The notes under the pieces: model-generated
The model's input: the letters and a program-made list of their open reading frames with translations, nothing else
What the model was told of the DNA's origin: nothing
The model's database searches: none
Program-made: the position numbers and the translations under genes
Assembly (NCBI GenBank): GCA_037893245.1
Contig: JBAIAA010000104.1
Coordinates: 721,001-785,000 of the forward strand
Reading direction: 5' to 3'
DNA from: Crossaster papposus
Lineage: Eukaryota; Echinodermata; Asteroidea; Velatida; Solasteridae
Length of the DNA: 64,000 nt
Part shown: piece by piece, positions 1-64,000 of the stretch
Numbering within the stretch: the stretch's first letter is position 1
Layout: each line of letters opens with the position of its first letter

Positions 1-1288
1 AATTGGGGCGTTTTCACTCCTTTTTCGAATTTTGGATTTTGTCTGTCGTTCTACGCCCCAACCGTTGTAAAGCATTGTGCCAATTAAAAAAGAAGTTGTG
101 ACCACAAAAGTTGCCAAAAACATGCCAAATACTTGACAATGTATATTGGAAAGCGCACACTGGCTTCTATACATGTTAAAGAAGAACTGTTATGGCTTTA
201 TTGGTACTCACGGTTATTTGGGGTTGCAAATCCGAGCAATTTTGACCAGCTTTTCAAAACAATGATGCCTATAACTTATTACGTCGCGGTCTATATAAAC
301 TACATAGACGTCCCGACAGCACCCGACTCGCGTAAAGAGCACACTATGCGAAGACGGGGGACACGACAATGGCTTTTCGAGCGACCACCAACGACTGTTT
401 TATGGTGCAAGAGCGCAGGCTTGCATCACTGCACTGTATAGCGCGCATGCGTGTGCGCGCGTAGCGGTACTTGTACAAAATAATGCAAATTCGTATTGAA
501 CCGGGCTAATTGCTGGCACACGATCAGGGGCCAATTTCACGGAGCTGCTAAGCACAAAAATGTGCTTAGCATGAAAATGTGTCCTTGGTCAAAACAAGGT
601 TACAGATCAAATTTTCACGTGATCTTTATTGTTTTTGATTGATAATCGGCTGGTTTTTTGCTTAGCATAAAAAACACGTAGAATTTTGGCTGATAAATTG
701 TTTTTAATGAGCAAGATGTTTTTGTGCTAAGCACATTTTTGTGCTTAGCAGCTCCGTGAAATTGGCCCCTGATCGTGTGCCAGCAATTAGCCCGGTTCAA
801 TACGAATTTGCATTATTTTGTACAAGTACCGCTACGCGCGCACACGCATGCGCGCTATACAGTGCAGCGATGCAAGCCTGCGCTCTTGCACCATAAAACA
901 GTCGTTGGTGGTCGCTCGAAAAGCCATTGTCGTGTCCCCCGTCTTCGCATAGTGTGCTCTTTACGTGAGTCAGGTGCTGTCGGGACGTCTATGTAGTTTA
1001 TATAGACCGCGACGTTATAGGCATCATTGTTTTGAAAAGCTGGTCAAAATTGCTCGGATTTGCAACCCCAAATAACCGTGAGTACCAATAAAGCCATAAC
1101 AGTTCTTCTTTAACATGTATAGAAGCCAGTGTGCGCTTTCCAATATACATTGTCAAGTATTTGGCATGTTTTTGGCAACTTTTGTGGTCACAACTTCTTT
1201 TTTAATTGGCACAATGCTTTACAACGGTTGGGGCGTAGAACGACAGACAAAATCCAAAATTCGAAAAAGGAGTGAAAACGCCCCAATT
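1..1288. repeat. Large inverted repeat (foldback element)
   Basis: The first ~575 bases are repeated in reverse complement at about 720-1288, leaving a core of about 145 bases. The outer end aattggggcg matches cgccccaatt at 1279-1288. The arms drift out of register by about 7 bases, so they are near-identical rather than perfect. Near the core the arms carry a smaller palindrome built on gcttagcac/gtgctaagc. Short open frames in both arms mirror each other and are not credible genes. The left end coincides with the window edge, so a target duplication cannot be checked. It resembles a foldback or long-TIR non-autonomous DNA element; no transposase is visible. Confidence 0.85.
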
Positions 1289-1514
1289 ATTGGGTCTAGC
1301 CTAACCCAGTGTAAAAGACTGCAGCTTAGGGGTCCAGTACCCATCCTAACGGATTTCAACATAACCTGGTGTTGAAGTTTGACTGGATGGGGATTGGGGT
1401 GTGGTACACAAGGTATTGGTGTAAGAATTCATTTTACAGTATATAAAATATCTCACATACGCTGTTGACATGTTTGTTGATAATTTCAATTGTAAATGTG
1501 AATGTTTATTGTAG

Positions 1515-1685
1515 TTATGAATGCGATGACTATATTCTGAATGACAATGCACTGGGTGATTTGAAACTGCTGCGTACAACCTTGGATGCGATCACCAAAC
1601 AATTGCTGTATGAATGTCAGACAAGGAGTGGTCGTCGTCTCTTGAGGGCGCTGTCCGTTGACACTGGAGAACAAATCAAACACAG
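1515..1685 (+). pseudogene. USP44/USP49-like exon (second half of zf-UBP domain), duplicated copy
   Basis: An acceptor ...ttattgtag precedes the exon and a donor gtatttgtg follows it. With one base completing a split codon, the frame reads [10 protein letters not shown], then [10 protein letters not shown], then TRSGRRLLR. This is the conserved block following the zinc-binding CxxC in vertebrate USP44 and USP49, deubiquitinases with an N-terminal zf-UBP ubiquitin-binding domain. Here the exon stands alone: its upstream partner exon (3444-3562) has no copy in front of it, because the duplicated block begins in the intron. It differs from the 3961-4131 copy by at least a Ser to Cys change (YECQT versus YESQT). 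The frame is open, but I infer a non-functional extra copy. Assignment to the USP44/49 group rests on recognised motifs; the two paralogues cannot be separated here. Confidence 0.8.
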
Positions 1686-1696
1686 GTATTTGTGAA

Positions 1697-2038
1697 TTAT
1701 GCTGCGTTCCAATCGCGTCGTGTTTATCCTGTTCACGAGTTCACGAGTCGTATAATGGCGTTCTAATCGCCTGGTAACTCGTGTTCACCAGTGGTGAACT
1801 CGAGGTGGGTTTTTTTTCTCCATGTTCACGACTTCATAACCAATGAAATACTCGCGCATGCGTGTTGGTTCACGTACGAGTTCTTGCTCGATAAAGAATG
1901 TCCTTACCGCACGACTAACTCGTCTGTGCGCAAGCGTCTTGGTGAGTAGCGTTTGGAATGCAACCCACTCGTGAAAATGGAGAAATTCACGGTGAACACG
2001 ATAAATACGACGCGATTGGAAGTTTGGAACGCAGCATG
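1697..2038. mobile_element. MITE-like element with inverted ends, copy 1
   Basis: The ends atgctgcgttcc and ggaacgcagcat are inverted repeats. They continue inward with cgcgtcgtgtttatc matching gataaatacgacgcg, the right arm having about 8 extra bases. The interior of about 250 bases repeats the words ttcacgag and gaactcg, and has no coding frame. A clear target duplication is not seen. An identical element sits in the second duplicated copy. Confidence 0.75.
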
Positions 2039-2050
2039 TATCCCCGGCTA

Positions 2051-2444
2051 GCGAATTGTTTTTTCACCGTAGGTGGGTGAGTCAAACTTCATGAATTATT
2101 CAGTAGTTGTATTGATCACTGTACAACACTTAGGTTCTAGGTCTCTTTTCCCCTTTAAATTACAAATTATCCAAAGATTTCAATTTGACTAGAAAAAAAG
2201 TGACCTACAGCAGGATTCGAACCAGGGATCTTAAATTCATAGCCCATCCCACTATCCACTACACTACGTATAGCAGTTCGACAACAGCTGTTCTTTAAAG
2301 CGATTTTAACTTGTTAACTATAACAACAATGCTGTGACGTCATGTTTTATTCTGATGAATAAACATAACTTCTTATCCAAACTACTGAATAATTCAAAAA
2401 GTTTGACTCGCCCACCTGTACCGTACCTACGGAAAAAAATTTGC
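2051..2444. mobile_element. Non-autonomous TIR element carrying a tRNA-like core, copy 1
   Basis: Inverted ends share ccgtaggt and gtgggtgagtcaaac (with gtttgactcgcccac on the right) and extend inward to tactgaataattc. The word ccccggcta flanks the element directly on both sides (2042-2050 and 2445-2453), which reads as a 9-base target-site duplication. Nine bases is typical of Mutator-like elements, so a MULE-type MITE is a reasonable inference. The interior holds the antisense tRNA-like segment. Confidence 0.75.
2201..2276 (-). repeat. tRNA-derived (SINE-like) segment, copy 1
   Basis: On the minus strand a perfect B-box ggttcgaatcc lies about 45 bases downstream of an A-box-like gtagtgtagtggatag, the spacing of a tRNA internal promoter. 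The 3' end gtaggtca has no good 5' acceptor partner, so this is a degenerate tRNA pseudogene or SINE head, not a working tRNA. It lies inside the TIR element. Confidence 0.65.
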
Positions 2445-2512
2445 CCCCGGCTAGGCTCCGTGCAACTGACCTCTAGTGGCCGTTAAATCCAAGATTTGCA
2501 TCCCATGTGTTT

Positions 2513-3239
2513 CATCTTGAATCTTATCTGATATATTATCAAGGAATTCAAGTGCTTGATCAGGCCCAAAACGAGTCGCCATGTCGCTTTTTCATCGCAA
2601 AAAAAACCCCAAAAAACACAAAACGTTCAACCCTATTTTTCTACATTTGTTTCAATAGCGCCCCCTATTGAATATCACATCAAACGAAAGCTCAACAATT
2701 GCTCTAAACAACCGAATGAGGGCGGTATATAAGGGGACCGTAGTTTTTTAGTTATGACCACTTATCAAAGTCCAAATTGAACGTGTTTTTGGTGGTCGCT
2801 AGCGACCGCAGTGTGCACCAAAGGGTTAAAAAAGTATTTTCATGTAAAAGAAAAATATTTTCCCCTTCTGTTTTTGTAAAAAAGTCAATTTGGATTTGTC
2901 CACCCCTACGAACATATTTTGGCCCTATCCCAAAACAAGAATTGCCTTGTTCCGACTGATTTTGCTTGGTCGAATCACATATATATTGACTTGACTATAA
3001 ACTGTATACTGTGAGCCAACTCACTCGAATTAATGACTGAATGACCTCGAGTCACTTATGACAATGACATTGTTAAGGAAGTATTTTATACACAGTGGCT
3101 GTCATTACAGCAGTCGGTGATCTGGGTACCTGACTACTCGACCTCACATTAACAATAATACTTGGATATCGCTCTTGGAACCAGACTGGTTGATAGTCAG
3201 GTTACAAGGGTGAAAGGTCAAGAGTATTGTGAATGTCAG
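2513..3239. other. Unassigned spacer between duplicated segments
   Basis: No gene is recognised. A TATA-like word tatataag lies at about 2726-2733 in ggcggtatataagggg, with no identifiable transcript start. Short open frames have no family resemblance. The stretch upstream of 3240 may be intron of the USP44/49-like gene. Confidence 0.4.
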
Positions 3240-3450
3240 GATAATCATGTCCGGGAATCAGATCATCATTTTATTAACTACTCTTTTCTTTTTCTAGGCT
3301 TGCTTGAGTTGCATTAATGAGCTTGTCTCTGTCAGGGAATCAGATTGCCATTTTAATAACTACTCTTTTTTAGGCTTGCTTGAGCTGCACCGATGAGCAT
3401 GTCGGGGAATCAGATTGTCATTTTATTAACTACTCTTTTTTAGGCTTGCT
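3240..3450 (+). repeat. Three tandem copies of an intron/exon boundary
   Basis: Three successive copies of about 70-80 bases each carry gggaatcagat, then attttattaactactc, a T-run ending in AG, and gcttgcttgag(c/t)tgca. The last copy runs into the full USP44/49-like exon at 3444. The two earlier ones (AG at about 3297 and 3373) are abortive duplicates of the acceptor and the first codons of the exon. Confidence 0.8.
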
Positions 3451-3562
3451 TGAGCTGCACCAATGTAGCTTGTTGACGCTACAATGAAGAGCATGCTGTG
3501 AAACACTTCCAGGAGACCAAACACCCAGTAGCCATTGAGGTCAATGACAGATATGTGTTTTG
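3444..3562 (+). pseudogene. USP44/USP49-like exon (first half of zf-UBP domain) with in-frame stop
   Basis: After an acceptor ctcttttttag the frame reads ACLSCTNVAC, a TGA stop, then RYNEEHAVKHFQETKHPVAI and EVNDRYVF. The donor is gtgagtaag. The split codon TG|T joins exactly to the 3961 exon, giving VFCYECDDY as in vertebrate USP44/USP49. The zf-UBP zinc ligands are visible: CxxC, the Cys of VAC, His of EEH and TKH, and the CYEC pair across the junction. The TGA at 3474-3476 occupies the Gly of the conserved ACGRY, a one-base change from GGA, and would cut the protein before most of the domain. The rest of the gene, including the peptidase C19 catalytic domain, is not in the window. Likely a subtelomeric gene fragment; a sequencing or haplotype artefact is possible. 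Confidence 0.85.
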
Positions 3563-3960
3563 GTGAGTAAGGGTGCCATACTCTACAAACAATTGGTTGG
3601 TCACCACTCAAAATCGATAATTACACATTTGATGTGAAACTGCCTTGTTGAATTTACTAGAAACCATAACTATATCCTGGCAAATTCAAACACCATATGG
3701 CAAACTGTACACACAAACTGTTGGACTTTGATTCTGGAGGTATGCCTAACCCAGTGTAAAAGACTGTCAGCTTAGGGGTCCAGTACCCATCCTAACGGAT
3801 TTCAACAAAACCTGGTGTTGAAGTTTGACTGGATGGGGATTGGGGTGTGGTACACAAGGTATTGGTGTAAGAATTCATTTTACAGTATATAAAATATCTC
3901 ACATACGCTGTTGACATGTTTGTTGATAATTTCAATTGTAAATGTGAATGTTTATTGTAG

Positions 3961-4131
3961 TTATGAATGCGATGACTATATTCTGAATGACAATGCACTG
4001 GGTGATTTGAAACTGCTGCGTACCACCTTGGATGCGATCACCAAACAATTGCTGTATGAAAGTCAGACAAGGAGTGGTCGTCGTCTCTTGAGGGCGCTGT
4101 CCGTTGACACTGGAGAACAAATCAAACACAG
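3961..4131 (+). pseudogene. USP44/USP49-like exon (second half of zf-UBP domain), original position
   Basis: This is the same 171-base exon as 1515-1685, here 398 bases downstream of the first zf-UBP exon with compatible phase (TG|T). The acceptor is ttattgtag and the donor gtatttgtg. It encodes the block from [10 protein letters not shown] to the [12 protein letters not shown] segment that follows the zinc finger in USP44/49. The exon is intact, but the gene is judged broken because of the TGA in the preceding exon and because no later exon, including the Cys and His catalytic boxes, could be found downstream. Confidence 0.85.
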
Positions 4132-4142
4132 GTATTTGTGAA

Positions 4143-4484
4143 TTATGCTGCGTTCCAATCGCGTCGTGTTTATCGTGTTCACGAGTTCACGAGTCGTATA
4201 ATGGCGTTCTAATCGCCTGGTAACTCGTGTTCACCAGTGGTGAACTCGAGGTGGGTTTTTTGTTCTCCATGTTCACGACTTCATAACCAATGAAATACTC
4301 GCGCATGCGTGTTGGTTCACGTACGAGTTCTTGCTCGATAAAGAATGTCCTTACCGCACGACTAACTCGTCTGTGCGCAAGCGTCTTGGTGAGTAGCGTT
4401 TGGAATGCAACCCACTCGTGAAAATGGAGAAATTCACGGTGAACACGATAAATACGACGCGATTGGAAGTTTGGAACGCAGCAT
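4143..4484. mobile_element. MITE-like element with inverted ends, copy 2
   Basis: Same element as at 1697-2038, carried along in the segmental duplication. The left arm reads tatcgtgttcac, restoring the match with the right arm that copy 1 lost by one substitution (tatcctgtt). Confidence 0.75.
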
Positions 4485-4497
4485 GTATCCCCGGCTA

Positions 4498-4891
4498 GCG
4501 AATTGTTTTTTCACCGTAGGTGGGTGAGTCAAACTTCATGAATTATTCAGTAGTTGTATTGATCACTGTACAACACTTAGGTTCTAGGTCTCTTTTCCCC
4601 TTTAAATTACAAATTATCCAAAGATTTCAATTTGACTAGAAAAAAAGTGACCTACAGCAGGATTCGAACCAGGGATCTTAAATTCATAGCCCATCCCACT
4701 ATCCACTACACTACGTATAGCAGTTCGACAACAGCTGTTCTTTAAAGCGATTTTAACTTGTTAACTATAACAACAATGCTGTGACGTCATGTTTTATTCT
4801 GATGAATAAACATAACTTCTTATCCAAACTACTGAATAATTCAAAAAGTTTGACTCGCCCACCTGTACCGTACCTACGGAAAAAAATTCGC
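4498..4891. mobile_element. Non-autonomous TIR element carrying a tRNA-like core, copy 2
   Basis: Same element as 2051-2444, again flanked by ccccggcta on both sides. This copy keeps the right end as aattcgc, which matches the left end gcgaatt better than copy 1 does. The minus-strand tRNA-like segment lies at 4648-4723. Confidence 0.75.
4648..4723 (-). repeat. tRNA-derived (SINE-like) segment, copy 2
   Basis: Same minus-strand B-box (ggttcgaatcc) and A-box-like word as at 2201-2276. No acceptor stem can form at the 5' side. Confidence 0.65.
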
Positions 4892-4959
4892 CCCCGGCTA
4901 GGCTCCGTGCAACTGACCTCTAGTGGCCGTTAAATCCAAGATTTGCATCCCATGTGTTT

Positions 4960-5670
4960 TTTGTTGTCAAATTCTAATGTCGCGAAGCCTCCGAGGAAAG
5001 TTGATTTCCGAAGTGAAGGTTTTCTCTAAATTTTCGCTGTACTAAGTACAACTCAGTAGTAGGTAAGTTAAACCCCGCCACTCACTTCATATTTGAATAC
5101 TAGGGTAAACACCCAAACAAATCTGCAAATAAACCTGGCCGACATTCTGACAAACAAACCTGATACTGAATGTGCGCAAACCTATGGAGCCGAGTACCAG
5201 TTTTTTATCGATCGGTTGATTTCAACAGGTGGCGCCCTGTGCTACGGCGTACTTAGTAAAGAAAGGGAGCATCGCACGCACGGCGAACCACTCGAAAATA
5301 TGTCGTCAAAAAAATTCCTCAATCTAAAAAGAAGACCAACTCTCATCGTATTTGAGGGCCAGAGGTGTTGTAGTAAATGATGAAAAGCACAAAGAGCTTG
5401 CCGAGAAGGCATACCGGGCCGAAAAGCTTGGTTTAGTTACAAAACAGCTCCCTTTGTCTCCCCATCATGCTTTGCGCTACGTCTTTGGGATTGCGATCAG
5501 CAACCTTATATATGCTTTTATATTGTATTTTAAGAATAATTGTGGAAATCTTTTCACACATTGTTGCACTAGTAATTAAATTTAATAAAGCCTAGCATTT
5601 AGCCAATTTGATGTCGAACGTTAGACTGAACAATGTATTTTTAAGGTCGAACAAAACAAAACACGTGGGT
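4960..5670 (+). other. Unassigned region with possible degenerate coding frames
   Basis: An open frame runs 5093-5380 without an ATG start (its first usable codon is TTG). A second overlapping frame covers 5352-5579 with protein-like composition (for example VVVNDEKHKELAEKAYRAEK). Together they could be one frameshifted reading frame, with a polyadenylation-like aataaa at 5584. I recognise no family. It could be 3' sequence of a decayed gene or chance. Confidence 0.25.
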
Positions 5671-5673
5671 TTG

Positions 5674-7709
5674 TTATTCAAAATTCGGTCTCAGAATTCC
5701 TTGCTCACAACTGAGCCAACTCGACCGTAGGTCCGATAAATGGAAAGACACGCCGACCGTTGAGACACGCCGACCGTTGAGACACGCCGACCGTTGAGAC
5801 ACGCCGACCGTTGAGACACGCCGACCGTTGAGACACGCCGACCGTTGAGACACGCTTACCGTTGAGACACGCCGACCGTTGAGACAGGCCGACCGTTGAG
5901 ACAGGCCGACCGTTGAGACAGGCCGACCGTTGGGACACGCCGACCATTGAGACAAGCCGACCGTTGAGACAACTCGCCGTTGAGTGGGTTGAGTGGGTTG
6001 AGTAGGGTGGGTAGGGTGGGTAGGGTGGGTAGGGTGAGTAGGTGTAGAGAAGGGTGGGAAGGGTGAGTAGGTGTAGGGGAGGGTGAGTAGGTGTAGGGAA
6101 GGGTGAGTAGGTGTAGGGAAGGGTGAGTAGGTGTAGGGAAGGGTGAGTAGGTGTAGGGAAGGGTGAGTAGGATGAGACAGGCCGACCGTTGAGACGACGC
6201 CGACCGTTGAGACACGCCGACCGTTGAGGTACGCCGACTGTTGAGACACGCCGACCGTTGAGACACGCCGACCGTTGAGACATGTGTCTCAACGGTCGAC
6301 AGGTCTCGACACATCAAAGTGTCTCATTACGTCAACCCACGTCGACCCACGTCTTGACACGTTGACCCACGTCGAGACACGCCGACCGTAGGGTGAGTAG
6401 CTGTAGGGAAGGGTGGATAGGTGTAGGGAAGGGTGAGTAGGTGTAGGGAAGGGTGAGTAGGTGTAGGGAAGGGTGAGTAGGGTGAGACAGGCCGACCGTT
6501 GAGACGACGCCGACCGTTGAGACACGCCGACCGTTGAGGTACGCCGACTGTTGAGACACGCCGACCGTTGAGACACGCCGACCGTTGAGACACGTGTCTC
6601 AACGGTCGACAGGTCTCGACACATCAAAGTGTCTCATTACGTCAACCCACGTCGACCCACGTCTTGACACGTGGACCCACGTCGAGACACGCCGACCGTA
6701 GGGTGAGTAGGTGTAGGGAAGGGTGGATAGGTGTAGGGAAGGGTGAGTAGGTGTAGGGAAGGGTGAGTAGGGTGAGACAGGCCGACCGTTGAGACGACGC
6801 CGACCGTTGAGACACGCCGACCGTTGAGGTACGCCGACCGTTGAGACACGCCGACCGTTGAGACACGCCGACCGTTGAGACACGTGTCTCAACGGTCGAC
6901 AGGTCTCGACACATCAAAGTGTCTCATTACGTCAACCCACGTCGACCCACGTCTTGACACGTCGACCCACGTCGAGACACGCCGACCGTAGGGTGAGTAG
7001 GTGTAGGGAAGGGTGAGTAGGTGTAGGGAAGGGTGAGTAGGTGTAGGGAAGGGTGAGTAGGTGTAGGGAAGGGTGAGTAGGTGTAGGGAAGGGTGAGTAG
7101 GTGTAGGGAAGGGTGAGTAGGTGTAGGGAAGGGTGAGTAGGGTGAGACAGGCCGACCGTTGAGACGACGCCGACCGTTGAGACACGCCGACCGTCGAGGT
7201 ACGCCGACCGTTGAGACACGCCGACCGTTGAGACACGCCGACCGTTGAGACACGTGTCTCAATTGTCGACAGGTATCGACACATCAAAGTGTCTCATTAC
7301 GTCAACCCACGTCGACCCACGTCTTGACACGTCGACCCACGTCGAGACACGCCGACCGTAGGGTGAGTAGGTGTAGGGAAGGGTGGGTAGGTGTAGGGAA
7401 GGGTGAGTAGGTGTAGGAAAGGGTGAGTAGGTGTAGGGAAGGGTGAGTAGGTGTAGGGAAGTGTGAGTAGGGTGAGACAGGCCGACCGTTAAGACGACGC
7501 CGACCGTTGAGACACATCAAGGTCTCGACACATCAAGTAGGGTGAGTAGGTGTAGGGAAGTGTGAGTAGGGTGAGACAGGCCAACCGTTGAGACACGCCG
7601 ATCGTTGAGGTACGCCGACCGTTGAGACACGCCAACCGTTGAGACACGCCGACCGTTGAGACACGCCGACCGTTGAGACACGCCGACCGTTGAGACACGC
7701 CGACCGTTG
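5674..7709. repeat. Higher-order repeat unit 1 of the minisatellite
   Basis: It begins with the ~75-base unique head (ttattcaaaattcgg to gataaatggaaa). It then carries 17-mer runs, a G-rich run with three successive gggtagggt words near 6004-6030, and four ~300-bp blocks with junctions near 6291, 6594, 6892 and 7254. Confidence 0.85.
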
Positions 7710-9730
7710 TTATTCAAAATTCGGTCTCAGAATTCATTGCTCACAACTGAGCCAACTCGACCGTAGGTCCGATAAATGGAAAGACACGCCGACCGTTGAG
7801 ACACGCCGACCGTTGAGACACGCCGACCGTTGAGACACGCCGACCGTTGAGACACGCTTACCGTTGAGACACGCCGACCGTTGAGACAGGCCGACCGTTG
7901 AGACAGGCCGACCGTTGAGACAGGCCGACCGTTGAGACAGGCCGACCATTGGGACACGCCGACCGTTGAGACAAGCCGACCGTTGAGACAACTCGCCGTT
8001 GAGTGGGTTGAGTGGGTTGAGTAGGGTGGGTAGGGTGAGTAGGTGTAGGGAAGGGTGGGAAGGGTGAGTAGGTGTAGGGAAGGGTGGATAGGTGTAGGGA
8101 AGGGTGAGTAGGTGTAGGGAAGGGTGAGTAGGTGTAGGGAAGGGTGAGTAGGGTGAGACAGGCCGACCGTTGAGACGACGCCGACCGTTGAGACACGCCG
8201 ACCGTTGAGGTACGCCGACTGTTGAGACACGCCGACCGTTGAGACACGCCGACCGTTGAGACATGTGTCTCAACGGTCGACAGGTCTCGACACATCAAAG
8301 TGTCTCATTACGTCAACCCACGTCGACCCACGTCTTGACACGTTGACCCACGTCGAGACACGCCGACCGTAGGGTGAGTAGATGTAGGGAAGGGTGGATA
8401 GGTGTAGGGAAGGGTGAGTAGGTGTAGGGAAGGGTGAGTAGGTGTAGGGAAGGGTGAGTAGGGTGAGACAGGCCGACCGTTGAGACGACGCCGACCGTTG
8501 AGACACGCCGACCGTTGAGGTACGCCGACTGTTGAGACACGCCGACTGTTGAGACACGCCGACCGTTGAGACACGCCGACCGTTGAGACACGTGTCTCAA
8601 CGGTCGACAGGTCTCGACACATCAAAGTGTCTCATTACGTCAACCCACGTCGACCCACGTCTTGACACGTCGACCCACGTCGAGACACGCCGACCGTAGG
8701 GTGAGTAGGTGTAGGGAAGGGTGGATAGGTGTAGGGAAGGGTGAGTAGGTGTAGGGAAGGGTGAGTAGGGTGAGACAGGCCGACCGTTGAGACGACGCCG
8801 ACCGTTGAGACACGCCGACCGTTGAGGTACGCCGACCGTTGAGACACGCCGACCGTTGAGACACGCCGACCGTTGAGACACGTGTCTCAACGGTCGACAG
8901 GTCTCGACACATCAAAGTGTCTCATTACGTCAACCCACGTCGACCCACGTCTTGACACGTCGACCCACGTCGAGACACGCCGACCGTAGGGTGAGTAGGT
9001 GTAGGGAAGGGTGAGTAGGTGTAGGGAAGGGTGAGTAGGTGTACGGAAGGGTGAGTAGGTGTAGGGAAGGGTGAGTAGGTGTAGGGAAGGGTGAGTAGGT
9101 GTAGGGAAGGGTGAGTAGGTGTAGGGAAGGGTGAGTAGGTGTAGGGAAGGGTGAGTAGGTGTAGGGAAGGGTGAGTAGGGTGAGACAGGCCGACCGTTGA
9201 GACGACGCCGACCGTTGAGACACGCCGACCGTCGAGGTACGCCGACCGTTGAGACACGCCGACCGTTGAGACACGCCGACCGTTGAGACACGTGTCTCAA
9301 TTGTCGACAGGTCTCGACACATCAAAGTGTCTCATTACGTCAACCCACGTCGACCCACGTCTTGACACGTCGACCCACGTCGAGACACGCCGACCGTAGG
9401 GTGAGTAGGTGTAGGGAAGGGTGGGTAGGTGTAGGGAAGGGTGAGTAGGTGTAGGAAAGGGTGAGTAGGTGTAGGGAAGGGTGAGTAGGTGTAGGGAAGT
9501 GTGAGTAGGGTGAGACAGGCCGACCGTTAAGACGACGCCGACCGTTGAGACACATCAAGGTCTCGACACATCAAGTAGGGTGAGTAGGTGTAGGGAAGTG
9601 TGAGTAGGGTGAGACAGGCCAACCGTTGAGACACGCCGATCGTTGAGGTACGCCGACCGTTGAGACACGCCAACCGTTGAGACACGCCGACCGTTGAGAC
9701 ACGCCGACCGTTGAGACACGCCGACCGTTG
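7710..9730. repeat. Higher-order repeat unit 2 of the minisatellite
   Basis: Nearly identical to unit 1, with block junctions near 8271, 8592, 8883 and 9294. It differs in the number of internal 17-mers and 20-mers, as expected from unequal exchange. Confidence 0.85.
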
Positions 9731-11827
9731 TTATTCAAAATTCGGTCTCAGAATTCATTGCTCACAACTGAGCCAACTCGACCGTAGGTCCGATAAATGG
9801 AAAGACACGCCGACCGTTGAGACACGCCGACCGTTGAGACACGCCGACCGTTGAGACACGCCGACCGTTGAGACACGCTTACCGTTGAGACACGCCGACC
9901 GTTGAGACAGGCCGACCGTTGAGACAGGCCGACTGTTGAGACAGGCCGACCGTTGAGACAGGCCGACCATTGGGACACGCCGACCGTTGAGACAAGCCGA
10001 CCGTTGAGACAACTCGCCGTTGAGTGGGTTGAGTGGGTTGAGTAGGGTGGGTAGGGTGAGTAGGTGTAGGGAAGGGTGGGAAGGGTGAGTAGGTGTAGGG
10101 GAGGGTGAGTAGGTGTAGGGAAGGGTGAGTAGGTGTAGGGAAGGGTGAGTAGGTGTAGGGAAGGGTGAGTAGGATGAGACAGGCCGACCGTTGAGACGAC
10201 GCCGACCGTTGAGACACGCCGACTGTTGAGGTACGCCGACCGTTGAGACACGCCGACCGTTGAGACACGCCGACCGTTGAGACACGTGTTTCAATGGTCG
10301 ACAGGTCTCGACACATCAAAGTGTCTCTTTACGTCGACCCACGTCGACCCACGTCTTGACACGTCGACCCACTTCGAGACACGCCGACCGTAGGGTGAGT
10401 AGGTGTAGGGAAGGGTGAGTAGGTGTAGCGAAGAATGAGTAGGTGTGGGGAAGGGTGAGTAGGTGTAGGGAAGGGTGAGTAGTTGTAGGGAAGGGTGAGT
10501 AGGGTGAGGCAGGCCGACCGTTGAGACGACGCCGACCGTTGAGACACGCCGACCGTTGAGGTACGCCGACCGTTGAGACACGCCGACCGTTGAGACACGC
10601 CGACCGTTGAGACACGTGTCTCAACGGTCGACAGGTCTCGACACATCAAAGTGTCTCATTACGTCAACCCAAGTCGACCCACGTCTTGACACGTCGACCC
10701 ACGTCGAGACACGCTGACCGTAGGTTGAGTAGGTGTAGGGAAGGGTGGATAGGTGTAGGGAAGGGTGAGTAGGTGTAGGGAAGGGTGAGTAGGTGTAGGG
10801 AAGGGTGAGTAGGTGTAGGGAAGGGTGAGTAGGGTGAGACAGGCCGACCGTTGAGATGACGCCGACCGTTGAGACACGCCGACCGTTGAGGTACGCCGAC
10901 CGTTGAGACACGCCGACCGTTGAGACACGCCGACCGTTGAGACACGTGTCTCAATGGTCGACAGGTCTCGACACATCAAAGTGTCTCTTTACGTCGACCC
11001 ACGTCGACCCACGTCTTGACACGTCGACCCACGTCGAGACACGCCGACCGTAGGGTGAGTAGGTGTAGGGAAGGGTGGATAGGTGTAGGGAAGGGTGAGT
11101 AGGTGTAGGGAAGGGTGAGTAGGTGTAGGGAAGGGTGAGTAGGTGTAGGGAAGGGTGAGTAGGTGTAGGGAAGGGTGAGTAGGTGTAGGGAAGGGTGAGT
11201 AGGGTGAGACAGGCCGACCGTTGAGACGACGCCGACCGTTGAGACACGCCGACCGTTGAGGTACGCCGACCGTTGAGACACGCCGACCGTTGAGACACGC
11301 CGACCGTTGAGACACGTGTCTCAACGGTCGACAGGTCTCGACACATCAAAGTGTCTTATTACGTCAACCCACGTCGACCCACGTCTTGACACGTCGACCC
11401 ACGTCGAGACACGCCGACCGTAGGGTGAGTAGGTGTAGGGAAGGGTGGGTAGGTGTAGGGAAGGGTGAGTAGGTGTAGGAAAGGGTGAGTAGGTGTAGGG
11501 AAGTGTGAGTAGGGTGAGACAGGCCGACCGTTGAGACGACGCCGACCGTTGAGACACGCCGACCGTTGAGGTACGCCGACCGTTGAGACACGCCGACCGT
11601 TGAGACACGCCGACCGTTGAGACATGTGTCTCAACGGTCGACAGGTCTCGACACATCAAAGTGTCTCATTACGTCAACCCACGTCGACCCACGTCTTGAC
11701 ACGTCGACCCACGTCGAGACACGCCGACCGTAGGGTGAGTAGGTGTAGGGAAGGGTGGGTAGGTGTAGGGAAGGGTGGGTAGGTGTAGGAAAGGGTGAGT
11801 AGGTGTAGGGTAGGGTGAGTAGGTGTA

Positions 11828-12070
11828 GGGAAGGGTGAGACACGTCGACCCACGTTGAGACACATCGACCCACGTTGAGACACGCCGACCCACGTTGAGA
11901 CACGCCGACCCACGTTGAGACACGCCGACCCACGTTGAGACACGCCGACCCACGTTGAGACACGCCGACCCACGTTGAGACACGCCGACCCACGTTGAGA
12001 CACGCCGACCCACGTTGAGACACGCTGACCCACGTTGAGACACGCCGACCCACGTTGAGACAGGCCGACC
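11828..12070. repeat. 20-bp array closing the minisatellite
   Basis: Consecutive copies of acacgccgacccacgttgag, about 11-12 in number. The unit looks like a hybrid of the 17-mer (acacgccgacc) and the cgacccacgt word of the block junctions. It occurs only at the right edge of the big array. Confidence 0.9.
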
Positions 12071-12095
12071 GTTGAGACACGCCGACTGTTGAGAC

Positions 12096-13070
12096 ACGTG
12101 ATGATACATGAAGAGGTTTTGTTTTTGTTCGGGCGGTGCCGGGTGATCAATACGGCTGGGGTTGCCGCTGGGTGAGAGGAAAGGTTTAGCTGCTTTAGTT
12201 TAGGAAAATGATGGTGCTATCCCATTCAAACTAAGTACTACAAATGTAATTGAAAACTGTGTTAAAATACCATGTAAACTAGGAGGTACATTGGGCTTTA
12301 CAAATATGCCGTTTGTTGCATATTTAACACTTGAATAAGATTAATACTGCTGCAAACTGCTTACTGGCTGGAATGACCTGAAAATATACAAATCAAATAA
12401 GTTAAGAGGGCCTAATATTTCGATCTTAATCTTAACAAGATCTTCTTCAGAGACTAAATGGCTGTGTACAAGAAACAAACATACAGCATGATGCACATCA
12501 TGGATGCTGAAGAAACACAAAAGAAAAATATTTAACACTTATTATTTTTCTATTTACAGATGAGGCGGTGGCTCGCCAATGAACCATTTGTGTTGCATGA
12601 GACGATTGTAGTGCTGTCCGTGATGAATCACAGTCATTTCAAGACTGACAAGTTCACATTCATGACGAAATTAAAAAAACCTTGGGCTATCAGTATCAGG
12701 TTATAAATTTATAATCTAAACGCCTTCAAGAATCGAAAAAGTGTAGAGATATGTACACATTTGTTTTAGATCAATCAAGCACTCGGAACAGTTTTCTAAA
12801 AACAAATCCTTACCACGTATTTAGTTTATTTGGATAAGAATTCAATACGAATTTAGAATTTTATAAAAATGTACTTTGAGACCTGGCGTTTCCTGAAAAA
12901 AATAGAAAAAAATATGCAGGTAGACATTGTGACACACAAACTAACTTCTTTTATAATGGACATTAGTCAAAAAAATATGTTTGTAATGCACAAGTTTTTC
13001 AAATGAAATGCTTACAAATGTGATTATTGTCTCTCCTTATTAAGTATAATACAGAAGCATGTACATGTAC
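12096..13070 (+). other. Mostly non-coding, with one candidate exon
   Basis: AT-rich, no recognised repeat. An acceptor-like tttctatttacag at about 12560 is followed by an open frame to about 12707 reading MRRWLANEPFVLHE then TIVVLSVMNHSHFK, of protein-like composition. No donor or family is clear, so it is only a candidate exon. Confidence 0.2.
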
Positions 13071-13074
13071 ATCA

Positions 13075-13135
13075 ATGGTCGACTTGTCTCAACGGTCGAC
13101 TTGTCCCGAGTCGAGTTGTCTCAACGGTCGACTTT
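13075..13135. repeat. Isolated copy of the minisatellite motif
   Basis: Three tandem copies of a gtcgacttgtctcaacg-type unit lie about 1 kb beyond the end of the minisatellite. They share the core tgtctcaacggtcgac with the array block junctions, in that same orientation. Confidence 0.75.
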
Positions 13136-15261
13136 TCTGACATCCTCTGGAAGCATCGACCTCTCAATGCTATTTTTTCCTTGTAATAACTGACCTCACA
13201 ATGAAATTATTTCCTGCGAGGTAGGGATGGGTCTGGATCTCGAAGTCTGCACTAGAAAAAAAATTATGGGAAAACAAATTATGGGTCTCTATGCAGATGA
13301 TTCGGTTGCACACAACAAAAATTGGCAAAGGTGGGTGGGTCACTGGTCAGATTCAGATTTATATTTCCGAAGACCCTCGATAAGGAGAAACAAAAATATT
13401 CACACAGGGGTAATAATAATTATGTGAACAATAAGTTTCTTAATACAGAGGGAAAACTACACACACGACTCTGCTAGATAGAACTGACAATTTTAATTTT
13501 GTTAAGAGGGTACGGGGTGATATAGTGTAATTATATACTGGTTTGGTTTCATCATGCGCGTTTTCGAATTCAAATTGGAGTGACTGCGGTATCCGAATGA
13601 AAATATTGAGAAAAATATGCTAATTTAATATTATAATTTCAAAGCTTTCAACCATCCTAAATTTGCACTAAGCACATAACCGTGCTTAGTAAAACCAGCT
13701 TACCAGCCGTTTAAAATTATTTACTTTTATAGTTATAATTAACTTTTATATATATATATTTTTTTTTTAAGCCTGATTTATACTAACAGGCCAGAATCGC
13801 GGAATATGTTTGTGTGTAGAAATACAACGAGTGGTCTGCCAAGACTGTGACACGTGCCCGCCTGCTCTTTCATTTAGCCAGCTGGTGTTGCGTGTGAAGA
13901 TCCGTCTCTACGGGTAAAGATAATTGTGGCCATTTCCCCGCAACTACAGACTTGGTGAGCTTATAAAGATGCTTCTTGCTAAATCCATGGAGAAATAAGA
14001 ACGATGTTAAATGTTTGAAGCAAACCTTGATCAGGTAAAAGTAATTTGCAGTACAAGTCAACTCGATTAATACCCCCCCTCCACCCGGTTGGTTAGGGGT
14101 TATTAATTATACTATAGGGTCATTATCGTTCATTTAATCGGTAGGCGTTAACGTGGGAAGATCCCCGCAACTTGGTGAGATTATGAAGGTGCTTCTTGCT
14201 GAACCGGGCCATGGCGTTGCATTTTAAAAGGTTCTAACGTGACAAACTAAACCAAAAAAAACCCGAGCCTGAACATTCTCAGAAACCATATAATTAAATC
14301 AAGTTCATAATTTGTAAATGTTTACTTATTGATTGACAGATGATGACTTTTATTTATCTTTGGGGTAAACAGTTTCTCTATAATTGTTTCCGTAGGGAGA
14401 CACAGCAACCTCAATCGTTAGCAAATGTTTTTTTAGATTGCCTCAATTTGACGATCAGTCCGACAACTTGTTTTGAATTGTTGGTCCACTGTGTTTTGCA
14501 CTGAGATTTGCAAAATAAAAACAGCATCAGGGATTTTTGTCGAAACTACGACCCTCTTTGCTGAGGCCATGCATTGTTTGCTTCTGGGCAACTTGAAATG
14601 TTTTAACTTTTAGTTTTCCGTACCTTTCTGGCTGCACTTGCCTTGATATGTGATTGATATTCTAATTACCAGTTACTTCTTGTTTACCCAATTTAATTTG
14701 ATCTGTGTTTTATTTTTGGTAGTTGTTTTTGTGATAGGTTCTATTCTGTTAAACCACTATAGTTCATAGTTTGCTTTATTGTCACACATTTATTGAAACG
14801 TGCCTTAATTGTTTTGCGTTCTAAAATTTAGATACAATGTACTGTGCAAGTGTAGACTCAAAATTAATTTATTATATATTGTCGTCTTAATTGTCTGTGC
14901 AGGTACATGTACTTTTTACCACCGAAATGAACATCTTTGGGGTATTCATCGCATCCATGGAGAAGATTGCTGATTTCCTCAGTTTTGCGAACGAGTACCA
15001 TTCACAGCCAAAGTCGGTAAAGTATCTTTATTCTTCCTTTATATGCAAGTTAGCATCAGTCAGAACCACTTGTTACCAGCATCTAGTACAATCCTACCGA
15101 CTCTTTTTCGTACTTGCAATAGAGGAGACTGGGGTTAGTACCAAAACATATATACTTCACAAGCTAGTTTTATTCAGAAAAACAATGGATATACCAGTTT
15201 GTGCATTTCTGTGTAGCAAACTGTATCTACCTGTTTGGTGTAAGTTGAAATATAAATGTAT
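13136..15261. other. Unassigned AT-rich region
   Basis: No gene is recognised. A short palindrome actaagcacat/gtgcttagt near 13676-13690 resembles the core of the foldback element at 1-1288. Two diverged copies of a segment with ccccgcaac, cttggtgag and gcttcttgct lie at 13937-13990 and 14163-14211. A frame at 14891-15289 follows an acceptor-like ttgtctgtgcag (MNIFGVFIASMEKIADFLSF) with a possible donor gtaaag at about 15017; it could be an orphan exon, but I do not recognise it. Confidence 0.35.
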
Positions 15262-15436
15262 GGTAATAATAATAATAATACATTTATAATGCGCACATTC
15301 CATTAAAAAATGTTCATGTGCGCAGAACAACTTAATAAGGCGATAAACTTAATAAAGCTAACAAAACTTACTATGCAATACCAAAATACACTAACCATAA
15401 AACATTAATTAAAAGCCATGTTAAACAAATATGTTT

Positions 15437-16702
15437 TCAGTTTGTTTTTGAATGTTGTGAGAGAGTGAACACATTGAATTTATATGGTAACTTATTCCAC
15501 AGAAATGGTGCAGCTGCATTAAAACTTCTTCCCCCCAATGTTTTCAACATCCGTCCTTGAGGGTAATTTAAGGCAAATTTATTGCATGAACGAAGAGAAT
15601 ATCTCCCAGGCCTTCTCACACTAATTAAGTCAGCCAAATAAGTAGGAGCTAAACCATGAAGAATTTTAAATGTAAGCAGCAACACCTTAAACTGAATACG
15701 AAAGGATACCGGGAGCCAATGTAAATCGCACAATGTTGAAGTTATGTGGTCACGTCGTGACAAACCGCACACTAGACGTGCAGCTTCATTCTGAACTCTC
15801 TGTAATTTAACAAGTTGAGTGTTAGGAAGGCCATAAAATAAAGCATTACAATAGTCTAAACGACTAGTCACAAAAGCATGGATTAAAACCTCCAAGGTGC
15901 CCTTAGTCAGGTATTTTCTGATCCTCCGAATGTTATGTAAGTGATAAAAAGCAACCGAGCAAACTTTAGTTATGTGCTTGTCCATAGAAAGGTTAGAATC
16001 AAGCCAAATTCCCAAATTTCGTACACATTGTGAGGAATCCACACTGACATCCCCAACTGTTAGACTGGATACGGTTGATTTGGAAAGTTGTTGCCTAGTG
16101 CCAATTGCAATGAACTCTGTTTTTGCATCATTGATCATGAGACGATTATGCAACATCCACTGACGTAAATCAGTGATGCAATTTTCCATACCAGCTACTG
16201 CTTGCTCTTGGCAAGCAGTGTCATGTGGCCTAAATGACATATATAGCTGTGTGTCATCAGCGTAACAGTGAACATTTGGAAGATGATGTTTAATGACATC
16301 AAATAAACCAGATGAATAAATAATAAAAAGTAACGGTCCTAAACAGGATCCCTGTGGAACTCCACAATCAAGATCAAAATAGTCCGACAGTGTTCCTTGC
16401 ATCAGCACACGCTGACGTCTACCATTCAAATAGGAGCGAAACCAGTTCAATGCCAAACCAGTAACCCCAAATTTTGTTTCTAGTCTCCGCAACAAAATCC
16501 CATGGTCAACCGTATCGAAAGCGGCACTAAGATCCAACAGTACCAAAAGGGTAACATGCTGTGAGTTCATTTTCATGAGTATGTCATTAGTGATCTTGAC
16601 CAAGGCCGTTTCCGTGCTGTGGTTTTTCCTGTAGGCTGACTGTTGAGGTGGATAGAGAGAATTTAATGTCATATAACCATGAATCTGATCGTAATTGGCC
16701 AA
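15437..16702 (-). pseudogene. Reverse transcriptase and C-terminal region of a CR1/L2-type element
   Basis: This encodes the catalytic part of the ORF2-type polyprotein that copies element RNA into DNA at a nicked target. Visible motifs are [13 protein letters not shown] (residues 55-67), [13 protein letters not shown] (114-126) and the catalytic YADDTQLY (147-154), followed by the connection region [14 protein letters not shown] and [14 protein letters not shown]. The frame begins at a TTG inside the protein, not at a start codon. It is separated from the upstream part by a deletion that removes the stretch normally between NYRPIS and the [12 protein letters not shown] region. At the 3' end a one-base shift near 15450 replaces the expected terminal [13 protein letters not shown], which is still readable in the neighbouring frame. 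Motifs are otherwise well kept, implying a fairly young dead copy. Confidence 0.92.
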
Positions 16703-16707
16703 TAGTT

Positions 16708-17586
16708 CTAAAAGTTACTAATGTCCAAATTGGCCTTTTTTAAAAGTGGAATTACAACAGCTTCCTTCCATTCATTTGGAAAAATACCAGACTGAAGCGA
16801 TTGGTTAATAATTCTAGTCAATGTTGGTAACACAACATCCAAGCAATTAACAAGCAACTGTGTAGGCATGGGGTTCAAAAAGCAAGTTTTTTTAGAGGCA
16901 TTTTGAATAAGAGCCCTTACATCATGCTGGGTAAGCGCGACAAAACGATCAAACTGCACGGCTGGTCTATCCACATCAAGTTCATTAACCAAATTACATG
17001 CACCACCTGTAGAAATGATATTATCTACCGGTAATTGATTATGAATACCGTTTATTTTCTGGACAAAAAAATTTCCAATATTATTAGCCCATTCCTGGTT
17101 GACAGTGTTATCAGACAAAATGTGTCTGTCACAGGGTTTCAGAAGTTTATTGACTAGACTAAAAAGTCTACGAAAATTGCCACTATTATCACTGACAAGG
17201 TTACTGTAAAAATCTTGACGTGCTTTATACATCATAAAATTGGTCCGATTTCTTAGGATCTTAAAACTGATCAAATCAGAGTCTTTACCAGAAAGTCGCC
17301 ACTTCTTTTCAGCCTTACGACGTAACCGTTTGAGTTGTTTAATGTGTTGGTTAAACCAGGGCACAAGTGGTCTTGAGCTGATAACTTTATTCTGCACAGG
17401 AGCATGACGATCAAGAACATTCAAAAGACTTTCATTATAGCAGTTAGTAAGATCATCAAGGTTTTCAGGTGGATTTAAACAAACTTCTGACAGAGCCAAA
17501 TCATCCTTAAAGGATTCGATGTCAATTGATTTTACTCTTCGGTAATGCGGTAATGACTTAAAAACTACATTTAATATTTGAGTTCA
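16708..17586 (-). pseudogene. N-terminal thumb/linker part of the same CR1/L2-type polyprotein
   Basis: The frame contains APVQNKVISSRPLVPWF, KILRNRTNFMMYKARQDFY, and LPTLTRIINQSLQSGIFPNE then [20 protein letters not shown]. This is the standard segment between endonuclease and RT in CR1/L2 elements, ending at RT block 0/1. It ends in TAG exactly where the next residues should be NYRPIS; the bases after the stop still read NYWPI, so the stop is a point change just before a deletion. Similarity extends upstream of the first in-frame start-like codon to about 17586 (VFKSLPHYRRVKSIDIE), then stops. The endonuclease domain is absent. Confidence 0.88.
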
Positions 17587-17590
17587 AGTA

Positions 17591-20137
17591 AAAGCACTAT
17601 AGGCCATGCACCCAGCATGTAAACAAAAATTTACTGACATAAATATGCAGGGAAGTTCTACAAATACTCTATAAAAGGGTTAAGATTTGTTTAACCATTT
17701 AAAAAACAATACTTTTAGTTTTCAGGGGAAAAAACGGTTCCTATTACCTTTGTGCATTTTTTTTTTTAACAAACAATTACCACACGATTTTATTGTTATT
17801 TTTTTCCACTACAAATTCCGGCATATAAAGCAATAATGTGTGACAGGTGGAAATGGGCTTTTCAAGTCTGGAGATGGAATTCATGCTTTTATTCCTTCAT
17901 CATCAGTGGCTGCATTGCAGCATGAGAACCCTCCCCGCCCCTCCTTTGTGGTGATCATTGGGCTTGCGGAATGTTGTGGTTTCTTTTTAGGTAACAATAG
18001 TCAAGAGAATGTATAGGTATGGCGTATGAAGCGCAATATGTGGCAGAGATAACCCCCCCCCCCCCCCCCCCTCTTTTGTGTTGACCATTGTTTTCCCGGA
18101 ATCTCAGGAATTCCTTTTAGGTTTCAAGGGGGGGTGGGTTAGGTTACATTTGTGTTGAGTGTGTATAAAGTATAGGGATAAGAGGGGGGTATAAGGTATG
18201 GGGGACTAATACCATGCTGGGTACGATAAATTCCAGAGCGCGGCTGGTGAATTTCAGTTATCTGGCCCATAAACCTGTAGGCAAGTAACAATGAATTTGC
18301 ATATTAGTGTGTTGCGTTTTTGGGGGTTACAAAATGCAGCACTGTCTTAATTGTTGTGTGAGCACATTTGTATGCATAAGTTATATAATGATACCAGTCA
18401 GGCATGCCAATGGTGTACTAACTTGCATGCCTTTGCTGTACTGACTTGCATGCCTTTGCTGTTCCTTTCAAGTTATTGTTACAATAATTTAGTCATTCCG
18501 TTTTTGGAGCTCTCTGGGGTGAGCAGCTATTGCTACAATGAATTAGTCATTGCGTTTTTGAGCTCGGTGCAGTGAACAGCTATTGCTGCAATGATTTAGT
18601 CATTCTATTTTTGAGCTCGCATGGAGTGAGCAGCATCAACTCATCTCTCCTGATATTACTTGGCCATTAGTGCTATTGCTATAGCCAGTTTCAGTGTTTA
18701 ATATGTATATACCTCTTAATTTATCGGTGCTGTTTTCCGTTTTGCAAAGTTTGACTGGCACCAGTTGAGGAACGTCACATGCATGGTAAGTAAAGTGATC
18801 TTTACTGTTTTATTAAAACGTAGCTTGAATTTTGTTATTTAACTCTTGTGGAAGTTTAGGGAGTTGGACATAGTGTGACGTTATCAGCAGCGCACTTGAT
18901 GAAGTAATAAGTCGGCAGATTTTGCGCGTGATTCATTTCCACGCGCTGTCGGCGTGCGGCACATGAAGCTCAAAGAAATTGCCCCTTTATATTAATATTT
19001 CCTGAAGGTTTAGAGTAGACAAGTTATTTTGCAAGTGTTTTTGTGATTTTGTTAGTTTATTTGTTATTGAGGGGGGAAGATTTTATAATACAGGTAAAGT
19101 ATTGAGAATGTTTAATTTTAGTTTAGGGCCTAATGTAGGCGGCAAAAGGAAAGTTTGTTTAACACAGTGGCCGAATTTTGTGTCAATCTAGATATGCTCT
19201 TTGTTTGTATAAGCCTATAAGATTAATGAAGTCGGCAGCTCGTATCCAACAAAGCCCTTCAACTGTTTAGTCTCGATTCTGAACGCTCTATAACTTAGGG
19301 TGCACTAGCCTAATTCGAGCCCCATTGAAACTAGTGTAAAATCAATATCGTTCCGGGCCAAGTTTCATGCAAACCGACATCACTGGGGATTTTCAAACAA
19401 CAATATAAAGATTATTGTCTTGGCCTTTATCTTTGGATGTCTTTTCAATTTTTGGTGGGTTAGCCAATAACATTTTTGTAATATTCACACCAAAAGAAAC
19501 TCGCCTCCCGAAACGTGATACTTTCCCATCTTGCACGCAGCCATTTTACAAATGGCATCTCTTTATTTTTTTCAAAATAAGTTTCATGTCGGGCGTGTTT
19601 TGTAGGGTCGGGCGGGGACGATCAACAATTTTTTTTTTATCTGGCCTAATAAAAATATATTTCCACTTAATGTACACAGTGATGCTAAAGTCTAAAATAC
19701 GATCCTAAAATTTTATTGTCTTTTTAAATAATTTTTAATTTTTTTTTTATAAAATGTATTTTTTTTTTCTCATTACCTCTGTGCATTTTTTTCTTTTACA
19801 AAAATGCACAATATACATCTTTCCTTTTTATTAAAAAAAATCAGATGATCAGTTGTATTCTTTCAGAAATGACTACCAAACATATATTTTTATGAAAGTT
19901 ACACACTTGGCTAAACTTATCATTGAGATAAAATCAATGCAACCAAGTGAAAATCAATTTTTAGTCTTCTAATAGGCCTTAGTTTGTTTGGACATATTTT
20001 GCTTAGGCTGCTTTCTGTTTGTTTGTTCGTTTTTAGTTTAAGAGTCTTGCATTTTTGCTAAATGTAACAGTTAGAACTCGTCTTTGATTGACTTGCACAG
20101 CTTGCCCCATAACGTATGGTGGGGTCGGGCCAGATGT
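17591..20137. other. Unassigned region with short duplications
   Basis: A candidate exon lies at 17847-17990, flanked by tgacag and a donor gtaacaatag, reading GLFKSGDGIHAFIP and SFVVIIGLAECCGFF; no family is recognised. Its second half recurs in diverged form at about 18070-18122. A run of 19 C lies at 18053-18071. From 18600 to 20137 I see only AT-rich sequence with homopolymer runs. Confidence 0.3.
18420..18635. repeat. Short tandem duplications
   Basis: Two copies of a ~23-base unit (gacttgcatgcctttgctgt) at 18418-18465 are followed by three diverged ~60-base copies. Each of those has agctattgcta/g, caatgaattagtcatt and ttttgagctc, ending near 18635. Confidence 0.75.
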
Positions 20138-20247
20138 ATAGTTTTGTGTTTCCGCGTTTTCACTATTTTGTGTTCCGCATTTCCACTATTTTGTGTTCCG
20201 CATTTCCACTATTTTGTGTTCCGCGTTTCCACTATTTTGTGTTCCAC
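20138..20247. repeat. 23-bp minisatellite, about 4.5 copies
   Basis: The unit contains tgtgttccgc, atttccactatttt, repeated with only a/g changes. It shares the ttccgc word with the larger array at 20640-21165. Confidence 0.9.
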
Positions 20248-20639
20248 TGGAATCGACAATTATAATAATGTAAATTATTTATGTAATATCGTAGCTAGAA
20301 ATGTTGGTTTTGAAAAAAAGAAACAAAAAAGGCCTCCTTTCTTTTACAAAAAAGGCATGACGCTTCATTTTTTTTAATTGGCCTAATAGACTATTTCTGC
20401 TTCCGAAAAAAGAACCATCAGCTACTAGCACACTACTTAGCCCACACTGATTCCCTTTTTCTCAATCTAAGAACCCTGAAACTGCACGATATTTACTCTC
20501 TTTAGTTAGGAACAATCATGTACCATCTCGCTCACAATACATTACTCATTTGTCTTGCATAAATATTTTCCAGAAATCGTCATATTCATACTCGTGTACT
20601 AATCAAGCTTCTCACTTTCATATCCACTTTTTACAAACA

Positions 20640-21165
20640 AATTTTACCCCGTGTTCCATCTTTACTTCTTGTTCCAACTTTAACCCGTGTTCCACCTTTT
20701 TTTATTCTACGTTCCAAATTGTTGTATTCCGCGTTCCAAATTGTTGTATTCCGCGTTCCAACTTTTTTTATTCCGCGTTCCAACTTTTTTTATCTCGCGT
20801 TCCAACTTTTTTTATTCTGCGTTCCAACTTTTTTTAATTCGGCGTTCCAACTTTTTTTTATTCTGCGTTCCACCTTTTTTTAATTCGGCATTCCAACTTT
20901 TTTTTATTCTGCGTTCCCAACTTTTTCTACTCTGCGTTCGCAACTGTTTCTACTCTGCGTTCCCAACTTTTTCTACTCTGCGTTCCCAACTGTTTCTACT
21001 CTGCGTTCCCAACTGTTTCTACTCTGCATTCCCAACTGTTTCTACTCCGTGTTCCCAACTGTTTCTACTCCGCGTTCCCAACTGTTTCTACTACGCGTTC
21101 CCAACTTTTTCTACCCCTGTTTCAACTTTTTATACTCGGCGTTCCAACTATTTTTATTCCGCGTC
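20640..21165. repeat. 22-23 bp T-rich minisatellite with a change of unit
   Basis: The left part has units of gcgttccaactttttttat type. From about 20910 they change to gttcccaactgtttctactc type. Both carry a 'ctgcgttcc/ccgcgttcc' junction. Frames reading VPNCFYSAF or similar are repeat translations, not a protein. Confidence 0.92.
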
Positions 21166-21808
21166 CCTTCCGCCCAGACCTGCATGCCTAGACCGAAACA
21201 AAGTTACGTTAATGTTTTAAGAGGTCAAATTGACTAGGGGACTAATTATTTGCAAAGACGACAGTGTCTAACAACAAAATTTTTGCCCATCCAAGGCCAA
21301 CTTTTGTTTGTGTGTATTTTAAACCACTTTAGAGCAAGACTGTTGTTGGATAAGGGAGTGACAGCCTAAGATGCACCCGCCCAAGATGACGACAGGACTG
21401 GAAGACTGGACGATTGGTGGGTGTTTTATGACACGTTCTGTTATATTAAAGCACTGTAGTGCATATTTTGTGCATAAATAGATACATATAATGCGCCTTC
21501 ATATTTGGCGTGATGAAATTTGTTTGAAATTACCTCTTAAATACCCGACTCCAGTAATAATAAAAACAAGTATAACAATGTATACAGCTTTGCCCATCAA
21601 AAGTTGATATTTGATTATTGTTATTGTTTTAATTTAAAACAGCTTGAGATGGAGAATTAATGAATGCGACAACAAGACCGCACGCCCAGACCAGCACGCC
21701 TAGACCGAAACAAAGTTAAGTATATGTTTTAAGAGGTCAAATTGACTAGGGGACTAATTATTTAGATTTTGTTTGGATACTGTGCAAGTGTAAACTGTTT
21801 TTGTCATT

Positions 21809-21887
21809 GCAGGCGCCAACAAAATGAACCGGCACTGAGCCGCCTTGCCCGCCGCCGTCAACGCTTGTTCATTTTAGTGGCGTCTGC
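21809..21887 (+). repeat. Hairpin element in satellite copy 1
   Basis: The outer stem gcaggcgcca and the inner stem aaaatgaac/gttcatttt enclose a GC-rich centre with gcccgccgccgtc. Here the right outer arm has one change (cgtctgc). Confidence 0.85.
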
Positions 21888-22681
21888 TCGGAGAAAGACA
21901 AGAAGACACGAAAAGTAATGAAAACAAAACCCACTAAAATACTGACACACAGTTATGAGTAATTTTCTAAGAGATGCCAAACTGCTTATGAGACTAATTT
22001 TGTCGACTTTGTTTGGATACCCGACTGTGCAAGTGTAGACTTGAAATTAAGTCGTTGGACACTGTCGGTTTTGTATGTGTAGTCGCCATCCAAAAAAACC
22101 AACGCTGAGCCACTATGCATGGACAAAGACGACAGTGTCTCACAACAAAAAATTTGCCCATCCAAGGCCAACTTTTGTTTGTGTGTATTTTAAACCACTT
22201 TAGAGGAAGACTGTTGTTGGATAAGGGAGTGACAGTCCAAGATGCACCCGCCCCAGATGACGACAGGACTGGAAGACTGGACGATTGGTGGGTGTTTTAT
22301 GACACGTTCTGTTATATTAAAGCACTGTAGTGCATATTTTGTGCATAAATAGATACATATAATGCGCCTTCATATTTGGCGTGATGAAATTTGTTTGAAA
22401 TTACACCTTAAATACCCGACTCCAGTAATAATAAAAACAAGTATAACAATGTATACAGATTTGCCCATCCCAAGTTGATATTTGATTATTGTTAAAGTTT
22501 TAATTTTAAACAGCTTGAGATGGAGAATTAAAGAATGCGACAACAAGACCGCACGCCCAGACCAGCACGCCTAGACCGAAACAAAGTTAAGTATAGGTTT
22601 TAAGAGAGGTTAAATTGACTAGGGGACTAATTATTTAGATTTTGTTTGGATACTGTGCAAGTGTAAACTGTTTTTGTCATT

Positions 22682-22760
22682 GCAGGCGCCAACAAAATGA
22701 ACCGGCGCTGAGCCGCCTTGCCCGCCGCCGTCAACGCTTGTTCATTTTAGTGGCGCCTGC
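22682..22760 (+). repeat. Hairpin element in satellite copy 2
   Basis: The outer arms gcaggcgcca and tggcgcctgc are perfectly complementary. The inner arms are aaaatgaac and gttcatttt. Confidence 0.88.
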
Positions 22761-23554
22761 TCGGTGAAAGACAAGAAGACACGAAAAGGAATGAAAACAA
22801 AACCCACTCAAATACTGACGCACAGTTACGAGTAATTTTCTAAGAGATGCCAAACTGCTTATGAGACTAATTTTGTCGACTTTGTTTGGATACCCGACTG
22901 TGCAAGTGTAGACTTGAAGTGAAGTCGTTGGACACTGTCGTTTTTGTATGTGTAGTCGCCATCCAAAAAAACCAACGCTGAGCCACTATGCATGGACAAA
23001 GACGACAGTGTCTCACAAGAAACATTTTGCCCATCCAAGGCCAACTTTTGTTTGTGTGTATTTTAAACCACTTTAGAGGAAGACTGTTGTTGGATAAGGG
23101 ACTGACAGCCCAAGATGCACCCGCCCCAGATGACGACAGGACTGGAAGACTGGACGATTGGTGGGTGTTTTATGACACGTTCTGTTGTATTAAAGCACTG
23201 TAGTGCATATTTTGTGCATAAATAGATACATATAATGCGCCTTCATATTTGGCGTGATGAAATTTGTTTGAAATTACACCTTAAATACCCGACTCCAGTA
23301 ATAATAAAAACAAGTATAACAATGTATACAGCTTTGCCCATCCCAAGTTGATATTTGATTATTGTTATTGTTTTAATTTTAAACAGCTTGAGATGGAGAA
23401 TTAAAGAATGCGACAACAAGACCGCACGCCCAGACCAGCACGCCTAGACCGAAACAAAGTTAAGTATAGGTTTTAAGAGAGGTTAAATTGACTAGGGGAC
23501 TAATTATTTAGATTTTGTTTGGATACTGTGCAAGTGTAAACTGTTTTTGTCATT

Positions 23555-23633
23555 GCAGGCGCCAACAAAATGAACCGGCGCTGAGCCGCCTTGCCCGCCG
23601 CCGTCAACGCTTGTTCATTTTAGTGGCGTCTGC
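23555..23633 (+). repeat. Hairpin element in satellite copy 3
   Basis: Same structure; the right outer arm reads tggcgtctgc. Confidence 0.85.
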
Positions 23634-24412
23634 TCGAAGAAAGACAAGAAGACACGAAAAAGAATGAAAACAAAACCCACTCAAATACTGACACAGTTAC
23701 GAGTAATTTTCGATGCCAAACTGCTTATGAGACTAATTTTGTCGACTTTGTTTGGATACCCGACTGTGCAAGTGTAGACTTGAAATTAAGTCGTTGGACA
23801 CTGTCGTGTGTAGTCGCCATCCCAAAAAACCAACGCTGAGCCACTATGCATGGACAAAGACGACAGTGTCTCACAACAAAAAATTTGCCCATCCAAGGCC
23901 AACTTTTGTTTGTGTGTATTTTAAACCACTTTAGAGGAAGACTGTTGTTGGATAAGGGAGTGACAGCCCAAGATGCACCCTCCCAAGATGTTGACAGGAC
24001 TGGAAGACTGGACGATTGGTGGGTGTTTTATGACACGTTCTGTTATATTAAAGCACTGTAGTGCATATTTTGTGCATAAATAGATACATATAAAGCGCCT
24101 TCATATTTGGCGTGATGAAATTTGTTTGAAATCACACCTTAAATACCCGACTCCAGTAATAATAAAAACAAGTATAACAATGTATACAGCTTTGCCCATC
24201 CAAAGTTGATATTTGATTATTGTTATTGTTTTAATTTGAAACAGCTTGAGATGGAGAATCAATGAATGCGACAACAAGACCGCACGCCCAGACCAGCACG
24301 CCTAGACCGAAACAAAGTTAAGTATATGTTTTAAGAGAGGTTAAATTGACTAGGGGACTAATTATTTAGATTTTGTTTGGATACTGTGCAAGTGTAAAGT
24401 GTTTTTGTCATT

Positions 24413-24491
24413 GCAGGCGCCAACAAAATGAACCGGCGCTGAGCCGCCTTGCCCGCCGCCGTCAACGCTTGTTCATTTTAGTGGCGTCTGC
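24413..24491 (+). repeat. Hairpin element in satellite copy 4
   Basis: Same structure; the right outer arm reads tggcgtctgc. Confidence 0.85.
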
Positions 24492-25280
24492 TCGAAGAAA
24501 GACAAGAAGACACGAAAAGGAATGAAAACAAAACCCACTCAAATACTGACACACAGTTATGAGTAATTTTCGATGCCAAACTGCTTATGAGACTAATTTT
24601 GTCGACTTTGTTTGGATACCCGACTGTGCAAGTGTAGACTTGAAATTAAGTCGTTGGACACTGTCGTTTTTGTATGCGTAGTCGCCATCCAAAAAAAACA
24701 ACGCTGAGCCACTATGCATGGACAAAGATGACAGTGTCTAACAACAAACTTTTTGCCCATCCAAGGCCAACTTTTGTTTGTGTGTATTTTAAACCACTTT
24801 AGAGGAAGACTGTTGTTGGATAAGGGAGTGACAGCCCAAGATGCACCCTCCCAAGATGTTGACAGGACTGGAAGACTGGACGATTGGTGGGTGTTTTATG
24901 ACACGTTCTGTTATATTAAAGCACTGTAGTGCATATTTTGTGCATAAATAGATACATATAAAGCGCCTTCATATTTGGCGTGATGAAATTTGTTTGAAAT
25001 CACACCTTAAATACCCGACTTCAGTAATAATAAAAACAAGTATAACAATGTATACAGCTTTGCCCATCCAAAGTTGATATTTGATTATTGTTATTGTTTT
25101 AATTTGAAACAGCTTGAGATGGAGAATCAATGAATGCGACAACAAGACCGCACGCCCAGACCAGCACGCCTAGACCGAAACAAAGTTAAGTATATGTTTT
25201 AAGAGAGGTTAAATTGACTAGGGGACTAATTATTTAGATTTTGTTTGGATACTGTGCAAGTGTAAAGTGTTTTTGTCATT

Positions 25281-25359
25281 GCAGGCGCCAACAAAATGAA
25301 CCGGCGCTGAGCCGCCTTGCCCGCCGCCGTCAACGCTTGTTCATTTTAGTGGCGTCTGC
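25281..25359 (+). repeat. Hairpin element in satellite copy 5
   Basis: Same structure; the right outer arm reads tggcgtctgc. Confidence 0.85.
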
Positions 25360-26152
25360 TCGAAGAAAGACAAGAAGACACGAAAAGGAATGAAAACAAA
25401 ACCCACTCAAATACTGACACACAGTTATGAGTAATTTTCGATGCCAAACTGCTTATGAGACTAATTTTGTCGACTTTGTTTGGATACCCGACTGTGCAAG
25501 TGTAGACTTGAAATTAAGTCGTTGGACACTGTCGTTTTTGTATGCGTAGTCGCCATCAAAAAAAAACAACGCTGAGCCACTATGCATGGACAAAGATGAC
25601 AGTGTCTAACAACAAACTTTTTGCCCATCCAAGGCCAACTTTTGTTTGTGTGTATTTTAAACCACTTTATTAGAGGAAGACTGTTGTTGGATAAGGGAGT
25701 GACAGCCCAAGAATGCACCCGCCCCAGATGACGACAGGACTGGAAGACTGGACGATTGGTGGGTGTTTTATGACACGTTCTGTTATATTAAAGCACTGTA
25801 GTGCATATTTTGTGCATAAATAGATACATATAATGCGCCTTCATATTTGGCGTGATGAAATTTGTTTGAAATTACACCTTAAATACCCGACTCCAGTAAT
25901 AATAAAAACAAGTATAACAATGTATACAGCTTTGCCCATCCCAAGTTGATATTTGATTATTGTTATTGTTTAAATTTTAAACAGCTTGAGATGGAGAATT
26001 AAAGAATGCGACAACAAGACCGCACGCCCAGACCAGCATGCCTAGACTGAAACAAAGTTAAGTATATGTTTTAAGAGAGGTTAAATTGACTAGGGGACTA
26101 ATTATTTAGATTTTGTTTGGATACTGTGCAAGTGTAATCTGTTTTTGTCATT

Positions 26153-26231
26153 GCAGGCGCCAACAAAATGAACCGGCGCTGAGCCGCCTTGCCCGCCGCC
26201 GTCAACGCTTGTTTATTTTAGTGGCGCCTGC
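26153..26231 (+). repeat. Hairpin element in satellite copy 6
   Basis: The outer arm is perfect (tggcgcctgc). The inner right arm has tttattttagt in place of ttcattttagt. Confidence 0.85.
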
Positions 26232-27029
26232 TCGGTGAAAAACAAGAAGACACGAAAAGGAATGAAAACAAAACCCACTCAAATACTGACGCACAGTTAC
26301 GAGTAATTTTCTAAGAGATGCCAAACTGCTTATGAGACTAATTTTGTCGACTTTGTTTGGATACCCGACTGTGCAAGTGTAGACTTGAAATTAAGTCGTT
26401 GGACACTGTCGTTTTTGTATGCGTAGTCGCCATCCAAAAAAAACAACGCTGAGCCACTATGCATGGACAAAGACGACAGTGTCTAACAACAAACTTTTTG
26501 CCCATCCAAGGCCAACTTTTGTTTGTGTGTATTTTAAACCACTTTATTAGAGGAAGACTGTTGTTGGATAAGGGAGTGACAGCCCAAGAATGCACCCGCC
26601 CCAGATGACGACAGGACTGGAAGACTGGACGATTGGTGGGTGTTTTATGACACGTTCTGTTGTATTAAAGCACTGTAGTGCATATTTTGTGCATAAATAG
26701 ATACATATAATGCGCCTTCATATTTGGCGTGACGAAATTTGTTTGAAATTACACCTTAAATACCCGACTCCAGTAATAATAAAAACAAGTATAACAATGT
26801 ATACAGCTTTGCCCATCCAAAGTTGATATTTGATTATTGTTATTGTTTTAATTTGAAACAGCTTGAGATGGAGAATCAATGAATGCGACAACAAGACCGC
26901 ACGCCCAGACCAGCACGCCTAGACCGAAACAAAGTTAAGTATATGTTTTAAGAGAGGTTAAATTGACTAGGGGACTAATTATTTAGATTTTGTTTGGATA
27001 CTGTGCAAGTGTAAACTGTTTTTGTCATT

Positions 27030-27108
27030 GCAGGCGCCAACAAAATGAACCGGCGCTGAGCCGCCTTGCCCGCCGCCGTCAACGCTTGTTCATTTTAGTG
27101 GCGTCTGC
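27030..27108 (+). repeat. Hairpin element in satellite copy 7
   Basis: Same structure; the right outer arm reads tggcgtctgc. Confidence 0.85.
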
Positions 27109-27903
27109 TCGAAGAAAGACAAGAAGACACGAAAAGGAATGAAAACAAAACCCACTCAAATACTGACACACACAGTTATGAGTAATTTTCGATGCCAAAC
27201 TGCTTATGAGACTAATTTTGTCGACTTTGTTTGGATACCCGACTGTGCAAGTGTAGACTTGAAATTAAGTCGTTGGACACTGTCGTTTTTGTATGCGTAG
27301 TCGCCATCCAAAAAAACCAACGCTGAGCCACTATGCATGGACAAAGATGACAGTGTCTAACAACAAACTTTTTGCCCATCCAAGGCCAACTTTTGTTTGT
27401 GTGTATTTTAAACCACTTTATTAGAGGAAGACTGTTGTTGGATAAGGGAGTGACAGCCCAAGAATGCACCCGCCCCAGATGACGACAGGACTGGAAGACT
27501 GGACGATTGGTGGGTGTTTTATGACACGTTCTGTTATATTAAAGCACTGTAGTGCATATTTTGTGCATAAATAGATACATATAATGCGCCTTCATATTTG
27601 GCGTGATGAAATTTGTTTGAAATTACACCTTAAATACCCGACTCCAGTAATAATAAAAACAAGTATAACAATGTATACAGCTTTGCCCATCCCAAGTTGA
27701 TATTTGATTATTGTTATTGTTTAAATTTTAAACAGCTTGAGATGGAGAATTAAAGAATGCGACAACAAGACCGCACGCCCAGACCAGCACGCCTAGACTG
27801 AAACAAAGTTAAGTATATGTTTTAAGAGAGGTTAAATTGACTAGGGGACTAATTATTTAGATTTTGTTTGGATACTGTGCAAGTGTAATCTGTTTTTGTC
27901 ATT

Positions 27904-27982
27904 GCAGGCGCCAACAAAATGAACCGGCGCTGAGCCGCCTTGCCCGCCGCCGTCAACGCTTGTTCATTTTAGTGGCGCCTGC
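27904..27982 (+). repeat. Hairpin element in satellite copy 8
   Basis: The outer arms are perfect, with tggcgcctgc on the right. Confidence 0.88.
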
Positions 27983-28769
27983 TCGGTGAAAAACAAGAAG
28001 ACACGAAAAGGAATGAAAACAAAACCCACTCAAATACTGACGCACAGTTACGAGTAATTTTCTAAGAGATGCCAAACTGCTTATGAGACTAATTTTGTCG
28101 ACTTTGTTTGGATACCCGACTGTGCAAGTGTAGACTTGAAATGAAGTCGTTGGACACTGTCGTGTGTAGTCGCCATCCCAAAAAACCAACGCTGAGCCAC
28201 TATTGCATGGACAAAGACGACAGTGTCTCACAACAAAAATTTTGCCCATCCAAGGCCAACTTTTGTTTGTGTGTATTTTAAACCACTTTAGAGGAAGACT
28301 GTTGTTGGATAAGGGAGTGACAGCCCAAGATGCACCCGCCCAAGATGACGACAGGACTGGAAGACTGGACGATTGGTGGGTGTTTTATGACACATTCTGT
28401 TATATTAAAGCACTGTAGTGCATATTTTGTGCATAAATAGATACATATAATGCGCCTTCATATTTGGCGTGATGAAATTTGTTTGAAATCACACCTTAAA
28501 TACCCGACTCCAGTAATAATAAAAACAAGTATAACAATGTATACAGCTTTGCCCATCCAAAGTTGATATTTGATTATTGTTATTGTTTTAATTTTGAACA
28601 GCTTGAGATGGAGAATCAATGAATGCGACAACAAGACCGCACGCCCAGACCAGCACGCCTAGACCGAAACAAAGTTAAGTATATGTTTTAAGAGAGGTTA
28701 AATTGACTAGGGGACTAATTATTTAGATTTTGTTTGGATACTGTGCAAGTGTAAACTGTTTTTGTCATT

Positions 28770-28848
28770 GCAGGCGCCAACAAAATGAACCGGCGCTGAG
28801 CCGCCTTGCCCGCCGCCGTCAACGCTTGTTCATTTTAGTGGCGCCTGC
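28770..28848 (+). repeat. Hairpin element in satellite copy 9
   Basis: The outer arms are perfect, with tggcgcctgc on the right. Confidence 0.88.
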
Positions 28849-29916
28849 TCGGTGAAAGACAAGAAGACACGAAAAGGAATGAAAACAAAACCCACTCAAA
28901 TACTGACGCACAGTTATGAGTAATTTTCGATGCCAAACTTCTTATGAGACTAATTTTGTCGACTTTGTTTGGATACCCGACTGCAAGTGTAGACTTGAAA
29001 TTAAGTCGTTGGACACTGTCGTTTTTGTATGCGTAGTCGCCATCCAAAAAAAACAACGCTGAGCCACTATGCATGGACAAAGATGACAGTGTCTAACAAC
29101 AAACTTTTTGCCCATCCAAGGCCAACTTTTGTTTGTGTGTATTTTAAACCACTTTAGAGGAAGACTGTTGTTGGATAAGGGAGTGACAGCCCAAGAATGC
29201 ACCCGCCCCAGATGACGACAGGACTGGAAGACTGGACGATTGGTGGGTGTTTTATGAAACGTTCTGTTATATTAAAGCACTGTAGTGCATATTCTGTGCA
29301 TAAATAGATACATATAATGCGCCTTCATATTTGGCGTGATGAAATTTGTTGGAAATCACACCTTAAATACCCGACTCCAGTAATAATAAAAACAAGTATA
29401 ACAATGTATACAGCTTTGCCCATCCAAAGTTGATATTTGATTTTTGTTATTGTTTCAATTTTAAACAGCTTGAGATGGAGAATCAATGAATGCGACTGGA
29501 AGCTATGAAGGACTGGAAGATTGGTGAGTGTTTTATGACATGTTCTATTATATTAAACCACTATAGTATATATTTGGAGTTTATTTTTATTGTCACAGTT
29601 ATAGATAGTTATAATGCACCTTTATTTCGCTAGCTAAAGTTCGTTTAGAAATACACATTAAAAACGTGACTCGTATATTTCAGAATTCTATTACAGAAAA
29701 TATGTCACCTCCGATACTTACATATGCATTTCTTTGCGCATGCGCAATGAATTTGCTGAAACGAAAACAAAGGCTATGACGTCACCCACACACTGCACCT
29801 CCCAGAAGCCCTATATGAATCGTCCTTATTTCAGCGTGCGTTAAGTGTACACGTGTTGTTAGGTTTACTCCTAGCGATACACTCTACAAGCGTAAAGATT
29901 GTATTTTCGACACGAC

Positions 29917-30054
29917 ATGGCTGAACCAAAATCTAAGAAAAAGTCAGCGAATCGCAGCAATATTTGCCGTTCCTGTGGTAGTTCACCTTTGGACTTTGAT
30001 ATACATTCTTCCTGCTTCCGTTGTCGTCTATGCTCACAGAATAACCCTTGCTGA
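29917..30054 (+). pseudogene. Gag-like N-terminus of the DIRS-like element
   Basis: The frame opens at ATG 29917 with a basic MAEPKSKKKSANRS leader followed by CRSCGSSPLDFDIH and CFRCRLC. This Cys/His pattern resembles the N-terminus of DIRS ORF1 proteins. It stops at TGA after 45 residues, much shorter than a working gag. The following frame at 30048-30611 has no ATG and no clear motif, and probably contains frameshifted gag remnants. Confidence 0.6.
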
Positions 30055-30508
30055 ATCTGTTCATAGTTTCATCCTACAGTCGCCCTATTCCCGCCTCGTC
30101 AGAGAGATGGAACGACCTTTCTTTTTGGGCTGAGCCGGAAAATTACGTACATCGACCCGGCCCGGGCGCTCTGGCTTGGGCGTACTTCCCTAACGATCCC
30201 CGTCAGTACGGGCCGCCGATGCATCTCTCTTGCCTGCCTTTGAGCTACTTTCCTACGTACTACACTCCGGAGATGTCATATCATGGCGAACGGGGCCCTG
30301 GTACTGACCATTTACCTCGCCTGAGGGATCGCTATATGCTGACGATGATTCCAGCCAGTGCGATAGTAGCCACTATTTCAGAGGCCACGCTACACATTCT
30401 TTGTCTCGTGATAGTGCCTACCGCTCTCAACACTACGTCGGAGATCATTTTCCGGAGGGAATTTTTCGTCTTCGTTCTGGGGATTTTTCTCGTTCCCGCT
30501 CCCGTTCT

Positions 30509-30575
30509 CGATCGACTATCAGGTCGTCTCATCGACTATCAGGTCGTACACATCGACTATCAGGTCGTACACACA
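30509..30575. repeat. Three copies of a ~21-base unit inside the DIRS-like element
   Basis: The word atcgactatcaggtcgt occurs three times in tandem, separated by ctc or acac. It is a local expansion in the gag region. Confidence 0.85.
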
Positions 30576-30928
30576 CGGCCATCCTTTGTCTTTTTTACCG
30601 ACTTCCAATGACTCGGATCTAGACAGTCGGGAGCCCAAAGTGATCATCCCAGAAGTGGGTAAGATTTTTACAGTTTCCCCCTCCTTCTTCTATAGAAGCC
30701 TCCCGCTCCTCCTTCCGAAAAGAGACAGCTAGACCCACTCCTCCTCTGAATTTTGTGCTTCCCATTGACATTTGTTTGGCGGACATCATGGATAAAGCCT
30801 TTTCTCTCATTCAGAAGAAAAAAGCTCCCAAAGCCTCCTCCAGAGAACATTGACTTTTTAAAACCAAAGATGATAACTCCAATCAGTTTTGTACTATCCC
30901 AACAATTCCTTCAGCAGTCAAAGACAAA

Positions 30929-31351
30929 TTGTGTTCTTCCAACCCTTCCAAGAGAAGCTTTTTCCCAGACAAGATGGAAACCCTGGCCACTGTCCTGCAA
31001 TCCCTTCCCCAGGGCTGGTGGGCTGCAACCCTGGATCTGAAGGATGTTTATCTTGATATCTCCATCCACAGAGACCATCAGAGGTTCTTGCAATTCATGT
31101 ATCGGAACATCACTTATCAGTTTACCCAAAAATTGGACTCTTTCATCAACCAGGAATGCATGCTAACCTGGAGTCTACTCACTTGGTGCAATCTCTCTAC
31201 AAGCGAGCCACCTCTCCGGGAAAGAGAACATCATAGTGGATGCCCTTTCACGAGGGAGAAACAGATCTTCAACGTCCTAGACACCCCACACACACGCACT
31301 ACCTCCTACCCAGAGTCTTATCAAAGATCGACCAAGAGAGGTGCTAGATAA
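30929..31351 (+). pseudogene. Reverse-transcriptase and RNase H remnants of the DIRS-like element
   Basis: The frame carries FPDKMETLATVLQSLP, GWWAATLDLKDVYLDI and HRDHQRFLQFMYRNITYQF. These are RT blocks typical of DIRS and related elements; LDLKD is the first catalytic aspartate block. It then jumps into unrelated residues, and the YxDD block is missing, so the polymerase is dead. In a neighbouring frame at about 31208-31275, SGKENIIVDALSRGR matches the end of the RNase H domain (the IADxLSR motif of the family), showing a deletion plus frameshift. The frame has no authentic start codon. Confidence 0.85.
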
Positions 31352-31439
31352 TCTTAATAGCCCCCCCCCCCCCTGGCCAAGATAACCATGGTTCCCTTAA
31401 CTTCTGGACTTCCCATTATTCTACCAAAGAGACCAGACC

Positions 31440-32282
31440 TTCTCACACAACCCGTGTCCAAGATGTTGCTGCACCCAGATCCGGACAGTCCTTATCTTTG
31501 TGCTTGGATGCTATCAAGTCTTCCATCCGAACGGCTGGCCTATCTTTAGACGCTGCTTCCCTTGCAGCAAAATGTAGACGACCGTCCACTAGAAGAACAC
31601 ATGTGCCAAGGAAGGTTTTGATCCCAATTCTGCATCTGTAACTGTGATGGGGGATTTTCTACTTCATCTCTTTAATTCTGGCCTCCAGATTAGAACCATT
31701 TGAGGCTACAGATCAGCCATCGCAGTAGTACATCTTACCAATCTTACCAATAATACTGCTATATCTCAACTGATAAAAGGTATGTTTTTAGAGAGACCAC
31801 TCCTTCTTGGGACCTCGGTTGACGAAGCCTCCCTTTGAACACAACCTCACGGTCAAGACAGTCTTCCTTTTAGGAACAAGAACAGGGAGGTGTTTGTCTT
31901 GTCCCACGTATCAACTTCCTAACCAAGAACCAATCACCAAGTTTTCCCCTCAAGACATATTCGTCGCGAGCTTGACTTCATTTTCAAGTGTCATTTTGAA
32001 CACTACACAACTCTTCATCACAACAGTCTGTCCGTTCAACCCCGCCGAAGCCATACTACCAGATTTACCAGGCGAACTGTTGACGGGAGCAATTAATAGT
32101 ATCTACTCTGACACGGAACACACCCCTCTCAACCAGTTGCATGACTACCTCAAGGGCTCATTTCCAAGGTGTTCCTATCACAGATATTATGGAGGCAGCT
32201 TGTTGGAGGGGCACATGGGCAGACAAGTTTTGCAAGCAGCAGCACGTTCTTCAGCCCAGAAACACCGCAGGACTGTCAACTC
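31440..32282 (+). pseudogene. Tyrosine recombinase remnants of the DIRS-like element
   Basis: Fragments in shifting frames resemble DIRS recombinases. These are LLHPDPDSPYLCAW near 31470; FLLHLFNSGLQIRTI, stop, GYRSAIAVVH at 31656-31740; LIKGMFLERP near 31770; TVKTVFLLGTRTGR in the frame 31807-32292; and ITDIMEAACWRGTW near 32185. The last is the C-terminal region expected near the catalytic tyrosine, but the order is broken by at least two stops and frameshifts. It would join element cDNA circles to the chromosome in a live copy; this one cannot. Confidence 0.75.
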
Positions 32283-32355
32283 ATCTTCATAAGAGCTTTT
32301 GAGTACAATTGCTTGCGCATGCGCATAGAAATGCATATGTAGGTATCGGAGGTGA

Positions 32356-33110
32356 GTATTTTCTTAGATAGATTAGGAAATCCCTACAGATTTAGGGAGA
32401 ATACGATTGCGGTACATAGTGAGATATTTGAGGGTATATTCATTGCATCCAACGAATACCACCATGTACTTTTATTAACAGTTTAAGTCAGCCATTTTTT
32501 GTTGTTCTTTTTTTGAAGTGGGAACCGCTTGAATCTAGCATCTACTACAACCAACCGACACTCGCTTAATCTAAAAGTGTGATTTCGTGCGATTTGTGGC
32601 GCCGAGTTGGACTTCAAATACCAAGCCAGAATTATGAAGGGTTTCTTCAGACAAGACGGTTTCTTCTTGGCTCAATCGAGCTACATGCATGGCATAGCTG
32701 CCAATGAGCCTTAGTCCCTACTAACACGACGGTCAAATTAATTGCATCCACTTTATCTTCACAGTCTAATACCCCTGAACCTGAAGGTGCGTGACATCCT
32801 GCTGTGGCGTCTCTAGTCTCTCCTGACAGACCTGCTAAACCGGAAGGATTTCCAACTGCGCTAACAAGACCATCTGAAATTCGGGCATTGGACATTCATT
32901 GGAGATCAGCAAGTGTCCTCATTAGCCTGCGACTGTCTGACATTCCTCAACTGCCTTGTCTTGATCGAGTTGTGTGTATGCAGGCATTTTGTAGCACCGG
33001 CCGGTAGGCGGATCACTCTGTCTCCGATGTAGCAGGAACTAACGGTCGCTACCGCATGAATGGAGATATTTACATGCATACCAGCCAATGTTTTTATTGT
33101 ACGCCTTCAC
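32356..33110. other. Unassigned sequence after the DIRS-like element
   Basis: No gene or repeat is recognised. Short frames on both strands overlap each other and show no family motif. Confidence 0.4.
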
Positions 33111-33435
33111 CCAGTGTTGCCTACCTTGGCATTGTCAAGACGAAGTGGTGACTGTCAGACAGGTTCACCGAGCATCTCTGTAGCGTTACACTTGTTACTC
33201 GTGGCTTAACTGTGGTGCAGTACTTTTCTTCATCGGGCCAAACCATTATAGACACGAGCGTCCGTTTCTTGGTTGCCACGGGTACCGACATGAAATGCAA
33301 ATGCGCTGAGCAACATATCATCTTCCATGCCCTGACAAAGAACAGTAATTAAAAACAATTGCACCTCGCGAAATTGTGAGCCCTTTTTAAATTTGTTTTT
33401 AATCAAGTCGTTTTTGTCCGTAAGGGCGTTACCTA

Positions 33436-33485
33436 AATGAACCAGCACTGAGCCAGCATGCCCGCCGCCGTCAGGGCTGGTTCAT
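33436..33485 (+). repeat. Hairpin element, dispersed copy
   Basis: The arms are atgaaccagcact and agggctggttcat around gagccagcatgcccgccgcc. It is followed by gtcagtggcgcc, as in the satellite copies. Confidence 0.85.
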
Positions 33486-33654
33486 GTCAGTGGCGCCTAC
33501 TGGGACAAAGACACGATTACATCGAAATGAATTACAATGAGCAAATAATGACCGACAGTGTTACAATCAATTTTCTAACAGATGTGCAATTTGTTATGGA
33601 CAAAGTTTTTCGATTTTGTTTAGATACTGTGCAAGTGTAGAAGTGTAGACCGAA

Positions 33655-33705
33655 ATTAACCAGCACTGAGCCAGCATGCCCGCCGCCGTCGGCGCTGGTT
33701 GATTT
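33655..33705 (+). repeat. Hairpin element, dispersed copy
   Basis: The arms are aattaaccagc and gctggttgatt around the same GC-rich loop. It is preceded by gatactgtgcaagtgtag and followed by gacaaagacacgaagacac, as in the 870-bp satellite. Confidence 0.85.
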
Positions 33706-34110
33706 TGGACAAAGACACGAAGACACCTAAAGGAATTTTAAAAATATAAAAAATTTGACTGTGACACAGACTTTCGAGCAATTTTAAAAAAGAAGTCAAA
33801 TTGACTATGGTTTTAGATTTTGTTGCGATACTGTGCAAGATAGTACAGTGCTTACCTTTTGGTTGGGGTGCAACATTTTGGGACATACTGTCAGCGTACA
33901 GAGATAGAAGATTATACGCTACTCAGTGCATTTGCATTTTATGTCGGTCCCCGTGGCAACCAAGGCGCAGACACTCTTGTCTTTGATGGTACGGTCTGAT
34001 GTGGAGAAGCTCGGTGCTACAGCTAAGTTGTGGGTACCAAGTAGTTGTGCTACGAAGATGCTCGTCGAACATGCCAGGCAGTGGCCGCTTTTTCTTTACG
34101 ATGTGAAGAA

Positions 34111-35429
34111 GGCGACAATGGGTGCGAGTGATGCAATAAACAGCATTTGGCGGTGTGCATGCGAATAATCCTTTGATGGGGTTTACGGCTCGCGGAACCT
34201 GTTATTATTGGAAGACAGTGGGGTACAAGTATCGAAAAGTGTTGCAAGTGTCTGTTTGCATGGCTGATCTTGCCTCGGTAGGGGGAATTGTTTGTACAGC
34301 CGTGACTAGTGGGGTGCACTGGTTGAATCTTAGTGGGTGAAAAATGTCTGAATCGCGGATGAGCTTGTCGGCAAAGTTGTTTGAGATCCTGATGGTAAGC
34401 AGGTTCATGTCAAGAGGGTCTCTAAATGTCGTAGCAGGAGGTCTCGCGCACCTCTTTGGTTCAGGAGTTTAGATGTGAAGACAAAGTAGACGCGATGTTT
34501 TGACCATCGTTGAGTAGTGGCTAGTGCTTGTTGGCGGCCCGTGGATGTAGCTCGGTTGAGAGCAGAAGAAACTGGGTTGTCTGGTTAAGAAACCTTTTAC
34601 AATTCCGGATTTGGGATCGCATTCTTAGATGAGTGTCAGTTGGCCTGTGGTAGATGTAAGTAATGAAGCGGTTCTGAGATGGCGGCTATACCCCGTAAGA
34701 TGACGGCCAGGAATGGATGCCATGAAGACTGAATGATTGGTAGGTGTATTTAAAAATAATGGTAATTCAAGCAATTACCAATGGTGTATCCTACTATTAA
34801 ACCACTATATTAATGTTTGTGCATGCCTAAAAGTTTTGCAAGTGATTTGCATGTTTTCATATAACGCATAAGGTGACCTTTAGTTGTAGCAAGTTTTCTT
34901 CTGTGGGCTTCGAACAGAGAAGACCAACATAAAATGTAAACCATGTAAACCAACTCCCAGTGAGTAACGTTGTATTTTATTTGATATTTGTACTGATAAT
35001 TGTGACCTTTTTGCGACCGTGTGTGTATTTTTATTATTTGTATTGTCAGATTTGTAGATGTAATGTGCAGCTATCCAGGTGACATTTGACCTTCATGTTA
35101 TTGTACTACGGTCGTAAATAATACTGTGCCTTTATTGCAATGAGTGTTTTCTTGTAAAGTTATATTCAGGAAATAGGTGTGGTCCGCTACATTAACAAAT
35201 ACAAACTGAAAAGCCTGGCTCGTACTTTTAAATGCTCACAAAGCGTTTTGTAGCCGAATTTGGCGATTTTAGAAAACAGTACCCCTACATCTCGATCAAT
35301 AGTAACCTTGAAAATTTCATGTGTCAAAATAGATGGGATGTGATGTGATGAGATGCAACCGTCTTGTAACAAGCTGGATGAGAGAGACGGCCTGGAAGCC
35401 CCGAATACTGGACGATAGGTAGGTTTTTA
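34111..35429. other. Non-coding, with satellite fragments
   Basis: No gene is recognised. Fragments near 34717-34810 (gactgaatgattggtaggtg, attaaaccactata) and 35375-35445 (tactggacgataggtaggt) are diverged pieces of the 870-bp satellite. Confidence 0.5.
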
Positions 35430-37130
35430 TATTATACGTTCTCCTCGCATGTTATCCCAAACTCATATCTTTAATTCATAATCTACTGGGCACAATATAT
35501 GTTTGTAAAGTGCCTAATTAATCCCTTAAATAGAACCCTTAAGTGTACCTCGCATGTTATCCAAAACTCTTTTTTTAGTTCCTAATCTACAACCTCGTGA
35601 TACTTTGGTACAGTGCTTAATTACTGCAGCATTATGAAGCGTTATTTTTGCTGCGAATATCTCTTTAAAACAAACTAGTAATGCGTTCTTTTGGCTGTGA
35701 ATATCTTTGAAACAAAGTGTACCTTACATGTTATCCCAAACTCGTATCGTTATTTCCTAATTTAAGCTTTAGCCGAACACTTATTAGTGCATAATTAATC
35801 CTTTAAATATAAAACCCTTGATTACTGCAGCATTGTAATGCATTATTTTGGCTGCGAATATGTCTGCCTCGCATGTTATCCAAAAGTCATATTTGTTTTC
35901 TTAATCTACAACATTATGATACTTGGTATAGACTAAAGCCGAATAATAAATAGTGCCTAATTAGCCAAACACTAATTAGTTTCTCATTCCCTTAAATAGA
36001 ACCCTTTCTTACTGCAGCATTGTAATGCGTTCTTTCGGCTGCGAATATCTCTGAATCTTTAAAACAAAGTGTACCTTACATGTTATCAAAAACTCTAAAT
36101 TTTATTTCATACTCTGCAAGATTAGTTTAATTAGTTTATAATTTATTCCCTTCAATAGGACCCTTTCTTATTTAAAGAAAATGTACCTCGCATTTTATCG
36201 AAATTTTCCTAATCTACAAGATCATGCTTAATTTTGGATTAAGCTTTATATCCCTTAAATATAGAAGCCTTTGTTACTGAATAATTTTAATGTGTTCTTT
36301 TGGACTTTATCTTTGCCTAAAACCAGTGTACCTCGCATGTTATCCCAAACTGTTTCATTTTAGTTCCTAATCTACAGTACCATGATACTTGGCACACTTA
36401 CTTTAAGCCGAATAATAATTAGGGCCTAATTAGCCAGTTAAAGAAATCTCTTTTTACTGCAGTATTGTGATGTGTTTAACATTAAATGTACCTCACATGT
36501 GATAAAAAAACCTCATCTTCCTATTTCAAAACCCTCAAGACCATGCTACTAGGCACACCTAATTTTTATATAGGCTTTAGCCGAACACTAATTAGTGCTT
36601 TATTAATTTCTACCGCATTGTAATGCGTTATTTTGGCTGCGAATATCTCTGCCTCTTTAAAACTAAGTTTACTTTACATATTATACCAAACATATTATAC
36701 TAATTCTTGTAGAAGCTTAAGCCAAACACTCATTAGTGCCTTTTTAATTCCATAAATAGAAGCCTTTCTTACTGCAGCATCATATTGCGTTTTTTCGGCT
36801 GCGAATTTCCGTTTTCCGTTTGCATGTTATCCAAAACTCTTTCAATAATTATTTTTCACTGCAGTATTGTAATGCCTTGTTTTCAGATGAAATGTACCTC
36901 ACATGTGGAGACAAAAAACCTCATCTTCCTATTTCAAAATCCTTAAGACCATGCTACTAGGCACACCTAATTTTTATATAGGCTTTAGCATTGTAATGCG
37001 TTATTTTGGCTGCGAATTTTGGCGTTCAAAATCATGATACTTGACATAGACTAAAGCCGATTAATAATTAGTTCATAATTAGCCAGTTAAAGATGACTTT
37101 TCACTGCAGCATAGCGTTTTTTAGATGCGT
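35430..37130. repeat. Degenerate AT-rich satellite, left block
   Basis: Diverged monomers of roughly 110-200 bases repeat the words gtacctcgcatgttatcc, catgatacttgg, agccgaacactaattagtg, actgcagcattgtaatgcg and ggctgcgaatatctct. At least ten partial monomers are seen. No coding frame. Confidence 0.85.
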
Positions 37131-40100
37131 ATATCGGTCTCTCACATTACAAATCTGTTGCAAGTCCCTTGCATTATAAGTCTGTCGCAAATCCCTCGCA
37201 TTATAAGTCTGTCGCAAGTCCCTTGCATTATAAGTCTGTCGCAAGTCCCTCGCATTATAAGTCTGTCGCAAGTCCCTCGCATTGCAAGTCTGCCACAAGT
37301 CCCTCGCATTACAAGTCTGCCACAAGTTTCTCGCATTACAAGTCTGTCGCAAGTCTCTCGCATTACAAGTCTGTCGCAAGTTTCTCGCATTACAAGTCTG
37401 TCGCAAGTTCCTCTCATTACAAGTCTGTCGCAAGTTTCTCTCATTACAAGTCTGTCGCAAGTTTCTCTCATTACAAGTCTGTCGCAAGTTCCTCTCATTA
37501 CAAGTCTGTCGCAAGTTCCTCTCATTACAAGTCTGTCGCAAGTTCCTCTCATTACAAGTCTGTCGCAAGTTCCTCTCATTACAAGTCTGTCGCAAGTCCC
37601 TCGCATTACAAGTCTGTCGCAAGTCCCTCGCATTACAAGTCTGTCGCAAGTCCCTCGCATTACAAGTCTGTCGCAAGTCCCTCGCATTACAAGTCTGTCG
37701 CAAGTCCCTCTCATTACAAGTCTGTCGCAAGTTCCTCTCATTACAAGTCTGTCGCAAGTTCCTCTCATTACAAGTCTGTCGCAAGTTCCTCTCATTACAA
37801 GTCTGTCGCAAGTTCCTCTCATTACAAGTCTGTCGCAAGTTCCTCTCATTACAAGTCTGTCGCAAGTTCCTCTCATTACAAGTCTGTCGCAAGTTCCTCT
37901 CATTACAAGTCTGTCGCAAGTTCCTCTCATTACAAGTCTGTCGCAAGTTCCTCTCATTACAAGTCTGTCGCAAGTTCCTCTCATTACAAGTCTGTCGCAA
38001 GTTCCTCTCATTACAAGTCTGTCGCAAGTTCCTCTCATTACAAGTCTGTCGCAAGTTCCTCTCATTACAAGTCTGTCGCAAGTTCCTCTCATTACAAGTC
38101 TGTCGCAAGTTCCTCTCATTACAAGTCTGTCGCAAGTTCCTCTTATTACAAGTCTGTCGCAAGTCCCTCGCATTGAAAGTCTGTCGCAAGTTCCTCGCAT
38201 TACAAGTCTGTCGCAAGTCCCTCGCATTACTAGTCTGTCGCAAGTCCCTCGCATTACTAGTCTGTCGCGAGTCCCTCGCATTACAAGTCTGTCGCAATTC
38301 CCTTACATTACAAGTCTGTCGCAAGTTCCTCTCATTACAAGTCTGTCGCAAGTTCCTCTCATTACAAGTCTGTCGCAAGTTCCTCTCATTACAAGTCTGT
38401 CGCAAGTTCCTCTCATTACAAGTTTGTCGCAAGTCTCTCGCATTACAAGTTTGTCGCAAGTCTCTAGCATTACAAGTTTGTCGCAAGTCTTTCGCATTGA
38501 AAGTCTGTCGCAAGTCCCTCGCATTACTAGTCTGTCGCAAGTCTCTCGCATTGCAAGTCTGTCACAATTTCCTCTCATTACAAGTCTGTCGCAAGTTCCT
38601 CTCATTACAAGTCTGTCGCAAGTTCCTCTCATTACAAGTCTGTCGCAAGTTCCTCTCATTACAAGTCTGTCGCAAGTTCCTCTCATTACAAGTCTGTCGC
38701 AAGTTTCTCGCATTACAAGTCTGTCGCAAGTTTCTCGCATTACAAGTCTGTCGCAATTTCCTCTCATTACAAGTCTGTCGCAAGTTCCTCTCATTACAAG
38801 TCTGTCGCAAGTTCCTCTCATTACAAGTCTGTCGCAAGTCCCTCGCATTACAAGTCTGTCGCAAGTCCCTCACATTACAAGTCTGTCGCAAGTCCCTCAC
38901 ATTACAAGTCTGTCGCAAGTCCCTCACATTACAAGTCTGTCGCAAGTCCCTCTCATTACAAGTCTGTCGCAAGTTCCTCTCATTACAAGTCTGTCGCAAG
39001 TTCCTCTCATTACAAGTCTGTCGCAAGTTCCTCTCATTACAAGTCTGTCGCAAGTTCCTCTCATTACAAGTCTGTCGCAAGTTCCTCTCATTACAAGTCT
39101 GTCGCAAGTTCCTCTCATTACAAGTCTGTCGCAAGTTCCTCTCATTACAAGTCTGTCGCAAGTTCCTCTCATTACAAGTCTGTCGCAAGTTCCTCTCATT
39201 ACAAGTCTGTCGCAAGTTCCTCTCATTACAAGTCTGTCGCAAGTTCCTCTCATTACAAGTCTGTCGCAAGTTCCTCTCATTACAAGTCTGTCGCAAGTTC
39301 CTCTCATTACAAGTCTGTCGCAAGTTCCTCTCATTACAAGTCTGTCGCAAGTTCCTCTTATTACAAGTCTGTCGCAAGTCCCTCGCATTGAAAGTCTGTC
39401 GCAAGTTCCTCGCATTACAAGTCTGTCGCAAGTCCCTCGCATTACTAGTCTGTCGCAAGTCCCTCGCATTACTAGTCTGTCGCGAGTCCCTCGCATTACA
39501 AGTCTGTCGCAATTCCCTTACATTACAAGTCTGTCGCAAGTTCCTCTCATTACAAGTCTGTCGCAAGTTCCTCTCATTACAAGTCTGTCGCAAGTTCCTC
39601 TCATTACAAGTCTGTCGCAAGTTCCTCTCATTACAAGTTTGTCGCAAGTTCCTCTCATTACAAGTTTGTCGCAAGTTCCTCTCATTACAAGTTTGTCGCA
39701 AGTCTCTCGCATTACAAGTTTGTCGCAAGTCTCTAGCATTACAAGTTTGTCGCAAGTCTTTCGCATTGAAAGTCTGTCGCAAGTCCCTCGCATTACTAGT
39801 CTGTCGCAAGTCTCTCGCATTGCAAGTCTGTCGCAATTTCCTCTCATTACAAGTCTGTCGCAAGTTCCTCTCATTACAAGTCTGTCGCAAGTTCCTCTCA
39901 TTACAAGTCTGTCGCAAGTTCCTCTCATTACAAGTCTGTCGCAAGTTCCTCTCATTACAAGTCTGTCGCAAGTTTCTCGCATTACAAGTCTGTCGCAAGT
40001 TTCTCGCATTACAAGTCTGTCGCAATTTCCTCTCATTACAAGTCTGTCGCAAGTTCCTCTCATTACAAGTCTGTCGCAAGTTCCTCTCATTACAAGTCTG

Positions 40101-43100
40101 TCGCAAGTCCCTCGCATTACAAGTCTGTCGCAAGTCCCTCACATTACAAGTCTGTCGCAAGTCCCTCACATTACAAGTCTGTCGCAAGTCCCTCACATTA
40201 CAAGTCTGTCGCAAGTTCCTCTCATTACAAGTCTGTCGCAAGTCTCTAGCATTACAAGTTTGTCGCAAGTCTCTAGCATTACAAGTTTGTCGCAAGTCTT
40301 TCGCATTGAAAGTCTGTCGCAAGTCTCTCGCATTACTAGTCTGTCGCAAGTCTCTCGCATTGCAAGTCTGTCGCAAGTCTCTCGCATTGCAAGTCTGTCG
40401 CAAGTTCCTCTCATTACAAGTCTGTCGCAAGTTCCTCTCATTACAAGTCTGTCGCAAGTTCCTCTCATTACAAGTCTGTCGCAAGTTCCTCTCATTACAA
40501 GTCTGTCGCAAGTTCCTCTCATTACAAGTCTGTCGCAAGTTCCTCTCATTACAAGTCTGTCGCAAGTTCCTCTCATTACAAGTCTGTCGCAAGTTCCTCT
40601 CATTACAAGTCTGTCGCAAGTTCCTCTCATTACAAGTCTGTCGCAAGTTCCTCTCATTACAAGTCTGTCGCAAGTTCCTCTCATTACAAGTCTGTCGCAA
40701 GTTCCTCTCATTACAAGTCTGTCGCAAGTTCCTCTCATTACAAGTCTGTCGCAAGTTCCTCTCATTACAAGTCTGTCGCAAGTCTCTCGCATTACTAGTG
40801 TGTCGCAAGTCCCTCTCATTACAAGTCTGTCGCAAGTCCCTCTCATTACAAGTCTGTCGCAAGTCCCTCTCATTACAAGTCTGTCGCAAGTCCCTCGCAT
40901 TACTAGTCTGTCGCAAGTTCCTCTCATTACAAGTCTGTCGCAAATTCCTCTCATTACAAGTCTGTCGCAAGTTCCTCTCATTACAAGTCTGTCGCAAGTT
41001 CCTCTCATTACAAGTCTGTCGCAAGTTCCTCTCATTACAAGTCTGTCGCAAGTTCCTCTCATTACAAGTCTGTCGCAAGTTCCTCTCATTACAAGTCTGT
41101 CGCAAGTTCCTCTCATTACAAGTCTGTCGCAAGTTCCTCTCATTACAAGTCTGTCGCAAGTTCCTCTCATTACAAGTCTGTCGCAAGTTCCTCTCATTAC
41201 AAGTCTGTCTCAAGTTCCTCTCATTACAAGTCTGTCTCAAGTTCCTCTCATTACAAGTCTGTCGCAAGTTCCTCTCATTACAAGTCTGTCGCCAGTTCCT
41301 CTCATTACAAGTCTGTGGCAAGTTCCTCTCATTACCAGTCTGTCGCAAGTTCCTCTCATTACCAGTCTGTCGCAAGTTCCTCTCATTACAAGTCTGTCGC
41401 AAGTTCCTCTCATTACAAGTCTGTCGCAAGTTCCTCTCATTACAAGTCTGTCTCAAGTTTCTCGCATTACAAGTCTGTCGCAAGTTTCTCGCATTACAAG
41501 TCTGTCGCAAGTTTCTCGCATTACAAGTCTGTCGCAAGTTCCTCTCATTACAAGTCTGTCGCAAGTTTCTCGCATTACAAGTCTGTCGCAAGTTTCTCGT
41601 ATTACAAGTCTGTCGCAAGTTCCTCTCATTACAAGTCTGTCGCAAGTTCCTCTCATTACAAGTCTGTCGCAAGTTCCTCTCATTACAAGTCTGTCGCAAG
41701 TTCCTCTCATTACAAGTCTGTCGCAAGTTCCTCTCATTACAAGTCTGTCGCAAGTTCCTCTCATTACAAGTCTGTCGCAAGTTCCTCTCATTACAAGTCT
41801 GTCGCAAGTTCCTCTCATTACAAGTCTGTCGCAAGTTCCTCTCATTACAAGTCTGTCGCAAGTTCCTCTCATTACAAGTCTGTCGCAAGTTCCTCTCATT
41901 ACAAGTCTGTCGCAAGTCCCTCGCATTACTAGTCTGTCGCAAGTCTCTCGCATTACAAGTCTGTCGCAAGTTCCTCTCATTACAAGTCTGTCGCAAGTTC
42001 CTCTCATTACAAGTCTGTCGCAAGTCCCTCGCATTACAAGTCTGTCGCAAGTTCCTCTCATTACAAGTCTGTCGCAAGTTCCTCTCATTACAAGTCTGTC
42101 GCAAGTTCCTCTCATTACAAGTCTGTCGCAAGTCCCTCGCATTACTAGTCTGTCGCAAGTCTCTCGCATTACAAGTCTGTCGCAAGTTCCTCTCATTACA
42201 AGTCTGTCGCAAGTTCCTCTCATTACAAGTCTGTCGCAAGTTCCTCTCATTACAAGTCTGTCAAAAGTTCCTCTCATTACAAGTCTGTCGCAAGTTCCTC
42301 TCATTACAAGTCTGTCGCAAGTTCCTCTCATTACAAGTCTGTCGCAAGTTCCTCTCATTACAAGTCTGTCGCAAGTTCCTCTCATTACAAGTCTGTGGCA
42401 AGTTCCTCTCATTACCAGTCTGTCGCAAGTTCCTCTCATTACAAGTCTGTCGCAAGTTCCTCTCATTACAAGTCTGTCGCAAGTCCCTCGCATTACTAGT
42501 CTGTCGCAAGTCCCTCACATTACAAGTCTGTCGCAAGTCCCTCACATTACAAGTCTGTCGCAAGTTCCTCTCATTACAAGTCTGTCGCAAGTCTCTAGCA
42601 TTACAAGTCTGTCGCAAGTCTCTAGCATTACAAGTCTGTCTCAAGTTCCTCTCATTACAAGTCTGTCGCAAGTTCCTCTCATTACAAGTCTGTCGCAAGT
42701 TCCTCTCATTACAAGTCTGTGGCAAGTTCCTCTCATTACCAGTCTGTCGCAAGTTCCTCTCATTACCAGTCTGTGGCAAGTTCCTCTCATTACCAGTCTG
42801 TGGCAAGTTCCTCTCATTACAAGTCTGTCGCAAGTTCCTCTCATTACAAGTCTGTCGCAAGTTTCTCGCATTACAAGTCTGTCGCAAGTTTCTCGCATTA
42901 CAAGTCTGTCGCAAGTTCCTCTCATTACAAGTCTGTCGCAAGTTCCTCTCATTACAAGTCTGTCGCAAGTTTCTCGCATTACAAGTCTGTCGCAAGTTTT
43001 TCGCATTACAAGTCTGTCGCAAGTTCCTCTCTATACAAGTCTGTCGCAAGTTCCTCTCATTACAAGTCTGTCGCAAGTTCCTCTCATTACAAGTCTGTCG

Positions 43101-43745
43101 CAAGTTCCTCTCATTACAAGTCTGTCGCAAGTTCCTCTCATTACAAGTCTGTCGCAAGTTCCTCTCATTACAAGTCTGTCGCAAGTTCCTCTCATTACAA
43201 GTCTGTCGCAAGTTTCTCGCATTACAAGTCTGTCGCAAGTCCCTCTCATTACAAGTCTGTCGCAAGTCCCTCTCATTACAAGTCTGTCGCAAGTCCCTCA
43301 CATTGTAAGTCTGTCGCAAGTCCTTCCCGTTGCAATTCCCTCAAAGTCTCTAGCATTACAAGTTTGTCGCAAGTCTCTAGCATTACAAGTTTGTAACAAT
43401 TCTCTAGCATTACAAGTTTGTCGCAAGTCTCTAGCATTACAAGTTTGTAACAAGTCTCTAGCATTACAAGTTTGTCGCAATTCTCTAGCATTACAAGTTT
43501 GTCGCAATTCTCTAGCATTACAAGTTTGTCGCAAGTCTCTAGCATTACAAGTTTGTCGCAATTCTCTAGCATTACAAGTTTGTCGCAATTCTCTAGCATT
43601 ACAAGTTTGTCGCAATTCTCTAGCATTACAAGTTTGTCGCAAGTCTCTAGCATTACAAGTTTGTAACAATTCTCTAGCATTACAAGTTTGTCGCAGTTCT
43701 TTAGCATTGTAAGTCTGTCGCAAGTCCCTCGCATTGTAAGTCTGT
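37131..43745. repeat. 27-bp minisatellite, about 244 copies
   Basis: The unit is cattacaagtctgtcgc followed by aag(t/c)tcct(c)t-type sequence, 27 bases long. Because 27 is divisible by three and the unit lacks stops in most frames, both strands show huge frames (up to 2195 codons, repeating SLSQVPLIT, or RQTCNERNL on the minus strand). Several frames are open at once and no frame is favoured, so these are artefacts. The array has its own higher-order duplication: a marker unit with cttattaca at 38142 recurs 1215 bases later, exactly 45 units. The right edge (43330-43745) is a diverged sub-array with ctctagcattacaagtttg. Confidence 0.95.
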
Positions 43746-45560
43746 CTCTGCCTCTCTAAAACCAAGTGTGCCTCCCATGTTGTTCAGAAGTCATATGTTT
43801 ATTTCTGAATCTACAACATTATGATACTTGACATAGACTAAAGCCGATGAATAATGAGTTCATAATTAGCCAGTTAAAGATGACTGCGAATTTTTCTGCC
43901 TTTTTAAAACAGTGTACCTCGCACATTATCCAAAACTCTTTTGTTGTGTTCTTAATCTTCAACATCATGATACTTGGTACACTTAATTTTGGTATAGACT
44001 AAAGCCGAATAATAATTAGTGTATAATTAAGCCCCTAAATAGAACCCTTTTCTACTGAAGAATTGTAACCCGTTATTTCAGGTCCAAAAACCTCAATCTT
44101 TGAAACCAAGTGTAAGATTATACTCCTGGGCACACTTAATACTTGGAGATGTTTCAGCCGAACTACTTGTTGCCTAATTAATTACTGAAATAAAACCCTT
44201 TCTCACTGCAGCAGCATAATGCATTATTTCGGCTGCAAATTTCTCTTCCTCTTTAAAACGGTGTACCCCGCATGTTATTCCAAAATCTACAACATCATGA
44301 TACCTGGCACACTTACTTTGGGTATAGACTAAAGCCGAATAATAATTAGTGCATAATTAGCCAGTTTAAGAAATTTCTTTTCACTGCAGTATTGTAATAT
44401 ATATTTTAATATGTGATAAAAAAACTCATCTTCTTGATTCCTAATCCTGAAGACCATGCCACTAGGCCCCCTTAATTATGGTATAAGCTGTAGCCGAATA
44501 CTTATTAGTGCACAATTAATCCGTTAAATATAGAACCATTTGTTACTAATGCATTGTAATGCGTTTTTCGGCTGCAAATATTTATGAATCTTCAAAACCA
44601 AGTGTACTTTACATATTATTCAGAACTCTAAATTTTATTTCATAATCTACATGATTATACTACTGGGCACACTTAATACTTGTGGAAGCTGAAGCCAAAC
44701 ACAAATTAGTGCCTAATAAATTCCTTAAATGGAACCCTTTCTTACGGCAGCATCATATTGCGTTCATTCGGCTGCGAATTTCTCTGTGTACCTCGCATGT
44801 TATCTAAACATTTCTCATTTTAGTTCCTAATGTACAATACCATGATAAAAAGCCGAATAATAATTGGGGCACAATTAGCCAGTTAAGAAATCTCTTTTCA
44901 CTGCAGTATTGTGATGTGTTCTTTTCAGATGCGATTATCAGTGACATGTGATAACAAAAATCATCTTCCTATTTCATAATCTGCAAGGCCATGCTACTAG
45001 GCACACTTAATTTTGATGAATAATTAGTTTGTAATTAATCCCTGTAATAGAACCTTTTCTTACTGAAGCATTTCAATGACAGGTAACCTTATTAATCGTT
45101 AAAATACCCATTACAATTAATATATATATATTGAAATAAAGACATAAGAAACAAATACCCAAAACGTCAATAAAATGTAAATTTTAAAAAACGCCAGTGA
45201 ATAAAAGATATATATTTTCACACTTTTCCACTTGAATTAATGAGATCAATATAATATGGAATTAGGCTATTTCTGAACCGACGTGTTTTAGCTAGAAGAG
45301 TTATGAAGGTTCCTTCAATTTAAGGACAACGTGGAGTGCAGAATCATATGAAAGATAGTTCCTGCCCAAAATTATTCTACAAGCTCCTTTCTGTATACTT
45401 TCAATACCGTACTCATTGCCCCTTTAATAACAAAAGGTATGACTTGTTGATAACATGCGAGGTACATATTACGGTACCAAGAAAATTTAATTTTGGTATA
45501 GGCTTTAGCATTGTAATGCGTTGTATGCGAATATCATATTACCCAATACTCTGTCTAGTG
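43746..45560. repeat. Degenerate AT-rich satellite, right block
   Basis: Same family as 35430-37130, resuming with ctgcctctctaaaaccaag and gtgcctcccatgttg. Monomers continue to about 45070 and less clearly to 45560, where one word (acatgcgaggtac, about 45456) is inverted. Confidence 0.85.
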
Positions 45561-45876
45561 TAACCATTTATTTGTTGGGTCTTGTGTACCCATTTTATTT
45601 GGGTGTGGTGTACCCACTAATAATTGTTCATTGAAGTAGGAGTACAACCAGCACGCTAAATATTACCCTTGCCCTGCCAACGTCGATTTTTTTTTCTTTC
45701 TTGTTTTAACATGCAGAGACAGTGACTGGAAGATTCATCCGCCAAAGATGACGATTTGAAATGGAAGTAATGAAGATTGGACTATTGGTTATAATACGTT
45801 CTATGCTAATAAATAAAGTTCATATAGTTGTGTTGTGTTGTGGTGTTGTTGTCTTGTTGTCGTATTTGTCCGTAAA
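45561..45876. other. Spacer with a satellite fragment
   Basis: Contains a duplicated word (tgtgtacccattttatttg, tgtggtgtacccact) near 45580-45620. A piece at 45720-45815 is related to the 870-bp satellite (gactggaagatt, gaagattggactattggt, acgttct). Confidence 0.55.
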
Positions 45877-45933
45877 GTAAATGAACCAAGGTTGAGGGCG
45901 GCGGGCATGTTGGCTCAGCGCTGGTTCATTTAC
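45877..45933 (-). repeat. Hairpin element, dispersed copy in opposite orientation
   Basis: The arms gtaaatgaacca and tggttcatttac are perfectly complementary. The loop reads gagggcggcgggcatgttgg, the reverse complement of the loop in the 33.4 kb copies. Confidence 0.88.
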
Positions 45934-46195
45934 CATGTCCCTTTGTTACTATGTCCCTTTGTAACTATGTCCCTTTGTTACTATGTCCCTTTGTTACCCT
46001 CTCCCATTTTTACCCTCTCCCATTGTTACCCTCTCCCATTGTTACCCTCTCCCATTGTTACCCTCTCCCTTTGTTACCCATCTCCCTTTGTTACCCATCT
46101 CCCTTTGTTACCCATCTCCCTTTGTTACCCAACTCCCTTTGTTACCCAATTCCCTTTGTTCCCAACTCCCTTTGTTCCCATCTCCCTTTGTTCCC
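45934..46195. repeat. Evolving 15-19 bp minisatellite
   Basis: Runs of ccctttgttactatgt give way to accctctcccattgtt, then acccatctccctttgtt and ttcccaactccctttg. Each sub-block has its own unit length. Frames through it are repeat translations. Confidence 0.9.
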
Positions 46196-46787
46196 ATATT
46201 GCACTGTCGTTATATTGCACTGTCGTTATATTGCACTGTCGTTATATTGCACTGTCGTTATATTGCACTGTCGTTATATTGCACTGTCGTTATATTGCAC
46301 TGTCGTTATATTGCACTGTCGTTATATTGCACTGTCGTTATATTGCACTGTCGTTATATTGCACTGTCGTTATATTGCACTGTCGTTATATTGCACTGTC
46401 GTTATATTGCACTGTCGTTATATTGCACTGTCGTTATATTGCACTGTCGTTATATTGCACTGTCGTTATATTGCACTGTCGTTATATTGCACTGTCGTTA
46501 TATTGCACTGTCGTTATATTGCACTGTCGTTATATTGCACTGTCGTTATATTGCACTGTCGTTATATTGCACTGTCGTTATATTGCACTGTCGTTATATT
46601 GCACTGTCGTTATATTGCACTGTCGTTATATTGCACTGTCGTTATATTGCACTGTCGTTATATTGCACTGTCGTTATATTGCACTGTCGTTATATTGCAC
46701 TGTCGTTATATTGCACTGTCGTTATATTGCACTGTCGTTATATTGCACTGTCGTTATATTGCACTGTCGTTATATTGCACTGTCGTT
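46196..46787. repeat. 16-bp array, 37 uniform copies
   Basis: The unit atattgcactgtcgtt is repeated 37 times in perfect register (46772 minus 46196 is 36 times 16). I see no variant copy. The three long plus-strand frames (LHCRYIALSLYCTVVI) arise because 48 bases give a 16-residue period without stops. Confidence 0.97.
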
Positions 46788-46938
46788 ATATTATTTTAAA
46801 CTTTAAATTACTTTTTTTTTTTAGCCTTCCACCTCTAAAACTGTACCTTCTTCACAATCTCTCATCCTGTAATTAGCGCTGTTGGGTGTTGAATGAAATC
46901 AATAAAACTCTTTTTGTATCTTTCAATGTACATTGCAG

Positions 46939-47034
46939 TGTGATCCTACTCGCTAAGACCATAACTGTCCTGAATCTCGGCTTTAACAAACTGACGACAT
47001 TGCCGACGGAACTCCAAATGATGGTGAGCCTTAG
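46939..47034 (+). pseudogene. Leucine-rich-repeat gene fragment, exon 1
   Basis: After an acceptor tgtacattgcag the frame reads VILLAKTITVLNLGFNKLTT then LPTELQMMVSL. This fits the LRR consensus LxxLxLxxNxLxxLPxxL of intracellular LRR proteins (SHOC2/LRRC40-like style). The donor is gtaaga, and the split codon AG|G continues in phase into the next exon at 47213. LRR repeats form ligand or partner binding arcs; which LRR protein this was cannot be decided. The joined repeat looks one strand short, so an exon may be missing between the two. GC content is well above the flanking DNA. Both sides of the gene fragment carry the same AT-rich word family as the hairpin array. Confidence 0.75.
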
Positions 47035-47212
47035 GTAAGACATTGCGACATCCTGATCTACTAAATTTGGGGCCCAGCGGCTCAAGATCAGCCGCAATTT
47101 GGTTTGTAGCTTGTTAGGGTTTGAAACCGCATACCATCCCACATGAGTCAATCGCCGTAACCCTTGGACCGTATCACCCTAATTAATTAATTAATTTTTA
47201 TTTTGGTATCAG

Positions 47213-47376
47213 GAACAACGCGATCAGCACAACTCCCCTCTGAGTGGAGCACCCTGTCGAAGCTGAGGGAGATCTGTGTGTCCTGCAACCGACTCAAAGA
47301 GATCCTGGCCGTGGTCTACCAGTGGGCTGAGCTAGAGAACCTCCTCCTGGGCGGCAACCAGTTGGCCGTGATCGAC
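47213..47376 (+). pseudogene. Leucine-rich-repeat gene fragment, exon 2 (frameshifted, truncated)
   Basis: The acceptor ttttggtatcag starts an exon that first reads NNAIST and then hits TGA. Shifting by one base restores PSEWSTLSKLREICVSC then NRLKEILAVVYQWAELE and NLLLGGNQLAVID, two more LRR motifs. One extra A in agcacaactccc explains the shift. The exon ends abruptly at atcgac, where the hairpin-carrying repeat begins, so it is cut by repeat DNA and has no donor. Judged a broken fragment. A long frame can be drawn across the junction, but its tail (FKLFLTLIYF) is repeat sequence. Confidence 0.8.
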
Positions 47377-47438
47377 TTTAAATTATTTTTAACTTTAATT
47401 TACTTTTAATTTAGCCTTTTTTTTAGACTAATTTTTTT

Positions 47439-47485
47439 AAACCAGCACTGAGGGCGGCGGGCATGTTGGCTTAGCGCTGGTTCAT
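47439..47485 (-). repeat. Hairpin element in ~115-bp repeat, copy 1
   Basis: The left arm aaccagcactga pairs with ttagcgctggtt; the loop is gggcggcgggcatgttggc. One arm mismatch compared with the other four copies. Confidence 0.87.
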
Positions 47486-47555
47486 TAGACTTTAAAATAT
47501 TGTAAACTTTAATTTACTTTTAATTTAGCCTTTTTTTTTTAGACTATTTTTTTTA

Positions 47556-47600
47556 AACCAGCGCTGAGGGCGGCGGGCATGTTGGCTTAGCGCTGGTTCA
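47556..47600 (-). repeat. Hairpin element in ~115-bp repeat, copy 2
   Basis: The arms aaccagcgctga and ttagcgctggtt pair apart from one position at the loop edge. Confidence 0.88.
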
Positions 47601-47656
47601 TTAGACTTTAAAATATTGTAAACTTTAATGTACTTTTAATGTAACCTTTTTTTGTA

Positions 47657-47701
47657 AACCAGCGCTGAGGGCGGCGGGCATGTTGGCTTAGCGCTGGTTC
47701 A
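47657..47701 (-). repeat. Hairpin element in ~115-bp repeat, copy 3
   Basis: Same arms and loop as copy 2; the preceding T-run is shorter. Confidence 0.88.
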
Positions 47702-47771
47702 TTAGACTTTAAAATATTGTAAACTTTAATTTACTTTTAATGTAACCTTTTTTTTTAGACTATTTTTTTAT

Positions 47772-47816
47772 AACCAGCGCTGAGGGCGGCGGGCATGTTG
47801 GCTTAGCGCTGGTTCA
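47772..47816 (-). repeat. Hairpin element in ~115-bp repeat, copy 4
   Basis: Same arms and loop; preceded by ttttttataacc. Confidence 0.88.
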
Positions 47817-47886
47817 TTAGACTTTAAAATATTGTAAACTTTAATGTACTTTTAATGTAACCTTTTTTTTTAGACTATTTTTTTAT

Positions 47887-47931
47887 AACCAGCGCTGAGG
47901 GCGGCGGGCATGTTGGCTTAGCGCTGGTTCA
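47887..47931 (-). repeat. Hairpin element in ~115-bp repeat, copy 5
   Basis: Same arms and loop; the last copy before the 40-bp array. Confidence 0.88.
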
Positions 47932-47989
47932 TTAGACTTTAAAATATTGTAAACTTTAATTTACTTTTAATGTATCCTTTTTTTTAGAC

Positions 47990-50900
47990 TATTGTTTCCG
48001 CATTTTTGTAGACTCGTTTTTCTCGAGTGACTTTTTTCCGCAGTTTTTTAGACTCGTTTTTCTCGTGTTATTTTTTTCCGCATTTTTTTAGACTCGTTGT
48101 TCTCGTTTGTCTTTTTTCCGCAGTTTTTTAGACCCGTTTTTCTCGTTTGACTTTTTTCCGCAGTTTTTTAGACTCGTTTTTCTCGTTTGACTTTTTTCCG
48201 CAGTTTTTTAGACTTGTTTTTCTCGTGTTATTTTTTTCCGCCTTTTTTTAGACTCTTTTTTCGTGTGTTATTTTTTTCCGCATTTTTTTAGACTCGTTTT
48301 TCTTGTTTGACTTTTTTCCGCAGTTTTTTAGACTCGGTTTTTCTCGTTTGACTTTTTTCCGCAGTTTTTTAGACTCGTTTTTGTCGTTTGACTTTTTTCC
48401 GCAGTTTTTTAGACTCGTTTTTCTCGTGTTATTTTTTTCCGCCTTTTTTTAGACTCGTTTTTCTCGTGTTATTTTTTTCCGCAGTTTTTTAGACTCGTTT
48501 TTCTCGTGTTATTTTTTTCCGCCTTTTTTTAGACTCGTTTTTCTCGTGTTATTTTTTTCAGCAGTTTTTTAGACTCGTTTTTCTCGTTTGACTTTTTTCC
48601 GCAGTTTTTTAGACTCGTTTTTCTCGTTTGACTTTTTTCCGCAGTTTTTTAGACTCGTTTTTCTCGTTTGACTTTTTTCCGCAGTTTTTTAGACTCGTTT
48701 TTCTCGTGTTATTTTTTTCCGCAGTTTTTTAGACTCGTTTGTCTCGTTTGAATTTTTCCGCAGTTTTTTAGACTCGTTTTTCTTGTGTTATTTTTTTCCG
48801 CCATTTTTTAGACTCGTTTTTCTCGTTTGGCTTTTTTCCCTAGTTTTTTAGACTCGTTTTGCTCGTTTGACTTTTTTCCGCAGTTTTTTAGACTCGTTTT
48901 TATCGTTTGACTTTTTTCCGCAGTTTTTTAGACTCGTTTTTCTCGTTGGACTTTTTTCCGCAGTTTTTTAGACTCGTTTTTCTCGTTTGACTTTTTTCCG
49001 CAGTTTTTGAGACTCGTTTTTCTCGTTTGACTTTTTTCCGCAGTTTTTTAGACTCGTTTTTCTCGTTTGACTTTTTTCCGTATTTTTTTAGACTCGTTTT
49101 TCTCGTTTGACTTTTTTCCGCAGTTTTTTAGACTCGTTTTTCTCGTTTGACTTTTTTCCGCCGTTTTTTAGACTCGTTTTTCTCGTTTGACTTTTTTACG
49201 CAGTTTTTTCGAATCGTTTTTCTCGTTTGACTTTTTTCCGCAGTTTTTTAGACTCGTTTTTCTCGTGTAATTTTTTTCCGCAGTTTTTTAGACTCGTTTT
49301 TCTCAATTGACTTTTTTCCGCAGTTTTTTAGACTCGTTTTTCTCGTGTTATTTTTTTCCGCAGTTTTTTAGACTCGTTTTTCTCGTGTGACTTTTTTCCG
49401 CAGTTTTTTAGACTCGTTTTTCTCGTTTGACTTTTTTCCGCAGTTTTTTAGACTCGTTTTTCTCGTTTGACTTTTTTCCGCAGTGTTTTAGACTCGTTTT
49501 TCTCGTTTGACTTTTTTCCGCAGTTTTTTAGACTCGTTTTTCTCGTGTTATTTTTTTCCGCAGTTTTTTAGACTCGTTTTTCTCGTTTGACTTTTTTCCG
49601 CAGTTTTTTAGACTCGTTTTTCTCGTTTGACTTTTTTCCGCAGTTTTTTAGACTCGTTTTTCTCGTTTGACTTTTTTCCGCAGTTTTTTAGACTCGTTTT
49701 TCTCGTTTGACTTTTTTCCGCAGTTTTTTAGACTCGTTTTTGTCGTTTGACTTTTTTCCGCAGTTTTTTAGACTCGTTTTTCTTGTGTTATTTTTTTCCG
49801 CCTTTTTTTAGACTCGTTTTTCTCGTTGGACTTTTTTCCGCAGTTTTTTAGACTCGTTTTTCTCGTTTGACTTTTTTCCGCATTTTTTGAGACTCGTTTT
49901 TCTCGTTTGACTTTTTTCCGCAGTTTTTTAGACTCGTTTTTCTCGTTTGACTTTTTTCCGCTGTTTTTTAGACTCGTTTTTCTCGTTTGACTTTTTTCCG
50001 CAGTTTTTTAGACTCGTTTTTCTCGTTTGACTTTTTTCCGCAGTTTTGTAGACTCGTTTTTCTCGTTTGACTTTTTTCCGCAGTTTTTTAGACTCGTTTT
50101 TCTCGTGTTATTTTTTTCCGCCGTTTTTTAGACTCGTTTTTCTCGTTTGACTTTTTTCCGCAGTTTTTTAGACTCGTTTTTCTCGTTTGACTTTTTTACG
50201 CAGTTTTTTCGAATCGTTTTTCTCGTTTGACTTTTTTCCGCATTTTTTTAGACTCGTTTTTCTCGTGTTATTTTTTTCCGCAGTTTTTTAGACTCGTTTT
50301 TCTCGTTTAATTTTTTTCCGCCGTTTTTTAGACTCGTTTTTCTCGTTTGACTTTTTTCCGCAGTTTTTTAGACCCGTTTTTCTCGTTTGACTTTTTTCCG
50401 CAGTTTTTTAGACTCGTTTTTCTCGTTTGACTTTTTTCCGCAGTTTTTTAGACTTGTTTTTCTCGTGTTATTTTTTTCCGCCTTTTTTTAGACTCTTTTT
50501 TCGTGTGTTATTTTTTTCCGCATTTTTTTAGACTCGTTTTTCTTGTTTGACTTTTTTCCGCAGTTTTTTAGACTCGGTTTTTCTCGTTTGACTTTTTTCC
50601 GCAGTTTTTTAGACTCGTTTTTGTCGTTTGACTTTTTTCCGCAGTTTTTTAGACTCGTTTTTCTCGTGTTATTTTTTTCCGCCTTTTTTTAGACTCGTTT
50701 TTCTCGTGTTATTTTTTTCCGCAGTTTTTTAGACTCGTTTTTCTCGTGTTATTTTTTTCCGCCTTTTTTTAGACTCGTTTTTCTCGTGTTATTTTTTTCA
50801 GCAGTTTTTTAGACTCGTTTTTCTCGTTTGACTTTTTTCCGCAGTTTTTTAGACTCGTTTTTCTCGTTTGACTTTTTTCCGCAGTTTTTTAGACTCGTTT

Positions 50901-53900
50901 TTCTCGTTTGACTTTTTTCCGCAGTTTTTTAGACTCGTTTTTCTCGTGTTATTTTTTTCCGCAGTTTTTTAGACTCGTTTGTCTCGTTTGAATTTTTCCG
51001 CAGTTTTTTAGACTCGTTTTTCTTGTGTTATTTTTTTCCGCCATTTTTTAGACTCGTTTTTCTCGTTTGGCTTTTTTCCCTAGTTTTTTAGACTCGTTTT
51101 GCTCGTTTGACTTTTTTCCGCAGTTTTTTAGACTCGTTTTTATCGTTTGACTTTTTTCCGCAGTTTTTTAGACTCGTTTTTCTCGTTGGACTTTTTTCCG
51201 CAGTTTTTTAGACTCGTTTTTCTCGTTTGACTTTTTTCCGCAGTTTTTGAGACTCGTTTTTCTCGTTTGACTTTTTTCCGCAGTTTTTTAGACTCGTTTT
51301 TCTCGTTTGACTTTTTTCCGTATTTTTTTAGACTCGTTTTTCTCGTTTGACTTTTTTCCGCAGTTTTTTAGACTCGTTTTTCTCGTTTGACTTTTTTCCG
51401 CCGTTTTTTAGACTCGTTTTTCTCGTTTGACTTTTTTACGCAGTTTTTTCGAATCGTTTTTCTCGTTTGACTTTTTTCCGCAGTTTTTTAGACTCGTTTT
51501 TCTCGTGTAATTTTTTTCCGCAGTTTTTTAGACTCGTTTTTCTCAATTGACTTTTTTCCGCAGTTTTTTAGACTCGTTTTTCTCGTGTTATTTTTTTCCG
51601 CAGTTTTTTAGACTCGTTTTTCTCGTGTGACTTTTTTCCGCAGTTTTTTAGACTCGTTTTTCTCGTTTGACTTTTTTCCGCAGTTTTTTAGACTCGTTTT
51701 TCTCGTTTGACTTTTTTCCGCAGTGTTTTAGACTCGTTTTTCTCGTTTGACTTTTTTCCGCAGTTTTTTAGACTCGTTTTTCTCGTGTTATTTTTTTCCG
51801 CAGTTTTTTAGACTCGTTTTTCTCGTTTGACTTTTTTCCGCAGTTTTTTAGACTCGTTTTTCTCGTTTGACTTTTTTCCGCAGTTTTTTAGACTCGTTTT
51901 TCTCGTTTGACTTTTTTCCGCAGTTTTTTAGACTCGTTTTTCTCGTTTGACTTTTTTCCGCAGTTTTTTAGACTCGTTTTTGTCGTTTGACTTTTTTCCG
52001 CAGTTTTTTAGACTCGTTTTTCTTGTGTTATTTTTTTCCGCCTTTTTTTAGACTCGTTTTTCTCGTTGGACTTTTTTCCGCAGTTTTTTAGACTCGTTTT
52101 TCTCGTTTGACTTTTTTCCGCATTTTTTGAGACTCGTTTTTCTCGTTTGACTTTTTTCCGCAGTTTTTTAGACTCGTTTTTCTCGTTTGACTTTTTTCCG
52201 CTGTTTTTTAGACTCGTTTTTCTCGTTTGACTTTTTTCCGCAGTTTTTTAGACTCGTTTTTCTCGTTTGACTTTTTTCCGCAGTTTTGTAGACTCGTTTT
52301 TCTCGTTTGACTTTTTTCCGCAGTTTTTTAGACTCGTTTTTCTCGTGTTATTTTTTTCCGCCGTTTTTTAGACTCGTTTTTCTCGTTTGACTTTTTTCCG
52401 CAGTTTTTTAGACTCGTTTTTCTCGTTTGACTTTTTTACGCAGTTTTTTCGAATCGTTTTTCTCGTTTGACTTTTTTCCGCATTTTTTTAGACTCGTTTT
52501 TCTCGTGTTATTTTTTTCCGCAGTTTTTTAGACTCGTTTTTCTCGTTTAATTTTTTTCCGCCGTTTTTTAGACTCGTTTTTCTCGTTTGACTTTTTTCCG
52601 CAGTTTTTTAGACTCGTTTTTCTCGTTTGACTTTTTTCCGCAATTTTTTAGACTCGTTTTTCTCGTTGGACTTTTTTCCTCAGTTTTTTAGACTCGTTTT
52701 TCTCGTTTGACTTTTTTCCGCAGTTTTTTAGACTCGTTTTTCTCGTTTGACTTTTTTTCGCAGTTTTTTAGACTCGTTTTTCTCAATTGACTTTTTTCCG
52801 CAGTTTTTTAGACTCGTTTTTCTCGTTTGACTTTTTTCCGCAGTTTTTTAGACTCGTTTTTCTCAATTGACTTTTTTCCGCAGTTTTTTAGACTCGTTTT
52901 TCTCGTGTTATTTTTTTCCGCAGTTTTTTAGACTCGTTTTTCTCGTGTGACTTTTTTCCGCAGTTTTTTAGACTCGTTTTTCTCGTTTGACTTTTTTCTG
53001 CAGTTTTTTAGACTCGTTTTTGTCGTTTGACTTTTTTCCGCAGTTTTTTAGACTCGTTTTTCTCGTGTTATTTTTTTCCGCAGTTTTTTAGACTCGTTTG
53101 TCTCGTTTGAATTTTTCCGCAGTTTTTTAGACTCGTTTTTCTTGTGTTATTTTTTTCCGCCATTTTTTAGACTCGTTTTTCTCGTTTGGCTTTTTTCCCT
53201 AGTTTTTTAGACTCGTTTTGCTCGTTTGACTTTTTTCCGCAGTTTTTTAGACTCGTTTTTATCGTTTGACTTTTTTCCGCAGTTTTTTAGACTCGTTTTT
53301 CTCGTTGGACTTTTTTCCGCAGTTTTTTAGACTCGTTTTTCTCGTTTGACTTTTTTCCGCAGTTTTTGAGACTCGTTTTTCTCGTTTGACTTTTTTCCGC
53401 AGTTTTTTAGACTCGTTTTTCTCGTTTGACTTTTTTCCGTATTTTTTTAGACTCGTTTTTCTCGTTTGACTTTTTTCCGCAGTTTTTTAGACTCGTTTTT
53501 CTCGTTTGACTTTTTTCCGCCGTTTTTTAGACTCGTTTTTCTCGTTTGACTTTTTTACGCAGTTTTTTCGAATCGTTTTTCTCGTTTGACTTTTTTCCGC
53601 AGTTTTTTAGACTCGTTTTTCTCGTGTAATTTTTTTCCGCAGTTTTTTAGACTCGTTTTTCTCAATTGACTTTTTTCCGCAGTTTTTTAGACTCGTTTTT
53701 CTCGTGTTATTTTTTTCCGCAGTTTTTTAGACTCGTTTTTCTCGTGTGACTTTTTTCCGCAGTTTTTTAGACTCGTTTTTCTCGTTTGACTTTTTTCCGC
53801 AGTTTTTTAGACTCGTTTTTCTCGTTTGACTTTTTTCCGCAGTGTTTTAGACTCGTTTTTCTCGTTTGACTTTTTTCCGCAGTTTTTTAGACTCGTTTTT

Positions 53901-56035
53901 CTCGTGTTATTTTTTTCCGCAGTGTTTTAGACTCGTTTTTCTCGTTTGACTTTTTTCCGCAGTTTTTTAGACTCGTTTTTCTCGTGTTATTTTTTTCCGC
54001 AGTTTTTTAGACTCGTTTTTCTCGTTTGACTTTTTTCCGCAGTTTTTTAGACTCGTTGTTCTCGTTTGACTTTTTTCCGCAGTTTTTTAGACTCGTTTTT
54101 CTCGTTTGACTTTTTTCCGCAGTTTTTTAGACTCGTTTTTCTCGTTTGACTTTTTTCCGCAGTTTTTTAGACTCGTTTTTGTCGTTTGACTTTTTTCCGC
54201 AGTTTTTTAGACTCGTTTTTCTTGTGTTATTTTTTTCCGCCTTTTTTTAGACTCGTTTTTCTCGTTGGACTTTTTTCCGCAGTTTTTTAGACTCGTTTTT
54301 CTCGTTTGACTTTTTTCCGCATTTTTTGAGACTCGTTTTTCTCGTTTGACTTTTTTCCGCAGTTTTTTAGACTCGTTTTTCTCGTTTGACTTTTTTCCGC
54401 TGTTTTTTAGACTCGTTTTTCTCGTTTGACTTTTTTCCGCAGTTTTTTAGACTCGTTTTTCTCGTTTGACTTTTTTCCGCAGTTTTGTAGACTCGTTTTT
54501 CTCGTTTGACTTTTTTCCGCAGTTTTTTAGACTCGTTTTTCTCGTGTTATTTTTTTCCGCCGTTTTTTAGACTCGTTTTTCTCGTTTGACTTTTTTCCGC
54601 ATTTTTTTAGACTCGTTTTTCTCGTGTTATTTTTTTCCGCAGTTTTTTAGACTCGTTTTTCTCGTTTAATTTTTTTCCGCCGTTTTTTAGACTCGTTTTT
54701 CTCGTTTGACTTTTTTCCGCAGTTTTTTAGACTCGTTTTTCTCGTTTGACTTTTTTCCGCAATTTTTTAGACTCGTTTTTCTCGTTGGACTTTTTTCCTC
54801 AGTTTTTTAGACTCGTTTTTCTCGTTTGACTTTTTTCCGCAGTTTTTTAGACTCGTTTTTCTCGTTTGACTTTTTTTCGCAGTTTTTTAGACTCGTTTTT
54901 CTCAATTGACTTTTTTCCGCAGTTTTTTAGACTCGTTTTTCTCGTTTGACTTTTTTCCGCAGTTTTTTAGACTCGTTTTTCTCAATTGACTTTTTTCCGC
55001 AGTTTTTTAGACTCGTTTTTCTCGTGTTATTTTTTTCCGCAGTTTTTTAGACTCGTTTTTCTCGTGTGACTTTTTTCCGCAGTTTTTTAGACTCGTTTTT
55101 CTCGTTTGACTTTTTTCTGCAGTTTTTTAGACTCGTTTTTGTCGTTTGACTTTTTTCCGCAGTTTTTTAGACTCGTTTTTCTCGTGTTATTTTTTTCCGC
55201 CTTTTTTTAGACTCGTTTTTCTCGTGTTATTTTTTTCAGCAGTTTTTTAGACTCGTTTTTCTCGTTTGACTTTTTTCCGCAGTTTTTTAGACTCGTTTTT
55301 CTCGTTTGACTTTTTTCCGCAGTTTTTTAGACTCGTTTTTCTTGTGTTATTTTTTTCCGCCATTTTTTAGACTCGTTTTTCTCGTTTGGCTTTTTTCCCT
55401 AGTTTTTTAGACCCGTTTTTCTCGTTTGACTTTTTTCCGCAGTTTTTTAGACTCGTTTTTCTTGTTTGACTTTTTTCCGCCGTTTTTTAGACTCGTTTTT
55501 CTCGTTGGACTTTTTTCCGCAGTTTTTTAGACTCGTTTTGTTCGTGTTATTTTTTTCCGCCTTTTTTTAGACTCGTTTTTCTCGTTTGACTTTTTTTCGC
55601 AGTTTTTTAGACTCGTTTTTCTCAATTGACTTTTTTCCGCAGTTTTTTAGACTCGTTTTTCTCGTTTGACTTTTTTCCGCAGTTTTTTAGACTCGTTTTT
55701 CTCGTTTGACTTTTTTCCGCAGTTTTTTAGACTCGTTTTTCTCGTGTTATTTTTTTCCGCAGTTTTTTAGACTCGTTTGTCTCGTTTGAATTTTTCCGCA
55801 GTTTTTTAGACTCGTTTTTCTTGTGTTATTTTTTTCCGCCATTTTTTAGACTCGATTTTCTCGTTTGACTTTTTTCCGCAGTTTTTTAGACTCGTTTTTC
55901 TCGTTTGACTTTTTTCCGCAGTTTTTTAGACTCGTTTTTCTCGTTTGACTTTTTTCCGCAGTTTTTTAGAATCGTTTTTCTCGTTTGACTTTTTTCCGCA
56001 TTTTTTTAGACTCGTTTTTCTCGTGTTATTTTTCA
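47990..56035. repeat. 40-bp T-rich minisatellite, about 200 copies
   Basis: Each 40-base unit has ttttttccgcag, then ttttttagactcg, then tttttctcgtttgac. Alternative forms are ctcgtgttat and ccgcc in the first and last parts. A diagnostic variant (gacccgttttt) at 48131 recurs at 50371, a shift of 2240 or 56 units, and the intervening variant pattern repeats. A third, partly rearranged copy follows from about 52600. Open frames are short because of stop codons in the unit. Confidence 0.95.
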
Positions 56036-56130
56036 AGTCTGGTTTTTTTCGCGTAGTTTTCGAGTTTTTTTTTTTTCGCGTAGTTTTTTTCGTTTTTTTT
56101 CAACGAAATTTGGTCCAGTTTCCGGACAAC
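56036..56130. other. Degenerate junction sequence
   Basis: T-runs with cgcgtag and cgag words look like a decayed edge of the 40-bp array. A short unique stretch, tttggtccagtttccgg, comes before the AT repeat. Confidence 0.6.
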
Positions 56131-56632
56131 AATTTTTTTAAATTCCAATAAATTTAAATAAATTTAAATAAATTTGAATAAATTCACATAAAATCTTCCA
56201 AATTTACATAAAATCTTTCAAATTTACATAAAATCTTCCAAATTTAAATAAATTTAAATAAATTTAAATAAATTTAAATAAATTTAAATAAATTTAAATT
56301 TATTTAAATAAATTTAAATAAATTTAAATAAATTTAAATAAATTTAAATAAATTTAAATAAATTTAAATTTATTTAAATTTATTTAAATTTATTTAAATT
56401 TATTTAAATAAATTTAAATAAATTTAAATAAATTTAAATAAATTTAAATAAATTTAAATAAATTTAAATAAATTTAAATAAATTTAAATAAATTTAAATA
56501 AATTTAAATAAATTTAAATAAATTTAAATAAATTTAAATAAATTTAAATAAATTTAAATAAATTTAAATAAATTTAAATAAATTTAAATAAATTTAAATA
56601 AATTTAAATAAATTTAAATAAATTTAAATAAA
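56131..56632. repeat. 10-bp AT repeat next to the telomere
   Basis: Almost only aaatttaaat/aaataaattt, period 10. Early variants read acataaaatcttccaaattt (56180-56240), and the phase switches near 56295 and 56368-56405 where aaatttattt appears. GC content is near zero. Confidence 0.95.
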
Positions 56633-59600
56633 TTAGGGTTAGGGTTAGGGTTAGGGTTAGGGTTAGGGTTAGGGTTAGGGTTAGGGTTAGGGTTAGGGTT
56701 AGGGTTAGGGTTAGGGTTAGGGGTTAGGGTTAGGGTTAGGGTTAGGGTTAGGGTTAGGGTTAGGGTTAGGGTTAGGGTTAGGGTTAGGGTTAGGGTTAGG
56801 GTTAGGGTTAGGGTTAGGGGTTAGGGTTAGGGTTAGGGTTAGGGTTAGGGTTAGGGTTAGGGTTAGGGTTAGGGTTAGGGTTAGGGTTAGGGTTAGGGTT
56901 AGGGTTAGGGTTAGGGTTAGGGTTAGGGTTAGGGTTAGGGTTAGGGTTAGGGTTAGGGTTAGGGTTAGGGTTAGGGTTAGGGTTAGGGTTAGGGTTAGGG
57001 TTAGGGTTAGGGTTAGGGTTAGGGTTAGGGTTAGGGTTAGGGTTAGGGTTAGGGTTAGGGTTAGGGTTAGGGTTAGGGTTAGGGTTAGGGTTAGGGTTAG
57101 GGTTAGGGTTAGGGTTAGGGTTAGGGTTAGGGTTAGGGTTAGGGTTAGGGTTAGGGTTAGGGTTAGGGTTAGGGTTAGGGTTAGGGTTAGGGTTAGGGTT
57201 AGGGTTAGGGTTAGGGTTAGGGTTAGGGTTAGGGTTAGGGTTAGGGTTAGGGTTAGGGTTAGGGTTAGGGTTAGGGTTAGGGTTAGGGTTAGGGTTAGGG
57301 TTAGGGTTAGGGTTAGGGTTAGGGTTAGGGTTAGGGTTAGGGTTAGGGTTAGGGTTAGGGTTAGGGTTAGGGTTAGGGTTAGGGTTAGGGTTAGGGTTAG
57401 GGTTAGGGTTAGGGTTAGGGTTAGGGTTAGGGTTAGGGTTAGGGTTAGGGTTAGGGTTAGGGTTAGGGTTAGGGTTAGGGTTAGGGTTAGGGTTAGGGTT
57501 AGGGTTAGGGTTAGGGTTAGGGTTAGGGTTAGGGTTAGGGTTAGGGTTAGGGTTAGGGTTAGGGTTAGGGTTAGGGTTAGGGTTAGGGTTAGGGTTAGGG
57601 TTAGGGTTAGGGTTAGGGTTAGGGTTAGGGTTAGGGTTAGGGTTAGGGTTAGGGTTAGGGTTAGGGTTAGGGTTAGGGTTAGGGTTAGGGTTAGGGTTAG
57701 GGTTAGGGTTAGGGTTAGGGTTAGGGTTAGGGTTAGGGTTAGGGTTAGGGTTAGGGTTAGGGTTAGGGTTAGGGTTAGGGTTAGGGTTAGGGTTAGGGTT
57801 AGGGTTAGGGTTAGGGTTAGGGTTAGGGTTAGGGTTAGGGTTAGGGTTAGGGTTAGGGTTAGGGTTAGGGTTAGGGTTAGGGTTAGGGTTAGGGTTAGGG
57901 TTAGGGTTAGGGTTAGGGTTAGGGTTAGGGTTAGGGTTAGGGTTAGGGTTAGGGTTAGGGTTAGGGTTAGGGTTAGGGTTAGGGTTAGGGTTAGGGTTAG
58001 GGTTAGGGTTAGGGTTAGGGTTAGGGTTAGGGTTAGGGTTAGGGTTAGGGTTAGGGTTAGGGTTAGGGTTAGGGTTAGGGTTAGGGTTAGGGTTAGGGTT
58101 AGGGTTAGGGTTAGGGTTAGGGTTAGGGTTAGGGTTAGGGTTAGGGTTAGGGTTAGGGTTAGGGTTAGGGTTAGGGTTAGGGTTAGGGTTAGGGTTAGGG
58201 TTAGGGTTAGGGTTAGGGTTAGGGTTAGGGTTAGGGTTAGGGTTAGGGTTAGGGTTAGGGTTAGGGTTAGGGTTAGGGTTAGGGTTAGGGTTAGGGTTAG
58301 GGTTAGGGTTAGGGTTAGGGTTAGGGTTAGGGTTAGGGTTAGGGTTAGGGTTAGGGTTAGGGTTAGGGTTAGGGTTAGGGTTAGGGTTAGGGTTAGGGTT
58401 AGGGTTAGGGTTAGGGTTAGGGTTAGGGTTAGGGTTAGGGTTAGGGTTAGGGTTAGGGTTAGGGTTAGGGTTAGGGTTAGGGTTAGGGTTAGGGTTAGGG
58501 TTAGGGTTAGGGTTAGGGTTAGGGTTAGGGTTAGGGTTAGGGTTAGGGTTAGGGTTAGGGTTAGGGTTAGGGTTAGGGTTAGGGTTAGGGTTAGGGTTAG
58601 GGTTAGGGTTAGGGTTAGGGTTAGGGTTAGGGTTAGGGTTAGGGTTAGGGTTAGGGTTAGGGTTAGGGTTAGGGTTAGGGTTAGGGTTAGGGTTAGGGTT
58701 AGGGTTAGGGTTAGGGTTAGGGTTAGGGTTAGGGTTAGGGTTAGGGTTAGGGTTAGGGTTAGGGTTAGGGTTAGGGTTAGGGTTAGGGTTAGGGTTAGGG
58801 TTAGGGTTAGGGTTAGGGTTAGGGTTAGGGTTAGGGTTAGGGTTAGGGTTAGGGTTAGGGTTAGGGTTAGGGTTAGGGTTAGGGTTAGGGTTAGGGTTAG
58901 GGTTAGGGTTAGGGTTAGGGTTAGGGTTAGGGTTAGGGTTAGGGTTAGGGTTAGGGTTAGGGTTAGGGTTAGGGTTAGGGTTAGGGTTAGGGTTAGGGTT
59001 AGGGTTAGGGTTAGGGTTAGGGTTAGGGTTAGGGTTAGGGTTAGGGTTAGGGTTAGGGTTAGGGTTAGGGTTAGGGTTAGGGTTAGGGTTAGGGTTAGGG
59101 TTAGGGTTAGGGTTAGGGTTAGGGTTAGGGTTAGGGTTAGGGTTAGGGTTAGGGTTAGGGTTAGGGTTAGGGTTAGGGTTAGGGTTAGGGTTAGGGTTAG
59201 GGTTAGGGTTAGGGTTAGGGTTAGGGTTAGGGTTAGGGTTAGGGTTAGGGTTAGGGTTAGGGTTAGGGTTAGGGTTAGGGTTAGGGTTAGGGTTAGGGTT
59301 AGGGTTAGGGTTAGGGTTAGGGTTAGGGTTAGGGTTAGGGTTAGGGTTAGGGTTAGGGTTAGGGTTAGGGTTAGGGTTAGGGTTAGGGTTAGGGTTAGGG
59401 TTAGGGTTAGGGTTAGGGTTAGGGTTAGGGTTAGGGTTAGGGTTAGGGTTAGGGTTAGGGTTAGGGTTAGGGTTAGGGTTAGGGTTAGGGTTAGGGTTAG
59501 GGTTAGGGTTAGGGTTAGGGTTAGGGTTAGGGTTAGGGTTAGGGTTAGGGTTAGGGTTAGGGTTAGGGTTAGGGTTAGGGTTAGGGTTAGGGTTAGGGTT

Positions 59601-62600
59601 AGGGTTAGGGTTAGGGTTAGGGTTAGGGTTAGGGTTAGGGTTAGGGTTAGGGTTAGGGTTAGGGTTAGGGTTAGGGTTAGGGTTAGGGTTAGGGTTAGGG
59701 TTAGGGTTAGGGTTAGGGTTAGGGTTAGGGTTAGGGTTAGGGTTAGGGTTAGGGTTAGGGTTAGGGTTAGGGTTAGGGTTAGGGTTAGGGTTAGGGTTAG
59801 GGTTAGGGTTAGGGTTAGGGTTAGGGTTAGGGTTAGGGTTAGGGTTAGGGTTAGGGTTAGGGTTAGGGTTAGGGTTAGGGTTAGGGTTAGGGTTAGGGTT
59901 AGGGTTAGGGTTAGGGTTAGGGTTAGGGTTAGGGTTAGGGTTAGGGTTAGGGTTAGGGTTAGGGTTAGGGTTAGGGTTAGGGTTAGGGTTAGGGTTAGGG
60001 TTAGGGTTAGGGTTAGGGTTAGGGTTAGGGTTAGGGTTAGGGTTAGGGTTAGGGTTAGGGTTAGGGTTAGGGTTAGGGTTAGGGTTAGGGTTAGGGTTAG
60101 GGTTAGGGTTAGGGTTAGGGTTAGGGTTAGGGTTAGGGTTAGGGTTAGGGTTAGGGTTAGGGTTAGGGTTAGGGTTAGGGTTAGGGTTAGGGTTAGGGTT
60201 AGGGTTAGGGTTAGGGTTAGGGTTAGGGTTAGGGTTAGGGTTAGGGTTAGGGTTAGGGTTAGGGTTAGGGTTAGGGTTAGGGTTAGGGTTAGGGTTAGGG
60301 TTAGGGTTAGGGTTAGGGTTAGGGTTAGGGTTAGGGTTAGGGTTAGGGTTAGGGTTAGGGTTAGGGTTAGGGTTAGGGTTAGGGTTAGGGTTAGGGTTAG
60401 GGTTAGGGTTAGGGTTAGGGTTAGGGTTAGGGTTAGGGTTAGGGTTAGGGTTAGGGTTAGGGTTAGGGTTAGGGTTAGGGTTAGGGTTAGGGTTAGGGTT
60501 AGGGTTAGGGTTAGGGTTAGGGTTAGGGTTAGGGTTAGGGTTAGGGTTAGGGTTAGGGTTAGGGTTAGGGTTAGGGTTAGGGTTAGGGTTAGGGTTAGGG
60601 TTAGGGTTAGGGTTAGGGTTAGGGTTAGGGTTAGGGTTAGGGTTAGGGTTAGGGTTAGGGTTAGGGTTAGGGTTAGGGTTAGGGTTAGGGTTAGGGTTAG
60701 GGTTAGGGTTAGGGTTAGGGTTAGGGTTAGGGTTAGGGTTAGGGTTAGGGTTAGGGTTAGGGTTAGGGTTAGGGTTAGGGTTAGGGTTAGGGTTAGGGTT
60801 AGGGTTAGGGTTAGGGTTAGGGTTAGGGTTAGGGTTAGGGTTAGGGTTAGGGTTAGGGTTAGGGTTAGGGTTAGGGTTAGGGTTAGGGTTAGGGTTAGGG
60901 TTAGGGTTAGGGTTAGGGTTAGGGTTAGGGTTAGGGTTAGGGTTAGGGTTAGGGTTAGGGTTAGGGTTAGGGTTAGGGTTAGGGTTAGGGTTAGGGTTAG
61001 GGTTAGGGTTAGGGTTAGGGTTAGGGTTAGGGTTAGGGTTAGGGTTAGGGTTAGGGTTAGGGTTAGGGTTAGGGTTAGGGTTAGGGTTAGGGTTAGGGTT
61101 AGGGTTAGGGTTAGGGTTAGGGTTAGGGTTAGGGTTAGGGTTAGGGTTAGGGTTAGGGTTAGGGTTAGGGTTAGGGTTAGGGTTAGGGTTAGGGTTAGGG
61201 TTAGGGTTAGGGTTAGGGTTAGGGTTAGGGTTAGGGTTAGGGTTAGGGTTAGGGTTAGGGTTAGGGTTAGGGTTAGGGTTAGGGTTAGGGTTAGGGTTAG
61301 GGTTAGGGTTAGGGTTAGGGTTAGGGTTAGGGTTAGGGTTAGGGTTAGGGTTAGGGTTAGGGTTAGGGTTAGGGTTAGGGTTAGGGTTAGGGTTAGGGTT
61401 AGGGTTAGGGTTAGGGTTAGGGTTAGGGTTAGGGTTAGGGTTAGGGTTAGGGTTAGGGTTAGGGTTAGGGTTAGGGTTAGGGTTAGGGTTAGGGTTAGGG
61501 TTAGGGTTAGGGTTAGGGTTAGGGTTAGGGTTAGGGTTAGGGTTAGGGTTAGGGTTAGGGTTAGGGTTAGGGTTAGGGTTAGGGTTAGGGTTAGGGTTAG
61601 GGTTAGGGTTAGGGTTAGGGTTAGGGTTAGGGTTAGGGTTAGGGTTAGGGTTAGGGTTAGGGTTAGGGTTAGGGTTAGGGTTAGGGTTAGGGTTAGGGTT
61701 AGGGTTAGGGTTAGGGTTAGGGTTAGGGTTAGGGTTAGGGTTAGGGTTAGGGTTAGGGTTAGGGTTAGGGTTAGGGTTAGGGTTAGGGTTAGGGTTAGGG
61801 TTAGGGTTAGGGTTAGGGTTAGGGTTAGGGTTAGGGTTAGGGTTAGGGTTAGGGTTAGGGTTAGGGTTAGGGTTAGGGTTAGGGTTAGGGTTAGGGTTAG
61901 GGTTAGGGTTAGGGTTAGGGTTAGGGTTAGGGTTAGGGTTAGGGTTAGGGTTAGGGTTAGGGTTAGGGTTAGGGTTAGGGTTAGGGTTAGGGTTAGGGTT
62001 AGGGTTAGGGTTAGGGTTAGGGTTAGGGTTAGGGTTAGGGTTAGGGTTAGGGTTAGGGTTAGGGTTAGGGTTAGGGTTAGGGTTAGGGTTAGGGTTAGGG
62101 TTAGGGTTAGGGTTAGGGTTAGGGTTAGGGTTAGGGTTAGGGTTAGGGTTAGGGTTAGGGTTAGGGTTAGGGTTAGGGTTAGGGTTAGGGTTAGGGTTAG
62201 GGTTAGGGTTAGGGTTAGGGTTAGGGTTAGGGTTAGGGTTAGGGTTAGGGTTAGGGTTAGGGTTAGGGTTAGGGTTAGGGTTAGGGTTAGGGTTAGGGTT
62301 AGGGTTAGGGTTAGGGTTAGGGTTAGGGTTAGGGTTAGGGTTAGGGTTAGGGTTAGGGTTAGGGTTAGGGTTAGGGTTAGGGTTAGGGTTAGGGTTAGGG
62401 TTAGGGTTAGGGTTAGGGTTAGGGTTAGGGTTAGGGTTAGGGTTAGGGTTAGGGTTAGGGTTAGGGTTAGGGTTAGGGTTAGGGTTAGGGTTAGGGTTAG
62501 GGTTAGGGTTAGGGTTAGGGTTAGGGTTAGGGTTAGGGTTAGGGTTAGGGTTAGGGTTAGGGTTAGGGTTAGGGTTAGGGTTAGGGTTAGGGTTAGGGTT

Positions 62601-64000
62601 AGGGTTAGGGTTAGGGTTAGGGTTAGGGTTAGGGTTAGGGTTAGGGTTAGGGTTAGGGTTAGGGTTAGGGTTAGGGTTAGGGTTAGGGTTAGGGTTAGGG
62701 TTAGGGTTAGGGTTAGGGTTAGGGTTAGGGTTAGGGTTAGGGTTAGGGTTAGGGTTAGGGTTAGGGTTAGGGTTAGGGTTAGGGTTAGGGTTAGGGTTAG
62801 GGTTAGGGTTAGGGTTAGGGTTAGGGTTAGGGTTAGGGTTAGGGTTAGGGTTAGGGTTAGGGTTAGGGTTAGGGTTAGGGTTAGGGTTAGGGTTAGGGTT
62901 AGGGTTAGGGTTAGGGTTAGGGTTAGGGTTAGGGTTAGGGTTAGGGTTAGGGTTAGGGTTAGGGTTAGGGTTAGGGTTAGGGTTAGGGTTAGGGTTAGGG
63001 TTAGGGTTAGGGTTAGGGTTAGGGTTAGGGTTAGGGTTAGGGTTAGGGTTAGGGTTAGGGTTAGGGTTAGGGTTAGGGTTAGGGTTAGGGTTAGGGTTAG
63101 GGTTAGGGTTAGGGTTAGGGTTAGGGTTAGGGTTAGGGTTAGGGTTAGGGTTAGGGTTAGGGTTAGGGTTAGGGTTAGGGTTAGGGTTAGGGTTAGGGTT
63201 AGGGTTAGGGTTAGGGTTAGGGTTAGGGTTAGGGTTAGGGTTAGGGTTAGGGTTAGGGTTAGGGTTAGGGTTAGGGTTAGGGTTAGGGTTAGGGTTAGGG
63301 TTAGGGTTAGGGTTAGGGTTAGGGTTAGGGTTAGGGTTAGGGTTAGGGTTAGGGTTAGGGTTAGGGTTAGGGTTAGGGTTAGGGTTAGGGTTAGGGTTAG
63401 GGTTAGGGTTAGGGTTAGGGTTAGGGTTAGGGTTAGGGTTAGGGTTAGGGTTAGGGTTAGGGTTAGGGTTAGGGTTAGGGTTAGGGTTAGGGTTAGGGTT
63501 AGGGTTAGGGTTAGGGTTAGGGTTAGGGTTAGGGTTAGGGTTAGGGTTAGGGTTAGGGTTAGGGTTAGGGTTAGGGTTAGGGTTAGGGTTAGGGTTAGGG
63601 TTAGGGTTAGGGTTAGGGTTAGGGTTAGGGTTAGGGTTAGGGTTAGGGTTAGGGTTAGGGTTAGGGTTAGGGTTAGGGTTAGGGTTAGGGTTAGGGTTAG
63701 GGTTAGGGTTAGGGTTAGGGTTAGGGTTAGGGTTAGGGTTAGGGTTAGGGTTAGGGTTAGGGTTAGGGTTAGGGTTAGGGTTAGGGTTAGGGTTAGGGTT
63801 AGGGTTAGGGTTAGGGTTAGGGTTAGGGTTAGGGTTAGGGTTAGGGTTAGGGTTAGGGTTAGGGTTAGGGTTAGGGTTAGGGTTAGGGTTAGGGTTAGGG
63901 TTAGGGTTAGGGTTAGGGTTAGGGTTAGGGTTAGGGTTAGGGTTAGGGTTAGGGTTAGGGTTAGGGTTAGGGTTAGGGTTAGGGTTAGGGTTAGGGTTAG
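56633..64000 (+). repeat. Telomere, (TTAGGG)n
   Basis: About 7.37 kb of TTAGGG, roughly 1228 repeats, continues to the last base of the window. The G-rich strand reads towards the right, so the chromosome end lies to the right. Two TTAGGGG variants are seen near the inner edge (56717-56723 and 56814-56820); beyond them the array appears uniform. TTAGGG is the common animal telomere repeat, kept by telomerase. Confidence 0.99.

Follow-up and report, generated by a model that had tools for sequence, protein, structure and literature searches.

The end of a Crossaster papposus contig analysed here carries the same GC-rich hairpin in several different subtelomeric repeats, which raises the question of whether this hairpin is a conserved motif in its own right or a part of something larger. 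The window (the whole stretch of 64,000 nucleotides that was analysed, to which all positions refer) covers the last part of a contig of 785 kb in a 1.02-Gb genome, with TTAGGG repeats from 56.6 kb on. The initial annotation had listed 17 hairpin copies, and a 49-base query matched exactly those 17 (scores of 41-46 out of 49, with a top score of 28 in 20 shuffled windows), so both their number and their places are borne out. Nine cores lie on the forward strand in the nine tandem units (858-877 bp) of an 870-bp satellite, at positions 21824-21872, 22697-22745, 23570-23618, 24428-24476, 25296-25344, 26168-26216, 27045-27093, 27919-27967 and 28785-28833 for units 1 to 9, respectively. Two more, also on the forward strand, are found at 33437-33485 and 33655-33703, and one is on the reverse strand at 45881-45929. 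The last five are bare cores in an AT-rich array with a repeat of ~115 bp, all on the reverse strand (47437-47485, 47553-47601, 47654-47702, 47769-47817 and 47884-47932 for copies 1 to 5) and recovered both by the 49-mer scan and by the reference alignment described below.

In the genome as a whole, a pattern made of the left stem and the loop, with up to 3 mismatches allowed, gave 434+417 matches (851 in total), while the same pattern read backwards gave none. Among the 100 core matches listed, all of them exact, 97 lie at most 62 kb from a contig end and are spread over 35 contigs (distances to contig ends were tallied for 72 of the 100, and the remaining 28 were placed from contig sizes). 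In 30 of these 35 contigs, the matches listed include a pair of cores with a spacing of 217-218 bp; 24 of those 30 carry an extra exact core in the opposite orientation, 12 to 27 kb towards the contig end. The core type of the 115-bp array has 189 exact places in the genome, and the 100 listed among them form arrays on 14 contigs, distal to the outer core. The three listed cores that lie in the interior of contigs are each inside a recognisable copy of a longer element, two of these copies being partial, and a bare hairpin moving on its own is not seen among the 100 listed.

This longer element is a MITE. One interior copy (L032/L067) is complete: it is 617 bp long and forms an inverted repeat centred on the hairpin, with segments that are 84-100% complementary. 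A query made of one arm plus the core gave 1755 first-look candidates genome-wide, of which 40 were scored and yielded 65 matches; arm alignment was positive for all 30 loci cut out from these matches. Both ends were sought in 7 of 12 loci, and one end only in the other 5. The seven copies with both ends placed measure 484-633 bp, with arms near 290 bp, and their ends read CAGGGTGT... (the end-search motif itself contains TA, so the TA flanks it returned were not counted as evidence). A strict pattern for the ends occurs at six places in the genome; the five that were fetched all align to the MITE, and the sixth is locus L049. The full copy L046 can be folded over its entire length (-253 kcal/mol; z -36 versus 20 shuffles). 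Among the stop-free frames of two copies, excluding frames that run into the flanks, the longest have 86 and 102 aa, which is too short for a transposase. The element is thus short, non-coding, bounded by terminal inverted repeats in the seven copies with both ends and dispersed in the genome, as a MITE should be, and its long inverted repeat makes up most of its length, as in foldback elements. The hairpin forms the stem and loop in the middle of this palindromic MITE and is not a free-standing motif. The initial annotation had proposed a mobile hairpin element; the hairpin does belong to an element that moves, a palindromic MITE of ~0.6 kb whose centre it forms, but it is not seen moving alone.

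The way in which the element inserts could be read at one copy. When the flanks of L046 were joined and searched against the genome, 11 matches were obtained, 5 of them across the junction, and these five unoccupied relatives all aligned and all fit a duplicated TA. The unoccupied sites read ...GCCTGCTATACAACTA..., and the occupied site has ...GCCTGCTATA ahead of CAGGG and TACACTACG behind CCCTG. By letters alone the duplication at this copy is TA or TAC, TA being favoured by the symmetric ends (CAGGG/CCCTG). A TA duplication, CAGGGTGT ends and no room for a gene together point to a palindromic MITE of Tc1/mariner type, and the mover was most likely a Tc1/mariner-like transposase, to judge from the TA. 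Foldback (FB) elements make a target duplication of about 9 bp, and the much shorter duplication at the single site studied here, of two or at most three bases, sets the present element apart from them. GC-rich hairpins near tandem repeats are also found in Helitrons and in retrozyme-type repeats, and the hairpin could on that ground be taken for a Helitron 3' terminus or for a self-cleaving ribozyme repeat of the retrozyme type. We consider this hardly credible, since the complete copies have the hairpin in their middle and not at an end, and since Helitrons are not known to have terminal inverted repeats or a target duplication and carry their hairpin near the 3' end, whereas the present element has inverted repeats and duplicates TA. 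In addition, a search of the window against Rfam gave no match at or above a family's gathering score, which argues against a retrozyme and against a structured RNA alike. A transposase gene flanked by the MITE ends was not found by profile searches with PF13358, PF01359 and PF03184: the PF13358 matches were swamped by a single contig, PF01359 gave zero matches and no control match either, and the 4 PF03184 matches fetched out of 40 all lacked the MITE ends.

A MITE reference was built from interior arms and aligned to the window, where its reversed form had no match. It aligns to the hairpins of the satellite, the 33-kb pair, the 45.9-kb copy and the 47-kb array, and arm sequence is retained at all of these except the last, the 115-bp array, which has the core alone. 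Arm matches are found in all nine satellite units, and units 1 and 9 align to reference positions 150-383 and contain two MITE pieces each, one with an intact core and one with a core damaged by deletion. In unit 1, the first piece (21732-21899, forward strand, 75% identity, reference 175-367) comprises the inner left arm, the core and the first part of the right arm, and in the second (21947-22146, forward strand, reference 150-316 and 358-383) the right arm resumes after the damaged core. Being alignable to part of a dispersed MITE, the satellite units are transposon-derived satellite DNA. The region around 33 kb holds three pieces, all on the forward strand: a MITE centre with inner left arm, core and inner right arm (33407-33512, 86%), a second piece with left arm (80%) and core (90%) from which ~50 bp of arm between the two is missing (33554-33708), and a left-arm piece without a core (33751-33839, 73%). 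The reverse-strand hairpin at 45.9 kb, found by both the 49-mer scan and the reference alignment, has ~30 bp of right arm beside its core (45858-45931), and a lone arm fragment without a core lies at 14840-14903 (forward strand, 80%, reference 221-281). The cores of the 115-bp array are 46-47 bp long, and their descent from the MITE would rest on their 91-94% identity to its core over 47 bp.

The sequences around the hairpins had initially been taken to be unrelated. This does not hold for the satellite and the 33-kb pair, which are colinear over 252 columns (72%), nor for the 45.9-kb copy, which has MITE arms in common with them; for the 115-bp array and its bare core it stands. The DNA beside the 45.9-kb hairpin is also similar to a different part of the satellite unit (118 columns, 66%). 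When the part of the satellite unit that is not MITE was searched against the genome, the 40 matches scored out of 650 candidates were 99-100% alike, as expected if chromosome ends exchange sequence.

We thus favour, with a probability of roughly nine in ten, a reading in which the hairpin forms the core of a MITE that is non-autonomous and palindromic over nearly its full length, and in which pieces of this MITE became subtelomeric satellite DNA that spread between chromosome ends. One or a few copies of the MITE would have landed in an ancestral subtelomere, where the duplication of pieces of it, together with neighbouring DNA, would have produced the 870-bp satellite and the 33-kb pair; the AT-rich ~115-bp repeat would have captured the core without its arms. 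The whole block would then have been copied among chromosome ends by ectopic exchange. Such a history would require no function of the hairpin itself, which would for the most part be the ordinary remains of a transposon.

Two other readings would give it one. The first is that the hairpin is selected as a structure, be it a replication stall site, a cruciform or a structured transcript, and for this the folding of single copies is suggestive: out of five copies folded, four (including an interior one) had folds that only 0, 0, 0 and 2 of 200 shuffles equalled, while the fold of the 45.9-kb copy was equalled or beaten by 23 of 200. The stems of the subtelomeric copies (15 copies, 14 of them distinct) do not follow, with 1 double-changed cell versus 0.6 in shuffles, and with 6 of the 15 stem pairs departing only by breaking. 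When 7 interior copies are aligned together with 10 subtelomeric ones, 38 stem cells are double-changed versus a shuffle mean of 25, a value reached by none of 500 shuffles, but this excess may also be explained by relatedness or by palindrome self-repair. Selection on the structure therefore appears very improbable, and little is gained for the stall site or structured transcript suggested initially, the subtelomeric stems being uncompensated and the hairpin showing no special conservation within the satellite. Uncompensated arm changes and longer flanks common to the copies had been named by the initial annotation as what would speak against its proposal, and this is largely what is observed, with the exception of the 115-bp array, in which the core alone is common.

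The second reading is that the subtelomeric core, having originated in the transposon, was later co-opted and is kept for its sequence, for instance because a protein binds it or because recombination is initiated there. Evidence in its favour comes from the comparison of cores and arms. In 29 interior copies (the 30 loci less L048, whose centre is not recognisable and which was also dropped from the arm-half comparison), identity to the reference is 0.907 in the core and 0.891 in the arms, and the core has more than 2 gap positions in 19 of the 29. In the 12 pooled subtelomeric rows, the core has an identity of 0.916 to the interior reference versus 0.806 for the arms (nominal Fisher p 5e-11, on copies that are not independent), and the contrast is also seen in the five window rows alone (core 220/242, arms 647/786, i.e. 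0.91 vs 0.82). The loop sequence TGCCCGCCGCC is moreover common to all 15 rows of the subtelomeric alignment. However, 5 of those 15 alignment rows and 6 of the 12 identity rows come from loci chosen by exact core matches, and two of the 12 belong to a single satellite, both of which inflate the contrast in the 12 rows by an unmeasured amount. The local alignments moreover treat gaps loosely, and a reference built from interior copies favours interior arms.

Other comparisons do not single out the core, which the initial annotation had taken to be the conserved part. The nine satellite units have a diversity of 0.009 in the hairpin versus 0.024 in the rest, yet 24% of satellite windows of equal length vary as little or less, so that no special conservation of the hairpin is seen there. 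Nor is the core better conserved in 43 interior arm halves (arm matches spanning fewer than 140 positions excluded), where the core windows have 0.82 and 0.68 and the inner arm 0.85-0.93; for a further comparison, 9 of the 30 interior loci were kept, the rest being below two arm thresholds. The damaged core in the second satellite piece and the lack of any core in the piece at 33.75 kb also count against a core that is needed. We therefore regard co-option of the core as unlikely, and its more specific form, in which the left stem and the GC-rich loop are a sequence signal used in subtelomeres and kept while the arms decay, as slightly less likely still. Were it true, the signal could, for example, bind a protein, or it could be a hot spot of recombination and drive the exchange among chromosome ends. 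The better-kept subtelomeric cores do count against plain decay, which would not predict them. Under the derivation from a MITE that we prefer, the instability of long palindromes may have made the arms disappear faster.

MITEs and foldback elements are already known to have given rise to satellites (Tetris, Xstir and miDNA4), and the present case joins them. In Drosophila virilis, a satellite was seeded by the foldback transposon Tetris (PMC4079207). Both Tetris and the present MITE are long inverted-repeat elements whose parts are building blocks of satellite arrays, but Tetris carries ~220-bp tandem repeats inside its terminal repeats (PMC4079207), while here the inner arm and the core are amplified in subtelomeres. 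Among the elements described in a review, the Xenopus MITE Xstir gave rise to tandem arrays from its internal sequence, miDNA4 of Xenopus is a MITE of Tc1/mariner type linked to satellite repeats, and the strands of the zebrafish MITE Angel can self-pair (PMC12628747). Angel and miDNA4 resemble the present MITE in being short, dispersed inverted repeats, and Xstir in its arrays of internal sequence; these likenesses are drawn from the descriptions of the elements. No transposase partner was found for the present MITE, and its arrays, unlike those of Xstir, adjoin telomeres on many contig ends. A literature search of partial coverage, made by topic and not by sequence, did not meet this particular hairpin and returned no papers on echinoderm subtelomeres.

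What the present locus offers is a palindromic MITE that feeds subtelomeric satellites on many contig ends, together with empty sites and full-length relatives in the same genome. It also illustrates that a repeat with the look of a conserved structural motif can be what remains of the middle of a transposon after its arms have decayed. For Crossaster papposus, the common blocks that carry such palindromes are a handle on the exchange of sequence between chromosome ends.

The two copies of the GC-rich hairpin core at 33437-33485 and 33655-33703 are enclosed between the halves of a large imperfect inverted duplication, in which 32623-33384 pairs with 33847-34611 (67% over 786 columns). Retroelement sequence is also present in the window. 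The region 29700-32352 holds a decayed retroelement, which we take to be DIRS-like, with inverted repeats of about 40 bp spotted by eye on both sides, and within it a reverse transcriptase match below threshold (E 0.056) lies at 30854-31351. A reverse transcriptase frame, presumably of the non-LTR type, occupies 15437-17583 on the minus strand; its 15437-16714 part matches RVT_1 with an E value of 2e-25, while no Pfam family was matched by the piece at 16708-17583.

Adjoining the AT-rich array of about 115-bp units that carries five bare hairpin cores (47437-47932, minus strand), pieces resembling leucine-rich-repeat exons were seen in a by-eye translation of 46960-47380. The tandem repeat at 46196-46792 (16-bp unit, 37 copies, 100% matches) is more uniform than the adjoining arrays.

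Two observations concern contigs of the genome assembly. Seven of its contigs (C72, C93, C104, C316, C376, C465 and C1031) have sizes that are exact multiples of 2,500, for example 785,000, 220,000 and 697,500, which suggests that contig ends were trimmed by some assembly rule. When the assembly was searched with the DDE_3 transposase profile (PF13358), only 2 of the 150 matches scored fell outside a single contig, C8. Those on C8 span 52 kb to 5.30 Mb, many of them with equal score. This contig appears to be bacterial, from a symbiont or a contaminant, and to be packed with copies of a single IS630-type element.
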